Program-made: the position numbers and the translations under genes
Source of the DNA: Lachnospiraceae bacterium G41
Lineage (GTDB): Bacteria > Bacillota > Clostridia > Lachnospirales > Lachnospiraceae
Reading direction: 5' to 3'
Length of the DNA: 64,000 nt
Assembly (NCBI GenBank): GCA_900100245.1
Contig: FNEU01000001.1
Location: 186,001-250,000 of the forward strand
Part shown: piece by piece, positions 1-64,000 of the stretch
Numbering within the stretch: the stretch's first letter is position 1
Layout of the letters: every line of letters begins with the position of its first letter
The notes under the pieces: generated by a model
The model's database searches: none
What the model was told of the DNA's origin: nothing
The model's input: the letters and a program-made list of their open reading frames with translations, nothing else

Positions 1-316
1 TAGATTTCATCTGATTCTTAGCACTACCTAATTCAACACCTAAAATCTCATCAGCAATAGTCTTAACAGAACCAGTAACGTTAGCGATATCATCACCAGT
101 TGTAGATCCAAGAGCACAACCTGCTTTAACTACATCGGGATCCATAGTAGCTGTAGTAAGTGCAGTTCTAATAGAATCGCAAAGCTGAACGTCAGAAGCT
201 ACGTTTGTCTTCTCAATATACTTAATAAGCTGAGGTGCCATAACACCAACGAGGATTGCCATGATAGCAATAACGATGATAAGTTCTACTAAAGAGAAAC
301 CTTTGTTGTTTTTCAT
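1..316 (-). CDS. Type IV prepilin (pilin), C-terminus beyond the left edge
   Basis: The protein starts MKNNKGFSLVELIIVIAI: a short basic leader, then Gly-Phe with Glu at mature position 5 and a hydrophobic helix. This is the class III signal that a prepilin peptidase cleaves after Gly and N-methylates at Phe. About 105 residues are visible and the rest lies left of base 1. The soluble part contains two cysteines (in QLCDSIRT and KAGCALGS) that could form a disulphide. An AGGAG site sits seven bases upstream of the ATG. pilC and pilB lie further right on the same strand, so this is probably the major pilin of that system. It could instead be a type II secretion or competence pseudopilin, which the visible part cannot separate. 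Confidence 0.9.
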   Translation of the reverse strand, partial: MKNNKGFSLVELIIVIAIMAILVGVMAPQLIKYIEKTNVASDVQLCDSIRTALTTATMDPDVVKAGCALGSTTGDDIANVTGSVKTIADEILGVELGSAKNQMKS

Positions 317-369
317 TTTTTAATCTCCTTTTAACAATTTTTTGTGACGTTTGTTTTTTCTGTAAACCT

Positions 370-398
370 AATATAACAAAATAAAAACAAATTGTAAA
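370..398 (-). promoter_or_regulatory. Predicted sigma-A promoter of the pilin gene
   Basis: On the minus strand TTTACA (393-398) and TATATT (370-375) are separated by exactly 17 bases, about 55 bases before the pilin start codon. The pilin therefore seems to have its own promoter, separate from pilB-pilC. Confidence 0.55.
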
Positions 399-587
399 CA
401 TTTATTTATATTTTTTTTATATTTAAGCTTATTTTTATACAAAAAAACCAATAGTTTTAAAAAATAATTGGTTGTATTGTATATAAACGTATTTGAAATT
501 ATTAATAATGTGTTAATAAAATGTCATGAACTAAAATTTAAAAAACAAATTCAAAATAAAGGGTCGAATGCACTTTGTATTTCCAGT

Positions 588-833
588 TTGCAAAACTTAC
601 TTCCGCATTTAATCTTTTTGCAAGACTTACTTCAGATTATACTCTTCCCGAACGGAAATTAGTATTGCAAAAACTGGCCCAAATGGAAATAAGTTTTGCA
701 GTAACGGAAGTTAGTCTTGCAAACTGCTTGAAATAAGTGTTTATTACGTGGTAATCTTTTTATGAGGTCATATTTCTTTGCACGCAAATAAGAAGTCGAG
801 GCTTCGTTTACGTGTTTGCAAGAGAAACTTCCA
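588..833. repeat. Array of TTGCAAGACTTACTTC words in both orientations (left part, interrupted by IS30)
   Basis: Two forward copies of a degenerate 16-base word (TTGCAAGACTTACTTC) start near 589 and 619. Three reverse copies end near 668, 699 and 720, and a weaker forward copy is near 817. Neighbouring copies are 30, 31 and 21 bases apart. Further copies occur at 2254-2297, beyond the IS30 element, so the element appears to have jumped into the array. Together with 317-587, which is AT-rich and otherwise holds only the pilin promoter, this accounts for the gap after the pilin gene. Confidence 0.7.
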
Positions 834-854
834 CTTCATTTTCTGAAATATTTT

Positions 855-2235
855 TCAGGAGATGGCTATGTTTTATTTTTTATTTCATTAGTTCAGGTTT
901 GAGAATGATCTCATTTGCGGGAATAGCTTCCATTTTTAGTTTGTCAGCTATTTCATCGCCATACAGGAAGCTAAACAGTTGATATGCGGATCGATTGTTT
1001 AGCTTTTTCCTTGTATAAGAGTTTATGTGATTCATCATAAGCTGCACCTTATCCTGTGTAAGGTCCTTAAACGAAGTTCCTTTTGGAATAATGCGTCTTA
1101 TGAATTCATGTGTAACTTCTATCCCGCCTTTTTGATTTGATCTTTGAGGGTCACAATAAAAAACATAAGTCCTTCTGTTTCCTTCTTTATCGAATTCTAA
1201 TGAAGCAGGATCCGTAAACTCGCTCCCTCTATCCGTAAGTATCACTTGAAACATTTCGCAGAAACGCTCACGGCCAAGAAGATTATAAAGATTGTTAATG
1301 ATTTCAGTCACAGACCTGGCAGTATTGGCTTCTCTTAAGAAAGCAAGCATGCATGTACTGTTTCTAAAGAATAAAGTTAATAGCACTTTAGTCGAATCTC
1401 TCTTCCCTTCTACGGAATCCATTTCAACCACAGCATAATCCGGATGTTCTTCCATGAAAGCCAGAAAATCTTCATACGTTCTCCCTACATGACATTTTTT
1501 ATCAATACGTACGGTTTTCTTCTTTTTTCTTTTCCTGTGTCCAACTTTACGCGGAAGATCTAAATTTCCTATTGATAAAAGTCCTGCATCTATATAGTTA
1601 TATATTGTCCTTTCATCCACCATTATCAAATCTGCATTGTTTGAGCATATCTGATGAATCGACTGTCCTTGCTTTACCAAAGGAGATACCACTTCATCTA
1701 GTCTTTTTAATTCTTCCGGTGTAAGGTCTATGCCCTGTCTTGATTCGCTGCGTTTCTTTTCATATGCTTTCTGTGCTTCCTTGGCATCATACATTTTCTT
1801 TTCGAGAGTACATGATTTTATATGGCTGCACGAATTGCACACATAAGGCGCTTTTGCAAGTTTAACGCATTTATGCTCAACAAAGTCAGGACAGTTTTCA
1901 TTACAATCAGCACATAATGAACAGTAATTCTGATGGTGGCGGAGAAAATGGGTTACATGGCAATCTGCTCCGCAAATATACGTCTTGGTGCATTTCCTTC
2001 TGTGAGCGCATGGATTGAAACACATAGACCTTGTTCCTGTTTTTAGACTCAAAGAATGTCCTTTAACTTCTTTGGATATAGTTGTAGGATCTCGAGCAAT
2101 AAGAGTTGCTATCTCTAAAAATGTTTTGCCTTCTTTTAAAGCTTTTTGAATACTGATACGGTCATCAAGTGTCAGATGAGTAAATTTATAAGATGACATA
2201 CACTAACCTCCTTTCAATAAATAGCCATCTCCTGA
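855..2235. mobile_element. IS30-family insertion sequence, apparently complete
   Basis: A perfect 15-bp terminal inverted repeat, TCAGGAGATGGCTAT at 855-869 and its complement at 2221-2235, encloses one intact transposase gene. The element is about 1.38 kb. The ends may extend a few bases with mismatches. I cannot identify a clear short target duplication next to the repeats. The repeat ends about ten bases past the transposase stop, as is usual for compact IS30 elements. Confidence 0.85.
880..2199 (-). CDS. IS30-family transposase
   Basis: A 439-residue DDE transposase. The N-terminus (about 1-48) is a helix-turn-helix (LTLDDRISIQKALKEGKT, then a DPTTISKEVKG recognition helix) that binds the element ends. 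Residues about 58-135 hold many paired cysteines (CAHRRKC, CSLCADC, CNSCSHIKSC), a probable zinc-binding insert found in a long IS30 subgroup. The catalytic triad is visible as VVEMDSVEG, ILTDRGSEF and the Glu in IEVTHEFIRR. The start has an AAAGGAGG site upstream. Nothing is broken, so the element may still be active. Confidence 0.93.
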   Translation of the reverse strand: MSSYKFTHLTLDDRISIQKALKEGKTFLEIATLIARDPTTISKEVKGHSLSLKTGTRSMCFNPCAHRRKCTKTYICGADCHVTHFLRHHQNYCSLCADCNENCPDFVEHKCVKLAKAPYVCNSCSHIKSCTLEKKMYDAKEAQKAYEKKRSESRQGIDLTPEELKRLDEVVSPLVKQGQSIHQICSNNADLIMVDERTIYNYIDAGLLSIGNLDLPRKVGHRKRKKKKTVRIDKKCHVGRTYEDFLAFMEEHPDYAVVEMDSVEGKRDSTKVLLTLFFRNSTCMLAFLREANTARSVTEIINNLYNLLGRERFCEMFQVILTDRGSEFTDPASLEFDKEGNRRTYVFYCDPQRSNQKGGIEVTHEFIRRIIPKGTSFKDLTQDKVQLMMNHINSYTRKKLNNRSAYQLFSFLYGDEIADKLKMEAIPANEIILKPELMK

Positions 2236-2253
2236 CACTTTTTACTTCAATTC

Positions 2254-2305
2254 TTGCATAAAAAAAGAAGTCAGTCTCGTTTGCAAGACTAACTTCAGTA
2301 AGTTT
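2254..2305. repeat. Right part of the TTGCAAGACTAACTTC array
   Basis: A reverse word (GAAGTCAGTCTCG, 2268-2280) abuts a forward word (TTGCAAGACTAACTTC, 2281-2296). It is the same family as 588-833 on the other side of IS30. The following 2306-2437 is AT-rich with nothing I recognise. Confidence 0.6.
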
Positions 2306-2437
2306 TTAAATTATAGATTAGTTATAAATCATATAAAGAATAACTAGAAATAAAATTTTCAATTAAGGTTCAAAATAAAAAATAAAATAAAATATATTTA
2401 AAATATTCATATTTTATAACTTATATTAAAAAAAACA

Positions 2438-2460
2438 AAAACCGATTCGAAAATCGGTTT
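2438..2460 (-). terminator. Rho-independent terminator after pilC
   Basis: An 8-bp stem (AAACCGAT/ATCGGTTT) is followed on the minus strand by a long T-rich tract. It ends the pilB-pilC transcript before IS30 and the pilin gene. Confidence 0.8.
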
Positions 2461-2490
2461 TTGTACTATAACAAATATTATGATTATATA

Positions 2491-3702
2491 TCAGCCACCA
2501 AGTGCTTCGTACAAAGTAAACATCGGACTAAGAATTGCTAATACAAGAAAACCTACAATAAAAGCCATTGATATGATGATTAAGGGTTCCATCAAAGCCA
2601 TCATTGATTCTGTAGCATTTTGAACGTCTTCCTCATAATAAGAAGCAACATTTTCCAACATAGATTCAATATTACCCGTTTCTTCGCCAATGGAAACCAT
2701 ATGACAAACCATAGGTGGGAAAAGACCACTGGTTTTTAAGGGCCTAGATAATACTACACCTCTAGCAACTTGTTCTTTTGCTTCTTTCATTGCACGTTTA
2801 TAATTATTATTATCCATTGATTTTGCAGTAATATCAAGCGCATCTATCATAGGAACACCTGCGCCTAGAAGTGTACACAGTGTACGACCAAGTTTAGCGC
2901 ATGCTTTTTTCATCTGGATAGGACCCAAAACCGGAATTCTCAAAACCAATCTATCAATAATATCTTTACCTCCCGATGACGATTGGAAAGCTTTAAAAGC
3001 AATAAAGAGAAGGGCCGCAACTATCAATATCAACCACCAGAATTTAACAAAGAAATCAGAAATATGAACTATAACCATGGTAATAGCCGGCATCTCCGCA
3101 TCAAGTCCTTCGAACATTCCCATAAATGAAGGAATAACAAATGTCATCATGGCAAAGATAACACCAATTAAAACCAAAATAAGAACTATAGGATAGATAA
3201 CAGCTTTCTTAACAGCTGCTTCGAGCTGGGCATCTTTTTCAAACTGCGTAGCCATTCTGGAAAATGACTTATCAAGTGATCCGGATGCTTCACCTGCTTC
3301 TACCATATTGCAAAGCATACTGGGGAATACACCGCTTCTCTTTCTCATAGCTACAGCAAGTGGTTCTCCTTTAGAAATATCATTGTGAACTTCCTGAATA
3401 GCAAACTTTAATGCTTTGTTCTCAGTCTGTTCACCTAACATCTGAAAAGCTTCCACTATGGTAACACCAGCTTGAATAATAGACACAAACTGATGACAAA
3501 ACACAGAGAAGTCCCTAGATTTAACTTTTTTGCCAAAAGAAAAATTTACTTTTTTGGCAAGCCCACCTGCTTCAGTTATGTTGAGCACAGTATTCTTTTC
3601 ATTTTTGAGATTAGCAACAGCCATCTCTTTAGTCTTAGCTTCAATGTGACCTTTCTTCTTTTTACCGTCTGGTCCGACAGCAGTATAAACAAATTCAGCC
3701 AT
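2491..3702 (-). CDS. pilC: Type IV pilus inner-membrane platform protein (PilC/GspF family)
   Basis: A 403-residue polytopic protein that anchors the pilus assembly motor in the membrane. It begins MAEFVYTAVGPDGKKKKGHI, the short beta domain typical of the family. It has two repeated T2SSF domains (about 65-190 and 268-390), each starting with a region like FCHQFVSIIQAGV, and membrane helices near 170-190, 220-240 and 375-395. The length matches PilC. The start has AGGTGG upstream and lies 17 bases after pilB, so the two are co-transcribed. The partner ATPase is pilB. Whether the system makes a pilus, twitches or imports DNA cannot be told, because no retraction ATPase is in the window. Confidence 0.93.
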   Translation of the reverse strand: MAEFVYTAVGPDGKKKKGHIEAKTKEMAVANLKNEKNTVLNITEAGGLAKKVNFSFGKKVKSRDFSVFCHQFVSIIQAGVTIVEAFQMLGEQTENKALKFAIQEVHNDISKGEPLAVAMRKRSGVFPSMLCNMVEAGEASGSLDKSFSRMATQFEKDAQLEAAVKKAVIYPIVLILVLIGVIFAMMTFVIPSFMGMFEGLDAEMPAITMVIVHISDFFVKFWWLILIVAALLFIAFKAFQSSSGGKDIIDRLVLRIPVLGPIQMKKACAKLGRTLCTLLGAGVPMIDALDITAKSMDNNNYKRAMKEAKEQVARGVVLSRPLKTSGLFPPMVCHMVSIGEETGNIESMLENVASYYEEDVQNATESMMALMEPLIIISMAFIVGFLVLAILSPMFTLYEALGG

Positions 3703-3719
3703 AATTTCCCACCTTTACT

Positions 3720-5441
3720 TTATTTTTCTGAATCTTTTGTTTCTTCATCCATATCGTATGCTACACGTACCATTTCTTCAATAGAAGTAATGCCTTCTTT
3801 AACATTTCTGGCACCTGCCATACGAAGCGTATTCATGCCTTCTCTTACAGCTACTTCCTGAATTTCATCAGCGGTAACCTTCTGGTGAAGGATTCTTCTG
3901 ATACCGGAAGTGATAGGCATGATTTCATAAATAGCCTTTCGGCCTTTATAACCCTTGTTACATTCATCGCATCCACCTGGCTCATAGATTAACAGAGGCT
4001 GATCAACGGGTGCGCCCAGTAACTCTTTCTCTCTTTCAGTAGCTTCGTGAGGAATTTTGCACTTCGGACAGAGTCTTCTTACAAGACGCTGAGCAATGAT
4101 ACCAACTACAGCATCACCAATTAAGTAAGATTCAACACCCATATCGATAAGACGAGTTATTGAAGCGGATGTTGAGTTTGTATGCAGTGTAGAGATAACC
4201 AAGTGTCCGGTGATAGAAGCTTTAACGGCGATACCTGCAGTTTCACCGTCTCGAATCTCACCGATCATGATGATATCAGGGTCCTGACGAAGGATGGATC
4301 TAAGGGCTGAAGCGAATGTAAGTTCAGCCTTTACATTTACTTGTACCTGATTAACCCCTGGCACGTTTGCTTCGACAGGGTCTTCAACCGTGATAATGTT
4401 AACGGTTTCTTTGTTAAGTTCATGAAGTACAGTATAACATGTGGTAGATTTACCGGAACCTGTAGGTCCTGTTACGAGTATGATTCCGTGAGGGTTATGC
4501 GTGATAGCATCAAGCTTAGCTTCATCATCGGGATAAAGACCTAAGTGTTTCTTTTCTCTGGTAAGACCTCTCTTCTTCGTCATACGCATTACGGTTTTCT
4601 CACCGTAAACTGTAGGAAGGATTGAAACACGGACATCGTATTCTTCACCGTCCACAATTCTGGTAAGACGACCATCCTGAGGTTTTCTTTTCTCGGAGAT
4701 ATCAAGTCCGGAAACAATTTTAATACGGGCAACCATAGCTGCGAGTACGTTTCTGGGATATGTAAATACTTCCTGAAGTACACCGTCAATTCTGAATCGA
4801 ACCCTTACTCTATCTTCCATGGGCTCAATATGAATATCTGAAGAATCCATACGTACAGATTCGTCAAGAATGGTATTAACAATCTTTACGATAGGAGCAT
4901 CGTTTAACGCATCTTCATCTTCTTCTTCATCGAAACTTCCGAATTCGCCTGCGTGTTCTGCCTGGAACTGCTCTGCGGCTTCCATAGCCTGTCTCTTACC
5001 GTAAACCTTATCAATAAACATATTGACGGTCGTAGCCGATGCATACACAGGTGTAACTTCCATTCCGGTTACAATCTGAACGTCATCGATAGCACCGAGG
5101 TTCATCGGGTCGGCCATTGCGACCTTAAGTTTACTATAGTCGTTCTCATCATACCCTATAGGAATGAGAACATCCTTTCTCAGGATATCTTCGCCGATAG
5201 AGTCGAACAATTCCTGATCGGGTTTGAAGCCCTTTAGATCAATAGCTTCAATACCGAGCTGATCACAGATAACTCCGGCAAACTGTTCTTCGGTAACCAG
5301 TCCCATACTGATTAAGACTTCACCAAGTTTACCTTTTTGTTCTCTCTGCTGCTCCAGTGCCTGGCTCAGCTGATCGTCGGTAATATACCCCTTTTGTACC
5401 AGCAAATCGCCGATACGAATTCTGTTACCAAAAATTTTCAT
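3720..5441 (-). CDS. pilB: Type IV pilus assembly ATPase (PilB/GspE family)
   Basis: About 573 residues. The N-terminal MshEN-type domain (RIGDLLVQKGYITDDQL) occupies about 1-140; such domains can bind c-di-GMP in other species. The C-terminal motor has Walker A GPTGSGKSTT, an Asp box (ITVEDPVE), Walker B (DIIMIGEIRDGETA), a His box (STLHTNS) and a tetracysteine zinc motif (CPKCKIP with CDECNKGYKG). I chose the ATG at 5441 because an AGGGGTG site precedes it and the downstream residues begin the MshEN fold. A longer frame from a TTG at 5489 has no ribosome site. It powers polymerisation of the pilin through PilC. Confidence 0.94.
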   Translation of the reverse strand: MKIFGNRIRIGDLLVQKGYITDDQLSQALEQQREQKGKLGEVLISMGLVTEEQFAGVICDQLGIEAIDLKGFKPDQELFDSIGEDILRKDVLIPIGYDENDYSKLKVAMADPMNLGAIDDVQIVTGMEVTPVYASATTVNMFIDKVYGKRQAMEAAEQFQAEHAGEFGSFDEEEDEDALNDAPIVKIVNTILDESVRMDSSDIHIEPMEDRVRVRFRIDGVLQEVFTYPRNVLAAMVARIKIVSGLDISEKRKPQDGRLTRIVDGEEYDVRVSILPTVYGEKTVMRMTKKRGLTREKKHLGLYPDDEAKLDAITHNPHGIILVTGPTGSGKSTTCYTVLHELNKETVNIITVEDPVEANVPGVNQVQVNVKAELTFASALRSILRQDPDIIMIGEIRDGETAGIAVKASITGHLVISTLHTNSTSASITRLIDMGVESYLIGDAVVGIIAQRLVRRLCPKCKIPHEATEREKELLGAPVDQPLLIYEPGGCDECNKGYKGRKAIYEIMPITSGIRRILHQKVTADEIQEVAVREGMNTLRMAGARNVKEGITSIEEMVRVAYDMDEETKDSEK

Positions 5442-5574
5442 ACAAAAAACACCCCTGTTTATTTTTTGCGGTATATAAGTTTTAGACAAACTTACACACC
5501 TATGTATTATCGCATAATTGGGTGGAGAAATAAATACCTTTTTATTTTTTTTATAAATTGTTTATAGTTGTCTT

Positions 5575-5630
5575 GGGGACGGGGGTTGTGTGTCATTTTT
5601 TGACACTAGGGGACGGGGGTGTTGTGTCAT
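5575..5630. repeat. GGGGACGGGGG dispersed repeat, two direct copies
   Basis: Two copies beginning GGGGACGGGGGTTGTG (5575) and GGGGACGGGGGTGTTG (5609) flank a small TGTCA/TGACA palindrome. This word type recurs in many bacterial genomes as REP-like DNA. A second relative (GGGGACGGTTCT) lies at 11340-11398. Confidence 0.6.
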
Positions 5631-5656
5631 TCCTCTACTTCTTTGGCTCCGAAAGC

Positions 5657-5689
5657 AAAAGAACCGGGTGCTCACGCACCCGGTTCTTA
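5657..5689 (-). terminator. Terminator of hicAB
   Basis: A perfect 11-bp stem GAACCGGGTGC/GCACCCGGTTC with a four-base loop, followed on the minus strand by TTTT. It lies about 13 bases after the hicB stop. Confidence 0.8.
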
Positions 5690-5701
5690 TATTCTACTAT
5701 A

Positions 5702-6124
5702 TTATTGATGAAGCTTTTTTAATAACGCTTCCTGTAAAGTTTTAGAAAAATTTATTTTCGCTTTTCTGGCTTCCTTGTCTAGCCATGCAGGGATAGTTAA
5801 AGTTTTTCTGACAGATTTTTTGAAATGAGATTTTGAATACTCTTCTACTTCTACAGAAACTAAAGTTTTAAAAGCTTCTTTTATATTAACATCCTTATCT
5901 TTTAAAAATTCTTGAAGATTAATTTCTTGAAGATCCGAAGGTTTAGGTATTTCCTCTTCATCAATTGACGAAGTATACAAAAATCCTGCCAAGCAATCAA
6001 CCGCCATTTCCATTGCCTCAAATTCGTCCTTTCCCTCTGTAATCGCATATTTTAAATCGGGAAATATAACTGTATATCCACCAAGTTCATTTTTATAAAA
6101 AACTGCAGGATACATTGATAACAT
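5702..6124 (-). CDS. hicB: HicB-family antitoxin
   Basis: 140 residues. The N-terminal half (YPAVFYKNELGGYTVIFPDL) is the HicB partial-RNase-H-like fold that caps HicA. The C-terminal part (KTLTIPAWLDKEARK, then FSKTLQEALLKKL) looks like a ribbon-helix-helix or short HTH that binds the operon's own promoter. I start it at the ATG at 6124 because GGAGG lies eight bases upstream; a GTG at 6133 in the same frame overlaps the hicA stop and is less likely. The ribosome site of hicB is built from the last two Arg codons (AGG AGG) of hicA, so translation is coupled. Confidence 0.88.
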   Translation of the reverse strand: MLSMYPAVFYKNELGGYTVIFPDLKYAITEGKDEFEAMEMAVDCLAGFLYTSSIDEEEIPKPSDLQEINLQEFLKDKDVNIKEAFKTLVSVEVEEYSKSHFKKSVRKTLTIPAWLDKEARKAKINFSKTLQEALLKKLHQ

Positions 6125-6129
6125 AAGTG

Positions 6130-6327
6130 TCACCTCCTCTTTTTTATTCCAGCCATTTTGTATATCTGATCCTCTGTATCTTTCGACAAATCTTTACTAT
6201 GGAAAGGTATAGTTATCTTCCCTGGTTTATTAGGATGTACATATTGTCGATGAGAACCAACTTGATTTTTAAATCTCCAACCATCCTTTTTTATGATTCG
6301 TTCCATATCTTTTGGTCGTATTGGCAT
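6130..6327 (-). CDS. hicA: HicA-family mRNA interferase toxin
   Basis: 65 residues, the usual toxin size. The sequence MPIRPKDMERIIKKDGW and the GSHRQYVHP motif with its catalytic His match HicA, a double-stranded-RNA-binding-domain-fold RNase that cleaves mRNA when free of HicB. The order toxin then antitoxin is standard for hicAB. AAGGAGG precedes the start and a near-consensus promoter sits just upstream. Confidence 0.92.
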   Translation of the reverse strand: MPIRPKDMERIIKKDGWRFKNQVGSHRQYVHPNKPGKITIPFHSKDLSKDTEDQIYKMAGIKKRR

Positions 6328-6341
6328 TTATAACCTCCTTT

Positions 6342-6370
6342 ATTGTATAATTATTCGTATTGTTTGTCAA
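6342..6370 (-). promoter_or_regulatory. Sigma-A promoter of hicAB
   Basis: On the minus strand TTGACA (6365-6370), a 17-base spacer and TACAAT (6342-6347) lie just upstream of the hicA ribosome site. The CGTATT word is repeated in and around the spacer and could be a HicB operator, which is an inference. Confidence 0.7.
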
Positions 6371-6744
6371 CGTATTTGTATTATGCGCATTACATTTATA
6401 TGCATAAGAACTATTGTCTTATCTTTGATAATTAACTTGTACTTATAAACAATTAAAACGTGAAAACTAAACCGAATCATCCAAATCACAGATTTTTCAG
6501 GCGCCGGATTTAAGAGTCCCGCGCCCGCCCTTGCCAAGAGAATACTATTTTGTGAAACAAGAGAATGTGATTGAATAATCAAGAAATTATAAAATCAGGA
6601 TCAAATTATTAAATTATGTACATTTTATACAATATTCTTTGTTGTTTCAATATTTTTTTAGTGATTTTATACAATTGTTTCTTTACAATTGTGTAAATTA
6701 TTGATAGAATGAGGTAAAACAACTATATGTAGTATTTTGGGCAT

Positions 6745-6824
6745 AAAAAAAACAGCCATCCAATCCCTGCTAGATGTAAAACCTCCAGGATACGTCCGAA
6801 ACGTAATCAGATATCGCTGTTCTT
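6745..6824 (-). ncRNA. Candidate small structured RNA of about 80 nt
   Basis: On the minus strand a possible promoter (TTGAAA at 6853-6858, 16-base spacer, TATTCT at 6831-6836) precedes a compact foldable segment. An outer stem AACAGC/GCTGTT (6816-6821 with 6751-6756) encloses two hairpins: TACGT-TTCGG-ACGTA (6791-6805) and TCCTG/CAGG(G)A (6764-6790). The outer stem is followed by eight T residues, so it doubles as a terminator. I do not match it to a known RNA family. The remainder of the 6371-6963 gap is AT-rich, apart from a GC-rich patch near 6500-6540 that I cannot assign. Confidence 0.4.
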
Positions 6825-6963
6825 AATTTAAGAATAACATAATTTATGATTTTTTCAAGATAAAAATATACCTTTATACTAAATTGCAATTCTTCACTTT
6901 TACCCTCAATCATGCTATATTTATTACATATTAAAAGCATAAAACTAAAACTTAGGAGGGATT

Positions 6964-9255
6964 ATGAAAACAATAGAAGAAATCAGAGAAATCATCTCTA
7001 CTTTAACGTTGGAAGAAAAAGCTTCCCTTTGTTCAGGTGAGACTTTCTGGCTCACCAAGAAAATTCCCGGCAAAGATATACCTGTTATCATGGTATCCGA
7101 CGGACCTGTCGGCCTTAGAAAACAGGCGAACGTTGAAGATCATCTCGGAATGAATGAATCCATTCAGGCTGTCTGCTTCCCCGCCGGTGTCGGAATGGCT
7201 GCTACTTTTAATAAAGAACTATACGGCAAAATGGGCGAAACTCTCGGTGAAGAATGCAGAGCCGAAAACGTTGCGGTTATTTTAGGACCGGCTGTTAATA
7301 TTAAGCGCTCTCCTCTTTGCGGACGTAATTTCGAGTATTTGTCCGAGGATCCTTTCCTTGCAAGCGAAATGTCCACCTCATACGTAAAAGGTGTTCAGAG
7401 CAAACATGTCGGTACATCCATCAAGCACTTTGCTGTTAACAATATGGAAACAAGGCGTTTCTCGGCATCAAGCAACTTATCAGAGCGTGCTTTAAGAGAA
7501 ATCTATCTCGCAGCATTCGAAGGCCCTGTCAGAAATGCTGAACCTTGGACCGTAATGTGTTCATACAACCGTATCAACGGTGAACTCGCCAGCCAGAACA
7601 AAATGCTTTTAACGGATATTCTGCGCGATGATTGGGGGTTTAAGGGCAATGTAATCAGCGACTGGGGCGCAGTCAGCAATCGTGCAAAAGCGCTCGAGGC
7701 CGGCTTAAATCTTGAAATGCCCACATCCTACGGTGAGAATGATGCAATGCTTGTCGAAGCAATTAAGCGAGGCGAATTGGATGAAAGTTTATTAGATAAG
7801 AATTGCGAATCTCTGCTTAAACTCATCTACGATGCTTACGATAATATAGGAAATTCTTCGGAGTTTAAGTTCGACCGTGACGAGCATCACGAGATTGCAA
7901 AGAATATCGCTACGGAAACATTTGTATTATTAAAGAACGAAGGAAATGTTCTCCCTTTAAATAAGAATGCAAAGATTGCAGTTGTCGGTGCATACGCAAA
8001 GACTCCCAGATTTCAGGGTGGTGGCAGCGCTCATATCAACTGCCACAAAATCACGAGTTTCCTCAATGCCTGTTCCGAGAATGGTCTGGCCGATATTAAA
8101 TTTGCCGAAGGCTTCTCTCCCGTTGCCGATGATTTCGACGAAAACCTTTGCAATGAGGCTGTGGCTATCGCCCAAGAAGCCGACGTCACTCTTATCTTCG
8201 CAGGCTTACCCGATATATTCGAATCCGAAGCTTACGACCGCAAGCATATGAATATGCCTGCATGTCAGTTAAAGGTTATCGACGAAGTATCAAAGGTAGC
8301 CAAGAAGACCGTCATCGTTCTTCACAACGGCTCACCCATTGAAATGCCTTTTGTAAATAACGTTGATGCAATCCTCGAGTGTTATCTCGGCGGTCAGGCT
8401 GTCGGTGGTGCTCAGTTCGATGTTATCTTCGGTGACAAATCCCCGAGCGGACGTCTCGCAGAGACTTTCCCCATTAAGCTTGAGGACAACCCTTCATATC
8501 TTAATTTCCCGGGATATAAGAACAATGTCAATTACGCCGAAGACATTTTCGTCGGTTACAGGTATTACGACAAAAAGAAAATGAACGTGCTCTTCCCCTT
8601 CGGCTTCGGTTTAAGCTATACTGAGTTTAAATACAGCAATCTGAAGTTGTCTAAGGAAGAAATAAACGAAGACGAAGGTCTTACAGTTTCGGTTGACATA
8701 ACTAATGTTGGTTCTGTCGCATCCAAGGAAGTCGTACAGTTATATGTTAAAAACTGCGATACCAAAGTTCTTCGTCCTGTCAGAGAATTTAAGGGATTTG
8801 AAAAGATTGAATTAGCCCCCGGCGAAGCCAAGACCGTTACGTTTATATTAAATAAACGTTCATTCGCTTATTTCGACGAGAGAATTCACGACTGGGCAGT
8901 TCCGAGTGGAACATATCAAATTGAAATCGGTAAGAACTCAAGATGCATCGAACTGTCTGCTCCTGTAGAAGTGACCGGAAAACAAATTTTGCCCGATGAA
9001 TACAATTACGATTCGATAACCGAAGACATGCTCGAAGATCCCAGAATCGCCGAATATGTCAAAGGCTATCTCGCAGGATTCGGAAACGACCGTGAAAAGA
9101 CTGATGTCGAAAAAGAATCAATGAATGAAGAAATGGAATATGCAAGCATGATGTACTCTCCTCTTCGAAGCGGTTTATACTTCAGTGGTGGTAAGATCAA
9201 ATATGATGATATTGATGAATTTCTTGAAGAGATTAACAAGATAATAAAGAAGTAA
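6964..9255 (+). CDS. Glycoside hydrolase family 3 beta-glucosidase
   Basis: 763 residues. The N-terminal TIM-barrel (about 1-280) has the KHF motif at 154-156 and the nucleophile Asp233 in GNVISDWGAV. The alpha/beta sandwich domain (about 315-540) contains the GGGSAHIN and GYRYYD segments. A fibronectin-III-like domain follows (about 580-680, with VTNVGS-type strands near SVDITNVGSVASKEVVQLYV). No signal peptide is present, so the enzyme is cytoplasmic and probably hydrolyses imported beta-linked oligosaccharides. The exact substrate cannot be read from sequence. TTAGGAGGG precedes the ATG. It stands alone between hicAB and a terminator, with no transporter or regulator beside it. Confidence 0.93.
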   Translation: MKTIEEIREIISTLTLEEKASLCSGETFWLTKKIPGKDIPVIMVSDGPVGLRKQANVEDHLGMNESIQAVCFPAGVGMAATFNKELYGKMGETLGEECRAENVAVILGPAVNIKRSPLCGRNFEYLSEDPFLASEMSTSYVKGVQSKHVGTSIKHFAVNNMETRRFSASSNLSERALREIYLAAFEGPVRNAEPWTVMCSYNRINGELASQNKMLLTDILRDDWGFKGNVISDWGAVSNRAKALEAGLNLEMPTSYGENDAMLVEAIKRGELDESLLDKNCESLLKLIYDAYDNIGNSSEFKFDRDEHHEIAKNIATETFVLLKNEGNVLPLNKNAKIAVVGAYAKTPRFQGGGSAHINCHKITSFLNACSENGLADIKFAEGFSPVADDFDENLCNEAVAIAQEADVTLIFAGLPDIFESEAYDRKHMNMPACQLKVIDEVSKVAKKTVIVLHNGSPIEMPFVNNVDAILECYLGGQAVGGAQFDVIFGDKSPSGRLAETFPIKLEDNPSYLNFPGYKNNVNYAEDIFVGYRYYDKKKMNVLFPFGFGLSYTEFKYSNLKLSKEEINEDEGLTVSVDITNVGSVASKEVVQLYVKNCDTKVLRPVREFKGFEKIELAPGEAKTVTFILNKRSFAYFDERIHDWAVPSGTYQIEIGKNSRCIELSAPVEVTGKQILPDEYNYDSITEDMLEDPRIAEYVKGYLAGFGNDREKTDVEKESMNEEMEYASMMYSPLRSGLYFSGGKIKYDDIDEFLEEINKIIKK

Positions 9256-9266
9256 AGAAAACTTAA

Positions 9267-9310
9267 GAGGGAGCCAGGCACGCTAACGCGAGCCAGGCTC
9301 CCTCTTTTTT
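9267..9310 (+). terminator. Terminator of the GH3 gene, built from the GTGCCAGGC repeat family
   Basis: A 9-bp stem GAGGGAGCC/GGCTCCCTC encloses a nested AGGCACGC/GCGAGCCA region and is followed by TTTTTT. A second related palindrome (GGTGCCTGGCTCCC, 9311-9343) follows at once. Confidence 0.8.
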
Positions 9311-9349
9311 GGTGCCTGGCTCCCGAAGGGAGCCTGGCTCCGTCCTTTA

Positions 9350-9973
9350 TCAGGGTTTGGGAAGCCCATACTTATCCAGCAAATCATTTATCATATATAT
9401 TTTCCCTCTGTCCGAAGTTGTAACATACACTATTTGTTTGCCCTTCATGTAAACTCCACCATATAGGAAATTCGATTTGGCACTCAATATGCTGTCTTCA
9501 TTTGTTAACGACAATGTATAACTATCCACCAAACCGTCCGATTCAAGTGTAGTATTATACAAAACATATCCGGTCATTTTCTCATTATTATGATAATACT
9601 TAACTTTTCCCGAGTGTTTGCTTTTGTTCTCTGTATAAATTGCAGCCGAATAAAATTCCTCGAACACTTTCTGACAATCCTCAACGGTGTCATAACTCAT
9701 AAAAGAAATGCTCACATCTCTGTCTTCATTCTTTTCTTTATCATTATATTTTGCCCATATTTTTTCATAGTTCCCTTCAAACCCGAGCTTTCGATAGTTT
9801 TTCTCATCAAAAATCCCGACATCATATCCGTTAGCTTTTATATCATCCTCTACGGTTATTCTGCTCGGCAGTTCAAACTTCTTGTATTTGTTCGTCGACA
9901 GAATAATTGCTACAACTATTCCCGCAATTGCCAGCACCGATACTATCGGAATTATTATTTTACCCTTTTCCAT
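9350..9973 (-). CDS. Membrane-anchored protein of unknown function
   Basis: 207 residues. Residues 6-26 (IIIPIVSVLAIAGIVVAIIL) form one strong membrane helix with Lys on the inside, and there is no lipobox. The remaining 180 residues are charged and presumably lie outside the cell; they include strands such as DVSISFMSYDTVEDC and GKQIVYVTTSDRGKIY that suggest a mixed alpha/beta fold. I do not recognise the family. AAGGAG lies upstream of the ATG. The gene stands alone between a repeat-rich terminator region and a decayed nuclease gene. Confidence 0.6.
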   Translation of the reverse strand: MEKGKIIIPIVSVLAIAGIVVAIILSTNKYKKFELPSRITVEDDIKANGYDVGIFDEKNYRKLGFEGNYEKIWAKYNDKEKNEDRDVSISFMSYDTVEDCQKVFEEFYSAAIYTENKSKHSGKVKYYHNNEKMTGYVLYNTTLESDGLVDSYTLSLTNEDSILSAKSNFLYGGVYMKGKQIVYVTTSDRGKIYMINDLLDKYGLPKP

Positions 9974-10156
9974 AATGGCTCCTTAAATATTATTCTTTGA
10001 TAATTATATTCGAAATTGATAACATATAAGTTATTTTTAATCTTAAATCCGTTATTAATGAAAATATATATGCTATTAAGTAAATTTTGGAGTTTATTAT
10101 TTTATTAGAGAAATTTAAGTACAAATTCAAGCAGTTATTTTTCTTTATGATAATAA

Positions 10157-10594
10157 TTCATAAACACTTCAATTACAAATGTCAAAAATCACGAACCGTA
10201 TTCTTCACTTTTAGAAATGAATGTGCTATATTTAGACCAAACAGACTTGGCTACAGAAGAAGACAAAGAAAACAAACTTGATTATTGGGCTAAACTGTTC
10301 AAGGCTACTACTTGGGAAGAATTAAAAGCGATTGTTAAAAACAATCCTTATTTAGAGGAGGTGGCAAAAACTATGTTCAGTTCAAATGTTATTCCTCAGG
10401 AAAAAACCATATTGGAAGCAGAAGAACGAGCTAGACATATGCAACGATGTATGTATGAAAACGGCTATGATGACGGCTAACGCGAAGCAGAAGAAGAATT
10501 TAAAAAGGCTAAAGAAGAATTAGATAACGAAAAAAATATATTATTAGCACAACTTGAAGAGTTAAAAAAACAACTCAATGATTCCAAGAAATAA
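10157..10594 (+). pseudogene. C-terminal remnant of an Rpn/PD-(D/E)XK nuclease-transposase family gene
   Basis: The open stretch from 10217 reads MNVLYLDQTDLATEEDKE and TWEELKAIVKNNPYLEEVAK, which matches the C-terminal region of the Rpn-type PDDEXK family as I remember it. The same frame can be followed upstream to about 10157 (HEPYSSLLEM). The catalytic N-terminal 200 or so residues are absent. A TAA at 10478 interrupts the typical Glu/Lys-rich coiled tail, which continues in frame (REAEEEFKKAKEEL) to 10594. It is therefore a double-damaged relic of a mobile-type gene. The 9974-10156 spacer shows nothing else. Confidence 0.75.
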
Positions 10595-10622
10595 TAGATT
10601 CCAAAAATTAATAGAATACAAA

Positions 10623-10647
10623 AAAGTTCGACACAATGTCGAACTTT
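10623..10647. terminator. Bidirectional terminator
   Basis: A perfect 10-bp stem AAAGTTCGAC/GTCGAACTTT with A and T runs on both sides. It ends the GNAT gene on the minus strand and the relic on the plus strand. Confidence 0.85.
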
Positions 10648-10656
10648 TTTTATTAT

Positions 10657-11319
10657 CTATACAGATTGCTTAAACTTCAGATTGTCCAAAGCTGTCCAAA
10701 TCTCTTCTTCTCTCATCTTTACTGTAACCTTGAAAGCATCTTTAGCTTCTTTAAGGCCAAACCCGAATTGTATCAAGTCCTTAACATCAACACTTGCCTC
10801 AGCCGCTATCTTCTCGCATCCGGTATCGCAAGACTCCGGCACAGATATTTTCATACTGTTAAGTCTTCCGCCTTCCGGTCCGCAATGAACCATATAGATT
10901 CCGTCGTTTTCAGGAAGCATTTCGTCTTTCACCTGAAGTGACATGACAAATTCTTTATCGGACTCGAAATATTTTAAGAAACTTTTAACATCTACTATTC
11001 TTCCGAGTGTCTCAGGAAAAGGATCCTGTGGTTTAACTATATCCACGAAACCATACTTGGCAAAAATCTGCGGTTCTCTCGTTCCTAAAAATACAAAAGC
11101 TTCTTCCTCGGACTGCATACAGTTGAATACTTCTTTTAGGATTGCATCCATGTATCCGCGTCTTCTGTAAAGTCCTTTGGTAAAAGCATTTTTAATCTGA
11201 TATATTGTACTTCCGTCACCGCCTATATCCGGTGAAACCGAAAGTGTCGATATTACCTGATCTTTTTCTTTTGCCGCAAACACAAGGTTGCGGCCTTCTA
11301 CTCTTAATTCAACTTCCAT
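10657..11319 (-). CDS. GNAT-family N-acetyltransferase
   Basis: 220 residues. The region GDGSTIYQIKNAFTKGLYRR followed by RGYMDAILKEVF gives the beta strand and the acetyl-CoA pyrophosphate loop (R-R-R-G-Y) of the GNAT fold, and FLGTREPQIFAKYGF is the usual late motif. Residues about 100-220 form an additional domain without a clear match. The substrate is unknown. A GGAGAAT site precedes the ATG. It is the last gene before a bidirectional terminator and sits downstream of ispF, separated by a GGGGACGG palindrome. Confidence 0.75.
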   Translation of the reverse strand: MEVELRVEGRNLVFAAKEKDQVISTLSVSPDIGGDGSTIYQIKNAFTKGLYRRRGYMDAILKEVFNCMQSEEEAFVFLGTREPQIFAKYGFVDIVKPQDPFPETLGRIVDVKSFLKYFESDKEFVMSLQVKDEMLPENDGIYMVHCGPEGGRLNSMKISVPESCDTGCEKIAAEASVDVKDLIQFGFGLKEAKDAFKVTVKMREEEIWTALDNLKFKQSV

Positions 11320-11339
11320 TTTCTATTCTCCGAAATGAA

Positions 11340-11398
11340 CCATTCGGGGACGGTTCTATTTTGGCTTTTTTGACCATTTTAGAACCGTCCCCAAATGG
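11340..11398. repeat. GGGGACGGTTCTA inverted repeat
   Basis: GGGGACGGTTCTA (11346-11358) and its complement (11380-11392) are extended by CCATT/AATGG on the outside. It fills the whole spacer between the GNAT gene and ispF. This is a widespread REP-like word often associated with Y1 (RAYT) transposases; none is present in this window. Confidence 0.75.
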
Positions 11399-11866
11399 CT
11401 ATTTTAATAAGCAGATGGCCTGGGAGGAAATTCCTTCTCCTCTGCCTGTAAAGCCGAGATGTTCTTCTGTGGTAGCCTTGATGTTAATCTGATTGATGTC
11501 TATGCAAAGTGCATCAGCGATTTTCTCGCGCATGGCATCGATATAAGGTCTCATCTTGGGAGCCTGTGCAATGATTGTAGCATCGATATTGCCAATCTCA
11601 TATCCTGCATCCTTAATCAAGTCCCTTACTCTCTCAAGAAGCACAATACTCGAAATATCTTTGTACTCGCCTGCAGTATCGGGAAAATGAAGTCCGATAT
11701 CACCAAGGCAGGCTGCGCCAAGGATTGCATCCATTATTGCATGTGTCAGTACGTCCGCATCGGAATGTCCGAGTAACCCTTTCTCATATTCGATTTTTAC
11801 GCCACCGACAATTAAGTCTCTGCCGGACTCAAGGCGGTGAACGTCATAACCCATTCCTATTCTCAT
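11399..11866 (-). CDS. ispF: 2-C-methyl-D-erythritol 2,4-cyclodiphosphate synthase
   Basis: 155 residues, the standard length. It starts [18 protein letters not shown] and has the metal ligands of the family (DVH, then [20 protein letters not shown]) and the [16 protein letters not shown]-terminal segment. It catalyses cyclisation of CDP-methylerythritol 2-phosphate in the non-mevalonate isoprenoid pathway. No other MEP gene is adjacent. It lies downstream of mgtE across a GTGCC-type repeat and may share its transcript. Confidence 0.96.
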
Positions 11867-11881
11867 ATCGTAATCCTTTAC

Positions 11882-11922
11882 TCGGAGCCAGACACGACTT
11901 CGTCGAGTCAGGCACCGTCATC
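11882..11922. repeat. GTGCCAGGC-family repeat between mgtE and ispF
   Basis: CGGAGCCAGACACGACTTCG followed by TCGAGTCAGGCACCG is a diverged member of the palindromic family seen elsewhere in the window. There is no T-run, so I do not call it a terminator here. Confidence 0.55.
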
Positions 11923-11926
11923 ACCT

Positions 11927-13306
11927 CTAGAACAACAGCACATTCGCCATTCCGAAATAAACAAGCAGCGAAATCGCATCGACCATGGTTGTGATAAAAG
12001 GCGAAGCCATTACCGCAGGGTCGAAGCCAAGTTTCTTCGCAACCATAGGAAGCGTACAGCCGACAACTTTTGCAACCATTACGGTCAGCACCATTGTAAG
12101 ACATACAGTCAAGGCAACAGGAAGCGTTACGCTCGGATTGTGAAGTATCAGTCTGTCGAAAAGCATAATCTTCGCAAAACACGCAATTGCTAATACGGTA
12201 CCGCAAAGAATAGCCGCTCTGATTTCTTTCCAAATAACTCTTATTAAATCCGAAAATTCAAGTTCCCCCAGTGAAAGCGCACGTATAATCGTAACTGATG
12301 ACTGCGAACCCGAATTACCGCCGGTATCCATGAGCATCGGTATAAATGCAGTAAGTACTACCTGTGCCGCCAAAGCATTTTCAAACCTCGTGATGATAAG
12401 TCCCGTAAAAGTAGCCGACACCATCAGGAGCAAAAGCCAGGGAATTCTATGCTTGAAAAGATCGAGTGCATTGGACTTAAGATACGTTTTATCGGAAGGC
12501 GTCATACCGGCCATGATTTCGATATCCTCGGTAGCCTCGTCTTCCATGACATCCATAGCATCGTCGAATGTTACGATTCCGACGAGTCGAAGTTCCGAAT
12601 CGACTACGGGGAGGGCGATGAAGTTGTACTTTGAAAGCATTTTAACAACTTCTTCTCGATCATCATGTGTGTTTGCAAAAATCACATTCTGATCCATGAT
12701 ATCTTTGATTAATGTATCTTCGTCCTGCTCGAGGAGCAAATCTTTTACGGTCAAATAACCGATTAGTTTGCTATACGATGTAACGTAGCAGGTATAAATT
12801 GTTTCCTTGTCAAATCCGGTTCGTCTGATACGAAGTATCGCTTCCTTTACCGTCATCTCCGGCCTTAAGGTAACGTACTCGATTGTCATGATTGAACCGG
12901 CCGAATTCTCGGGATATCTTAAAATCTCATTGATGTCCTTACGAAGTTCCGGATCAGCCTGTGCCAAGATTCTTTTAACAACGTTCGCGGGCATTTCCTC
13001 GACGATATCTACGGCATCATCGACGTAGAGTTCATCGAGCACTTCCTTAAGTTCGTTATCGGAAAAGCCTCTTATTAAAAGCTCCTGTAAATCGGGCTCC
13101 ATTTCAACGAATGTCTCTGCAGCCGCTTCCTTCGGAATCAGTCTGAAAAGAACCGGAAGTCTGTTTTCTTCCATCTCTTCAAAAGCCGCCGCAATATCCG
13201 CCGGATTCATCGTCATGAGTATTTCTTTTATGGTAGGGTATTTTTTCTCTTCAAGAAGCGTAAGCAGTGTGCTTACAATGATTGATACATCTTTTGTTTC
13301 TGCCAT
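11927..13306 (-). CDS. mgtE: Magnesium transporter MgtE
   Basis: 459 residues with the MgtE layout: an N-terminal helical domain (about 1-135), two CBS domains (about 140-260, around ENSAGSIMTIEYVTLRPEMT and VIFANTHDDREEVVKML), a connecting helix and five membrane helices (about 285-455). The pore signature LMDTGGNSGSQSSVTIIRAL is present. MgtE is a Mg2+ channel gated by cytosolic Mg2+. AAGGAGG precedes the ATG, but both lie inside a predicted hairpin, and a 26-codon upstream frame precedes it. The transcript appears to start after the purB terminator at 13604-13634. Confidence 0.95.
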   Translation of the reverse strand: MAETKDVSIIVSTLLTLLEEKKYPTIKEILMTMNPADIAAAFEEMEENRLPVLFRLIPKEAAAETFVEMEPDLQELLIRGFSDNELKEVLDELYVDDAVDIVEEMPANVVKRILAQADPELRKDINEILRYPENSAGSIMTIEYVTLRPEMTVKEAILRIRRTGFDKETIYTCYVTSYSKLIGYLTVKDLLLEQDEDTLIKDIMDQNVIFANTHDDREEVVKMLSKYNFIALPVVDSELRLVGIVTFDDAMDVMEDEATEDIEIMAGMTPSDKTYLKSNALDLFKHRIPWLLLLMVSATFTGLIITRFENALAAQVVLTAFIPMLMDTGGNSGSQSSVTIIRALSLGELEFSDLIRVIWKEIRAAILCGTVLAIACFAKIMLFDRLILHNPSVTLPVALTVCLTMVLTVMVAKVVGCTLPMVAKKLGFDPAVMASPFITTMVDAISLLVYFGMANVLLF

Positions 13307-13346
13307 CGGTAATCCTCCTTTTTTAAGTCATGAAAAACCGATGCAG
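13300..13346 (-). promoter_or_regulatory. Hairpin that could sequester the mgtE start codon and ribosome site
   Basis: On the transcript CTGCATCGGT (13337-13346) can pair with ACCGATGGCAG (13300-13310): ten pairs with one bulged G. The AUG lies in the 3' arm and the AAGGAGG lies in the loop. Pairing would reduce mgtE translation. The structure is read by eye. Confidence 0.45.
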
Positions 13347-13407
13347 GTAAGACTAATCGTAAAAGATATCTGCCGAATTCGTTCAATCGATCATAAAAGA
13401 ATCCAAA

Positions 13408-13488
13408 CTAAAAAACGGAAACGAACAGAATATCGTTTTTCCACGTTCGGTCCGCGCCTGCGTCGGTATTACTACTTCGATAATCCAT
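13408..13488 (-). CDS. Upstream leader peptide of mgtE (26 codons)
   Basis: A short frame begins MDYRSSNTDAG and ends ILFVSVF, eight bases after a strong AAGGAGG site, and stops about 100 bases before mgtE. A ribosome site this good on such a short frame suggests real translation. Leader peptides control Mg2+ transporter genes in enterobacteria (mgtL, corL); this one is not their homologue and lacks their proline runs, but it has four Asp residues. Its role as a sensor is inference. I looked for an M-box riboswitch here and did not find its conserved core. Confidence 0.5.
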   Translation of the reverse strand: MDYRSSNTDAGADRTWKNDILFVSVF

Positions 13489-13603
13489 ATCCGTTTCCTC
13501 CTTGTAATTATTTAAAATCACGGCTTTTTTCAAACCGCATTTCAATTAAAGCACAATGTTATGTAAATAATCAAGTGTTATATAAAATTTCTTCAATAAA
13601 AAA

Positions 13604-13634
13604 GGTGCCAGGCTCGCAAAGTGTGCCTGGCACC
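13604..13634 (-). terminator. Terminator of purB, a GTGCCAGGC-family palindrome
   Basis: A perfect 10-bp stem GGTGCCAGGC/GCCTGGCACC is followed on the minus strand by TTTTTTATT, 25 bases after the purB stop. Confidence 0.85.
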
Positions 13635-13659
13635 ATCTCTCATAAATGTTATTCTACAA

Positions 13660-15096
13660 TTAAACATTAATCTCCGAAGATAATCCTAAGAACTCTTTGT
13701 TTGCCTCAAGTACAGGATTAACAAAATTCTTAAGATAATTATCTACCTGAATACTTGCACGTCCTGTATAAAGCTCAGGCTTAAGGATTTCCTTAATCTG
13801 CTCTTCGTTAACTCCGAATGCATCATCCTTTGCAATGATTGAAGGAAGTTCGTTGTCTTTACCCTCTTCCTTGATCATGCGGCCTGCTTCCATCGAAGCA
13901 ACTCTGATTTTCTCATGAAGTTCCTGTCTGTCGCCGCCTGCCTTTACAGCATCCATCATAAGATTTTCTGTAGCCATAAAAGGAAGCTCAGCCATAAGAT
14001 GCTTTGTAATAACCTTCGGATATACTTTAAGTCCGTTGGTTACGTTCATGCAAAGATCAAGAATACCGTCAATTGCAAGGAAACCTTCGGGAATTGAAAG
14101 TCTCTTGTTGGCAGAATCATCGAGCGTTCTCTCAAACCACTGTGTGGCTGATGTAATTGCAGGATTAAGTGTATCTACAATCACATATCTTGAAAGTGAA
14201 GCAATTCTCTCGCTTCTCATGGGATTTCTCTTATAAGCCATTGCTGATGAACCGATCTGATTCTTTTCGAAAGGCTCTTCCACTTCTTTTAAGTGCTGAA
14301 GGAGTCTGATATCGTTGCTCATCTTGGTAGCGGACTGAGCGATTCCTCCTAAAATATTTAGAACTCTTGAATCAACCTTTCTCGAATATGTCTGACCTGA
14401 TACGGGATAGCAGTTCTCAAAGCCCATCTTCTTTGCAATCATAGGATCGATTTTGTCAATTGTTTCCTGGTCGTTGTTGAAAAGCTCGAGGAAACTTGCC
14501 TGAGTACCGGTTGTGCCTTTTGATCCTAAAAGCTTAAGTGTGGACTGAACATAATCAAGGTCTTCCAAATCCATCATAAACTCATTTATCCAGAGTGTTG
14601 CTCTCTTGCCCAATGTTGTAGGCTGAGCAGGCTGGAAATGTGTAAATGCAAGTGTAGGTAAATCCTTATATTCTTTTGCAAAACCTGCGAGATTGTTAAT
14701 TACGTTTAAAAGCTTTGTTCTGACAAGCTTTAATGCTTCGTTCATCACGATAATATCCGTATTATCGCCTACGTAGCAGCTTGTCGCGCCAAGATGAATG
14801 ATTCCTTTAGCCTTGGGACACTGAACACCGTATGCATATACATGGCTCATTACGTCATGTCTGACTTCCTTTTCTCGTTCCTTTGCAACGTCATAATTAA
14901 TATCCGTTATATGCTCTTTCATCTCCGCAATCATATCGGGAGTAATCTGCTTTAAGCCAAGTTCCATCTCTGTCTCAGCCAAAGCAATCCAGAGTCTTCT
15001 CCACGTGGAAAACTTCATATCCGGTGAGAAAATATACTGCATTTCCTTAGATGCATATCTTTCGGAAAGTGGTGAAACGTATCTGTCTGTATCCAT
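13660..15096 (-). CDS. purB: Adenylosuccinate lyase
   Basis: 478 residues of the fumarase/aspartase superfamily. The signature loop GSSAMAYKRNPMRSERI and the segments GATSCYVGDNTD and FQPAQPTTLGKRA with catalytic His are present. It catalyses two fumarate-releasing steps of purine synthesis, from SAICAR and from adenylosuccinate. The length of about 475 residues fits the longer clostridial/eukaryotic-like subgroup rather than the 430-residue Bacillus form. No other pur gene is next to it. Upstream lies a 52-bp-period repeat array. Confidence 0.96.
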   Translation of the reverse strand: MDTDRYVSPLSERYASKEMQYIFSPDMKFSTWRRLWIALAETEMELGLKQITPDMIAEMKEHITDINYDVAKEREKEVRHDVMSHVYAYGVQCPKAKGIIHLGATSCYVGDNTDIIVMNEALKLVRTKLLNVINNLAGFAKEYKDLPTLAFTHFQPAQPTTLGKRATLWINEFMMDLEDLDYVQSTLKLLGSKGTTGTQASFLELFNNDQETIDKIDPMIAKKMGFENCYPVSGQTYSRKVDSRVLNILGGIAQSATKMSNDIRLLQHLKEVEEPFEKNQIGSSAMAYKRNPMRSERIASLSRYVIVDTLNPAITSATQWFERTLDDSANKRLSIPEGFLAIDGILDLCMNVTNGLKVYPKVITKHLMAELPFMATENLMMDAVKAGGDRQELHEKIRVASMEAGRMIKEEGKDNELPSIIAKDDAFGVNEEQIKEILKPELYTGRASIQVDNYLKNFVNPVLEANKEFLGLSSEINV

Positions 15097-15122
15097 TCTT
15101 AAAACCTCAATTCTTTATATTT

Positions 15123-15150
15123 TGGTGCCAGGCACGCTTCGCGAGCCGAG
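15123..15150. repeat. GTGCCAGGC-family repeat abutting the 52-bp array
   Basis: GGTGCCAGGCACGCTTCGCG followed by AGCCGAG lies between the purB start and the first degenerate unit of the array. The inner GCGCGAAGCG-like stem is imperfect. Confidence 0.55.
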
Positions 15151-15600
15151 CAGCTTTAATTCAAAACTCATTTTGTACTGCTTGATTTATCTTTTCTCGC
15201 TTTAGGCAGTACTATAAGTGGCTTATGTACTGCCTACTTTTGACTTTTTTCTTTTAGGCAGTATTTTTATCGGCTTTTGTACTGCCTTATTTCTCTTTTC
15301 TCGCTTTAGGCAGTACTATAAGTGGCTTTTGTACTGCCTACTTTTGACTATTTTCTTTTAGGCAGTATTTTTATCTGCTTTTGTAATGCTTAATTTTTCT
15401 TTTCACGCTTTAGGCAGTACTATAAGTGGCTTTTGTACTGCTTAATTTTTCTTTTCTCGCTTTAGGCAGTACTATAGATGATTTTTGTACTGCTTACTTT
15501 TGATTTTTTTCTTTTAGGCAGTATTTTTATCGGCTTTTGTACTGCCTGATATCATTTTTTCTCATCCAAGCAATACTTTAAAAAAGATAATAACAATATT
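15151..15600. repeat. Inverted-arm array with an exact 52-bp period
   Basis: Arms TAGGCAGTAC and GTACTGCCTA face each other 22 bp apart. The left arms start at 15203, 15255, 15307, 15359, 15411, 15463 and 15515, always 52 bp apart. Degenerate units fall on the same lattice at 15151 and 15567. Two unit types alternate: ACTATAAGTGG and ATTTTTATCGG between the arms. 52 is not a multiple of three and both strands are full of stops, so the array is non-coding. It occupies the spacer between purB and the TPR gene. Confidence 0.9.
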
Positions 15601-15628
15601 GAGAATTATTACAGTATGAATAGTAAAA

Positions 15629-16459
15629 TCAGTAAACGTACTTGTTATATTCTTCTTTCTTTTCGTTGAGTTTCATATCAAGGAAACTGCAGAAAGCATA
15701 TCTTCCGGCTTCTTCGCTCTCCTTCTTCTTATTAAGGAAATCAAGGTATTCGCCACTTTCAAGGAATTCTTTCTTTGCCTCTTCGATATCTGCCTCAAGT
15801 TTAAGAGTAACATCGCGCATTTTCGCATCATCTCCGATGCGCTTTACATACTCTCTGTCGGTAAGCGTAAATCTTAATGTTGCGATATATGCATAGTAAT
15901 GTACGGGATCTTCGTCGCAGTCATAAGCCATCAGAAAATCGTCCGCAGCCTGCTCGAATAAGAAAAGTCTTGATTTCGCCACACCCAAATTATGATAAAT
16001 GCTTGCAACTCTCTCGGACTCTTCGTTATCGAGTGTCGATAAAAGAACCTCGTACTCTCTTATCGCATACTCATATCTTTCTTTAGTAAGGAAGAAGTCG
16101 CCCCTGGCCTTTCTCTTGTCAAACTCTGAGCTTCCTTCTTCGTCTTTTATGACTTTTATGATCCTGTCTGCTTCTTCCCTCGTTATAAAAGGAGCCAATC
16201 CTAAAAGAGTCGAAACAATCTTTATTACGTCAGCCTTTGATTTTATGAGCTTTTCAAGCATTACAGCGAGTTCTTTTGCGCTGCAATCCTCGTCGAGCCA
16301 TTTAATCAGTTCTTTGTTGAACATGTCGGCGCTAAGAAGCTCCGGATTTTCTCCGAGGCAGTATATTAACTCATCGCCCGAATAAACATTCGTGCAGATT
16401 CGCTCTAAAAAGAAAGGTCTGTTTGCTTTTCCCGATATGGGTTTGTATACATTTCCCAT
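15629..16459 (-). CDS. TPR-like protein of unknown function
   Basis: 276 residues, cytoplasmic, rich in charged helices. Residues about 140-200 contain TPR-like helix pairs (RYEYAIREYEVLLSTLDNEE, ASIYHNLGVAKSRLFLFEQA, ADDFLMAYDCDEDP), and the C-terminal third is Lys/Glu-rich and probably coiled. Its start lies five bases after the stop of the upstream gene and its GAAGG site is inside that gene's last codons, so the two are translationally coupled. It forms a unit with the actin-fold gene and the giant gene upstream. I do not know its function; a scaffold or adaptor is the natural guess from TPR content. Confidence 0.6.
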   Translation of the reverse strand: MGNVYKPISGKANRPFFLERICTNVYSGDELIYCLGENPELLSADMFNKELIKWLDEDCSAKELAVMLEKLIKSKADVIKIVSTLLGLAPFITREEADRIIKVIKDEEGSSEFDKRKARGDFFLTKERYEYAIREYEVLLSTLDNEESERVASIYHNLGVAKSRLFLFEQAADDFLMAYDCDEDPVHYYAYIATLRFTLTDREYVKRIGDDAKMRDVTLKLEADIEEAKKEFLESGEYLDFLNKKKESEEAGRYAFCSFLDMKLNEKKEEYNKYVY

Positions 16460-16463
16460 TTTG

Positions 16464-17759
16464 TTATCCTTCCAGTTTCAGTTCCTGCTCCCAGTCTTTG
16501 CCGGACGAAGGGTAAAGTTCGCCGAATCCCATGTCCCAAACCTTAAACGAAACCGTATCCTCGCTTATCATCTTAACTTCGAGAGATACTCTGGTAATGC
16601 GGTTGTTGGATGTGTTAAGGCCCGTTAAAGTGAGCTCTCCATGAGCTACATAATTGTTATATACATAAGCAAGATAAATGCTAATTTTATCAGTTTCTTT
16701 TAAAACAAGTTCGCATCGGCCTACAGATTCAAACCACTGTGAGCCTGCTTCAATAAGAGGAATCTGCTCCTTTGGAACATCGTCGGTTTCGATTCCGATG
16801 GTAACTTTTAATCTGTCATTTCCGAGATATTTGATCTTGTTTTCTTTTCCGCTTGGAGACATCTTTTCCTTGGCTGCAAAGCATGCGCCCTTTGAGAAAA
16901 GATTGTTGCCCTTGAATACTTTTCTGCCCTTGCATAAAAACTGCAGCGATTCAACAGCCCAGTCCGAATAGAAACACTGTCCGATTAAATAGACACCCGA
17001 ATAAATCGTCGAATTGCAAAGTTCGGACGAAATCTTAAGGAACATTGCATCTCTCTCGCCCTTTTCATACTGTACGGGTGTTTCCGAAGGGAAATTAATG
17101 TATTCTTTTACATCCACTGTTGCGACACCGGGCGATTTAAAGAAATTACGCATAAGTGAATATGAACGAAGCTTTTCTCCCGATGTATCAAATAAAAGAA
17201 TATTGTGATTCTGCAGTTCTGCAGGCTGATAAAGCATGTAATAAAAGAAGCTTTCCTCGTAGGTTACAAAATGAAGAATATCAGGATTTACCTTAAGCAT
17301 GTTGGGCAGTTCCTGAAGCATAAGGATTGTGTCGGAGTCCGCATCTTTTAGGGTGATGGTGATTGATACAATCTTATCCGGAGTAACCATTGCAGGGAAA
17401 AGTAAAAGTACTTTCTTTAAAAAGAGAAGGAAAATATCCTTTGCAAGATATTCTTCGCGGTCGATTCGAACGGTCTTTTTTAGGCGCGCTCTCTCAAAGA
17501 GATTGTTAACAAGTACACCGTCATCTTCTGCTTCCCTGGCTTCGTTGCCGAATAACCATGCGCCGTCATCCCTCCTTTTAAGCATGAAAAGAGGAACATT
17601 AAACTCTTCACTCTCTTCGCTTAAGCTTAATGTTGTGGGAGCATCGGAATCGACCTTGCAGTAGGAAACCTGAGCAAACAAATCGTTTATATCAAGTCCG
17701 ACCACAAATCTGTCTCTGTTTATTTTTTCAAATACTTCTTTAATGTTTTCCGAAATCAT
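16464..17759 (-). CDS. Actin/Hsp70-fold protein, DUF5716-like
   Basis: About 431 residues. DRFVVGLDINDLFAQVSYC resembles the phosphate-1 loop of the actin/Hsp70 ATPase fold, and HNILLFDTSGEKLRSYSL resembles phosphate-2. The C-terminal third (from about 300, NDRLKVTIGIETDDVPKEQI) resembles the beta-sandwich substrate domain of Hsp70 proteins. I recall this as DUF5716, paired with DUF5717, in Lachnospiraceae. The start is set at 17759 with GGAG upstream; a longer frame to 17852 only translates the repeat at 17783-17883. It is coupled to the TPR gene. The ATP-binding role is inference. Confidence 0.65.
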   Translation of the reverse strand: MISENIKEVFEKINRDRFVVGLDINDLFAQVSYCKVDSDAPTTLSLSEESEEFNVPLFMLKRRDDGAWLFGNEAREAEDDGVLVNNLFERARLKKTVRIDREEYLAKDIFLLFLKKVLLLFPAMVTPDKIVSITITLKDADSDTILMLQELPNMLKVNPDILHFVTYEESFFYYMLYQPAELQNHNILLFDTSGEKLRSYSLMRNFFKSPGVATVDVKEYINFPSETPVQYEKGERDAMFLKISSELCNSTIYSGVYLIGQCFYSDWAVESLQFLCKGRKVFKGNNLFSKGACFAAKEKMSPSGKENKIKYLGNDRLKVTIGIETDDVPKEQIPLIEAGSQWFESVGRCELVLKETDKISIYLAYVYNNYVAHGELTLTGLNTSNNRITRVSLEVKMISEDTVSFKVWDMGFGELYPSSGKDWEQELKLEG

Positions 17760-17782
17760 GTTTTTCTCCGGGAATACACATT

Positions 17783-17883
17783 GGAGCCAGGTGCACCGAC
17801 GGGAACGAAGTTCCCTAGTGTGAGCCAGGCACCTGTGTGCCATCTGTACCATCGGTGCCTGGCACCTTCAGGTGCCTGGCTCC
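17783..17883. repeat. Compound GTGCCAGGC-family repeat
   Basis: Four or five GTGCC/GGCAC words in both orientations fill the gap between the giant gene and the actin-fold gene, with an inner GGGAACGAAGTTCCC hairpin. The last member, GGTGCCTGGCACC (17853-17865), is a perfect palindrome. No T-run follows, so the operon may read through. Confidence 0.7.
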
Positions 17884-17886
17884 GTC

Positions 17887-20800
17887 TTACATCATTTTAA
17901 ATAATTTCTTCGTAAGGAAATCTTTTTCCATGTATGAAATCAAATCTTCTTCAACGGTTACATAATCATCAAGATGTTTTGCGATTACGCAGTCATTGAG
18001 TGCCGAGAATCTCCAGGGCTTGCCTTCAGCTTCGGACTCACTTCTTGTAAGAACCGAGCTCTGTGTAAGCTGCTCCATGTTCTGGTTTTCTTCGGTAATG
18101 TAGTACTGAACTGTCTCACCGCAGAAAAGAATGAATGCCTTAACAAATATACCGCTGTAAAGATGCGTCATTTCTTCTTTTCTGTACTCAGTTGCAACTC
18201 CGTCATCATGCTCGATGCAGTAATGAATGACTACATGACCCTTGGGATTTCCTTTATATTCAACAAACGAATAATCAGAATAACTCTGAAGCTTTCCGAC
18301 GATGGGCAGGAATGCCATAAAGAACGGGAAACATACTCTCTTTTCGAGTTCTTCGTTTACAAGTTTCTCTATGAGTTCAATATTCCATGTTTCTTTTGCG
18401 GCAAACGAATAGTATTTAAGAAGTGCAAGCTTCGAAATTCTGTTGACGTTTTCGTTTTCTTTTAAGAGCTTTTCTATGCGCTCAAATACGTAATCATCGG
18501 TTATCGTATCTTTTACGAAATAATCATAAGCACACTGGGCAAGGAATGCTTTCTCAAGTCCGAGTGTACCCTGCATATTGATGAACGCGTCGAGATATTT
18601 GATCTTATCCGCGCAGAATGCATTCGTGAAAAGAAGTTGAATGATAATGTTTTCTATAAGTATATATGTGTCGAGACCGAAGGATTCGCAGTCTTTGTAA
18701 AGGCTCTTTAATTCTTTTACGCTGCCTCTGAAATGCTGCTCGAGATATGCTAAGATATTGCCGTCGTACTTGCCTTCCCTGTAAACATACTGCGCGTAGG
18801 AAATAAGCAGATCGTTTTCTTCGAAGTCTGTTCTCTCGAGGAGTCTTGATACCAGACGAAGTACGCTCTTAATTTCCACATGCTCGGGACCGAATGTATC
18901 GAGTACCGAAAATGCAGTATCGTACATACCTCTTGCGATAAGGATCTGCAGGAATGTACCCTTCTCATCGCCTTCGAAAATCTCCGGCTTAACGTTGTTT
19001 AATATATCTTCAAGCTCTGCATAATAATCGTTGTCAAAATAGAACTTAAGCAATCCTTTTACGATGGTCTTTTTATACGAGAATGTAATGACGTCCGAAT
19101 GAAGGAGTCGCTCGTAATCAAATACATTGTCCTCAGTTACAAGGTCGTAATTGTAGGTGCTTTCAACCCTGCACATGATAAGACCAATCTTGTCTGAAAC
19201 AAGATGTGCAATCTTCTCAAGAAGCATCGGATTGTTAAGGATTGCTTCGGATACGTTTTCATCAGGCACAACAATTCTGTTGCCGTGGATATCCTCATAA
19301 AAGAGTCGAAATTCTCTCGAATAAATCGGACAGTAAACAAGGCCGTTTTCGGGAGTAAATCTCTGCTCGCCGATAATCTTGTTGTGTAAAAGAATTACTC
19401 TTCTCACACCTTGGGGAACTTTCACTCTTCTGACAAACTGAAGCGTTACGCATTCGTTTGCATTGTCTTCGTTAACGAAATCGGGATTTAATACCTTTGC
19501 GTAAATGTATAATAAATCTTCGTTTATATGCTTTTCTTTTAACTGCTCTCTTGCAAATGCCTCGAGTGTTTCTCTATAGGAAACAGCGATTTCCGGATAT
19601 CTTGCTTTTCTTGTTAATACATTTCTGTAAAGGAATGCTTTCTTTCTGTAATCAAGATCATTCTGATATGCGAAATACATCATGACCATCTGCGGTAAAT
19701 CTTTGTCGTAATCAAGGGGGAGGCTGTCCATAAAGAACTCGTAGAGTCTTGTGATTCTAAGCTCAGATTCAACTCCGAGTAAATACCAGCCGAAATATTC
19801 CTCGCCGACTTTGTTGCCTTTTACGAGGTAAGAAACGATGGTGTTTAGAAGTTCTTTGCTCGGCATATAAGCGTACTGGTATTTTAAGATGTCAAACCAG
19901 AGCTGCTTGAATTCTTTTTGTCTTGATACAAAGAACTGAATTCTCTCGCCCAGGTTGGCGCTGATTGCCTTGTGCTTAAGACCAAAACGAAGAACCGACT
20001 CTTCGTAGTCTTCAAGCTTCATTAAAAGCGAAGGATTTTCGTTGAATATATTCAATCCCTCAATGTATAAAAGAGGTGAATTGTTGCCGCATCTGTACTG
20101 CTCTACGAGGAATTCGAGTTTCTTTTCTTTTCTCTGATAAAAGTCTTCGGTAAGGTAAATAATTAACCATGAAAGAACCGAATTGCCCATATCCTTGGAG
20201 TAGAATTTTCTAATCTTTTTAAGCGATCTGTTAACAATATCCGCATCCTTGGATAAAAGAGAAGTTATGTAGAAATAATATCCGTAAGTCTCATCGGAAA
20301 GTTTTTCGTTTTCTATGATTGAATCAACGCTTTCAAGGATTCTGAACGCGTCTCTTTCTCTCTTGCTTATGATAAATATCTGCGCTTTAAAAAGTGCAGC
20401 AATGATATTGTGCTCATTGGTGCCGTTAATCTTTTCAGCGATTGCAAGACTCTTCTTAAAGAATTCTTCCTCGGATATACGGTCAAGCGAGAACTCGATG
20501 TAGAGTCTCATCAAAGCATCGAGAGACTGCTTGAACATAAAGTTCTCGTGCTTTGTAACATCCTGTCTTTCGTTATCTACGATTACGGTTACTTTGAATG
20601 TTTTCTGAGGTGTATCGATGATAACTGTGCCGTAATTTCTGCCGGGCTTTAAGAACTCGGGAATAATCTTTACTTCAATATCAATCTTGTCGTTTTCAAA
20701 ATCATCGCCCGAATAATGACTGCAGGGAACAAATACGAAATTGCCCTCGGTCTTAATGTCAACATTTACATAGCCCCATGTGTTCTTTTTAAGAGTAATC

Positions 20801-21441
20801 TTCTTGGTAGCTTCGCCGTTAGGATTAACTATGTTGATTTCGGGAGTTTCAAGCGTGTATTCGATTCTGTCCTTTTTCTTAATCGCAACGAGGAACTCAT
20901 CGATATTTGCTTCGTTTAAAACATTCTCGCTTAAGCCCCTGTAAAGACTCTTATACTGCGCATCGTTTCCTGAGATAATCGATACGAAATCGTTCGAATA
21001 AAAGACATTAACAGCTTCATTCCAGTTGGTTCTTGCAAGATTTGCAAAATGGAACAGATTCTTAATATGTCCGAGAGTCGAATTGATAGTTTCGGCCTCT
21101 TTGATACAAATAAAAGGAAGAGTGTATTCTCCTTTGTTGGTAAGAAGAATAAACTCTCCCTTTGAATAATCATCAGCTTCCATCCCCTTGGGATCGAATA
21201 CGAATTCAATGGTAGCTTCAAATCCTCTGAACTGAGGATTTAAAACTTTCATTCTGGGATTATTTGAGTGACAAACTCCTAAAATAGGTGAATCGCTTTG
21301 TACAAAAAGGGTAAAAGAACCGTTTCTCTCTTTGTCATCAACAAAGACAAACTCTATTCTTTCGGTCGAAAAAGTAACATTCCCGTCATGAACGGAAAAG
21401 TCAAAATTTTCTTCAGCCATTGAAAGTACGGTTCTTTTCAC
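17887..21441 (-). CDS. Giant cytoplasmic protein of unknown function, DUF5717-like
   Basis: About 1184 residues without signal peptide or membrane helix. Roughly the first 300 residues look like two beta-sandwich domains (strands such as NGSFTLFVQSDSP, GFEATIEFVFDPKG and KPGRNYGTVIIDTPQ), similar in style to BACON/ASH folds. About 310-1000 is a long run of paired helices, probably an alpha-solenoid. The C-terminus returns to beta strands around PKGHVVIHYCIEHDDG. I recall a DUF5717 family of this shape next to DUF5716. The start is uncertain: the GTG at 21441 has an AGGTGG site, while ATGs at 21459 and 21420 lack one. It is first in a three-gene unit with the actin-fold and TPR genes. Confidence 0.6.
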   Translation of the reverse strand: MKRTVLSMAEENFDFSVHDGNVTFSTERIEFVFVDDKERNGSFTLFVQSDSPILGVCHSNNPRMKVLNPQFRGFEATIEFVFDPKGMEADDYSKGEFILLTNKGEYTLPFICIKEAETINSTLGHIKNLFHFANLARTNWNEAVNVFYSNDFVSIISGNDAQYKSLYRGLSENVLNEANIDEFLVAIKKKDRIEYTLETPEINIVNPNGEATKKITLKKNTWGYVNVDIKTEGNFVFVPCSHYSGDDFENDKIDIEVKIIPEFLKPGRNYGTVIIDTPQKTFKVTVIVDNERQDVTKHENFMFKQSLDALMRLYIEFSLDRISEEEFFKKSLAIAEKINGTNEHNIIAALFKAQIFIISKRERDAFRILESVDSIIENEKLSDETYGYYFYITSLLSKDADIVNRSLKKIRKFYSKDMGNSVLSWLIIYLTEDFYQRKEKKLEFLVEQYRCGNNSPLLYIEGLNIFNENPSLLMKLEDYEESVLRFGLKHKAISANLGERIQFFVSRQKEFKQLWFDILKYQYAYMPSKELLNTIVSYLVKGNKVGEEYFGWYLLGVESELRITRLYEFFMDSLPLDYDKDLPQMVMMYFAYQNDLDYRKKAFLYRNVLTRKARYPEIAVSYRETLEAFAREQLKEKHINEDLLYIYAKVLNPDFVNEDNANECVTLQFVRRVKVPQGVRRVILLHNKIIGEQRFTPENGLVYCPIYSREFRLFYEDIHGNRIVVPDENVSEAILNNPMLLEKIAHLVSDKIGLIMCRVESTYNYDLVTEDNVFDYERLLHSDVITFSYKKTIVKGLLKFYFDNDYYAELEDILNNVKPEIFEGDEKGTFLQILIARGMYDTAFSVLDTFGPEHVEIKSVLRLVSRLLERTDFEENDLLISYAQYVYREGKYDGNILAYLEQHFRGSVKELKSLYKDCESFGLDTYILIENIIIQLLFTNAFCADKIKYLDAFINMQGTLGLEKAFLAQCAYDYFVKDTITDDYVFERIEKLLKENENVNRISKLALLKYYSFAAKETWNIELIEKLVNEELEKRVCFPFFMAFLPIVGKLQSYSDYSFVEYKGNPKGHVVIHYCIEHDDGVATEYRKEEMTHLYSGIFVKAFILFCGETVQYYITEENQNMEQLTQSSVLTRSESEAEGKPWRFSALNDCVIAKHLDDYVTVEEDLISYMEKDFLTKKLFKMM

Positions 21442-21463
21442 GAATTCCACCTCATACAAAAGT

Positions 21464-21600
21464 CAAACATTATGCTTGCCAAATCAATCTTTTATGATTT
21501 AAAACTTATCGATGCCAAACATTATGCTTGCAAAACATACTTTAAAATTTTTTATGATTTAAAACTTATAGTTGTCAAACATTATGTTTGCAAATCAAAG
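21464..21600. repeat. Three-copy repeat with a CAAACATTATGTTTG palindrome
   Basis: CAAACATTATG(C/T)TTG starts at 21464, 21516 and 21576, so the steps are 52 and 60 bp. The third copy is a perfect palindrome around one T; the first two have one change each. TTTTATGATTTAAAACTTA is shared between copies. It fills the spacer between the giant gene and mrp. Confidence 0.65.
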
Positions 21601-21621
21601 TTTTATATTATTTGATTAAAT

Positions 21622-22449
21622 TTATATTTCCTTCAGTGCTGCGGTTAAATCATCGAGCCAGTCGCCTTCATAAAGCTCTATCATTCCCTTATCAGCTGCA
21701 GCTGTAAGTTTGGGATTGACAGGTATTCTGGCGATATTCTGAATATCATATTTCTTTGCGATTTCTTCAACCTTTGAATCGCCGTAGAGGTAATGCTTCT
21801 TACCACAGTCGGGACATTCGAAATATGACATATTCTCTACGAGTCCGAGTACGGGGATTTTCATAAGATCCGCCATCTTAACAGCCTTTTCGACTATCAT
21901 TCCCACGAGTTCCTGAGGAGAAGCTACTACGATGATACCGTCAATGGGAATTGACTGGAATACCGTAAGAGGAACATCTCCTGTTCCGGGAGGCATATCG
22001 ATAAAGAGAAAATCCTTATCTCCCCAGATTACGTCTGTCCAGAACTGTGTAACCGTTCCTGCAATAACAGGACCTCTCCATACAACGGGGTCTGTATCAT
22101 TTTCAAGAAGGCAGTTGATTGAAATAACATCCATATCAAGTTTGCTTCTTACGGGGAAGATTCCCTGCTCGCTGCCTTCGCATTTAGCTGTAAGCCCAAA
22201 CATTCTCGGAATCGAAGGACCTGTAATGTCAGCATCCATGATACCAACCTGATATCCTTCTCTTTTCATATTTACTGATAAAAGTGAAGTAACAAGTGAC
22301 TTTCCTACTCCGCCTTTACCGGATACAACTGCTATAACTTTTCTTATGTGACTAAGTTCGTTGCAGGGCTGTAATAAACTCTCTGGTGTCTGCTGTCTTG
22401 ATGCGCAATCAACTCCGCATGTCGAACAATCATGTGTGCATTCGCTCAT
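21622..22449 (-). CDS. mrp: Mrp/NBP35-family ATPase (iron-sulphur cluster carrier)
   Basis: 275 residues. The deviant Walker A KGGVGKS (in VVSGKGGVGKSLVTSLL), switch GIMDADITGPSIPRMFGL and Walker B FLFIDMPPGTGD define the Mrp/ApbC family. The N-terminus has a Cys cluster (CTHDCSTCGVDC) and the middle a CPDCGKKH motif; the CxxC binds the bridging cluster of the dimer. Proteins of this family carry Fe-S clusters to target enzymes in the cytoplasm. It has a 24-bp tandem repeat in its leader and no visible partner genes. Confidence 0.93.
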   Translation of the reverse strand: MSECTHDCSTCGVDCASRQQTPESLLQPCNELSHIRKVIAVVSGKGGVGKSLVTSLLSVNMKREGYQVGIMDADITGPSIPRMFGLTAKCEGSEQGIFPVRSKLDMDVISINCLLENDTDPVVWRGPVIAGTVTQFWTDVIWGDKDFLFIDMPPGTGDVPLTVFQSIPIDGIIVVASPQELVGMIVEKAVKMADLMKIPVLGLVENMSYFECPDCGKKHYLYGDSKVEEIAKKYDIQNIARIPVNPKLTAAADKGMIELYEGDWLDDLTAALKEI

Positions 22450-22490
22450 TTTATAAAACTCCTTTGTACCTCACGTTATCCCGCTCACGC

Positions 22491-22575
22491 TTGTTAGAAG
22501 ATACGCTCTTGCTTTTGTTGTAAGAGGCTCTATTGCTCTTGTTGGAAGAAGCGCTCTTGCCTTTGTTGGAAGGCT
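22491..22575. repeat. 24-bp tandem repeat in the mrp leader
   Basis: TTGTT starts at 22491, 22515, 22539 and 22563. The 24-base unit is about TTGTTGGAAGAAGCGCTCTT plus GCCT, three and a half copies with point changes. I see no ORF across it on either strand that looks real. 22576-22700 is AT-rich without further structure. Confidence 0.75.
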
Positions 22576-22700
22576 ATTAGGCGGAAATTTTATGAGGATT
22601 TGATTTTTTGCATATATATAGTATGCATTATCGATTTATTATACTATATTTGCTATGTTTATGTAAAGAATTTAATGTTTTCTTCACTATATTTAGTTTT

Positions 22701-23427
22701 TTACGGGTGTATTTGTGATTTCTGCATTTCACCCGTAATTTTTTCTATTCAATCAGCCAAATTTACGGGTGTATTGTGTTTTCTTTCATTTCACCCGTAA
22801 TTTTTCTCTTGTGTTTAACTGAATTTACGGGTGTATTTGCGCTTTCTTCTGTTTCACCCGTAATTTTTCTCTTGTGTTTAGCTGAATTTACGAGTGTATT
22901 TGCACTTTCTTCTGTTTCACCCGTAGTTTTTTCTATTCAATCAGCCAAATTTACGGGTGTATTGTGTTTTCTTTCATTTCACCCGTAAATTTCATCTTAT
23001 CGCCTCTCAAAACTACGTGTGTTTTTTAACCTTCTTGCTTTTCACACGTAATTTCTTGCTTTCATTCAGCCAATACTACGTGTGTTTCTTATCTTTCTTG
23101 CATTTCACCCGTAAATTTCATCTTATCGCCTTTCAAAACTACGGGTGTTTTTAACCTTCTTGCTTTTAACACGTAATTTCTTGCTTTCATTCATCCAATA
23201 CTACGTGTGTTTCTTATCTTTCTTGCATTTCACACGTAATATTTCTCTTATGTCTTAATAAAACTACGTGTGTTTCTCAACTTTCTTTCATTTCACACGT
23301 AATTATTCTCTCATGTTTAGCCAAAACTACGCGTGTTTTTCAACTTACTTTCATTCCACACGTAAATTCTCTCTTATGTTCATCTAAACTACGGGACTAA
23401 TCAAGTTTTCTTGTTTTTAGCCCGTAA
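22701..23427. repeat. Twelve-unit inverted-arm array with a 62.5-bp period
   Basis: Left arms (TACGGGTG or TACGTGTG) start at 22702, 22764, 22826, 22889, 22952, 23014, 23077, 23140, 23202, 23265, 23328 and 23390: steps of 62 or 63. Each has an opposed arm (CACCCGTA or CACACGTA) 28-29 bp further. Units 1-5 use GGG/CCC and most later units GTG/CAC; the last unit changes both arms. A two-unit block (about 125 bp) is duplicated within 22980-23230. Short plus-strand ORFs here only reflect the repeat. The array fills the 1-kb gap between mrp and the ABC exporter. Confidence 0.92.
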
Positions 23428-23464
23428 TTTCTAACTTTTCAGCTCATAAAAGATGAACTCCAAC

Positions 23465-25384
23465 CTACGAAACCTGGCTGCCGGTGTAAAGCTGATAATA
23501 TCTGCCCTTCTGCGCAATCAGTTCATCATGGGTTCCGCGCTCTACGATACGGCCCTGTTCGAGAACCATGATACAGTCGGAATTGCGGACGGTTGAGAGT
23601 CTGTGGGCAATAACAAAAGTTGTTCTGCCGCTCATCAGCTTGTCCATACCTTCCTGAACGAGTTTCTCGGTTCTGGTATCGATGGAACTTGTAGCCTCAT
23701 CGAGAATGAGTACAGGAGGATCCGCAATGGCTGCCCTCGCGATCGCAAGAAGCTGTCTCTGGCCCTGCGATAATGATGATCCGTCGCCCTTTAAAACCGT
23801 ATTGTAGCCCTGAGGAAGTCTTTCGATAAAGCCGTGTGCATTGGCAAGTTTAGCCGCAGCAATAACTTCTTCATCGGTTGCATCAAGTTTGCCGTAACGG
23901 ATATTTTCCATAACGGTTCCGCTGAAAAGATGCGTCTCCTGCAAAACCATACCGAGTGATTTTCTCAAATCGGCTTTTTTTATCTTGTTGATATTAATTC
24001 CGTCATAACGAATCTTACCGTCCTGAATATCATAAAATCTGTTGATAAGATTTGTAATAGTTGTCTTGCCTGCGCCTGTTGAACCTACAAAAGCAATCTT
24101 CTGACCGGGCTTTGCAAAAATGTCGATATTGTGAAGAACCATCTTGTCTTCCGTATATCCGAAGTCGACATCATCAAGAACAACATTTCCTTTAAGCTCA
24201 ACATAAGTTGTGGTATCGTCAGCCTTGTGATAATGTTGCCATGCCCAGATTCCTGTATGTTCATCGCTTACAACAAGATTGTCGCCTTCTTTTTTGGCAT
24301 TTACCAAAGTTACATATCCGTCATCGGTCTCAACCGGCTCATCAAGGAGTTTGAATACTCTGTCGGCACCGGCGAGCGCCATAACAATCGCGTTGAACTG
24401 CTGTGAAATCTGCATGATGGGCATATTGACGTTCTTATTAAGAGTCAGATAACTGCCGAGTGCACCGATGGTAAATCCGCCGATTCCGGCCATCGCAAAA
24501 TATCCGCCGACTACAGATACAACTACGAAACTTAAATTTCCGAGCTGGCCGTTAACAGGTCCTAAAAGATTTATCATTTTGCCTGCGGTTGATGCGGTTT
24601 GATAAAGGTCGTTGTTTAATTTCTCAAATTCATCTTCACAGATATCTTCGCGGCAGAATACTTTTACGATCTTCTGTCCGTCCATCATCTCTTCGATATA
24701 ACCGTTTACTGCGCCTAAATTCTTTTGTTGCATTACGAAGAATTTGGATGAAATACCGGCGATAATTCTGGTCGTTACAAACGTTACAGCAATCATCGCA
24801 ACGGTAAGAAGCGTAAGTCTCGGGCTTAAATTAATCAAACCGATAAATGTACCGATGATATTTAAAAGACTCGAGATAAGCTGAATCATACTCTGGGCTA
24901 TCATCTGTCTTGTGGTATCGATATCGTTGGTATATATCGACATGATGTCGCCGTGAGAATGTGTATCGAAGTATTTAATCGGGAGTTTTTCCATGTGGGA
25001 GAAAAGATCCGTACGAAGTCTTCTCATGGTTCCCTGCGCAACGTACACCATAATTTTATTCTGCGTAAATGTTGCAATCGCAGCTACCGCAAACATGATT
25101 CCTATCATGCCTATGCCTTCGAGAAGTCCCGAATAATCCGGATTAGGCGATTGTGAAAGAGGCTTGATGTAATTATCGATTAAATCCTGAATGAAAAGCA
25201 TTCCCTTAATCTGGGTCAGCGTGGAGAATACAATACAAACCACAACCAAAAGCGAAGGAATGGGATATCTTCCGTAGGAATATGCTATGAGTCTGCCAAA
25301 AGTTTTCATAGGGTGTTCGAGTTTTGGCATGGGGCCCATGTTTCTGTTTCTTCCCATCTGAATAGGCTTGCCTTCTTTTGCCAT
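23465..25384 (-). CDS. ABC exporter subunit with consensus ATPase site
   Basis: 639 residues: an N-terminal basic tail, six membrane helices (about 45-340) and a nucleotide-binding domain. Walker A is GSTGAGKTT, the signature LSQGQRQ, Walker B PVLILDEATSSID with the catalytic Glu, and the switch His is in VIAHRLS. It overlaps the upstream ABC gene by one base (TGATG) with a GGGGGTG site, so both subunits are made together as a heterodimer. An insertion of about 45 residues between the membrane and ATPase domains (around DEHTGIWAWQHYHKADDTT) is unusual. The substrate (lipid, peptide or drug) cannot be read. Confidence 0.93.
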   Translation of the reverse strand: MAKEGKPIQMGRNRNMGPMPKLEHPMKTFGRLIAYSYGRYPIPSLLVVVCIVFSTLTQIKGMLFIQDLIDNYIKPLSQSPNPDYSGLLEGIGMIGIMFAVAAIATFTQNKIMVYVAQGTMRRLRTDLFSHMEKLPIKYFDTHSHGDIMSIYTNDIDTTRQMIAQSMIQLISSLLNIIGTFIGLINLSPRLTLLTVAMIAVTFVTTRIIAGISSKFFVMQQKNLGAVNGYIEEMMDGQKIVKVFCREDICEDEFEKLNNDLYQTASTAGKMINLLGPVNGQLGNLSFVVVSVVGGYFAMAGIGGFTIGALGSYLTLNKNVNMPIMQISQQFNAIVMALAGADRVFKLLDEPVETDDGYVTLVNAKKEGDNLVVSDEHTGIWAWQHYHKADDTTTYVELKGNVVLDDVDFGYTEDKMVLHNIDIFAKPGQKIAFVGSTGAGKTTITNLINRFYDIQDGKIRYDGININKIKKADLRKSLGMVLQETHLFSGTVMENIRYGKLDATDEEVIAAAKLANAHGFIERLPQGYNTVLKGDGSSLSQGQRQLLAIARAAIADPPVLILDEATSSIDTRTEKLVQEGMDKLMSGRTTFVIAHRLSTVRNSDCIMVLEQGRIVERGTHDELIAQKGRYYQLYTGSQVS

Positions 25385-27150
25385 CAGATCTCACCCCCTT
25401 TCGCTTCGTCAAAGTCTGCATTCGCGCCCGTCTGAGACTCGAATACTTCCCTGTAAATAGCATTTGTTTTAAGAAGTTCTTCATGTGTTCCGAAGCCGTT
25501 TACTTCGCCTTCTTCCATGACAATGATTTTGTCCGCATCCTGAACGGAAGAAATTCTCTGTGCGATGATAAACTTGGTGGTTCCGGGAATCGCTTCTTTT
25601 AGGGATTTTCTTATCTTGGCATCCGTAGCCGTATCAACCGCGGATGTTGAATCGTCAAAAATAATTATTTTAGGTTTTTTAAGAAGCGCTCTGGCTATAC
25701 AGAGTCTCTGCTTCTGGCCGCCCGATACATTGGTGCCGCCCTGCTCGATCTTCGTTAAATATCCTTCGGGGAAAGCCACGATAAAATCATGAGCGCAGGC
25801 TAGTTTGCAGGCTTCCATGCATTCCGCTTCAGTCGCTTCGGGATTGCCCCAGCGAAGATTATCATATATTGTTCCCGAGAAAAGAACGTTCTTCTGAAGT
25901 ACTACGGAAACCTGGTTTCTTAAGGATTCCATATCGTAGTCCTTGACGTTTAATCCGCCGACTCTGACCTCTCCTTCGTTAACATCATAAAGTCTGTTAA
26001 TCAGATTAACGAGGGAAGTTTTCGCCGAACCGGTACCGCCGATAATTCCGATGGTCTCGCCCGAGTTTATTTTAAGATTGATATTATTTAGTACGTTTTT
26101 ACCGGTACCTTTGCTGTACGAAAAGCTTACGTTTCTGAATTCTACGCTTCCGTCTTTTACCTCGAATTCGGGATTCTCGGGGTTTTCGAGTTCCGTCTTC
26201 TCATCAAGAACTTCTGCGATTCTTTTACCGCTTGCAGCCGAAAGTGTCAGCATGACAAAGATAAAAGAAAGCATCATGAGGTTGCCTAAAATATTAAGGC
26301 AGTATGTGAAAAGTGTAAGCAGATCACCGGTATCTAGTTCGTGTGAAACAACAAGATGTGCGCCGAACCACGCAATAAGAAGCATTGTTCCAAACATCGT
26401 AAACTGCATCAGAGGTGCATTCCAGATAACAACGTTTTCTGCTTTTACGAACATCTTGTAAATATTGCCGGCAGCTTTTTTGAGCTCCTCGGATTCGTAA
26501 TCTTCTCTTACGAATGCTTTTACGACTCTGATTGCGTTGACATTTTCCTGAATAGTTTCGTTCAAATCATCGTATTTTTCGAACACTCTCGAGAAATATT
26601 TTCTCGCATTCATCATGATGATTGAAAGGCCGACTGCAAGGAAAATTACAGCGATAAGATAAATCGTAGCTATTTTATAAGACACCATAAAAGACATAAA
26701 CAGCGCAAACAGCATGCTGACCGGTGCTCTGAAGGCCATTCTTAAAAGCATCTGATAAGCGTTCTGAACATTCGTTACGTCAGTTGTAAGTCTTGTGATA
26801 AGTCCGGCGGTCGAGAAATGGTCGATGTTTGAAAAGCTGAATGTCTGAATATTCGCATACATGTCTTTTCTTAAGTTTTTCGCAAGTCCGCAGGATGCAA
26901 CCGAGCCGAACGCCGCTCCGAGAATACCCGAGATCAGCGCAAGAATAACGAGAATCGTCATTACACCGCCCATTTTAAGGACGTAATTCATGTCGCCAGC
27001 ACCATTGTTTCCTTCAATGCCGTATTTAACAATCCATCCCATCAAAAGAGGGATTATGGTCTCAAAGATTACTTCAAGGACCATAAAAAGCGGCGTTAAA
27101 ATCGAAGGTAACGTATAGTTTTTCAAATGTTTTGAAAGTGTACGAAACAT
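25384..27150 (-). CDS. ABC exporter subunit with degenerate ATPase site
   Basis: 588 residues with six membrane helices and one nucleotide-binding domain. Walker A is GGTGSAKTS, the signature VSGGQKQ, but Walker B reads KIIIFDDSTSAVD: Asp replaces the catalytic Glu, and the switch position is Gln (IIAQRIS) instead of His. These two changes are the mark of the non-hydrolysing half of heterodimeric exporters such as TM287/288, so this protein pairs with the next gene, which has the intact residues. AAAGG precedes the ATG. Confidence 0.93.
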   Translation of the reverse strand: MFRTLSKHLKNYTLPSILTPLFMVLEVIFETIIPLLMGWIVKYGIEGNNGAGDMNYVLKMGGVMTILVILALISGILGAAFGSVASCGLAKNLRKDMYANIQTFSFSNIDHFSTAGLITRLTTDVTNVQNAYQMLLRMAFRAPVSMLFALFMSFMVSYKIATIYLIAVIFLAVGLSIIMMNARKYFSRVFEKYDDLNETIQENVNAIRVVKAFVREDYESEELKKAAGNIYKMFVKAENVVIWNAPLMQFTMFGTMLLIAWFGAHLVVSHELDTGDLLTLFTYCLNILGNLMMLSFIFVMLTLSAASGKRIAEVLDEKTELENPENPEFEVKDGSVEFRNVSFSYSKGTGKNVLNNINLKINSGETIGIIGGTGSAKTSLVNLINRLYDVNEGEVRVGGLNVKDYDMESLRNQVSVVLQKNVLFSGTIYDNLRWGNPEATEAECMEACKLACAHDFIVAFPEGYLTKIEQGGTNVSGGQKQRLCIARALLKKPKIIIFDDSTSAVDTATDAKIRKSLKEAIPGTTKFIIAQRISSVQDADKIIVMEEGEVNGFGTHEELLKTNAIYREVFESQTGANADFDEAKGGEI

Positions 27151-27223
27151 GTTTGTGCCTTTCTTTTTTCATTTATTCATTTGATTTGTCTGATTTATGG
27201 TTTATATCTTTTATGATGTTTTC

Positions 27224-27721
27224 TTATTCAACGGTTTTATCGGATTTCTTTTTGGACGAAGAGATTATTTTGACCGTCAAAAGCCAAACAAGAAAGCCGA
27301 TGATTGCTCCGAGGATGTTTAAGATAAAATCATCCACATCAAAAGAACCCCGCCTTGTAATAAGCTGAATCGTTTCAACCAAAGCGAGTATAAGGATGTT
27401 CGTCGATAGATACGCAATGAAATTCCTGAGCCTGTCGAATAAGTTCGGAAGGAAAAATCCCATCGGAAAAAGAAGAATAAGATTAACTCCGAGATTAGTT
27501 AAAGGAATGTAATTGTTAAATCTGTCCCCATCCAAAATCCATTTTAAATAAAGCGAAATTGTTTTAAACGGCACCAAATTGACCGATCTCGCAATATACT
27601 CTCCGACAGTCATATCCGAATAGTATGCACCTGACCTGTGTCCGAATAAGGTCGCATATAAAAAGATGATTATGTATATTCCAAAAATCACCCATAAAAT
27701 CCATTTATATTTCTTGTTCAC
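27224..27721 (-). CDS. VanZ-family membrane protein
   Basis: 165 residues with four membrane helices (about 8-28, 75-95, 103-123 and 135-155). The arrangement with SVNLVPFKTI, GVNLILLFPMGFFLPNL and the C-terminal RRGSFDVDDFILNILGA segment is the VanZ-like fold. Despite the name, most members are unrelated to vancomycin resistance and their role is unknown. I start at the GTG at 27721 because GAGGG lies six bases upstream; a TTG at 27727 is the alternative. Confidence 0.85.
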   Translation of the reverse strand: MNKKYKWILWVIFGIYIIIFLYATLFGHRSGAYYSDMTVGEYIARSVNLVPFKTISLYLKWILDGDRFNNYIPLTNLGVNLILLFPMGFFLPNLFDRLRNFIAYLSTNILILALVETIQLITRRGSFDVDDFILNILGAIIGFLVWLLTVKIISSSKKKSDKTVE

Positions 27722-27860
27722 AACCAACCCTCAATGTATATAAATCCTTAAAAAGGATAAGATTTTTTCACATAAAAACACAATTTAGATTTTATCATAA
27801 AAGCCTTTAATTTGCTATTGAAAACATCTGTTTTGTTAAAGATTTTAAAAAATAAAAAAA

Positions 27861-27880
27861 ACACCGAATTTCTTCGGTGT
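27861..27880 (-). terminator. Terminator after tRNA-Met
   Basis: Stem ACACCGAA/TTCGGTGT followed on the minus strand by a run of T residues (27851-27860), seven bases past the tRNA. Confidence 0.85.
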
Positions 27881-27887
27881 TAACAAG

Positions 27888-27961
27888 TAGCGAGAGGGGG
27901 ACTCGAACCCTCAACCTTCCGGGTATGAACCGGATGCTCTAGCCAGTTGAGCCATCTCGCC
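27888..27961 (-). tRNA. tRNA-Met (CAT), elongator type
   Basis: A 74-nt cloverleaf. The acceptor GGCGAGA pairs with TCTCGCT, the D-arm carries GGCTCAACTGGCTAGAGC, the anticodon arm is TCCGG-TTCATAC-CCGGA, and the T-arm contains GGTTCGAGTC. The anticodon stem lacks the three G-C pairs of an initiator tRNA. CCA is not encoded. A lysidine-modified tRNA-Ile2 also has CAT, but the first pairs and the 3' end fit elongator Met better. Confidence 0.88.
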
Positions 27962-28017
27962 AAAACAACTGCCTATTTAATATACAAAATAGCAGTTGAT
28001 ATGTCAAGCAATTTTTA

Positions 28018-29787
28018 TTACATTTTGTCAGGTGCAGAGAAACCGAGGCATTCCATACAGTCTTCTGCGATGCCGAGTGTAAGTTTAAGAAGCGCGATAT
28101 AACTCTTCTTTAATTCCTCATTCTCTTCTGCGAGAATCTTTGTCTCATGGTAGAACGAATTGAATACATTGGCCAAATCGTAAAGATATGCGCAGATTCT
28201 GTGAGGTGCGAATTCTTCGAATGCGCCTTCAATCATATCGTTGTAGCCTGTTATCTTCATTAAAAGGTTTTTATGAGAAGCATTCGAAATGGTTGACATA
28301 ACTTTGCAATCATCAATATTACCGCCATTCTCTACGAACTTCTTTAAGATGGACTTAATTCTTACAACCGTGTAAAGAAGGTAAGGGCCTGTATCTCCTT
28401 CGAATGACATGAATCTTTCTGTATCAAAGATATAATCCTTTGAAGCCTGGTTTGAAAGATCTCCGTACTTAATAGCTGAAAGAGCAACCATCTTTGAAAC
28501 ACTCTCCGCTTCTTCCTTGCTCATTTCCCTGCCTGTAGAAATCTTCTCAAGCATCTTTTCGTTAATATCATTTACGAGGTATTCAAGACGCATTACGCCA
28601 CCGTCTCTTGTCTTGAAAGGCTTACCGTCTTTACCGTTTACGGTACCAAAACCGATGTGAACAAGTTCTGTCTTTTTATCAACAAGACCGGTCTTCTTCG
28701 CACATCTGAATACCTGCTCGAAGTAAAGTTCCTGTCTCTTGTCTGTAACATAAACGATGTAGTCAGGATTGTAATCTCTCTTTCTTACCATGATGGTTGC
28801 AAGATCTGTGGTGTTATAAAGTGATGCGCCGTCAGATTTTAAAATCATGCAGGGAGGAATTTCCTTGGTATCGGTTTCTTCCTTAACATCTACAACCAAA
28901 GCGCCTTCGCTGATATATGCAAAACCGCCGTCTTTTAGGTACTTAACCATTTCGGGAATTACGTCGTGAACGTCCGACTCACCCTTCCATAATTCAAAAT
29001 TAACATTAAGGTTATCGTAATTTTTCTTAAGGTCGTCTACAGAAACCTTCATAATGTGCTTCCAGATTGCACGATAACCTTTATCGCCGTCCTGAAGCTT
29101 TTTGGTGCAGGCCATAGCTTCGTCCTTAAACGCTGCGTCAACTTTGGACTTTGCACTTGCCTTGGGATAAATTTCCTCGAGATCTCCGACCGTAAAAGGA
29201 GCCTCAGCCGGATATTCTCCGTCAAAGTTTTCATCAAAATAAACAAGGTCAGGCTGTTCTTCCTTAATAGCCGCAATAACAAGGCCCATCTGAAGACCCC
29301 AGTCTCCCAAATGGATATCGCCAATCGCTTCATGACCCATGTAACGAATAATACGCTTTATACTTTCACCGATTACGGCACTTCTTAAATGGCCTACATG
29401 CAAAGGCTTTGCTACGTTAGGTCCGCCGTAGTCGACCATATACATCTTCTTTTCTGCAGCCTCTTCCACGCCGTATTTATTAGCAGCAGACATTTCCAAC
29501 ACGAATTCGGTTAAGAAATCATCGCTTACATTAAGATTGATAAATCCGGGAGGGCAAACTTCTACAGAAGAAAACGCTTTTGATTCTTTTAACTTCTCAG
29601 CAACTTCGTTTGCGATCATAATAGGCGCCTTCTTATAAAGCTTTGCGCCTGCCATTGCTCCGTTGCACTGATATTCGCAAAGGTCCGGTCTGTTCGAAAC
29701 GCCGACCTTACCTAAATTCTCGTCATATCCTGCTTCTTTAAAAGCGAGTGCTGTTTCTTTGCTTAATTTCTCTAAAAACTTTTCCAA
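28018..29787 (-). CDS. argS: Arginyl-tRNA synthetase
   Basis: 589 residues, class Ia synthetase. The N-terminal Add-1 domain recognises the tRNA elbow; the catalytic core has VDYGGPNVAKPLHVGHLRSA with the HIGH-type HVGH motif, and FKTRDGGVMRLEYLV takes the place of KMSKS. The C-terminal DALR anticodon-binding domain spans about 465-589 (RFMSFEGDTGPYLLYTVVR and onward). It attaches Arg to tRNA-Arg. No T-box was seen upstream, where the spacer is a repeat array. Confidence 0.96.
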   Translation of the reverse strand: MEKFLEKLSKETALAFKEAGYDENLGKVGVSNRPDLCEYQCNGAMAGAKLYKKAPIMIANEVAEKLKESKAFSSVEVCPPGFINLNVSDDFLTEFVLEMSAANKYGVEEAAEKKMYMVDYGGPNVAKPLHVGHLRSAVIGESIKRIIRYMGHEAIGDIHLGDWGLQMGLVIAAIKEEQPDLVYFDENFDGEYPAEAPFTVGDLEEIYPKASAKSKVDAAFKDEAMACTKKLQDGDKGYRAIWKHIMKVSVDDLKKNYDNLNVNFELWKGESDVHDVIPEMVKYLKDGGFAYISEGALVVDVKEETDTKEIPPCMILKSDGASLYNTTDLATIMVRKRDYNPDYIVYVTDKRQELYFEQVFRCAKKTGLVDKKTELVHIGFGTVNGKDGKPFKTRDGGVMRLEYLVNDINEKMLEKISTGREMSKEEAESVSKMVALSAIKYGDLSNQASKDYIFDTERFMSFEGDTGPYLLYTVVRIKSILKKFVENGGNIDDCKVMSTISNASHKNLLMKITGYNDMIEGAFEEFAPHRICAYLYDLANVFNSFYHETKILAEENEELKKSYIALLKLTLGIAEDCMECLGFSAPDKM

Positions 29788-29831
29788 TTTACTGCTCCAT
29801 TCATAAATTTATATATCAAAATTATTTATCC

Positions 29832-30088
29832 GGCTAACAAAATAGCATATTCAGGCTTTTTAGTAGCCATTTGCACTGATATATCAATTATTAATACTAC
29901 TTCCGGCTAACAAAATCTCTTTTTTAATCAATTTAGTAGCCAAAAGCTTTATTTTTCTCATGAAAATTTGATTTTCGGCTAACAAAATAGCATTTTTAGG
30001 CTTTTTAGTAGCCAAAAGACCTTAATTTCTACTTAAAAACTATAAAATTGGCTAACAAAATTTCATTTTAATACATTTTGTTAGCTAA
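29832..30088. repeat. Four-unit inverted-arm array with a 72.7-bp period
   Basis: GGCTAACAAAAT starts at 29832, 29905, 29977 and 30050 (steps 73, 72, 73). An opposed arm, TTTAGTAGCC, follows at a constant 29 bp in units 1-3; in unit 4 the arm is TTGTTAGCTA. The sequence between arms is only partly conserved. The array lies between argS and queH, upstream of argS on its strand. Confidence 0.88.
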
Positions 30089-30110
30089 TGCCATATTACA
30101 TTGAAATAAT

Positions 30111-30150
30111 TCTTATTAATTCTTATTAATTCTTATTAATTCTTATTAAT
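30111..30150. repeat. Four copies of TCTTATTAAT
   Basis: An exact 10-bp tandem repeat follows the array directly. The rest to 30207 is AT-rich with TTAATTAA-like sequence and no gene. Confidence 0.85.
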
Positions 30151-30207
30151 TGTTCAAATATTATTTTGCTAATTTTATTAATTTAATTAACCATTTAATT
30201 AATTTTC

Positions 30208-31008
30208 TTAATTCTTAGAAAATATACAACCACAATAATTCTGTCTGTAAAGATTAAACTCTTTCGACAACTCAATCGACATCTTATAGCCATTCTTTTT
30301 CTTAAAGTCTGTCGGCAGATAATTTATTCCGACATCTTTCGAAATCTTCTCGCCTATCGCATTGATAACATCCGCATTCTTAAGAGGGCTTAGGGTAAGT
30401 GTCGTTGCAAAGAAATCATATCCTAATTTCTTCGCTTCCTCTGCTGTTTTTCTTAGTCTTAAATCAAAGCAGATGCTGCACCTTTCTCCTCTCTCGGGAC
30501 AACTCTCGAAGCCTTTCGTTCTTTCAAGGAATAATTCAGGCTCATAAGGTGCATCTATAATGTCTATATAATTTTTGTTAACATAACTATTATTTATGTT
30601 AACCAACTTGTCGTTCAGGGATTCTTTAGTTTGATAATTATTTATAATAATATCAGTATTTATGTCAACTAAAATATCGTTATCATTCGTGTTTTCAGTG
30701 TTTTTATCTTTTATTAGATATTTAGTTATGTCAACCTGTCTGCATTCTTCAGGTAAAACCCTGTCAGGATTATCATTATAAATCCCTATGAGTCTCTTAA
30801 TCTCTGACAGCCTGTACTCATACTCATCGGCAAGCGTTATATTTGGATTATAATAATAGACACCGAGACTTGCAACATCGCGAAGTGCAAGCAGACAGTA
30901 ACTGCTGCATGGAGCACAGCAGGCCTGAAGCAAAACTTTTGGTTCTTTTATGAGAGAAAGCCTCTCGTTCATTTGTTTAATATGGTAATCCGCAGGAAGT
31001 CCCGTCAT
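30208..31008 (-). CDS. queH: Epoxyqueuosine reductase QueH with an internal repeat insertion
   Basis: 266 residues. LLQACCAPCSSYCLLAL carries the CCxxC cluster ligands, ESCPERGERCSICFDLRL the second Cys group, ATTLTLSPLKN the core motif and NYCGCIF the C-terminal Cys pair, all as in QueH (DUF208). It reduces epoxyqueuosine to queuosine in tRNA. Residues about 92-157 are three tandem 22-residue repeats, each starting VDI or VNI and rich in Asn, Asp and Ile, placed just before the conserved APYEPELF. QueH proteins I know run straight through here, so this is an in-frame insertion. The core residues are intact, so the enzyme may still work. Confidence 0.9.
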   Translation of the reverse strand: MTGLPADYHIKQMNERLSLIKEPKVLLQACCAPCSSYCLLALRDVASLGVYYYNPNITLADEYEYRLSEIKRLIGIYNDNPDRVLPEECRQVDITKYLIKDKNTENTNDNDILVDINTDIIINNYQTKESLNDKLVNINNSYVNKNYIDIIDAPYEPELFLERTKGFESCPERGERCSICFDLRLRKTAEEAKKLGYDFFATTLTLSPLKNADVINAIGEKISKDVGINYLPTDFKKKNGYKMSIELSKEFNLYRQNYCGCIFSKN

Positions 31009-31119
31009 TTTTTCAAAACCCTAAAATAATAAATATATAAGCCGATATATATAATGCTGAGTGTAATTAATTCAAGCGCCTATTATATTACCATATACCT
31101 CTCACGGCTTCAAATATTA

Positions 31120-31148
31120 TTGAAAAAAAGGGCTCTTTTTAGTAAAAT
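31120..31148 (+). promoter_or_regulatory. Promoter of the moxR operon
   Basis: TTGAAA (31120-31125), 17 bases, TAAAAT (31143-31148), about 30 bases before the moxR start codon. Confidence 0.65.
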
Positions 31149-31177
31149 TAAATAATCAAATTTATGGAGAAAAAGAC

Positions 31178-32107
31178 ATGAATCAGTCACTTGAAAAAAT
31201 GGAAAAAATGAGAAGTACCATAAGGACCGCCATCCACGGAAAAGACGATGTTATCGACATGGTTATGTGTGCGGTTTTTGCGAAAGGACATATCCTGCTT
31301 GAGGATATTCCGGGTGTCGGTAAGACCACTTTGGTTACCGCCCTCGCAAAGGTAATGGATCTTGATTATAAAAGAATGCAGTTTACTCCCGACGTTCTTC
31401 CGAGCGATGTTTCCGGTTTTACGATGTTTGATAAAACCACGAATCAGTTCACTTTTAAGGAAGGCGCCGTTTATACGAACCTCTTCCTTGCGGATGAAAT
31501 CAACAGAACTTCGCCCAAGACACAGTCCGCTCTTCTTGAAGTAATGGAGGAAGGTCACGCAACGGTTGACGGAGTTACAAGATATTTGCCTAAACCTTTT
31601 ATGGTAATTGCTACCCAGAACCCTATCGGCGCTTCAGGTACGCAAAAGCTTCCCGAGTCCCAGCTCGACAGATTTATGGTTCGTCTTTCAATGGGCTATC
31701 CGTCACATGAGTCGGCAGTTACGATTCTTAAAGGTGACTCTCATAAAACAATCGAAGGTATGGAAAGAGTTATTTCCAAAGACGAAATCTTAGCATTCCA
31801 GGAAGAAGTAGAAAACACCAAGATAAAAGAAAGCCTCTATGACTATGCGGTTTCACTTACCGAAGCTACCAGAAATACTGATACTTTCGCCCTCGGTTTA
31901 TCGCCCAGAGGAAGTATTGCTCTTATCAAGATGGCCAAGGCACACGCTTTCCTTGAAGGCAGGGACTTTGTAGTTCCCGAAGATTTTAAGGCAGTTTTCT
32001 ACCCTATCGCAAACCACAGAATCATTTTATCAACCAAATCAAAAGCATGCGGAATGAATATCGAGAGCGCCTTAAATCTTGCATTTGATTCCGTAAAGGT
32101 TCCTTAA
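31178..32107 (+). CDS. MoxR-family AAA+ ATPase
   Basis: 309 residues. Walker A is in IPGVGKTTLV, Walker B NLFLADEINRTSPKTQ, sensor 1 VIATQNPI and a sensor-2 region near LGLSPRGSIALI. MoxR ATPases act as chaperones that insert cofactors or activate partners, almost always encoded with DUF58 and transglutaminase proteins as here. The stop codon touches the next start, so the three genes form one operon. The target is not known. Confidence 0.93.
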   Translation: MNQSLEKMEKMRSTIRTAIHGKDDVIDMVMCAVFAKGHILLEDIPGVGKTTLVTALAKVMDLDYKRMQFTPDVLPSDVSGFTMFDKTTNQFTFKEGAVYTNLFLADEINRTSPKTQSALLEVMEEGHATVDGVTRYLPKPFMVIATQNPIGASGTQKLPESQLDRFMVRLSMGYPSHESAVTILKGDSHKTIEGMERVISKDEILAFQEEVENTKIKESLYDYAVSLTEATRNTDTFALGLSPRGSIALIKMAKAHAFLEGRDFVVPEDFKAVFYPIANHRIILSTKSKACGMNIESALNLAFDSVKVP

Positions 32108-33115
32108 ATGAAGGTAAATATTCTTACACTTATTTTATATATATTTTCCATTGGAATAATAAGCGCGCTTGCACTCATTTATGAACAGCCGGCAATCGTG
32201 CTTTTTATTTTAATGCTGTTTATCTTAATTCCGGTTTCATTAATTGTTTTCTTTAATGTAAGCGACAAATTCACCTTCACTCTTTCACCGGTTTCCGAAT
32301 ATGTGGAGGAGCCGAACTCTCCCGCTTTTGTACTTGAATATAAAAACGCTGCTCCCATAGGACTTTTCTCATGCGATGTTGTATTTACAGCAGAAAACAA
32401 TTTCTATCCGAGCATGACAAAGCATAAAATGTCTATTCCGCTTACAAGAAAGAGCAATTCTTTTACGATTCCTTTGGAAAGCTATGATATCGGACTCGTA
32501 AGCATCACTATAGAGAAATTTATTCTGCACGACTATTTATCCATTTTCAGAAAAGAAATAAACGTATCGCTCGAATCTTCCGTACCTGTTCTTCCGAAAG
32601 AGCGAAACATCGGCGATTTTCCGCCCGCTGTTCCAAAAGACGGTCCCGACGAATTCACAGAATCGGAAAATATCGGTAATATTTCATCCGACGTAAAAGA
32701 AATCCGTGAATACCGTCCGGGTGACAGACTTCAGAGAATCCACTGGAAGCTCTCCGCAAAGCTTGATGATCTGTTCGTAAAAGAAATGGCACACACCTCA
32801 TCTCTTGCAATCATCCTAGTTCCGGAACTTTGCAGGGATGAAATACACGATACCGCTGAGTCTCTTTTATCATGTATAAAAATCATGTATGAAAAGAAGG
32901 AAAGATTTGAGGTCTGCATTTATAACGACATCTCCTGCGATTACACGTTCTTTACCGTTACAGACGAAGCAGGAATGCTTGAGGCAATGACGCATTTTTA
33001 CTGCCAGCCTTTATACGAAGGCAGGGAAAATGCTTTGAATACATATCTTCACTCTTCCGGTAAGATTGCAACCGTAATTCATATTATCGGAAAGACGATT
33101 AAGATCAGCGAATAA
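32108..33115 (+). CDS. DUF58 family protein
   Basis: 335 residues. Two membrane helices at about 5-22 and 27-48 precede a cytosolic domain. The family core EYRPGDRLQRIHWKLSAK is at about 199-216, in the VWA-like part of DUF58 proteins. It starts right after the moxR stop and works with that ATPase in an unknown envelope-related process. Confidence 0.9.
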   Translation: MKVNILTLILYIFSIGIISALALIYEQPAIVLFILMLFILIPVSLIVFFNVSDKFTFTLSPVSEYVEEPNSPAFVLEYKNAAPIGLFSCDVVFTAENNFYPSMTKHKMSIPLTRKSNSFTIPLESYDIGLVSITIEKFILHDYLSIFRKEINVSLESSVPVLPKERNIGDFPPAVPKDGPDEFTESENIGNISSDVKEIREYRPGDRLQRIHWKLSAKLDDLFVKEMAHTSSLAIILVPELCRDEIHDTAESLLSCIKIMYEKKERFEVCIYNDISCDYTFFTVTDEAGMLEAMTHFYCQPLYEGRENALNTYLHSSGKIATVIHIIGKTIKISE

Positions 33116-33159
33116 GAATTTAGGTAACTTGTAAATATTTAGGTAGGTTTACATAACAT

Positions 33160-35496
33160 ATGATATCCTGGCTTGACAAAATCATTTACAAAAAAGAAAT
33201 AAAGGATAACAAACTCATTGTCGGCGAAGTAACGCAGACAAAGAAGAGCAACCGTTTTCTTATATGCCTTTTTAAAGGCATTCTGGTTTATATTGCCACT
33301 TACTGCTCTATCTGCGGCCTTTTGGATGCTTTTGAGATTGAATACAACAGACCGATTATCATGGTTGCATTCGCATTTTTCTCATTTTATGTATCCTTCC
33401 TTTACTTTAACAAGCTTATTTTCTATATCTTTTATATTATTTTGTTCGTTGCTTTCACCGTCGAACTTGCGAGATATTATATGGCGGCCAACTCCGGTTT
33501 CCAGGCGGCAATCAACATCATATTCGAAGAATATTCAGACTACTTCGGACTCGCTGCTATCCGTGAAGGTTACGAATCCGTTACAAACAGATATTTAACC
33601 GTAACCATTGCGGCGCTCTTTTTAGGAGCGTTTACTGCTATCCTTTTAAACGTTACGATTTCGGGATACATGAATGCGTTCGAAACCGCACTTGTTACAT
33701 TCCCTTATATAGAAGTTGCGCTCTTCATTCATAAAATCCCTTCCGCAATTTATCTTTTCGGACTTTTATTCGTTTATACATGCGTTGTTTTCCTGCAGTT
33801 TTCAAGGCATTCGAGGATGCAGGTCAAAGGTAAGCGAACGCACGAATTCCTACGGATAAAAATGAAGAAAGAAAACCGTTATGCATATCAGGCCGATATA
33901 CCTGTGTTTTTGTATTCGTTTGCTTTCTCGTTTGTGATTTCGCTTGTCATCATAATTTTACTTAAGGCTCCTTTGAATATGCCGATATCCAAGGTTCCCG
34001 GCAACGCAATTCATAAGCAGACTCAGGAATATGTTAAGATCCTCGTTCAGAACGGCATCGGCGGGTTCCTTGATACATATACATCCACAGGCGGTCTTTC
34101 AGGCGGACGTATCGGTGGTGTAAGCCAGGTCAGACCCGATTACGAAACCGACCTTGAAGTTACTTTTGTTCCGATTAATTACGATACCATTTATCTTAAA
34201 GGATATACCGGAACCAATTATCAGCCTTCAGGCTGGTTTCCGTTAGCTCATGATTTAACTTATCTTGAAGACCAACGTGAGTATGATTTTGGAAATACCG
34301 CCAAAATTATGATTAAAGAAGTTGACGCAGATCCTAAATTCGATTATCGTCCTTATTTTTCAAGTACCACCGATATTGAACATTCGCCGTCTGACTATAA
34401 TACTTATGAGATTACTTACAAGCCCGTTTTAAGTTCAGCCGATTATGCTGAGCCTAAAGAAGACGAACTTCTGATACTATCAGATTATTATGAATATGTT
34501 TATGATGCATGCCTTGTTGTTCCGGAGGATTTAAAGCCTGTTCTGGACGAAACACTTAAAGAAATAAACCCTGTTAAAACTGACGATATAAATCAGTACA
34601 GAATCAACTGCGCTAACGCAATATATGTTTATTTCCTTGAAAACTTCAACTATACAATGGCACCCGGCAGAACAGCTTATAAAAGAGACTTCGTAGAATA
34701 TTTCCTGACTCACCAGAAAAGAGGTTTCTGTGCACACTTTGCTTCCGCTACAGTGCTTCTTTTACGAGAAATGGGTGTACCTGCCAGATATTGCGAAGGC
34801 TACTGCATTCCCATCACTCTTATTTATGAGGATGCAATTTTAACCGATAATAATTTTGATGAATGGTATTCTGGCAAACAGGATATCGAGCTTCAGTCTG
34901 TACTTGAAGTTCCCGTTAACGATTCATATGCGCATGCATGGGTTGAGATATATCTTGACGGATACGGATTTGTTCCTTTCGAGGCCACAATTCCTTCTTT
35001 CGATGAAGAAGACAATGATTTAGGTTTCCTTACATTTAACTTCTTCTCTGCCATAACAAGAAATACTCTTAATTTCGAACAATTTGGAACAACCAATAAT
35101 CCTAACAACGGTAACAACAGCGGATTTAATATCAACAAAGTCTTTGATATTTTCAATTTCAACACCGCAGGCGTAAGAGCTACCGTAGTTATAATATTTG
35201 TGGTATTCATTGGCGCATTTCTTCTTTTCTTACTGACAAGATTTTTGATAATTCGCATAAAACTTACTGTATATCGTAAAAATAATGACGAATATCATCT
35301 TGTAATATATGAATATTCCAAACTTTCTGCTATGCTTAAGAGGAAGGGATATTTGAAAAAAGACAATCCTCTTCCGATGGATGTAAAGGAGGCTTACGAT
35401 CTTTATCTGGCCAACTACAACAACCGTCACAAGAAACAGAAAGATGTAGACACAAAGGCATTATTTGAGCATTACGAGAAGGTAATGTATTCGTAA
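33160..35496 (+). CDS. Membrane-bound transglutaminase-like protein (TgpA type)
   Basis: 778 residues. About five or six membrane helices lie in the first 275 residues, then an external domain (about 285-670), then one helix (about 674-697) and a cytosolic tail. The Cys-protease-like core is KRGFCAHFASATVLLLREMG with catalytic Cys, DSYAHAWVEIYLDGYG with His, and an acidic residue in FVPFEATIP. A low-complexity Asn/Gly linker precedes the last helix. It completes the MoxR-DUF58-transglutaminase operon; the substrate is unknown. A GGTTTACATAA word lies just before the start. Confidence 0.88.
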   Translation: MISWLDKIIYKKEIKDNKLIVGEVTQTKKSNRFLICLFKGILVYIATYCSICGLLDAFEIEYNRPIIMVAFAFFSFYVSFLYFNKLIFYIFYIILFVAFTVELARYYMAANSGFQAAINIIFEEYSDYFGLAAIREGYESVTNRYLTVTIAALFLGAFTAILLNVTISGYMNAFETALVTFPYIEVALFIHKIPSAIYLFGLLFVYTCVVFLQFSRHSRMQVKGKRTHEFLRIKMKKENRYAYQADIPVFLYSFAFSFVISLVIIILLKAPLNMPISKVPGNAIHKQTQEYVKILVQNGIGGFLDTYTSTGGLSGGRIGGVSQVRPDYETDLEVTFVPINYDTIYLKGYTGTNYQPSGWFPLAHDLTYLEDQREYDFGNTAKIMIKEVDADPKFDYRPYFSSTTDIEHSPSDYNTYEITYKPVLSSADYAEPKEDELLILSDYYEYVYDACLVVPEDLKPVLDETLKEINPVKTDDINQYRINCANAIYVYFLENFNYTMAPGRTAYKRDFVEYFLTHQKRGFCAHFASATVLLLREMGVPARYCEGYCIPITLIYEDAILTDNNFDEWYSGKQDIELQSVLEVPVNDSYAHAWVEIYLDGYGFVPFEATIPSFDEEDNDLGFLTFNFFSAITRNTLNFEQFGTTNNPNNGNNSGFNINKVFDIFNFNTAGVRATVVIIFVVFIGAFLLFLLTRFLIIRIKLTVYRKNNDEYHLVIYEYSKLSAMLKRKGYLKKDNPLPMDVKEAYDLYLANYNNRHKKQKDVDTKALFEHYEKVMYS

Positions 35497-35523
35497 AGGG
35501 TTAACTTTTAAGGAGGGGAATTT

Positions 35524-36339
35524 ATGGATAAGATTATCATTAAAGGTCTTGAAGTTTTTGCTCATCACGGAGTATATGAAAACGAAAAATCCAAAGGTCA
35601 GAAGTTTGTCATCAACGCCGAATTTGAAGTTGATACTCTGACCGCGAGTTTAAGCGACGATATCGAGGATACTCTTGATTATGCCAAGGTCTGCGAGTTC
35701 ATAAAAGATTATATGGTCGTTAATCAGTTGAACTTGCTTGAGACGCTTGTTAACGAGCTATCAAGAAAGCTTCTTTTAACATTTAAGGACATAAAATCTG
35801 TCACACTTGAAATATGCAAGCCCGACGCTCCCATTCCGTCAAAATTTGATACTGTATCATTAAAAGTATTCAGAACAAGACACATTGCGTATATCGCTGT
35901 CGGCTCAAATATGGGAGAACGCGAAGAATATATAGAGAACGCCATAGATAATCTTTCGATGGATGATTGCATCGAAGTTAAAGATGTTTCGGGACTTATA
36001 GAAACCAAGCCTTACGGAGATGTTGAGCAGGATGATTTCTTAAATGGTGTATTCAAGATTGAAACTCTCTACTCTCCCGAAGAACTTCTTGCAAGACTTA
36101 ACATTGAAGAAAACGAAGCCGGCAGGGAAAGAACAATTCACTGGGGTCCGAGAACGCTGGATTTGGATATTATCTTTTATGATGATTTAGTTATGTCAAC
36201 CAACAACTTAATCATTCCTCACCCTGACATGGCTAACAGAGACTTCGTACTTAAGCCTCTTTGCGAGATTGATCCGTATGTGATTCACCCGAGATATAAT
36301 CTCACAGTCAAAGAATTGTTATGTAAACTTGGGAAATAA
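35524..36339 (+). CDS. folK: Fused dihydroneopterin aldolase / HPPK
   Basis: 271 residues. Residues 1-118 are FolB (IIIKGLEVFAHHGVYENEK with the substrate-binding region and the NLLETLVNELSR helix). Residues 122-271 are FolK (IAYIAVGSNMGEREEYIENA, then WGPRTLDLDIIFYDDL with the Mg2+ Asp residues, and IPHPDMANRDFVLKPL). It converts dihydroneopterin to hydroxymethyl-dihydropterin and pyrophosphorylates it, giving the substrate of FolP, which is encoded convergently. AAGGAGGGG precedes the ATG. FolB-FolK fusions are known in clostridia. Two copies of the TTATGTMAAC word lie inside the FolK part. Confidence 0.95.
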   Translation: MDKIIIKGLEVFAHHGVYENEKSKGQKFVINAEFEVDTLTASLSDDIEDTLDYAKVCEFIKDYMVVNQLNLLETLVNELSRKLLLTFKDIKSVTLEICKPDAPIPSKFDTVSLKVFRTRHIAYIAVGSNMGEREEYIENAIDNLSMDDCIEVKDVSGLIETKPYGDVEQDDFLNGVFKIETLYSPEELLARLNIEENEAGRERTIHWGPRTLDLDIIFYDDLVMSTNNLIIPHPDMANRDFVLKPLCEIDPYVIHPRYNLTVKELLCKLGK

Positions 36340-36362
36340 TGTTTGACATTATAAGGCATTTT

Positions 36363-36389
36363 AAAAGGACTTCCAAACGAAGTCCTTTT
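36363..36389. terminator. Bidirectional terminator between folBK and folP
   Basis: Stem AAAAGGACTTC/GAAGTCCTTTT with a five-base loop and T/A runs on both sides. Confidence 0.85.
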
Positions 36390-36390
36390 T

Positions 36391-37272
36391 TTATCTTCCG
36401 TTTAACATTTCAGGCGGACCGTAAATAGGCTGAGACTCATTTACAGGCGGTTCAAAGGAATTAAGTATCTCCTCGGTCATTTTAATGGCTCTGACGTTTT
36501 CTTTTATGTCGTGTACTCTGACGAAGTTAATACCTTTCATACATGCGATAACCGTGGTTGCAAGTGTACCTTCAAGTCTCTCATCTACAGGTAAATCCAG
36601 AGTTAAACCGATAACAGACTTTCTGCTCGTGCCTAACAATATCGGATAACCCAAATCTTTTAAATCATCCATATGATTTATGGCGATTAAATTCTGCTCT
36701 CTTGTTTTTCCAAAGCCTACTCCGGGATCAAGGATAATTTTATCTTTATCAATTCCCGCTGCATTTGCAATATCAAGTATCTCTCTGCAATCCGAAAGCA
36801 AATCTTTTCTAAAATTATAATAACTCGGATTATCCCTATTATGCATCAGCACGCAAAAAGCATCATATTCAGCTATGACTTTGGCCATATCAGGATCTTT
36901 TTTAAGGCCCCAGATATCATTTACGATGTCACAGCCTGCTTCTAACGCTGCCCTTGCAACTTTGGCATCATATGTATCAACCGAAACCGGAATATCGATG
37001 TTTTTCTTAATTTCTTCGATAACAGGTACAACTCTCTCAATCTGCTCATCCGCACTTACCGGCGTAAAGCCGGGTCTCGTGGATTCTCCACCTATATCGA
37101 TGATGTCAGCGCCTTCTTCAATCATCTGAAGCGCTCTTTTTACAGCCACATCTTTATCAATGAATTTTCCGCCGTCGGAAAAAGAATCAGGCGTCACATT
37201 CAAAATGCCCATTACATATGTGTGGCCTATAAGATTAAATATTCTGTTGCCGATTTTCATTTCTTTTATCAT
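36391..37272 (-). CDS. folP: Dihydropteroate synthase
   Basis: 293 residues, TIM barrel. The signature VMGILNVTPDSFSDGGKF, the GADIIDIGGESTRPG loop, DPGVGFGKT and GTSRKSVIG are present. It joins p-aminobenzoate to hydroxymethyl-dihydropterin pyrophosphate and is the target of sulphonamides. The ATG at 37272 has AAGGAG six bases upstream; a longer frame to 37296 adds only residues from a GTGCC repeat. It lies downstream of folE across a terminator. Confidence 0.96.
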   Translation of the reverse strand: MIKEMKIGNRIFNLIGHTYVMGILNVTPDSFSDGGKFIDKDVAVKRALQMIEEGADIIDIGGESTRPGFTPVSADEQIERVVPVIEEIKKNIDIPVSVDTYDAKVARAALEAGCDIVNDIWGLKKDPDMAKVIAEYDAFCVLMHNRDNPSYYNFRKDLLSDCREILDIANAAGIDKDKIILDPGVGFGKTREQNLIAINHMDDLKDLGYPILLGTSRKSVIGLTLDLPVDERLEGTLATTVIACMKGINFVRVHDIKENVRAIKMTEEILNSFEPPVNESQPIYGPPEMLNGR

Positions 37273-37284
37273 TTCTTCTCCTTC

Positions 37285-37316
37285 AGAGCCAGGCACCCTA
37301 CGGAGCCAGGCACTGC
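37285..37316. repeat. GTGCCAGGC-family repeat upstream of folP
   Basis: GAGCCAGGCACCCTACGGAG followed by CCAGGCACTG. It is another diverged member of the dispersed family, here placed directly before the folP ribosome site. Confidence 0.6.
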
Positions 37317-37332
37317 TAACTCCTAAAAGAAA

Positions 37333-37356
37333 AAAGCGGTCCTAAAAAACCGCTTT
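37333..37356 (-). terminator. Terminator of folC-folE
   Basis: Stem AAAGCGGT/ACCGCTTT followed on the minus strand by TTTTTTC, just after the folE stop. Confidence 0.8.
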
Positions 37357-37361
37357 CATAA

Positions 37362-37916
37362 TTAAAGTTTTAAAAGATTGAAGAAGCGGTTCTTGTACTC
37401 TTCTTCCTCGAACAGGCCTCTTGTAGCCATTGTAACCGTCGTGGTGCCGGGCTTTTTGATGCCACGCATTGTCATGCACATATGTTCTGCTTCGATTACA
37501 ACCATAACGCCCTTGGCATTGAGTTCTTTGAAAATGCTGTCTGCTACCTGGTCCGTAAGTTTTTCCTGAATCTGAAGGCGTCTTGCATAAACCTCAAGCG
37601 TTCTCGCAAGCTTGGAAATGCCGACCACTTCCTTGTTCGGAATGTATGCGATATGAGCCTTTCCGTAAAACGGCATCATATGATGTTCGCAGGTTGAGTA
37701 AAATACTATGTTCTTTTCAAGTACTATATCGTCGTTGTCGACATGAAATCTCTTTGATAAGTGATTGGCCGCGTCATCTTCGTAGCCAGCATAAATCTCG
37801 CTGTACATTCTCGCAATTCGATCGGGCGTATCAATTAAGCCCTCTCTTGTAATATCTTCACCTATTCCTTCAAGAAGAAGCTTAACCCCTTCTTTTATCT
37901 TGTTCTCGTCAATCAT
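37362..37916 (-). CDS. folE: GTP cyclohydrolase I
   Basis: 184 residues. [20 protein letters not shown] contains the Zn ligands Cys and His, and [20 protein letters not shown] and [14 protein letters not shown] (second Zn Cys) complete the site. It opens GTP to dihydroneopterin triphosphate, the first step of folate synthesis and also a source for queuosine precursors. It follows folC by 20 bases, so the two are co-transcribed. Confidence 0.96.
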
Positions 37917-37936
37917 CTTTTTCTCTTCTTTTCTGT

Positions 37937-39280
37937 TTATTTCGTTTTTGCGAAAATAATCTCTCTGAAATCGCTCATAAAAGAAAGCGATCCGAATATA
38001 AGTATCACATCTTTCTTTTCGGCAAAAAGCTTGGCAATCTCAAGTGCTTCGAAGTAAGAATCTGCAGCCGTAACTACTTCGTTGTAATCTTTTACGAGTT
38101 TTCCAAGTTCAAAAGCCTCAACCGCGCGCGACTTATCTTTGGGCGTTACGGTTACAATTGCTTTGGCTTTTGGCGCATACTTTTCAATCACATTTTCGAA
38201 TGCCTTGTCTTTGTACATACCAATTATATATATCAGGTTTCGATTTGTAAAATACAAGTTTATGTTTTCGAAAAGCCTGTCGACCGAATCCATATTATGT
38301 GCTCCGTCGAGAATAAAAGTATAGTCTTTATTCTTTATAATTTCAAATCTTCCGGGCCAGACTGCGTTTTCAAAGGCTTTCTTTACAGCATTGTAAGTGA
38401 TTTTAAATCCTTCACTTTTAAGTACTTCTATCGCATCCAGTACGCATATTGCATTATCGCATTGATGCTTTCCTATAAGGCTTAGATTTAGGTTTACATA
38501 ATTCTTATATGATAAAATCTGGGAAATGTTTCCTGATTTTACAGAAGTCTTAAATTTTGCAGATTTTCTGTCGCTTTTTATGATATTCAGGTTATTGCTT
38601 GAATTCGTTTGCTTTGATGATTTTTTCTTGTCAGGTTTACATAATTTCTCGATATACTCATCAAAGTATTCTTCAACCTCCCCTGACTGGGGCGCCAAAA
38701 CAACATTTTTCGTAGATTCTTTTATGATACCGAACTTATGTAAACTAATATCTTTTAGAGTATCTCCTAAAAAGGCAACATGATCAACACTTATTGATGC
38801 AATTATGTCAACCAAACTGTTCTCGATTGCATTGGTCGCATCAAGCTTTCCGCCCATACCGCATTCTAGGATAACTATATTGCAATTCTTTTCCTTGAAT
38901 ATTAAAAGCGAAAGCACAAACTCAATCTCAAAAGCAGTTGCTTTTAATTTATTCTTCTCAACAGTATCAATGATTAACGAAAGATTCTTTTCCCATATTG
39001 TCTTTGGCACCATTTTGCCATTAACAAGTATAATCTCACGCTCATCAACAACGGCTGGCGATAAGAATCTTCCAACCTTGATTCCACTGTTTGCCAGCGA
39101 ATGCTCTAATAGATACCCAATACTACCCTTACCGTTTGTTCCCGCAATATGAACTATAGGAAGGCCTTTGTCTGGTCTTCCAAAGGCATCAAGTAATTTA
39201 TTCACTTCTTTCAATCCGGGAACAGAGCCTAAAGTTTTTCTTCTATTCTCAAGCCATTCCCTACATTCTGAATAATTCAT
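37937..39280 (-). CDS. folC: Folylpolyglutamate synthase / dihydrofolate synthase
   Basis: 447 residues of the Mur ligase fold. The ATP loop is [15 protein letters not shown], the Mg2+ site lies near [16 protein letters not shown], and [28 protein letters not shown] and LDGAHNMDS follow in order. It adds Glu to dihydropteroate and folates. Residues about 215-265 ([18 protein letters not shown] and onward) are low-complexity and longer than I expect. Four copies of GGTTTACATAA or GGTTGACATAA lie in the gene, in different reading frames. Confidence 0.95.
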
Positions 39281-39313
39281 ATTTGCCTTCTTTTATGAGC
39301 CCTAAAAAAATGA

Positions 39314-39337
39314 AAGGCAGGTGGATAAACCTGCCTT
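39314..39337 (-). terminator. Terminator after the PH-domain gene
   Basis: Stem AAGGCAGGT/ACCTGCCTT followed on the minus strand by TTTCATTTTTTT. Confidence 0.75.
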
Positions 39338-39343
39338 AATTTC

Positions 39344-39745
39344 TTAACAGTCGTCGCCGATGTCCTCGACATCGTGAGCTCCGATATTTAATGTATTGAG
39401 AGTTCTTCTCTTAAGTCTTGCTTCTTCGGAATATTTTAATATAAAGTCCTTGGTCTCCTTGGAGTTCTTTATATTGTGAAGGAAAAGCTTCGGATGTGTG
39501 GTATCGCCTGTATAGCAGATTACACAGCCGAGCCCGAAGAGTCTTTGGAAAAAGCCTCTCTCAAGTTCAACATCCTGAATCTTGTACATGTAGCAGTCGT
39601 CTTCTTTTTTGGTAAAGCAACCGGACTCAATCGTCAGGATATCTTTTTTTACGATATATTTTGTGAAGGTAAAGGGAAGTCCGAAAAGAGCCCATCTCTT
39701 TCTCTCGACTACCTGTTCCTCATCTTCATTAAACTCTGTACCCAT
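39344..39745 (-). CDS. Bacterial PH-domain protein
   Basis: 133 residues. The centre, KYIVKKDILTIESGCFTKKE, then the IQDVELERGFFQRLFGLGCV segment, matches the bacterial PH_2 fold (YdbT/YdbS type), but the membrane helices of those proteins are missing, so it is soluble. The gene ends in an acidic tail (DVEDIGDDC). It lies 18 bases downstream of the response regulator and is probably co-transcribed. Function unknown. Confidence 0.7.
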   Translation of the reverse strand: MGTEFNEDEEQVVERKRWALFGLPFTFTKYIVKKDILTIESGCFTKKEDDCYMYKIQDVELERGFFQRLFGLGCVICYTGDTTHPKLFLHNIKNSKETKDFILKYSEEARLKRRTLNTLNIGAHDVEDIGDDC

Positions 39746-39763
39746 ATCCGTCCCCCAAATTAT

Positions 39764-40543
39764 TTATCTGGAAATCTTAAATGTTGCCCATGCATACTGC
39801 TGCATGTATTCTCCCATATAAGCCTTTATTGCGGATGATTTGCCTTTTTCGAAATCATATCTGTCGCATTTGATTCTGTCGGGATTAATAGCATAGTAGT
39901 TTCTCTTTTTAACTACAACATCGCCAAGTCCTGCTTCGTTTAAGGATCTGGTCATTTCTCTGTAAATCTTGTTGATGTAGTCTTCTACTTTTCTGTCATA
40001 ATCCTGGTTAGGGAAAAGGATTGAAGCGATTTCCTTTTTGGTAACTCCTGCACCCTTTCTGTCAACAAGGTATGCTAAAAGTTCCTTGGATCTTGATCTC
40101 TTAAATACAATGGGATCGCCCTTAGAATAAACATCAAAATTACCAAATGTCTTAACATATACATCGTAACTGTTCTTGTCTTCTTCTACAGGGTTTCTTA
40201 AGTTTCTTAATTCCTCAGCGATTTTAACAGCTGTAACAGGCTTTAAAACGTAACCTGAGGCACGTACTTCAAATGCATCCTGTGTGTACTCGGAATAACC
40301 GGTTACAAAGATGATATTGATCTTCGAATTGTACTTCTTAGCTTCATAAGCGAGTTCGATACCGTTCATGTCCCTCATTTCGATATCGAAAAAGCAGATG
40401 TCACATGTGTTTTCCGAAAGATAATCAAGTACTTCTTTTCCTGTCTTAAAAGAAATTACTTCAGCATTAGGTTCTGCTTCTTTAATGGAATCAACCAAAA
40501 CTTCCAAAGCAATAGTTTCATCATCAGCAGCAATTATTTTCAT
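39764..40543 (-). CDS. Response regulator with winged-helix output domain
   Basis: 259 residues. The receiver domain (1-120) has the acidic pair AADDE, the phospho-acceptor Asp in [15 protein letters not shown], and Lys in YVLKPV. After a linker, residues about 133-250 form a winged helix ([20 protein letters not shown], then a recognition region [17 protein letters not shown]) of the SARP/OmpR-like type often found in clostridia. No histidine kinase is adjacent; the hybrid kinase at 56-59 kb has its own receiver. The signal is unknown. Confidence 0.85.
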
Positions 40544-40611
40544 AGAATATAGTCCCCCTCATATTTTGTATGCTAACATTCCATCTTTTGTCATTTTACT
40601 ACACTTTTTTG

Positions 40612-40640
40612 TTGATTTCAATTGTTTGAAGTGTTATCAT
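40612..40640 (+). promoter_or_regulatory. Promoter of pyrBI
   Basis: TTGATT (40612-40617), 17 bases, TATCAT (40635-40640), then GGAGAA and the pyrB ATG. The leader is only about 23 bases, too short for an attenuator. Confidence 0.6.
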
Positions 40641-40670
40641 AGGAAAAATGATTTTTATAGGAGAACGTAT

Positions 40671-41594
40671 ATGCGTCATTTAATGAGTCCCCTGGATTTT
40701 TCAGTCGACGAACTTGACAGGTTGTTCAACCTTGCGAACGACATTGAGAAAAACCGGGAAAAGTATTCTCACGCCTGTGTCGGCAAAAAACTCGCAACCT
40801 GTTTTTACGAACCAAGTACTCGAACACGTTTAAGTTTTGAATCCGCTATGTTATCGCTCGGCGGACAGGTTTTAGGTTTTTCGGATGCAAATTCTTCATC
40901 TGCTGCAAAAGGTGAAAGCGTTTCCGATACCATCCGAATGATTTCGTGTTACGCAGACATCTGCGCAATGAGACATCCGAAGGAAGGTGCTCCGATGGTT
41001 GCATCCACACACAGCCGCATTCCCGTTATTAACGCAGGCGACGGCGGACATCAGCACCCCACACAAACACTTACAGATTTACTTACTATCAGATCTTTAA
41101 AAGGTCGTCTTTCCGATTTTACCATCGGTCTTTGCGGTGACTTAAAATTCGGTCGAACCGTACACTCTCTTATCAATGCGTTATCAAGATATGATAACAT
41201 CAAATTCGTCTTCGTATCACCCGAAGAATTAAGAATTCCCGAATACATAATCGACAATCTAAAAGAAAAGAACATTCCTTTCGAAGAAGTTATCTCACTC
41301 GAAGAAGTAATGCCTAAACTCGATCTTTTATACATGACCAGAGTTCAGCGAGAAAGATTCTTCAACGAAGAAGATTATGTAAGATTAAAAGATTTCTACA
41401 TCTTAAACAAAGAAAAAATGGCTCTTGCCAAAGACGACATGCTAGTACTTCATCCCCTTCCCAGAGTAAACGAAATCTCTGTAGAAGTTGACGATGACCC
41501 CAGAGCCGTTTATTTCAAACAGGTTCAGTACGGCGTATACGTACGAATGGCATTAATACTTACTCTCCTTGAAATAGATACAGAGAAACTCTAA
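40671..41594 (+). CDS. pyrB: Aspartate carbamoyltransferase catalytic chain
   Basis: 307 residues. The carbamoyl-phosphate loop [17 protein letters not shown] and the [12 protein letters not shown] and [15 protein letters not shown] motifs are intact. It makes carbamoyl-aspartate in pyrimidine synthesis. The start at 40671 has TAGGAGAA upstream; the same frame continues left to 40485 but only through the response-regulator gene. A regulatory chain follows at 31 bases, so the enzyme should be the allosteric two-chain type rather than the Bacillus PyrB trimer. Confidence 0.96.
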
Positions 41595-41624
41595 AACAAA
41601 CAATTTTCACGAAAGGAAAACGTT

Positions 41625-42053
41625 ATGCTGAAGATTGGAAGAATTCATGAAGGTTTCGTGCTTGACCATATAAAAGCAGGTAAAAGCTTGTCAATTTATC
41701 ATCATTTGCAGCTTGATAAAAAAGACTGTACCGTTGCAATGATTATGAATGCCAAAAGTGAAAAAATGGGTAAGAAAGATATCCTTAAAGTAGAATGTGA
41801 CATCGAAGAAATGGATATGGACGTGCTTGCGGTAATCGATCACAACATCACAGTAAACGTCATAAAAGACGGAGAAATCGTTGCGAAGAAAGAGCTCACA
41901 CTTCCCAAAGAAATCAGAAATATCTACAAATGCAAGAACCCTCGTTGCATAAGCAGTATCGAACAGGAACTTCCTCAGATTTTCGTACTTGACGAAAAAA
42001 AGGAAATCTACAGATGCAAATACTGTGAAGAGAAAACAAGACAGGAATTATAA
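41625..42053 (+). CDS. pyrI: Aspartate carbamoyltransferase regulatory chain
   Basis: 142 residues. The N-terminal nucleotide-binding domain has KIGRIHEGFVLDHIKAGK and the C-terminal zinc domain has CKNPRC and CKYC. It binds ATP or CTP and controls PyrB. AAAGGAAAA precedes the ATG. It is the last gene of the pyrBI unit and ends at a strong terminator. Confidence 0.95.
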   Translation: MLKIGRIHEGFVLDHIKAGKSLSIYHHLQLDKKDCTVAMIMNAKSEKMGKKDILKVECDIEEMDMDVLAVIDHNITVNVIKDGEIVAKKELTLPKEIRNIYKCKNPRCISSIEQELPQIFVLDEKKEIYRCKYCEEKTRQEL

Positions 42054-42059
42054 TTTAAA

Positions 42060-42083
42060 AGCCGAAGGAAAAATCCTTCGGCT
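42060..42083. terminator. Bidirectional terminator between pyrI and the CobW-like gene
   Basis: Stem AGCCGAAGGA/TCCTTCGGCT, with T-rich sequence on both sides; the genes are convergent. Confidence 0.85.
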
Positions 42084-42089
42084 AATTTT

Positions 42090-43022
42090 TTATACTAAAT
42101 TGATAACTTCTTCTCTGGGAGCCTTGGCAGGTGTAATCTCCTTTGCATAAAGCACAGGACCTTCACCGTTATAATCTTTCCAGAACTCTATCTTAATTTC
42201 AGCAGTAACTGTTATCCAGTCGCCTTTTTTATACTTGTCAGCTTCATCTGTTTTACAAATAAATCCAAGAAAAGCAATATCTTCTGCACAGCATGTCATT
42301 GCAGAACGTCCGGGAACAAGAAGGCCTTTGCCAAGTGTCTCGGGTTTTACGACGTTGGCTAAAAACTTAACTGTTTTGCCGTTGTATCTGTCAAAATTGT
42401 CGAGACAGTCAAAGAACCATATACCGTAAGTCTCATCGACAAGTTCGATTACGGGAGCATTTACGTCAAAAGGTAGTTCCTCATCAAGTGTTGTATTAAT
42501 CTCTCCGTTCTTGTCTTCGAATACGATTTCGGCATTTCTGTTTAATGCCATTACGTTTCTTTTATATGTAGGAAGTTCCTTGTTTAAACCGTCACATCTG
42601 TTAAAGATGATAAGTTCCGATTTTTTGACCATATCGGAAATAAGCGAACGCATATTGGCGAAATACATGTTAAATGTGGCTGCATTGATAATTGTTACCT
42701 GCTGTGCCAGTTTCCAGTGCCATGGCATCTTTAAATCCGACATCTGCCACATTCCGTTGTACTCGATGATGATTCTCTCGGGTTTGTGTTTTTTCTCAAG
42801 ATTAAGAAGCGTAGTGCTGTTTAAATCTTCTTTGTTATCAATAACTTCGATTACCGTATGCGTTTTACGAAGAATCTCTTCTTCTATCTCAACCTCGCCC
42901 TCTTCGCACATGATAAGAAGAGTTGTGTTAGTTGTCAGAAAATACGGCTGTGTTATAGTAAATCTGATAAATTCAGTCTTTCCTGCTTCCAGAAATCCGT
43001 TTATAACAAATACGTTTTTCAT
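42090..43022 (-). CDS. CobW-like GTPase with a DUF1980-like C-terminus
   Basis: 310 residues. The N-terminal P-loop (FVINGFLEAGKTEFIRF) and the switch/base region (IIFNRCDGLNKEL) are those of a G3E/CobW GTPase, but the CxCC metal motif of that family is missing. Residues about 220-300 (GKTVKFLANVVKPETLGKG, then SAMTCCAEDIAFLGFICK) resemble the DUF1980/TIGR03943 domain, which has a conserved CC. It follows the next CobW gene by one base, so the pair is coupled. A role in metal handling is inference. Confidence 0.75.
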   Translation of the reverse strand: MKNVFVINGFLEAGKTEFIRFTITQPYFLTTNTTLLIMCEEGEVEIEEEILRKTHTVIEVIDNKEDLNSTTLLNLEKKHKPERIIIEYNGMWQMSDLKMPWHWKLAQQVTIINAATFNMYFANMRSLISDMVKKSELIIFNRCDGLNKELPTYKRNVMALNRNAEIVFEDKNGEINTTLDEELPFDVNAPVIELVDETYGIWFFDCLDNFDRYNGKTVKFLANVVKPETLGKGLLVPGRSAMTCCAEDIAFLGFICKTDEADKYKKGDWITVTAEIKIEFWKDYNGEGPVLYAKEITPAKAPREEVINLV

Positions 43023-43023
43023 A

Positions 43024-44136
43024 TTAGAATAATTCCTTAATCTTATCTTCGTTTAATTTAGAGCCGATAACAACGACTTTACCTGTAACCTCAGGACTGC
43101 CGGCTCTGACATTTCTCTCTTCGGGAACATAGTCAAAGTAAATGAATCCGCCGTCCTTGTCGTAAACCATACCCTTTGAACGAAGTATTATGCCATAAGT
43201 TTCATTGTCGTCAAATTTGGACAATATATCGTTAATCTGTTCTTTTGTATATGATTTTGCAGTCTCAAATCCGATGCTTGCAAATACTTCATCAGCATGA
43301 TGGTGATGATGGTGATGTTCGTGGTCGTGATGATGGTGACATTCACATTCGGGATCGTCGCATTCTTCATCATCGTCGTGGTGATGATGGTGATGATGCT
43401 CGTGTTCATCGTCATCGTCATCGTCGTCGTGATGATGGTGATGGCACTCACAATCGGGATCGTCACACTCTTCGCCGTGGCTGTGAGCCATTTCTTTTTT
43501 CATCTCTTCAAGAAGTTCCTCTTCAAGGCTCTTTCCTGCTTCGTATGTCTTAAGAATCTGCTCGCCTGTTAACTGATCCCAGGGAGTAGTAATAATCGTA
43601 GCCTTAGCATTATGCTCACGAAGAAGTGCAATTGCCTCATTTAACTTTTCTTCGGAAACATTCTGTGTTCTTGAAAGAATAATTGTGCCTGCTGCTTCAA
43701 CCTGATTGATGAAGAATTCACCGAAGTTCTTGATGTACATTTTACACTTTGAAACGTCTACAACGACTACTGCTGCGTTTAAAGCAACATCTGTTAAATT
43801 CTCCTTAGTCTCAAGATCTGCAACAGCCTTAATAACGTCTGAAAGCTTACCTACGCCTGAAGGCTCGATGAGAATTCTCTCGGGAGAATATGTCTTGATT
43901 ACTTCTTTTAAGGATGCTCCAAAGTCACCTACGAGTGAACAGCAGATACATCCTGAATTCATTTCTTTTATCTCTATTCCGGCTTCTTTTAAGAATCCGC
44001 CGTCAATTCCGATTTCACCAAATTCATTCTCGATGAGAACAACTTTTTCTTTATTCAGCACTTCTTTTAACATCTTCTGAATAAATGTAGTCTTGCCTGC
44101 TCCGAGGAAACCGGAAACTATATCAATCTTAGTCAT
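43024..44136 (-). CDS. CobW/ZNG1-type metallochaperone GTPase with a His-rich insert
   Basis: 370 residues. The P-loop is VSGFLGAGKTT, the metal motif CxCC lies in EMNSGCICCSLVGDFG, and ILIEPSGVG is the switch. Residues about 215-280 are a long His/Asp stretch with two CDDP-(D/E)-CEC segments that can bind many Zn2+ or Ni2+ ions. The C-terminal CobW_C domain follows. Such proteins deliver zinc to client enzymes. The ATG at 44136 has GAAGG upstream; a longer frame to 44187 lacks a site. No Zur box is obvious. Confidence 0.9.
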   Translation of the reverse strand: MTKIDIVSGFLGAGKTTFIQKMLKEVLNKEKVVLIENEFGEIGIDGGFLKEAGIEIKEMNSGCICCSLVGDFGASLKEVIKTYSPERILIEPSGVGKLSDVIKAVADLETKENLTDVALNAAVVVVDVSKCKMYIKNFGEFFINQVEAAGTIILSRTQNVSEEKLNEAIALLREHNAKATIITTPWDQLTGEQILKTYEAGKSLEEELLEEMKKEMAHSHGEECDDPDCECHHHHHDDDDDDDEHEHHHHHHHDDDEECDDPECECHHHHDHEHHHHHHHADEVFASIGFETAKSYTKEQINDILSKFDDNETYGIILRSKGMVYDKDGGFIYFDYVPEERNVRAGSPEVTGKVVVIGSKLNEDKIKELF

Positions 44137-44234
44137 GACTTTACCTTCTTTCTTTTCGTAAACTATATATTTACTTTTATTATCCAAATATTTATTATAT
44201 CATACACGTCAAGTTTAACCTTCTTATAAATACT

Positions 44235-44262
44235 AAAAAAGGACCGCATCAGCGATCCTTTT
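44235..44262 (-). terminator. Terminator of infC-rpmI-rplT
   Basis: Stem AAAAGGA(T)CGC/GCG(G)TCCTTTT followed on the minus strand by T residues, 18 bases after the rplT stop. Confidence 0.75.
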
Positions 44263-44280
44263 AATATTCAACAAGTCTAA

Positions 44281-44637
44281 TTAAGCGATTTTGCTCTTTG
44301 CGATTTCAGATAAGCTCTTGAAACCTTCTGCATCGTTAACTGCCATCTCTGCGAGCATCTTTCTGTTGATGTCGATGTTAGCAAGTTTAAGACCATACAT
44401 AAATTTGCTGTATGAAAGTCCGTTCATTCTTGCAGCAGCGTTGATACGTGCAATCCAAAGTCTCCTGAACTGTCTCTTGTTTTCCTTACGTCCGGCATAA
44501 GAAGAAGCAAGCGCTCTCATAACGGACTGTTTAGCTATACGATACTGTTTTGATCTTGCTCCTCTGTATCCTTTAGCAAGCTTTAAAACTCTGTTATGTT
44601 TTTTCTTGGCATTTAAGCCACCTTTTATTCTAGCCAT
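44281..44637 (-). CDS. rplT: Ribosomal protein L20
   Basis: 118 residues, basic, with MARIKGGLNAKKKHNRVLKL and the conserved ARINAAARMNGLSYSKFMYG segment. It is an early large-subunit assembly protein and, in other Firmicutes, binds the operon leader to repress it. It is last in the operon. Confidence 0.97.
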   Translation of the reverse strand: MARIKGGLNAKKKHNRVLKLAKGYRGARSKQYRIAKQSVMRALASSYAGRKENKRQFRRLWIARINAAARMNGLSYSKFMYGLKLANIDINRKMLAEMAVNDAEGFKSLSEIAKSKIA

Positions 44638-44657
44638 TTTTTACTTCCTCTCTTTCC

Positions 44658-44855
44658 TTAAATGTAAGGTAAAATCTTCTTCATATTCTTTACATTTGTG
44701 CAATCTGTAACTGCAGCCTGTCTAAGATTTCTTTTTCTCTTTGTAGACTTCTTTGTAAGGATATGGCTCTTATAAGCTTTAGATCTTTTTAATTTTCCTG
44801 TTCCTGTTAATTTAAAACGCTTTGCAGCAGACCTGGATGTCTTCATTTTAGGCAT
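44658..44855 (-). CDS. rpmI: Ribosomal protein L35
   Basis: 65 residues, very basic ([20 protein letters not shown], then [20 protein letters not shown]). The order infC-rpmI-rplT is standard. Confidence 0.97.
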
Positions 44856-44892
44856 AACTAATGTCCTCCTTAAGTAAAATATATTTTAACTG

Positions 44893-45408
44893 TTACTTCT
44901 TCTCAGCCAAAACCATAGCTATCGAACGACCTTCAATCTTCGCTTCTTTTTCAAGAGTAGAAACATCTGAAAGTCCGTTTGCAAAATCTTCAAGAAGTTT
45001 CTTCGCGGTAGGAACTCCGTGAGCCATTTCTCTACCTCTGAATCTTACGGTTACTTTAACCTTTTCACCTTTTGTAAGGAACTTTCTTGCTGCATTCATC
45101 TTTGTATTGAAATCGTTGGTATCAATATTGGGCGAGAAACGGATTTCCTTAACTTCGGTAACTTTCTGTTTCTTCTTGTTCTCTTTTTCTTTACGAAGCT
45201 GCTCGTACTTGAATTTTCCGAAGTCTTCAATACGACATACGGGCGGATTGGCATTCGGGGAAATCATGATTAAATCAAGTCCCAAATCTTCTGCTCTCTG
45301 CAGTGCATTGCCTGTGGGCATAACACCGAGCATTTCTCCTTCCTCTGAAATAACTCTCACTTCACTGTCTCTGATCTGATCGTTAATAATATAGTCGTTG
45401 TTCTTCAT
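44893..45408 (-). CDS. infC: Translation initiation factor IF-3
   Basis: About 171 residues. The N-domain starts near YIINDQIRDSEVRV, the lysine-rich linker is KEKENKKKQKVTEVKE and the C-domain holds KVKVTVRFRGREMAHG. IF-3 blocks subunit joining and checks the start codon. The ATG at 45408 follows GGAGG after only three bases, a tight spacing; a longer frame to 45459 would overlap the leader terminator and is unlikely. infC starts are often non-canonical, so an AUU start at IINDQ is conceivable. Confidence 0.95.
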   Translation of the reverse strand: MKNNDYIINDQIRDSEVRVISEEGEMLGVMPTGNALQRAEDLGLDLIMISPNANPPVCRIEDFGKFKYEQLRKEKENKKKQKVTEVKEIRFSPNIDTNDFNTKMNAARKFLTKGEKVKVTVRFRGREMAHGVPTAKKLLEDFANGLSDVSTLEKEAKIEGRSIAMVLAEKK

Positions 45409-45430
45409 ATTCCTCCGTACATAAGTTTCG

Positions 45431-45560
45431 AAAAAAAATTGAGTGGACACAATATCCACTCAATAATATAAAAAAGCTCTTTGCTAACTTTCAAATATTA
45501 ACGCCGAAAACGCAATTGTCGTCGGGTGAGAGCGGATACTCTGCTTTGTTTTGCAACATT
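45431..45560 (-). promoter_or_regulatory. infC operon leader with attenuator (probable L20-type leader)
   Basis: The leader contains GCAGAGTATCCGCTCTCACC (about 45527-45546), a conserved-looking hairpin that I associate with clostridial infC leaders. It ends in a terminator, TTGAGTGGA/TCCACTCAA (45439-45463) with eight T, only about 20 bases before the infC ribosome site. The layout fits transcription attenuation by excess L20 or IF-3. Confidence 0.65.
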
Positions 45561-45563
45561 AGT

Positions 45564-45592
45564 ATTTTATACTGTTAATTCCTATAAGTCAA
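45564..45592 (-). promoter_or_regulatory. Promoter of infC-rpmI-rplT
   Basis: On the minus strand TTGACT (45587-45592), 17 bases, TAAAAT (45564-45569), just before the leader. Confidence 0.7.
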
Positions 45593-45603
45593 GAAAAATT
45601 TTT

Positions 45604-46107
45604 TTAAGCGTTCTTGCCACAGCACTTCTTATATTTCTTGCCTGATCCGCAAGGGCAGGGATCGTTAGGATAAACTTTAGCATCTTTTACGATGGTTGTA
45701 GAAGCCTTCTGCTCTTTGTAAAGTGCCTTCTTTTCATCCTCTGTGAAATACTCGTTCCACTCTTCGAGGTTGTAAAGCCAGTCTGCACCTGCTGCAACCA
45801 TGTTCTTGTAAAGAAGTTCCTTGTCGTATTCAAGGCTAATCTCCGTATCCTCATCCATATCCTCGATAGGGTTGGGAGTAACCAAAGAATCATTGATACC
45901 GTCAAGAATACCTGTCATATAAAAGGTATCAACACCGTATTTCTCGCAAAGTTCTTTTACGGTACCTTTTACGGGCTCTTTTTCGGGAAGAAGCTTCTTA
46001 TAGAATTCCTTCTCAAGTGTAAAATATTTGTTCCAGATAGGCTGCAAAGTTGACTTGTCAGCTGTCTCGTCATATGCTTTTGCGCGCCAAGTGTCTAATA
46101 ATTTCAT
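45604..46107 (-). CDS. SEC-C motif protein
   Basis: 167 residues. The C-terminus [16 protein letters not shown] is the SEC-C zinc motif, shared with SecA tails. The N-terminal 140 residues are helical and acidic ([20 protein letters not shown]). This is a free-standing SEC-C protein; a role near the ribosome or SecB-like clients is possible but not shown. It has no operon partner because the infC promoter follows directly. Confidence 0.8.
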
Positions 46108-46280
46108 ATTTAATCCATCCTTTATATGTATTATTTTTATTTTTCAAGCCGTTAAATAGTATAAAACAAAATGGCCAAAAATGAAAGTTTTAATAAGCAA
46201 ACGAATAAAAAATATGGTAATCGCCAATAAAACAATGTATATTATAAAAGAAAAATGATTTAAAAAACTTAGGAGAAAAT

Positions 46281-46604
46281 ATGCTAAAAAGAATTTTTGC
46301 TGTCATCGGTTTAATAGTAATCCTCGGATGGATAATCGCCACTCTTGCTCTGGCAGTTTTCCCCATCCCCATGAAAACGGTTTTATTTCCCATATTCGCA
46401 GCCGGCTGCGTAATACTTCCTATTCTGCTGTGGCTTCTTTTATGGATGATAAGCGTAGTTACAGGAAAGAAAAACATCGCTACATTTGAAGTAAATAACG
46501 ATAAAGACGAGGAAACTCTCTCTAAGGCAACGAAAGATGATGTCGATGCAGCTGTGAACGAAGCATCCGTTGATGAAGCCAATGAAATTCCTGAAGAAAA
46601 GTAA
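46281..46604 (+). CDS. Small membrane protein of unknown function
   Basis: 107 residues with two membrane helices (about 5-26 and 34-60) joined by a short loop, then an acidic cytosolic or external tail (NDKDEETLSKATKDDVDAAV). An AGGAGAAA site precedes the ATG. It is the only plus-strand gene in this region and is followed by its own terminator. I do not recognise a family. The opposite strand carries an overlapping open frame that looks like a shadow. Confidence 0.6.
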   Translation: MLKRIFAVIGLIVILGWIIATLALAVFPIPMKTVLFPIFAAGCVILPILLWLLLWMISVVTGKKNIATFEVNNDKDEETLSKATKDDVDAAVNEASVDEANEIPEEK

Positions 46605-46617
46605 GTAACTTTTAGGC

Positions 46618-46650
46618 AAAAAGAGCGCAATTAAAGCGTTCTTTTTTTAT
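46618..46650 (+). terminator. Terminator of the small membrane protein gene
   Basis: An imperfect stem AAGAGCGC/GCGTTCTT followed by TTTTT. Confidence 0.65.
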
Positions 46651-46663
46651 TTGAATTAAAAAC

Positions 46664-46952
46664 TACGTGCGAATATAGGTATTTTTTCTAAACGCATGTG
46701 TATTCTTGCATGCAATGTCTTAAAACTACAAGCATAAACTTGTTATTCTCCAATACGCACGTATAGTCTCGTCGAAAAAACACAAATACTACGCGCTTAA
46801 ATTCATTGTCTTAAAAAAAGCGCGTAGAATAATTAGATAAAAGTCTAAAAGATACGCGCATATATGTATAGATTATAAAATCGCACGTAAAGACTTGAAA
46901 TAGAAATTCATAAAATACGTGCTAATAAATTACATCATAAAAAAAGCATGTA
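46664..46952. repeat. Five-unit inverted-arm array with an exact 63-bp period
   Basis: Left arms TACGTGC, TACAAGC, TACGCGC, TACGCGC and TACGTGC start at 46664, 46727, 46790, 46853 and 46916: always 63 bp. The opposed arms GCATGTG, GCACGTA, GCGCGTA, GCACGTA and GCATGTA start at 46694, 46757, 46820, 46883 and 46946: always 30 bp after the left arm. The sequence between arms is hardly conserved. It lies between convergent transcripts. Confidence 0.9.
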
Positions 46953-46978
46953 AATAATGAAAATCAACATAAAAAAAA

Positions 46979-47010
46979 CGTCGACTGCAAGTTCTTTTGC
47001 AATCGGCGCT
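46979..47010. terminator. Bidirectional terminator before the Nif3-like gene
   Basis: CGACTGCAA and TTGCAATCG pair with one G-U (46982-47005), with an A run on the left and T8 on the right. Confidence 0.75.
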
Positions 47011-47039
47011 TGTTTTTTTTACATAATACTTCTATGAAA

Positions 47040-47840
47040 TCACATATACTCTCCGACTTCTTTCTGAATCGAAGGAATGATTGTAATGTCAGGGAAGTTC
47101 ATTTCAAAGAATGCTCTGACTAAATCAACAAATATGATTTCTGTGCCGTAATGTCCGGCATCTATGATATTAAGTCCCCTTGATACGGCATCCAATGCTG
47201 CATGATATGTCATATCTCCTGTGATTAAAAGATCGCAGTTTTCTTTTATGCACTCATCTATCATGGATTTTCCTGCGCCCGTGCATACAGCAACACGACT
47301 GATAATACTGTCAAGGTCACCATAAACTTTAACAACATTTAAACCAAAGCCTTTCTTGGTTCTGATCACAGCTTCGTGTAACATTATGTCAACCGCTTCT
47401 TTGTTGTCATTGAGGAATTTGCCGATACTTCCCATTCCTATCTTTTCATTATCTTGATTTATGTTAACCTCTATTGCTCGTTCTCTTTTAATACCGAGAA
47501 CTTCATCAGCCACTTCGGAAAGTCCCGTCGCATCCATATTGGTATGCATTGCAATATAGTTAATCTTATTGTTTGCAAGCTTAATTATTCTTGCAGTAAT
47601 AAAATCTTCTGAATTTATCTTCATTACAGGTGCGAAAATCAAAGGATGATGAGAAATAATCAAATCCGCCTTTGCTGCAATTGCCTGCTCAACCACTTCG
47701 TCAGTAACATCAAGCGTCACTATGATACGATTAACTTCCGAATTCATATCTCCTATGAGAAGGCCCGAGTTATCCCACTCTTCCTGTAATTCGAATGGTG
47801 CTATTTTATTTAAGTTTTCATATATTTCTTTTACTTGCAT
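47040..47840 (-). CDS. Nif3-like dinuclear metal centre protein (YqfO type)
   Basis: 266 residues. LQEEWDNSGLLIGD, the metal-binding ADLIISHHPLIF and AMHTNMDAT, the late DLLITGDMTYHAAL and a final His in DAGHYGTE are the family motifs. Members form a toroid hexamer; some act as GTP cyclohydrolase IB-like enzymes in other bacteria, but the role of the short type is not settled. In many Firmicutes this gene follows trmK in the rpoD operon; here the SulP gene and a 35-bp repeat lie between. Confidence 0.92.
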   Translation of the reverse strand: MQVKEIYENLNKIAPFELQEEWDNSGLLIGDMNSEVNRIIVTLDVTDEVVEQAIAAKADLIISHHPLIFAPVMKINSEDFITARIIKLANNKINYIAMHTNMDATGLSEVADEVLGIKRERAIEVNINQDNEKIGMGSIGKFLNDNKEAVDIMLHEAVIRTKKGFGLNVVKVYGDLDSIISRVAVCTGAGKSMIDECIKENCDLLITGDMTYHAALDAVSRGLNIIDAGHYGTEIIFVDLVRAFFEMNFPDITIIPSIQKEVGEYM

Positions 47841-47881
47841 ATATTCTCCTTGAGCTTATGATTCTTACCTTTTAAAAAATT

Positions 47882-47969
47882 CGCTATTAATTTTGAACTC
47901 ATGCTTTTTTTGAATCCGCTATTTATTTTGAACTTACTGTTTTTTAAAATCCGACCATCTGTTTTGACC
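47882..47969. repeat. Three-copy direct repeat with a 35-bp period
   Basis: CGCTATTAATTTTGAACT (47882), CGCTATTTATTTTGAACTT (47917) and CGACCATCTGTTTTGACC (47952) are 35 bp apart. There are no opposed arms. It lies between the Nif3-like gene and the SulP terminator. Confidence 0.7.
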
Positions 47970-47993
47970 TTTTTATTTTATCAAAAAATATAA

Positions 47994-48021
47994 AAAAAGC
48001 GAAGTATTAAACTTCGCTTTT
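47994..48021 (-). terminator. Terminator overlapping the end of the SulP gene
   Basis: Stem AAAAGCGAAGT/ACTTCGCTTTT. The 5' arm is the last codons (Lys-Ser-Glu-Val) of the SulP gene, its stop lies at the loop, and T residues follow. Confidence 0.8.
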
Positions 48022-49674
48022 AACTGACTCACTTAATTTGCTTGCCCATTCAAGAGCATCGTCGATATGCGGTCTGAAATTATCTTTACCGACTTTATCA
48101 ATGAATCCGCTCTTTTCCATTGTTTTATAAGGCTGTTCGTTTACGTGCGAGAACACAAGCTTTACACCCTTTTCTTCACATCTTTTATAAAGATCTTCCA
48201 TCGAATGCATTGCTGTTGCATCAAGTGCAGGCACACCACGCATTCTGATGATGATTACCTTTGTAAAATCCTTAAAAGATACGCCAGCGAGCTGGTCTGC
48301 ATCACCGAAAAACATAGGACCTGTTATTTCGTATACACGAACCTGCTTGGGAACCTTTTTAAGTTCCGGACCGTCGGGATCTTCGTCGGGATCAAAATAT
48401 TTCCAGCCCTGAACAGAAGAAACATCGCTCATTCTCTTCATAAATAATACACATGCGATAAGCATACCTACTTCGATAGCAACTACAAGGTCAAACGAAA
48501 CGGTAAGAACAAATGTTATAACAAGCACAAGAATATCGCTCTTGGGAGATGTCTTGCAAAGATGTACGAATGTTCTCCACTGGCACATATTGTAAGCAAC
48601 CATAAAAAGAATTGCAGCAATTGTAGGCATCGGAATAAGTGCAGCGTAAGGCATCAAAAGCACGAGTACAAGTACCAAAACAATCGAATGTACCATACCT
48701 GCGATGGGTGAACGTCCGCCGTTTTTGATATTGGCTGCAGTTCTTGCAATGGCTCCTGTTGCAGGAATACCACCGAAAAGTGCCGAGCCCACATTACCGA
48801 TACCCTGTGCGATTAATTCCATATTTGAACGGTGATGTGAGTTTATCATACTGTCTGCAACAACACATGATAAAAGTGATTCTATCGCAGCTAAAACAGC
48901 TATAGTGAAGCCGTCCGGAATTACCGACATTACTGAATCAACCGATACTGCCGGAAGATGAAACGCAGGGAGTTTGTTGCTGATTGTATAGAGATCACCG
49001 ATGGTATTAACATCCATTTTAAAGATTTTTACCATCAGTATTCCGACTATAACAGCTATCAGTGAGCCGGGAATTTTCTCTGATATAAAAGGCCACACAA
49101 TAAGTATTGCAAGGCATACGCCACCGACTATAAGAGCCTGGTAATTGACTGTTTTAATGTTAAGTGCAATGGCTTTTATCTTGTCTACAGTTTCAATCGT
49201 TACGGTTCCTTCAGGGAAAGAAAGGCCCATAAAATCTTTTATCTGACCTATTAGAATCGTAACTGCGATACCTGCGGTAAAACCTGTTGTAATTGTATAA
49301 GGGATATATTTTATGAGTCCGCCGAGTCTGAATACGCCCATGAGAATAAGTATGATACCGGCTATTACGGTAGCTATAACCAGTCCGTCCATACCTTTCT
49401 TGGCAATGATTCCTGCGACTATCGTGGCGAATGCGGCTGTCGGTCCCGCAATCTGAACACGGCTTCCGCCGAAAAATGAAATTAAGAATCCGGCAACGAT
49501 GGCCGTATATATACCCTGCTCGGGTCCGACGCCCGATGCAAGTGCAAGGGCAATAGAAAGTGGCAGCGCGATAATTGCAACAATTATGCCTGCCACGACA
49601 TCTTTAACAAACTTTTTCCCATCGTAACTCTTCATTACGCTGAAGAGCATGGGCTTTATTTTATCCTGTTTCAT
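48007..49674 (-). CDS. SulP-family anion transporter with STAS domain
   Basis: 555 residues: about 12 membrane helices in 1-420, with PTAAFATIVAGIIA near the N-terminal core and RTAANIKNGGRSPIAGMVHS in the second half, then a cytosolic STAS domain (about 440-545, including RMRGVPALDATAMHSMEDL). SulP proteins carry sulphate, bicarbonate or organic acids; the substrate is not readable. It forms a single-gene unit with a terminator inside its own 3' end. The spacer to trmK (49675-49800) shows nothing. Confidence 0.92.
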   Translation of the reverse strand: MKQDKIKPMLFSVMKSYDGKKFVKDVVAGIIVAIIALPLSIALALASGVGPEQGIYTAIVAGFLISFFGGSRVQIAGPTAAFATIVAGIIAKKGMDGLVIATVIAGIILILMGVFRLGGLIKYIPYTITTGFTAGIAVTILIGQIKDFMGLSFPEGTVTIETVDKIKAIALNIKTVNYQALIVGGVCLAILIVWPFISEKIPGSLIAVIVGILMVKIFKMDVNTIGDLYTISNKLPAFHLPAVSVDSVMSVIPDGFTIAVLAAIESLLSCVVADSMINSHHRSNMELIAQGIGNVGSALFGGIPATGAIARTAANIKNGGRSPIAGMVHSIVLVLVLVLLMPYAALIPMPTIAAILFMVAYNMCQWRTFVHLCKTSPKSDILVLVITFVLTVSFDLVVAIEVGMLIACVLFMKRMSDVSSVQGWKYFDPDEDPDGPELKKVPKQVRVYEITGPMFFGDADQLAGVSFKDFTKVIIIRMRGVPALDATAMHSMEDLYKRCEEKGVKLVFSHVNEQPYKTMEKSGFIDKVGKDNFRPHIDDALEWASKLSESVKSEV

Positions 49675-49800
49675 GTAAATATCTCCTTTTTTAGCACCCG
49701 AAGTAATACACTACCACCAAAAAAAGGGAATTACAAGAATAATTTAAAAAAATTACCAATAATATATAATAATCGTTGTTATTTATGACGAAACTTGTTC

Positions 49801-50583
49801 CTAATTCTTAAAAGTCATGAAACGCTCATAAGCCAGATTCATTATCTTAAGTTCTTTGTTTATAACCGGTAATCTGTCCGAATTATCGGGCAGATAGGAT
49901 TTTATCGTCTCGTATTTGTCGATAAGGAATTTAAGGAAACTTTCATATGTTTCTTTATCCATATCCTCATAGTATGGGTATTTTAAATCCACACATTCGG
50001 ATATGTCCGTTTTATCGTACATATCTTTTAGGATAAGCGGTACTTCATCAAAATTCATACCTGCAAACGCACATTTCTTACAGTCGCAGGCATTGACCAC
50101 CTTCATCACGGTATAGTACTTACCGTCTTCAAGCACCATATCTTCAAAAAGGATTTGATATCCGCTTCTTTTAAGATAAATCCTTACAAGCTCGATATCC
50201 GACTGAAGCTGAATATAAAAGACATTCATTCTCCTAAAAAATACGTCAGCCTCGTGGATTATCTTAACGCCCATCAGACCGCCCATTCCGCAGATTACGG
50301 CCGTATCAAAGGGATAATCGTCGTACTTGTCTTTGATACTTAAAAGTCCGTCGGAAAGGCATGTGGAGATTTTATCTTCCAGACAGAATTCTTTTATGTG
50401 CTCGCTTGCTCTTTTCAAGGGGCCTTCATTTATATCGCTGCAAAAGGCTTTTTTGATTTTCCCTGATTTAACCAAAGATATTGCCAGAAAGCCGTGATCG
50501 CAGCCGATATCCGCTAAAAAAGCAGCCGGCTCAACCAGGGAGGCAACTTTTAATAGTCTTTTAGACAAATTGTACCTGTTCAT
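49801..50583 (-). CDS. trmK: tRNA (adenine22-N1)-methyltransferase TrmK
   Basis: 260 residues. The SAM motif is ADIGCDHGFLAISL, and AVICGMGGLMGVKII holds the catalytic-loop region of the TrmK family. It methylates A22 of tRNAs such as tRNA-Ser. I start at the ATG at 50583 with AAAGG upstream; a longer frame to 50631 translates a GTGCC repeat. It is the fourth gene of the dgt-dnaG-rpoD-trmK block, its common Firmicute position. Confidence 0.9.
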   Translation of the reverse strand: MNRYNLSKRLLKVASLVEPAAFLADIGCDHGFLAISLVKSGKIKKAFCSDINEGPLKRASEHIKEFCLEDKISTCLSDGLLSIKDKYDDYPFDTAVICGMGGLMGVKIIHEADVFFRRMNVFYIQLQSDIELVRIYLKRSGYQILFEDMVLEDGKYYTVMKVVNACDCKKCAFAGMNFDEVPLILKDMYDKTDISECVDLKYPYYEDMDKETYESFLKFLIDKYETIKSYLPDNSDRLPVINKELKIMNLAYERFMTFKN

Positions 50584-50607
50584 TCCGACTGCCTTTCTTT
50601 TCGGAGC

Positions 50608-50633
50608 CAGACACCTAAAGGTGTCAGGCACCG
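50608..50633. repeat. GTGCCAGGC-family hairpin between rpoD and trmK
   Basis: GACACCT-AA-AGGTGTC inside GAGCCA/TCAGGCACC. No T-run follows in either direction, so read-through is expected. Confidence 0.65.
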
Positions 50634-50647
50634 AGTAATTTTAATCA

Positions 50648-51964
50648 TTAATCTTCGATATAATCACGAAGTTTGCCTGAACGTGAACGCTGACGAAGCT
50701 TTCTTAAAGCCTTTGCTTCAATCTGACGAATACGCTCTCTGGTTACGTTGAATTCTTTGCCGACTTCTTCAAGAGTTCTTGCCTTGCCATCATCGAAACC
50801 AAATCTTAATCTAAGGACTCTTTCTTCTCTTTCGGTAAGAGTTCCGAGTACCTCATCGAGCTGTTCCTTAAGAAGTGTCTGAGTTGCAGCTTCAACAGGG
50901 ATGGGTACATTTTCATCGGGGATGAAATCACCGAGATGTGAATCTTCCTCTTCACCGATAGGAGTCTCAAGAGATACGGGCTCCTGTGAAATCTTAAGGA
51001 TTTCTCTAACTCTTGCTACATCCATCTTCATGTAATCAGCGATTTCTTCGGGCGTCGGTTCACGACCGTATTCCTGAAGTAACTGACGTGAAACTCTGAT
51101 GAGTTTGTTGATGGTTTCAACCATATGTACAGGAATTCTGATGGTTCTAGCCTGGTCAGCGATAGCACGTGTAATCGCCTGTCTTATCCACCATGTAGCA
51201 TATGTGGAGAATTTATATCCCTTGCTGTAGTCGAACTTTTCTACAGCCTTAATAAGTCCGAGGTTACCTTCCTGAATAAGATCAAGGAATAAAAGACCTC
51301 TTCCGACATATCTCTTTGCGATTGAAACTACGAGACGAAGGTTTGCTTCGGAAAGCTTTTTCTTGGAGTTCTCGCCTTCAAGAATCTTCTTTTCAAGGCT
51401 CTTTCTTTCTCTGTCGGAAATATTGTCACCTTTTTCAGCCAATTTTCTTTTAGCTTCTTCGCCGACTTCCATCTTTTTAGCAAATTCGATTTCTTCATCT
51501 GCTGATAAAAGAGGAACTTTACCGATTTCCTTAAGATACATTCTGACAGGGTCATCTGTATCGATACCGAGTTCGCCGGATAAATCGATCTTGTCGATAT
51601 CCATATCGATTTCGGCTTCAACGACACTCGCTTCATCCATCATGAGTCCGAGTTCGTCATCGGTGATTAAATCATCGTCTTCCATAGGACGGAAAACATC
51701 GATGTTGTTGGCATCTTCGAATTCCTGAAGACGGTCATATTCTTCTTCACCCATCTGAACACCTTCAAAATGCTTTTCGATGTCCGAAGGATCGAGAATA
51801 TTCTTTTTCTTCTTAGCCAGTTTAAGTAATGATTTAAGTCTTTCTTCAAAGAGTTCATTTACTTTGGGCTCTTCAACGGATTCGCTTGCCTCTTCGATGA
51901 ACTCTTCGTCTTCAATTACTTCGACTTCTTCGATTACTTCTTCAGTCTTTTTTCTTCTTCCCAT
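50648..51964 (-). CDS. rpoD: Primary sigma factor SigA/RpoD
   Basis: 438 residues. An acidic N-terminus (about 1-130) precedes region 1.2 ([18 protein letters not shown]), region 2 ([20 protein letters not shown], then [17 protein letters not shown], which reads the -10), region 3 and region 4 ([19 protein letters not shown], which reads the -35). It directs RNA polymerase to housekeeping promoters. It follows dnaG by 16 bases. Confidence 0.97.
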
Positions 51965-51980
51965 TTTCTTTCTTTTCTCC

Positions 51981-53744
51981 TTATTCAGGTATTGTTATTT
52001 TGATTTTTCTGATTTCCATCAGTTCTTTTTTCTTTTCCATATATTCTTTTGGATCAAGTCCGGCTTCGCTCTTTCTCTTTTCATCGAGCGAATTAGACTT
52101 AAGCCTGAATATTATGTCAACCAAAGCACCTGCGATTTCATCACGATCCTCAACTCCGCTTAAGGTTGATGTAAACATATTCGAAACGGTATTCTGAACC
52201 TCCTCGTCCTCGAACATATTTACCATTCTGGCCGGCGAAGCATTGCCGTTCTTTAAATCCTCGAAAAACTTTGTCGCAACCTCTTTGTAAGGTTCTTCCC
52301 AAAAATCATCGGGCGAAACATAATCTTTTATCTGAGGATATATCGATGGATATTCAGCAAGATAGGTTAACATAAGTTGCTGAAGCCTTGCTTTGGAATC
52401 ATCTTTTTTCTCATGAATTCCGGACTGTTCTCTTACCGGCCTGTTGAAATTCCTTAATCTGCCGGCTTCCTTTGCAACCATATTGGTTAGCGTATCTACG
52501 CTGATGCCCATTTCTTTGGCGCATGCTTTTATATAATTGGTTCTTACAACCTCGTCTTTCATTTCGGCTAAAAGAGCAGCCACTTCGTTATCATATCTCG
52601 TATTGGCATCGGGATCCGAAGGGTCGTACTTTTCCCTCAATGTACCTATTTCAAATATAAAAGCATTCTTAGCTTCGTCTATTCTCTTTTGGAATTCTTC
52701 TTTGCCAAGATTCTTTATAAACTCATCGGGATCCTTGTAAGGCTTCATATTAATAACCTTACACGAAAGTCCGAATTCTCTGCAAATCTTTGCGGCTCTT
52801 ATTGCAGCCGTAACTCCGGGGCCGTCGGAATCATAGGAAAGATAAACGTCATTTGCGTATCTTTTTATGATATTGGCCTGACCGGGCGTAAATGCCGTAC
52901 CAAGCGATGCCACAGCCATATTAAAGCCTGCCTGGTGAAGCGCTATTACATCCATGTAGCCTTCGCAAAGGATGAAATACTTGCTTCTTGAAGCCCTTGC
53001 TATGTCAAATGCATAAAGATTCGTACTCTTGTTAAATATCGGAGTTTCGGGAGAATTTAAATATTTCGGTTCTCCGTCTCCTAAAACTCTGCCGCCGAAA
53101 CCTATTACTTTGCCGGCCTGATTTTTAATCGGAAACATTACTCTGTTCCAGAATTTAGCTCTTAGTCCGTGACGTTCGTCAAATACCCCGACACCGGAAT
53201 CAATGATTTCTTTATCTGTAAATCCCTGATTCTTAAGATATAAAATACAGTCTTTTCCGCTTACACTCGAAAATCCGAGCCCGAATTTTTTCATCGTTTC
53301 GTCGGAAAGTTCTCTCTTCTTAAAATAGTCAAGACCGGTCTTTCCCGCATCGCTTCTAAGATAGGCATAAAAGTATCTCGCAGCCTCGGTATTACACTCG
53401 ATCATTCTTAACTTTTTATCCTGTTTTTCCTTCGAAAACTCGCCCGTGTAGGTTTCGGGAAGTTTGATTCCGCTTCTTTGTGCGAGGGTCTGAACAGCTT
53501 CAACAAAAGTCTTGGAATCGTATTTCTGTAAAAAGGTAAAAACATTTCCGCCTTCGCCGCATGCAAAACATTTGAAAAGCTGTTTCTGCCTGCTTACCAT
53601 CAGCGAAGGATTTGTATCGGCATGGAACGGACAGATGCAAACGTAGTTTGATCCTTTTTTCGTCAGAGGTATGTATTCGTTAATGACATCCACAATATCG
53701 TTATTCTGTTGAACTTCATCTATTAATTCCTGCGGATAATACAT
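51981..53744 (-). CDS. dnaG: DNA primase
   Basis: About 587 residues. The CHC2 zinc finger is [16 protein letters not shown] with [11 protein letters not shown], the RNA-polymerase core starts near 120, the Toprim motif is [17 protein letters not shown], and a helicase-binding domain forms the last 140 residues. It makes replication primers. The ATG at 53744 follows GAGG, which overlaps the stop of dgt; the 21-base-longer frame has no separate site. One TTATGTCAACC word lies near its 3' end. Confidence 0.96.
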
Positions 53745-53752
53745 TTTTAACC

Positions 53753-54757
53753 TCAGCCGTACCAAACCCTGGGTATGTAGATTTCTTCAAATTTGGCAAT
53801 TGCGTATCTGTCGGTCATGGCTGCGATATGGTCACAAACCACTCTCTCGGCAGTTTCGCCTTTTTCCATTAATTTTATGAGTTCATCGGGAAGCTCTTCC
53901 GTATGAATCAGATAATAATCGTAAAGATTGTTTATCAAAAGTTTTGCTCTTCCCTCTTCTTTTTTGGCAACGGAGTTTTTATATACACGGTCGTACATAA
54001 AATTCTTAATCTTAACCATTGCTTCAGCTACGGGAGGAGACATTATAATATCGTCTTTGCCGAGCGAATTGGTCACTATATCGTGGATGAATTTATCAAG
54101 TCTCTCGCCCGTTGTATTGCCGAGCACTTCCCTGACATCCTTTGGAACGTCATCTTCGGTCAGAATGCCCGCTCTTATCGCATCATCCATATCATGATGA
54201 AAATATGCAATCTTGTCGGAAAGTCTTACAATCTTGCCTTCAAGCGTGCAAGGCATGCATGAAGTCTGATGATTTAAGATACCGTCTCTTACTTCAAACG
54301 TAAGGTTTAAGCCCTGTCCGTCCTTTTCAAGCACTTCAACGGTACGTAAGCTTTGCTCATTATGTTTAAACCCGTAAGGGCAGATTTCATTTAAAACTCT
54401 TTCGCCGGAATGACCGAACGGTGTATGCCCTAAGTCATGTCCGAGCGCAATAGCCTCCACAAGGTCTTCATTCATTCTAAGTGCTTTGGCGATTGTTCTT
54501 GCATTCTGAGATACTTCCAGCGTATGTGTAAGTCTCGTCCTGTAATGATCGCCCTCGGGAAGAAGGAAAACCTGCGTCTTATCTTTTAACCTCCTAAAAG
54601 ATTTGCTGTGGATAATTCTGTCTCTGTCTCTTTGAAAAACAGGTCTGATGTCGCACTGCTCCTCTTCACGCTCTCTGCCTTTGGAATTAATACTAAGGCA
54701 AGCGTAGGGGCTTAAAATATCTTTTTCTTCATTTTCAATTCGTTCTCTGATTGTCAT
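53753..54757 (-). CDS. dgt: dGTPase-like HD-domain triphosphohydrolase
   Basis: 334 residues. The HD motif is in EAIALGHDLGHTPFGHSGE, preceded by HTLEVSQNARTIAKAL, and a second His-rich segment IAYFHHDMDDAIRAG follows. The short form is usual in Firmicutes, where it precedes dnaG. It cleaves dNTPs to nucleoside and triphosphate. The stop overlaps the dnaG ribosome site. Confidence 0.93.
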   Translation of the reverse strand: MTIRERIENEEKDILSPYACLSINSKGREREEEQCDIRPVFQRDRDRIIHSKSFRRLKDKTQVFLLPEGDHYRTRLTHTLEVSQNARTIAKALRMNEDLVEAIALGHDLGHTPFGHSGERVLNEICPYGFKHNEQSLRTVEVLEKDGQGLNLTFEVRDGILNHQTSCMPCTLEGKIVRLSDKIAYFHHDMDDAIRAGILTEDDVPKDVREVLGNTTGERLDKFIHDIVTNSLGKDDIIMSPPVAEAMVKIKNFMYDRVYKNSVAKKEEGRAKLLINNLYDYYLIHTEELPDELIKLMEKGETAERVVCDHIAAMTDRYAIAKFEEIYIPRVWYG

Positions 54758-54847
54758 AAAAGTCTCCGAAAAAGCCCATCCAAAAATATTATTCTGAAAA
54801 ACCTTTTAAAATCCTTTTTTTATTTTTATTTTTTCTAATTTTATTTA

Positions 54848-54876
54848 TTGACAATTGTTTCGGTCTTTGCTAATAT
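54848..54876 (+). promoter_or_regulatory. Near-consensus sigma-A promoter of tRNA-Leu(AAG)
   Basis: TTGACA (54848-54853), exactly 17 bases, TAATAT (54871-54876), 20 bases before the tRNA. Confidence 0.85.
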
Positions 54877-54896
54877 ATTTAAGTCGCTAAAGACAT

Positions 54897-54980
54897 GCGG
54901 GGATGCTGGAATTGGCAGACAGGCTAGACTAAGGATCTAGTGTTGGCAACGACGTGTGGGTTCAAGTCCCATTTCCCGCA
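54897..54980 (+). tRNA. tRNA-Leu (AAG)
   Basis: An 84-nt class II tRNA. Acceptor GCGGGGA/TTCCCGC, anticodon arm CTAGA-CTAAGGA-TCTAG with anticodon AAG, a long variable arm (GTTGGCAACGACGTG region) and T-arm GGTTCAAGTCCC. A34 is expected to be read as inosine. CCA is not encoded. Confidence 0.92.
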
Positions 54981-54985
54981 TTAGG

Positions 54986-55015
54986 AACCCTTGAAAAATC
55001 TTTCAAGGGTTTTTT
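54986..55015 (+). terminator. Terminator between the two tRNA-Leu genes
   Basis: Stem AACCCTTGAAA/TTTCAAGGGTT followed by TTTT. The same bases include TTGAAA (54991-54996), 17 bases, TTAAAA (55014-55019), a possible promoter for the second tRNA. Confidence 0.8.
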
Positions 55016-55033
55016 AAAACTTATTTGCTTTTT

Positions 55034-55116
55034 GCAGGAGTGGCGGAACGGCAGACGCGCACGGTTCAGGTCCGTGTGATGGAAACATCGTGAGGGTTCA
55101 AATCCCTTTTCCTGCA
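55034..55116 (+). tRNA. tRNA-Leu (CAG)
   Basis: An 83-nt class II tRNA. Acceptor GCAGGAG/TTCCTGC with one G-U, anticodon arm CACGG-TTCAGGT-CCGTG with anticodon CAG, variable arm around GATGGAAACATCGTG and T-arm GGTTCAAATCCC. CCA is not encoded. Confidence 0.92.
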
Positions 55117-55124
55117 GACATACG

Positions 55125-55156
55125 ACAGATTTTCATGTGAATGCGTGAAAATCTGT
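55125..55156 (+). terminator. Terminator after tRNA-Leu (CAG)
   Basis: Stem ACAGATTTTCA/TGAAAATCTGT followed by TTTATTTTT. A TATAAT-like -10 for the next gene lies just beyond, near 55165. Confidence 0.85.
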
Positions 55157-55205
55157 TTTATTTTTGTTATAATAAACACATCAATTATTTACGAGAGGTT
55201 TATAC

Positions 55206-56210
55206 ATGGAAGAGAAAAAATTCGCATTATTAATCGATGCAGATAATATATCGTCAAAATATATCAAAATAATAATCGAAGAATTATCAAAATACGGAAC
55301 AATTACTTATAAAAGATTGTATGGCGATCTGACAAGGCCCAATAACAGGAGCTGGAAAAATGCCATGCTCTCCCATTCTATTGTTCCTTTCCAGCAATTT
55401 AATTACACTACGGGCAAGAATTCAACGGACTCAGCTATGATAATCGATGCTATGGATATTCTTTATTCAGGAAGCGTAAACGGCTTTTGTCTGGCAACCA
55501 GCGATTCTGATTTCACGCGTCTTGCAATGAGACTTCGTGAGTCCGGAATGACGGTAATCGGTATGGGCGAACAGAAAACTCCCGAGCCCTTCAGAGTATC
55601 CTGCGAAAGATTCTTCTTTATCGATCTTTTATCAGATGAAGAAGATACGGATATTGATGAAAACAAGTCTGAGAACGAAGAAGCTGCAGATGCCGTAACA
55701 CCTATTCCCGCACTTGAATCACTCATAAGCAAAATCATTATGGAAAACGGTATTAACGGAACCGCAATGGATATCGGTGAACTCGGAAGCCGTATCACAA
55801 AATACGATCCCGCATTTGATATAAGAAACTACGGATATACCAAGTTTTCAAAATTCCTCGAGAACTTTAAGAATATCAATTTGAAATTCACAGAGAATAC
55901 TGTTACCGCAATATTGAAGGATTCTGAAATCTCACTTAAGGCAATTGAGAATGACATTATTTCTCTCCTTAACGAGTGCGAAAAGAATTCCTGCAATACA
56001 GGTCAGTTAAATCAGAAGCTCATTGCTTTACATCCTACGTTTTCATTTGAAAACTACGGCTACAACAGATTTTCAAAACTTTTAAGCGATTTGGAAAGCG
56101 TAAAGGTTACAAGTCTGGGCCGTGTGGTTACACTTAATCCTGAATTCGTAAAAGCAACAAAGGCAAGTGCTACGAAGGCTAAAAAAACCACTGCAACAAA
56201 AAAGCAGTAA
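55206..56210 (+). CDS. NYN-domain RNase-like protein with two OST-HTH/LOTUS domains
   Basis: 334 residues. The NYN (LabA/DUF88) domain (1-150) begins KFALLIDADNISSKYIK and has further acidic residues in TDSAMIIDAMDILY and ATSDSDFTRLA, as in metal-dependent PIN-like RNases. Two winged OST-HTH domains follow (about 168-240 and 250-315, each with a NYGYxxFSKxL motif: IRNYGYTKFSKFLENF and FENYGYNRFSKLLSDL). The tail is Lys/Ala/Thr-rich. This domain set suggests RNA binding and cleavage; the target is unknown. GAGAGG precedes the ATG. Confidence 0.88.
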   Translation: MEEKKFALLIDADNISSKYIKIIIEELSKYGTITYKRLYGDLTRPNNRSWKNAMLSHSIVPFQQFNYTTGKNSTDSAMIIDAMDILYSGSVNGFCLATSDSDFTRLAMRLRESGMTVIGMGEQKTPEPFRVSCERFFFIDLLSDEEDTDIDENKSENEEAADAVTPIPALESLISKIIMENGINGTAMDIGELGSRITKYDPAFDIRNYGYTKFSKFLENFKNINLKFTENTVTAILKDSEISLKAIENDIISLLNECEKNSCNTGQLNQKLIALHPTFSFENYGYNRFSKLLSDLESVKVTSLGRVVTLNPEFVKATKASATKAKKTTATKKQ

Positions 56211-56221
56211 AAAAATAAGAG

Positions 56222-56254
56222 CCAGGCACACTGCGTGAGCCTGGCACTTTTTTT
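56222..56254. terminator. Terminator made of a GTGCCAGGC-family palindrome
   Basis: GCCAGGC-A-CAC-TGC-GTG-A-GCCTGGC folds as one long stem with an A-A mismatch and is followed by CACTTTTTTT on the plus strand. It can also stop the convergent kinase gene, which has an A run on its exit side. Confidence 0.8.
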
Positions 56255-56256
56255 CT

Positions 56257-59079
56257 TTAACTCTCTTTTAGGATCTCATCGACGATAATAATCGCTTCGT
56301 CATAATCAAAATCTCTGACGGCTGCTCTTATCTTCTTATACTTCTCTCTCTTTTCATCAGTGCTCTGGGTTTTAAGAAGTTCTGAAATCTTTTTATCTGA
56401 TTCAGTCATATCAAGCATTTCAAGACTTTCGCGTAAGGATGCAAGTTCATTTCTTTCTTCATCCACGGAGATCTGACCTCTTGTAACCTCGATATCTTTG
56501 CCGATTTCAATTCCGTTATCAACAAGCACAAACTTAATATTTGCAAGTATTCTTCTGTATTCGTCGGTTAAATCAGGCGCTTCATTCTTAACCTTTTCGT
56601 AATTGCCTTCTCTGACAGCAAATTCCAGTTCTTTAGCTTTTTCAGCAAGCGATGTGGCGCCAACTCCAAGCGCAAGACCTTTAAGAGCATGGGTTTCGAA
56701 TGTGTACTGCTCATACTCTTCGTTTGCAATCATATTTTCCATACGTTCAATCTGTGCACCGCCGTCATCATAGATGTATTTAAGAACCTGAACATATCTT
56801 GAAACGCTGTTGTTGTAATTCTTAATGCCGGCCTGCGTATCAACGCCCGCAATCGTAATGTTTTTGCTAACCTTAAGACTCGGATCTTCCTTATCCACGA
56901 AATGAATGAATTCGTCAGGGAGATATTTTATGAGCAATGTTTCCAAAAGGTTTATGTTCATAGGCTTTGAAAGATAATCCTGGAAGCCTTTTTCAAGGAA
57001 CATCTCTCTCGCACCTCTGATGGCATTAGCTGTAAGCGCAATAATAGGAACGTTTTTCTTATCCTTTTGAGGAAGGTTTCTTATTCTGGCTGCTGTTTCG
57101 ATACCGTCCATGATAGGCATCATCTGATCCATCAGAATCAGATGGTAATGATTCTTCATTACCTTATCCAAGCATTCCTGACCGCTCATCGCAGTATCAA
57201 CTTTAATCTGATACATTGCAAGGATACCCTGAATAACCTTTATGTTGGTTGCATTGTCATCGACAGCAAGTACCTTGGCCATGGGTGCGATAAAGGATTC
57301 ATTCTCGGCATCGCCTTTGGTAGGCACAACGATTTCGGAAATCTTACCGGTATGCGCAAAATTCACGACATTCTGGAATATCGTAAAAGAAAACGTAGAG
57401 CCGACACCGTATGTACTCTTTACATTAATGGAGCCGCCCATACTTTCAACCAGTCTCTTGGTAATCGCAAGACCAAGTCCCGTACCTTCGATGGTTCTGT
57501 TTTTAATCATATCAGCACGTTCGAACGAATCAAAAATCGTAGGAAGTGCTTCTTCGGATATACCTACACCCGTATCTTCGACAGATGCTCTGATAAGCGC
57601 CATACCGCTTTGAAGCTTCCAGTCGACGTTTAAGGTCACGGAACCGGAGTTGGTATATTTTACCGCATTATTTAAAATATTCGTGAATATCTGTCTTACA
57701 TGGACCTCATCGCCTCTTAAAACCTTGGGCAGAGTCTCATTTACATTTATATAAAGTTCGATATTCTTTTCTTTTAGTTTTGCCCTGACGGGGTCGGTAA
57801 TATCTTTTATGAGAACGCCGGGTTCGTATTCGTTTTCCGCAGCATTCATTTTGCCCGCTTCAATCTTGGAGAAATCAAGGATTTCGGTAATGATTGAAAT
57901 TAGGATAAGTGAAGCATTCTTGATACTGTAAGCGAGTTCTTCTATCTTTTCGCTCTTGTCTCTTTCGCGAAGAATCATTTCCGTCGAGCCCATTATGGCA
58001 TTAACGGGAGTTCTGATTTCGTGAGACATATTTGCAAGGAACATAGTCTTTGCCTGGTTGGCTTTTTCCGCCTGTTCCTTAATCTGAATAAGATTCTTGT
58101 TGTATTTGTTCTCTTCCGTCTTGTCATAAAGCCAGAGATGATAACCTTTTAACATCTTCTTATCATAAAAGGGTTTGACCGATACCTGAAATTCTCTCGC
58201 ACCGATGGACAGAACTTTTTTGTTGTTTCGATACACTCTGTTAATCATGTTATCGGATCTGTTGGCGAATTTAAGCTCGGGCAGAATATTGTATGCCACC
58301 TCATTTGCATAAAGAAGATTCTTTCTTACATCAATTACTATTACAGCATCCTCTATACTGTTAACGATATCTTCCTTAGCCGCCTGAACCGTGTCAAACA
58401 TACGGAATCTGAAGATAATAAGCGTTACCATTGCAAACGATAAGACGTATGCAAAATGAATCGGTATATAGGTATATCTCGAATAAAAAGGCGTAAATCT
58501 GTAAATAAGCGCAAGAACAGGGAAAATAAACGATAAGATAAGGAAAATATATTCCTTCGCAACCTTTGAACCATCTTTAAAAGCTCTTCTTATAATAAGA
58601 ACAATCATAAGAATGCTTATAAAAATATAAAAGCCGCAGCTTATCATGAATACTATTCCCTCTTTTATCTCAAGATGAGGGAATACTCCTGTGTTTACAA
58701 ATTGAATGGAGTTGTAAACCTTGTCAAAACCGAATCCGACATAATAAAAGCCAAGTACAATATCTATGGCCATAAGTACAATAAGAAAAGGCGTTTTGAC
58801 GGGAACATCGCTGAGTCTGAATATAAGTACAAGCCAGAATGTATTCATCAATAAAATTGCAATAAGCTGGAATTTGGTACAGACAATGGCAGCATGAAGA
58901 TCGACTGCATTCATTTCGAGATAATATGCAATCATATCTATCAAAATGCTGATACCTACAAGACCGAGAAGTTTTTCCATTCTCGAAGATTTTTCACGAA
59001 TAATAATTATACATAAAACTGCCGTAAGTAAAGTGCCGACAACATGAACAATATTGAAGATATTGAATAAACTTAACAT
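56257..59079 (-). CDS. Hybrid sensor histidine kinase with 7TM input, receiver and HPt domains
   Basis: 940 residues. Seven membrane helices (about 8-225, HisKA_7TM type) are followed by a PAS-like domain (about 235-330, [20 protein letters not shown]), HisKA with the phospho-His in [15 protein letters not shown], HATPase ([32 protein letters not shown]), a receiver (Asp in [14 protein letters not shown]) and a C-terminal HPt (His in [14 protein letters not shown]). The full phosphorelay up to HPt is in one chain; the final regulator must be elsewhere. The ligand is unknown. Confidence 0.93.
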
Positions 59080-59269
59080 ATTTTTACCCCACCTGGATTA
59101 ATTATAATACGATGACCAAAAAGTGTCAAAAAGTGGATATGAGCAATATATTGTTAGTTTTAAGCAAAATATTTATATCTAATATGTTTCACGGGCAATA
59201 TAATCTTAATTGTAATTCGAATTGATTTTACAAACAGATCATTCCGAAAGAATTCCCCTTTTACACAGC

Positions 59270-59299
59270 AAAAAACCTCCTTTTCCCGGGAGGTTTTTT
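59270..59299 (-). terminator. Terminator of the polysaccharide deacetylase gene
   Basis: Stem AAAAAACCTCC/GGAGGTTTTTT. The stretch 59080-59395 otherwise holds the AT-rich start region of the kinase gene and nothing else I recognise. Confidence 0.8.
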
Positions 59300-59395
59300 G
59301 TGTGACGTTTTTATGTCATTTTATTGACCATCAAATGCCCTTTTTCTGTTTTTCAACTTTTTTTCATCAAAATAATTAAAATAATTATCTTTTTC

Positions 59396-60214
59396 TTATT
59401 TTATGATTTTAGTTTCCCCACTCTTAATGCTCGAGAAACCGTCTTCGGTTTTATAAAATACTTCGATTAAGGTCGGATTGTATGCTTTCTTTCCGTCAGC
59501 GGAGAATTCAAGCGAACGTGTTGCGTTTATATATTCGTAGATTTCCATATTGGTTGCATACCAGATGTAATCTTTTCCACTCATCATCTCACAGAACTTC
59601 TCTATCCCGCTCCAGTCTTTTGATCTGCCGAATTCATAGCTGTGACCCCAGACATACATCAAAGGAAGTTCAATATAGCCCGGACAATTAAGGAAACGCT
59701 CTCCGAGTTCAGTTATATTAGGATCTGCCTGATGACATGTGGGACACCAGTCAAGAAAATCCATGGGAGGAAAGAAATCATATGTTGAAGCAACTCCTCT
59801 TGCGTATTTTATACCCACGGTTCTTAAAATATTCATTATGCGCTCATCATGTCTGCCGAATGCATAAGCTGCGCCCTGAACAAGTTTTCCGGTCAAGGCT
59901 TCGAGAGCCTTTCTGTCTTCGAGAAATTCATTTACTATCATGGGGTCTGTAAGAGCTCCGATAAATTTGTGTTCCACACCGTGTACGGCTACCTCGTGAT
60001 TCTTATATACTTCCTTAACCTCTTCGGGTTTAATATAGACGTTACCGTCGGGGTTTTGGTCCGCTGTTCCTCCCAAAGTTCCGGAATTAACGTTAAAAGT
60101 ACATTTCATTCCGTATTTATCAAATATTTCAATCAGTCTTTTGTCAAAGTCCTGATTATCGTCAAAACTGAATGTCAAAGCCTGTTTCTTTCCGTTAGGA
60201 TAAATAAAATCCAT
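59396..60214 (-). CDS. Polysaccharide deacetylase family protein
   Basis: 272 residues of the NodB (CE4) fold. ALTFSFDDNQDFDKRL gives motif 1 with the metal and catalytic Asp pair, EVAVHGVEHKFIG the HxxxH metal motif, and AYAFGRHDERI motif 3. No signal peptide is seen, so it is cytosolic, unlike peptidoglycan deacetylases; members like this may act on small sugars. The TLGGTADQNPDG segment is a typical loop. It has an AGGAGAT site. Confidence 0.85.
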   Translation of the reverse strand: MDFIYPNGKKQALTFSFDDNQDFDKRLIEIFDKYGMKCTFNVNSGTLGGTADQNPDGNVYIKPEEVKEVYKNHEVAVHGVEHKFIGALTDPMIVNEFLEDRKALEALTGKLVQGAAYAFGRHDERIMNILRTVGIKYARGVASTYDFFPPMDFLDWCPTCHQADPNITELGERFLNCPGYIELPLMYVWGHSYEFGRSKDWSGIEKFCEMMSGKDYIWYATNMEIYEYINATRSLEFSADGKKAYNPTLIEVFYKTEDGFSSIKSGETKIIK

Positions 60215-60240
60215 TATTTTAATCTCCTTAAAAATATTCA

Positions 60241-60271
60241 GAGCCAGGCACGCTGCGCGAGCCGGGCACTG
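60241..60271. repeat. GTGCCAGGC-family repeat
   Basis: GAGCCAGGCACGCTGCGCGA followed by GCCGGGCAC, upstream of the deacetylase gene. It stands right before a terminator. Confidence 0.6.
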
Positions 60272-60281
60272 TTAAAACAAA

Positions 60282-60306
60282 AAAGCAAGGAATAAATCCT
60301 TGCTTT
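60282..60306 (-). terminator. Terminator of the APH-like gene
   Basis: Stem AAAGCAAGGA/TCCTTGCTTT followed on the minus strand by TTTTTTG. Confidence 0.8.
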
Positions 60307-60336
60307 AATGATATCACTTTAGGATATGTAATACAA

Positions 60337-61086
60337 TTATTCGTAGTCAACGACATTGGTCCATGATAAAAGAAATTCTCTTTCTTCCTCGTTACCTTTA
60401 ACAGACTGGCTGGCTGCAACGATTGGAAGCCATTTCTGAACATACTGTTTGGCCGTATCGCTCTTTTTGCAGAAAAGGTCAAGATATTTGTCTGCGATAT
60501 CCTGTTTGCCCTTAAGACAGAATGTCAGATATGTTCTTGCAACATCCGCAGATGCATTTCCGCTTGTAACATGAGCCCAGTCGATAATATATGCCTTATC
60601 ATCGGGTGTAATGATAACATTTGAAGGAACAAAGTCTCCATGGCATACCTTATCATGCTCAGGCAAAGATGCAAGTCTTGTGTGAAGTTCATATCTGGTA
60701 GTTGCATCAAGTGTAGTGGCACTTATTTTTCTTTGCATCTTTTCTTTTAGCCTGTTTAAATTTGCAACCTTCTTGGAATGAATTTCCATCTGTAAATCCA
60801 CAAAGCGGTTTAAATATTCATCCATCTTTTCAGGATGATCATCCATCATCTTCTGAAGAGTAACACCTTCGACAAACTCAGTTGCAATAGCCCATTTGCC
60901 GTCGATTTTACACACTTCGCGGACTCTGGGAATATTCAGACCGCAATCTTCTACTCTGGCCTGATTGCAGGCTTCGTTTAGAATATCAGCCTTTGAATAA
61001 TCATTTGAAAATACTTTTATCGCAAGATTACCGTCACGGTAAACCGTTTTGTTTTTTCTTTCGGCAATAACTTTATCTAATTTCAT
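60337..61086 (-). CDS. APH/ChoK-like phosphotransferase
   Basis: 249 residues. The N-lobe has the ATP Lys in GNLAIKVFSNDYSKADIL; the catalytic loop is KVCHGDFVPSNVIIT and the Mg2+ motif YIIDWAHVTSG. This is the aminoglycoside/choline kinase-like fold; the actual substrate is unknown and antibiotic resistance should not be assumed. The ATG at 61086 has AAAGGAG upstream; a frame to 61110 adds eight residues without a site. Confidence 0.8.
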   Translation of the reverse strand: MKLDKVIAERKNKTVYRDGNLAIKVFSNDYSKADILNEACNQARVEDCGLNIPRVREVCKIDGKWAIATEFVEGVTLQKMMDDHPEKMDEYLNRFVDLQMEIHSKKVANLNRLKEKMQRKISATTLDATTRYELHTRLASLPEHDKVCHGDFVPSNVIITPDDKAYIIDWAHVTSGNASADVARTYLTFCLKGKQDIADKYLDLFCKKSDTAKQYVQKWLPIVAASQSVKGNEEEREFLLSWTNVVDYE

Positions 61087-61132
61087 AAAATCTCCTTTCT
61101 GACACCTCATCAGTCAGCTTGGCTTTATTCGC

Positions 61133-61158
61133 GCAAAACCGACATCCACCGGATGTCG
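61133..61158 (-). terminator. Probable terminator of adhE
   Basis: GACATCC-ACC-GGATGTC is a perfect 7-bp stem followed on the minus strand by GGTTTTGCGCG, a short T run. Confidence 0.6.
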
Positions 61159-61165
61159 TGCGCCC

Positions 61166-63781
61166 TTATACTTCTTCATGCTTTCCGTAGTAAGCATTAA
61201 GATACATCTGTTTAATCTCTTTTATGAGCGGATATCTCGGATTGGCACCGGTGCACTGATCGTCGAATGCAAGTGTAGCCATTTCATCAAGCTTATCAAG
61301 GAATTCTTTTTCGTCCACACCGTAATCGGCGATGGTTTTCTTTATACCAATCTTTTCCTTAAGCTCATCTAATGCTTTTATGAGATTTTTAAGTTTTGCT
61401 TCGTCATCTTTGCCGCCGAGGCCGAGGTAATCTGCAACCATAGCGTATCTCTCGAGTGTGTGAGGATGATCATACTGCGAGAATGTACCCATTTTAACAG
61501 GTGTTTCACTTGCATTGAACAAAAGTACTTCATCAAGCATAAGTGCATTTGCAACACCGTGAGGAATATGATAAAAAGCACCGAGCTTGTGAGCCATAGA
61601 GTGGCATACGCCAAGGAATGCATTCGCAAATGCCATACCTGCCATTGTAGCAGCATTGGCCATCTTTTCTCTTGCCTCGGGATCGTTAGGTCCGTTGTCG
61701 TAAGCTCTGGGCAGATATTCGAATATCATCTTAAGAGACTGTAATGCTATGCCGTCCGTATAATCGGTAGCCATAATCGAAGCGATTGCCTCTAAGTTAT
61801 GCGATACCGCATCGATACCCGATGCGCTTGTAAGTCCCTTGGGTGCGCTCATATGAAGATCCGCATCCACGATAGCCATGTTTGGAAGCAGTTCGTAATC
61901 AGCCAGAGGATATTTAACTCCGGTAGTTTCATCGGTAATAACCGCAAAAGGAGTAACCTCAGAACCTGTACCTGCAGATGTGGGAATAGCAATGAAGAAT
62001 GCCTTTACGCCCATCTTCGGGAATTCGTAAATCCTCTTTCTGATATCCATGAAACGCATTGCCATATCAAGGAAATCTGCTTCGGGATGTTCATATAAAA
62101 CCCACATGATTTTGGCTGCGTCCATTGCAGAACCGCCGCCTAAAGCAATGATTGTATCAGGCTTGAATTCATTCATTAACATTGCGCCTTCTTTAGCAGA
62201 AGCAAGTGTGGGATCGGGAGCAACATTCGAGAATGTCTGATGAATAATACCCATTTCATCAAGCTTGTCGGTAATGGGTTTTGTGAAGCCGTTTTCGAAA
62301 AGGAATGTATCCGTAACGATGAAGGCTCTTTTCTTTCCATAGTAGTTTTTAAGTTCATCGAGAGCTACGGGAAGGCAGCCCTTCTTAATATATACTTTCT
62401 GAGGTGTTCTGAACCAGAGCATATTCTCTCTCCTTTCGGCTACGGTCTTGATATTCAAAAGATGTTTAACTCCGACATTTTCGCTGACGGAGTTGCCGCC
62501 CCATGAGCCGCATCCTAACGTAAGCGAAGGTGCCAGTTTAAAGTTGTAAATATCTCCGATACCGCCGTGGGAAGAAGGAGTATTGATAAGAATACGGCAG
62601 GTTTTCATTCTCTCGCCGAATTCTGCTATCTTATCCTGTTCTGTAAGAGTATTTAAATATATGGAAGATGTATGTCCGTATCCGCCGTCAGCAATGAGTT
62701 TTTCAGCCTTACTCAGTGCATCTTCAAAGTTCTTCGACTTATACATTGCCAGAACGGGTGAAAGCTTTTCGTGAGCAAATTCTTCCGAAAGTTCAACGCT
62801 TTCGACTTCGCCGATAAGAATCTTGGTCTTTTCGGGAACATTAACCCCTGCAAGTTCTGCAATCTTAAATGCTGACTGACCTACAATCTTGGCATTTAAT
62901 GCACCATTAATAAGAATGGTCTTTCTTACCTTGTCTATTTCATCGGCTTTAAGGAAGTAGCAGCCTCTGTCCTTAAATTCTTTTTTAACCTTAGCATATA
63001 TTTTAGAATCTACTATTACGGATTGTTCTGACGCACAAATCATACCGTTATCAAATGTCTTGGAGTGAATGACAGAGTTAACGGCAAGAATAATATCTGC
63101 ACTTTCATCAATAATGGCGGGTGTATTGCCTGCGCCTACGCCGAGTGCGGGCTTACCGCTCGAATAAGCAGCCTTAACCATTCCGGGACCGCCTGTTGCG
63201 AGGATGATATCCGATTCTTTCATTACGACATTGGTCATATCAAGAGAAGGAACATCAATCCATCTGATGATGCCTTCGGGTGCACCAGCTTTTACTGCAG
63301 CCTCAAGAACCACCTTTGCTGCGGCAATTGTGGAAGCCTTAGCTCTCGGATGAGGGCTGAAGATGATCGCGTTTCTTGTCTTTAAAGCAAGCAAAGCTTT
63401 AAAAATAGCCGTCGATGTGGGGTTGGTGGTAGGAATAACCGCCGCAATAACACCGATGGGTTCAGCAATTTTTTCAATTCCGAATGCCTCATCTTTTTCT
63501 ATTACTCCGCAGGTTTTGGTATCCTTATATTTATTGTAAATATACTCAGCCGCATAGTGGTTTTTAATGACTTTGTCTTCAACAACGCCCATGCCCGTCT
63601 CCTCCACTGCCATTTTGGCAAGAGGAATTCTTTCGGCATTTGCAGCCATAGCAGCTTCTTTAAAAATCTTATCGACCTTATCCTGAGAGTAAAGAGCAAA
63701 CTCTTTCTGCGCTTCTCTTAATTCTTCAAGGGCTTTTTGAAGTTTCTCAACACTGTCGATAATTTCGTATTTGTTTGCCAT
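61166..63781 (-). CDS. adhE: Bifunctional acetaldehyde/alcohol dehydrogenase
   Basis: 871 residues. The CoA-acylating aldehyde dehydrogenase half (1-440) has the catalytic Cys in FDNGMICASEQSVIVD; the iron-dependent alcohol dehydrogenase half (about 460-871) has the NAD motif IALGGGSAMDAAKIMW and the Fe ligands in CHSMAHKLGAFYHIPHGVAN. It reduces acetyl-CoA to ethanol and re-oxidises two NADH in fermentation, usually as filaments (spirosomes). The start has AAAGGAG upstream. A promoter and a candidate Rex operator precede it, fitting control by the NADH/NAD ratio. Confidence 0.97.
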   Translation of the reverse strand: MANKYEIIDSVEKLQKALEELREAQKEFALYSQDKVDKIFKEAAMAANAERIPLAKMAVEETGMGVVEDKVIKNHYAAEYIYNKYKDTKTCGVIEKDEAFGIEKIAEPIGVIAAVIPTTNPTSTAIFKALLALKTRNAIIFSPHPRAKASTIAAAKVVLEAAVKAGAPEGIIRWIDVPSLDMTNVVMKESDIILATGGPGMVKAAYSSGKPALGVGAGNTPAIIDESADIILAVNSVIHSKTFDNGMICASEQSVIVDSKIYAKVKKEFKDRGCYFLKADEIDKVRKTILINGALNAKIVGQSAFKIAELAGVNVPEKTKILIGEVESVELSEEFAHEKLSPVLAMYKSKNFEDALSKAEKLIADGGYGHTSSIYLNTLTEQDKIAEFGERMKTCRILINTPSSHGGIGDIYNFKLAPSLTLGCGSWGGNSVSENVGVKHLLNIKTVAERRENMLWFRTPQKVYIKKGCLPVALDELKNYYGKKRAFIVTDTFLFENGFTKPITDKLDEMGIIHQTFSNVAPDPTLASAKEGAMLMNEFKPDTIIALGGGSAMDAAKIMWVLYEHPEADFLDMAMRFMDIRKRIYEFPKMGVKAFFIAIPTSAGTGSEVTPFAVITDETTGVKYPLADYELLPNMAIVDADLHMSAPKGLTSASGIDAVSHNLEAIASIMATDYTDGIALQSLKMIFEYLPRAYDNGPNDPEAREKMANAATMAGMAFANAFLGVCHSMAHKLGAFYHIPHGVANALMLDEVLLFNASETPVKMGTFSQYDHPHTLERYAMVADYLGLGGKDDEAKLKNLIKALDELKEKIGIKKTIADYGVDEKEFLDKLDEMATLAFDDQCTGANPRYPLIKEIKQMYLNAYYGKHEEV

Positions 63782-63855
63782 TGTTAATCTCCTTTCCGTA
63801 TGTAGATTATATTCTCATAAAAGATTGACATTTTTTTATCAATCTCTATGGTTCA

Positions 63856-63883
63856 AGTATAACACACTATTTTTTTATTGCAA
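63856..63883 (-). promoter_or_regulatory. Promoter of adhE
   Basis: On the minus strand TTGCAA (63878-63883), 16 bases, TATACT (63856-63861). The leader contains a GATTGA/TCAATC inverted repeat (63823-63844). Confidence 0.65.
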
Positions 63884-63890
63884 TAGAAAA

Positions 63891-63908
63891 TCGTTATTTT
63901 TTTAACAA
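63891..63908. promoter_or_regulatory. Candidate Rex operator upstream of adhE
   Basis: TCGTTATTTTTTTAACAA matches the clostridial Rex consensus TTGTTAANNNNTTAACAA at all but two fixed positions, with the right half perfect. It lies directly upstream of the -35 box. Rex represses fermentation genes when NADH is low. AT-rich DNA makes chance matches possible. Confidence 0.45.
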
Positions 63909-63948
63909 TTTTAAAAAATTAAGTGTAAAACTAAGTTTTATAAAACAC

Positions 63949-63977
63949 TTGCATACTTTTGATTGTTTTGATATAAT
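63949..63977 (+). promoter_or_regulatory. Outward promoter at the right edge
   Basis: TTGCAT (63949-63954), exactly 17 bases, TATAAT (63972-63977). It drives something beyond base 64000 on the plus strand, divergent from adhE. Confidence 0.7.
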
Positions 63978-64000
63978 ACACTTCGTTGACCGCTTAGGGG

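Follow-up and report, generated by a model that had tools for sequence, protein, structure and literature searches.

The window analysed here, a 64-kb stretch (G000:C17:186001-250000) of a 2.59-Mb genome, contains tandem arrays of a spaced palindrome, the TACG family, whose arm letters and internal distances are kept while the remaining sequence drifts. The reading that we lean towards is that the TACG arrays are BIME-like interspersed tandem spaced palindromes, with the arms as half-sites for a putative recogniser of fixed reach. It is based on the retention of the TACG.G letters in 374–399 of 400 arms and on the 37 + 26 bp lengths, which hold to about one base as loop and linker drift, together with the presence of both empty and filled orthologous sites, a two-unit difference between loci L250 and L258, and the restriction to one genus. 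In such a system, the half-sites would be recognised by a single sequence-specific factor, either a protein acting on the duplex or an enzyme acting on the folded hairpin. This factor would tolerate almost any sequence between the arms and demand a fixed distance between them, and the arrays would grow and shrink through recombination or slippage between units.

Tandem arrays of spaced palindromes in the window

Repeat scans bore out the periods originally noted for four arrays in the window, which are 52 bp at A2, 62–63 bp at A3, 63 bp at A5 and 72–73 bp at A4 (Table 1). These had been described as four unrelated arrays with one layout and completely different arm sequences. The layout, a spaced palindrome and a constant linker in tandem, stands, but the four arrays represent three families, because A3 and A5 share TACGNGY...RCNCGTA arms. 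Their kinship is evident from a joint alignment and from one model, built partly from A3 and A5 units, that matches both. A2 and A4 are families separate from TACG, of like layout. The region had been taken to begin at position 588; arms do occur at this site, but as a looser direct and inverted set. The direct repeats named as misfits were also recovered, at 22491 (24 bp), 21464 (52/60 bp) and 47869 (35 bp).

Table 1. Repeat features of the window (positions within the window)
Feature	Position	Strand	Organisation	Site
A1	587..723	.	TTGCAARACTTACTTC-type arms, direct and inverted; spacings 30, 31, 21; not a regular array	
A2	15205..15546	.	7 units, 30-bp hairpin GGCAGTA...TACTGCC and 22-bp linker; 6/6 spacings exactly 52	Upstream of adenylosuccinate-lyase-type gene (Pfam of neighbour)
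Direct repeat	21464..21606	.	60/30 bp with indels; hairpin filter failed	3' of mrp
Direct repeat, 24 bp	22491..22572	.		Between A3 promoter region and mrp
A3	22702..23426	.	12 TACG-family units, 37- or 36-bp spaced palindrome and 25–26-bp linker; spacings 62 or 63	Between ABC transporter gene 3' end and mrp
A4	29832..30086	.	4 units, GGCTA...TAGCC-type arms, 37-bp hairpin; spacings 73, 72, 73	Between queH and argS (Pfam of neighbours)
A5	46664..46952	.	5 diverged TACG-family units; 4/4 spacings 63	nif3 upstream of array
Direct repeat, 35 bp	47869..47971	.	Hairpin filter failed	Upstream of nif3

The TACG unit consists of TACGNGY, 23 bp and RCNCGTA, giving 37 bp (sometimes 36), followed by a 26-bp linker, which corresponds to a period of 63 bp. 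In the alignment underlying the model (49 units, drawn from ten loci in five genomes, after four near-identical L084 units were left out of 53 candidates), T, A, C, a G and their mirror letters are invariant or nearly so. A two-unit pattern comprising the 37-bp palindrome, the 26-bp linker and the next arm is found 17 times in the window, with matches on both strands, and never in 100 dinucleotide shuffles. The exact form of this pattern occurs 83 times in the G000 genome (41 and 42 by strand) and is absent from 397 other genomes of the phylum; a reversed control pattern yielded no match in G000 and one in another genome. An Rfam 15 scan of the window returned three tRNAs as the only matches above the gathering score, and no similarity of A3 to plasmids was found. 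The Mrp protein encoded in the window is 99% identical to that of the uncultured Lachnospiraceae genome bin RUG11047.

Constant geometry and drifting sequence

A unit scan yielded 49 chains with 216 units from eight genomes, with L259 excluded because it repeats L189. The hairpin measures 37 bp in 174 and 36 bp in 28 of the 216 units, and the linker 26 bp in 141 and 27 bp in 11 of 167 cases. The resulting spacing is 63 bp in 121 instances, 62 bp in 24 and 64 bp in 11. Removal of seven chains (six two-unit chains with off spacing and the L257 duplicate) left 42 chains with 200 units.

Mean linker identity within an array can be as high as 1.00 or as low as the 0.34 background between arrays, with the spacing kept. 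The most diverged arrays include L123 (identity 0.32; spacings 63, 63, 63) and L266 (0.33; 62, 64, 63, 63); L268 stands at 0.36 and A5 at 0.45. Spacing thus outlives sequence divergence, in line with the original prediction, as 62–64 bp is maintained in L123 and L266 with linkers at background identity. Of 115 pairs of neighbouring units, 82 are of equal length, 27 show a one-base difference and 6 a larger one. Per substitution, aligned gaps number 0.055 in the class of greatest divergence and 0.12 in each of the remaining two, against 0.286 in ordinary intergenic DNA, a small control of 25 pairwise comparisons at four genes whose value is inflated by end gaps of fixed windows. Since spacing is kept at background-level linker identity and length changes are rarer than in the control, the geometry, and with it unit length, looks constrained. 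The constant length may in part be a legacy of a recent common unit, to which a weak consensus in the loop and linker ends of the unit points. As a clostridial family in which arm letters and inter-site distances hold while the rest drifts, the TACG arrays offer a natural experiment on what fixes spacing.

Turnover between species and distribution

Close species differ in which sites carry arrays, and array size varies in steps of whole units. At the mrp site, an array is found in G000, in G023 and, as far as the contig end, in G006, and G013 has three units with other arms. The transporter stop in G003 runs straight into the mrp promoter region with no array, and G007, G008 and G009 also have none at this site. 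The nif3 site carries TACG arrays in G000, G006 and G023 and one unit in G003; no TACG array was seen in the stretch examined in G020 and G044. Orthologous spacers had been proposed as a check, and the three nif3 arrays indeed hold 62–63 bp with changed loops and linkers. The A2 array at purB has 7 units in G000, 4 in G003 and 11 in G013, with 19 of 19 spacings exactly 52 bp, and is absent from the purB site of G006. The G013 version contains higher-order copies in which three unit types follow in turn. A4 was seen in the window only, among the loci scanned, and the argS sites of G003, G013, G020 and G023 lack it. L250 and L258 have the first and the last two units in common and differ by two whole middle units, as judged by eye. 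The 24-bp direct repeat at 22491..22572 is present in G023 and absent from G006. The same four-unit array of period 62 lies at L252 3260-3481 and L257 2457-2678, each close to a contig end (C11 and C8), perhaps within a duplicated region.

The genus sample comprised 31 searchable genomes, G000 included. Scoring 150 candidates per genome on both strands (E up to 0.1) gave at least 128 TACG model matches in G000, five or more matches in at least nine of the 31 genomes and one or more in at least 14; these counts are neither complete nor strand-free because of that scoring. Under stricter filters, a scan of 146 genomes from 93 genera of the order matched the model in G000 alone and in none of the other 145. 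The family is therefore genus-restricted in the sampled genomes. Among named relatives, 79 loci totalling 1.27 Mb yielded intergenic repeat rows in L014 and L080 and, in L079, a CRISPR array. A viral origin was rejected, as the one exact pattern match in viral_contigs sits in GC-rich coding DNA without a model match.

Genomic context and transcription termination

The folding of the units raises the alternative of tandem transcription terminators, in which each unit would form an RNA hairpin at gene 3' ends and the arrays would insulate neighbouring genes. The predicted hairpins average -11.3 kcal/mol (z -3.8; 200 units, both strands, mononucleotide shuffles), close to the -13 kcal/mol of an ordinary terminator in the window. 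The placement of the 42 chains agrees with such a role, as 24 of the 32 classifiable ones lie in codirectional and 6 in convergent gaps, with 10 more at stretch edges. However, ordinary gaps are likewise mostly codirectional (198 of 257, with 21 convergent and 38 divergent), and two of the 32 arrays occupy divergent gaps. The loop of about 21 nt and, in the unit profile, the weakness of the T run that follows the stem also argue against termination, which would have no need for a fixed 26-bp linker. Accordingly, we regard a terminator function as unlikely.

Outside the window, 17 distinct proteins adjoin G000 arrays, and ten of these were scanned. The ten include EF-Tu, a histidine kinase, a phage integrase, an acyltransferase, an M48 peptidase and metabolic enzymes, with no common partner gene among these ten. 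None is listed as Cas, either among them or among ten neighbours in the window. Of the nine array-bearing genus genomes, six contain the Y1 transposase domain (PF01797), as do 11 of the 22 others. G000 has partial matches only, and the domain was not found in the array-bearing G003, G006 and G010 (89, 96 and 80% complete). IS200/RAYT was rejected as a universal partner, since Y1 transposase genes show no association with the arrays in these genomes. With some array-bearing genomes showing no such transposase, the arrays themselves could serve as ready bait for the putative recogniser.

Arm letters and pairing

Across the 400 arms of the 42 arrays, T is conserved in 395, A in 399, C in 397, G in 374 and the second G in 395. 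The original prediction envisaged a partner that co-evolves with each locus; the TACG.G letters are instead common to all arrays, and position N alone is array-specific (C in 185, G in 129, T in 71 and A in 15 of 400 arms). Agreement at N is 0.72 with the hairpin mate, 0.71 with the linker mate, 0.62 with non-adjacent arms of the same array and 0.34 with other arrays. Among 47 distinct units, 92.2% of cells are paired compared with 82.6% after shuffling, a count that does not separate relatedness from structure. When composition within each array is considered, pairing in 16 diverged arrays is 46 at N versus 43.2 expected (p 0.2) and 23 at the eighth position versus 24.3. In 21 conserved arrays, pairing exceeds the within-array expectation at both positions (93 versus 86.5 and 67 versus 52.5), which would fit a structural or a mutational cause. 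Compensatory pairing was thus set aside as the main conserved feature, being weak in diverged arrays after array composition and present in conserved ones. An RNA tied to one strand was also rejected, as the purine-rich loop is found in both orientations.

These patterns bear on a purely mutational origin, in which slippage would duplicate one unit and template switching would match imperfect arms, with no function involved. Such an origin would account for the array-wise sameness of N, the higher-order copies in A2 of G013, the whole-unit differences between species and the excess matching of mates in conserved arrays. It sits poorly with the TACG.G letters, which persist where linkers are saturated and which template switching alone would not hold identical across sites, and with lengths kept better than in control DNA. 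We consider this origin still less probable than a terminator function.

Periods and helical turns

The original prediction proposed that the periods of unrelated families are quantised in helical turns and that one face of the DNA is read. The three families it named (52, 63 and 72.7 bp) lie near 5, 6 and 7 turns, with p 0.0005 if a turn is taken as 10.4 bp and 0.004 if it is taken as 10.5 bp, although they were chosen post hoc. Eight hand-picked array types, two-copy ones included, gave p 0.07 and 0.08, respectively. A later filter, fixed before the last sample (TRF, at least 2.5 copies, period of at least 30, less than half coding, a hairpin in the consensus), was applied to 141 partly overlapping loci (2.24 Mb). 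It left out A5, two-copy arrays and L379, a 52-bp array that fits the prediction. A second 37-bp array, at L278 3179-3367, was excluded because it passes only under a looser ORF mask. Eight families passed, with periods of 63, 52, 72.7, 53 (L340), 40.5 (L343), 35 (L364), 37 (L276) and 91 (L278) bp. Together they gave p 0.07 (10.4 bp) and 0.13 (10.5 bp), and the five outside the original choice (53, 40.5, 35, 37 and 91) gave 0.49 and 0.61. Addition of the filter-failing L379 to make nine families yielded p 0.03–0.06. Quantisation as a rule is not supported so far.

Within the TACG family, the linker behind a 36-bp hairpin is 26 bp long in 17 cases, 25 bp in one and 27 bp in none. Without an extra linker base to make up for the missing one, the period stays short and phase is not kept; mean periods per array range from 62.0 to 63.8 bp. 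A-rich dinucleotides in the unit show a 10.5-bp component, as a one-face reading would have it, but a 15.8-bp component is nearly equal in strength. Quantised periods read on one face are improbable. A more specific version, equally improbable, would have the arms of the genus act chromosome-wide as half-sites for an oligomeric DNA-binding protein, with arm centres alternately 29 and 34 bp apart and six turns per unit, and proteins of the same kind stacked on one face in several independent families at 5, 6 and 7 turns. As part of the BIME-like reading, we somewhat favour the period as the geometry of each family rather than the outcome of a general whole-turn rule.

One of the additional families, at L340 1085-1436 in G019, has seven units with a 33-bp hairpin CCTACT...AGTAGG and a 20-bp linker, at period 53. 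Its loop is A-rich like those of other families, and G019 has no TACG matches.

Relation to known repeats

Discussions of clustered bacterial palindromes, most of them concerning Proteobacteria, usually centre on a transposase, on gyrase binding or on roles as RNA. The arrays of this gut bacterium look like an undescribed cousin of these clusters. REP and BIME elements are described in PMC2817692 and PMC3733652 as short extragenic palindromes, clustered with regular spacing, mostly in unidirectional or convergent gaps, and strongly variable among relatives. The TACG repeats are likewise short, palindromic and high-copy, in regularly spaced clusters, with the classified arrays between ORFs. In contrast, REP hairpins carry an unpaired GTAG or CGTC tag at one end, according to PMC3733652, whereas the TACG/CGTA arm ends pair and leave no such tag; GTAG is confined to some units, where it belongs to a partly paired CGTAG at the 3' end. 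The TACG arrays were not filed as members of the GTAG/CGTC repeats because this tag is missing. They further differ in having arms about 21 bp apart and units in direct tandem with a constant linker, and in lacking a consistent tyrosine transposase. The words Clostridi- and Firmicutes do not occur in PMC3733652, and searches of open-access literature brought up no paper on such arrays in this bacterial group.

The alternation of a partly palindromic repeat of about 37 bp with a spacer of about 26 bp resembles CRISPR. However, TACG repeats diverge within an array, linkers are related in many arrays, and the arrays occupy dozens of sites. Plasmid centromere-like iteron arrays such as sopC consist of tandem units, each with an inverted repeat read by a protein, at one locus per plasmid. 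TACG arrays share the tandem units holding inverted repeats but differ in lying at many chromosomal loci.

Other repeats near the arrays

A protein with an HTH_38 domain (window 880-2199), which we take to be of IS30 type, directly adjoins the loose arm cluster at 587-723. A perfect 10-bp tandem repeat, TAATTCTTAT, adjoins A4 at 30107-30151. A palindrome of the GAGCCAGGCAC / GTGCCTGGCTC type is repeated at window 9265-9337 and about 15130-15155 and also occurs at L119 7784 and L304 4238; 10-mers with its letters are some of the most frequent in intergenic DNA. Over 864 kb of G000, TCTTTTATGA exceeds expectation, with 181 copies on both strands against 44 expected (order-5 Markov), and TCTTTTAGGA (93 versus 21 expected) and TCTTTTACGA (70 versus 21 expected) are over-represented as well; part of the coding copies may reflect codon usage. 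Forty-four of the 181 TCTTTTATGA copies are intergenic, in about 62 kb, including those at window 23444 and 21488.
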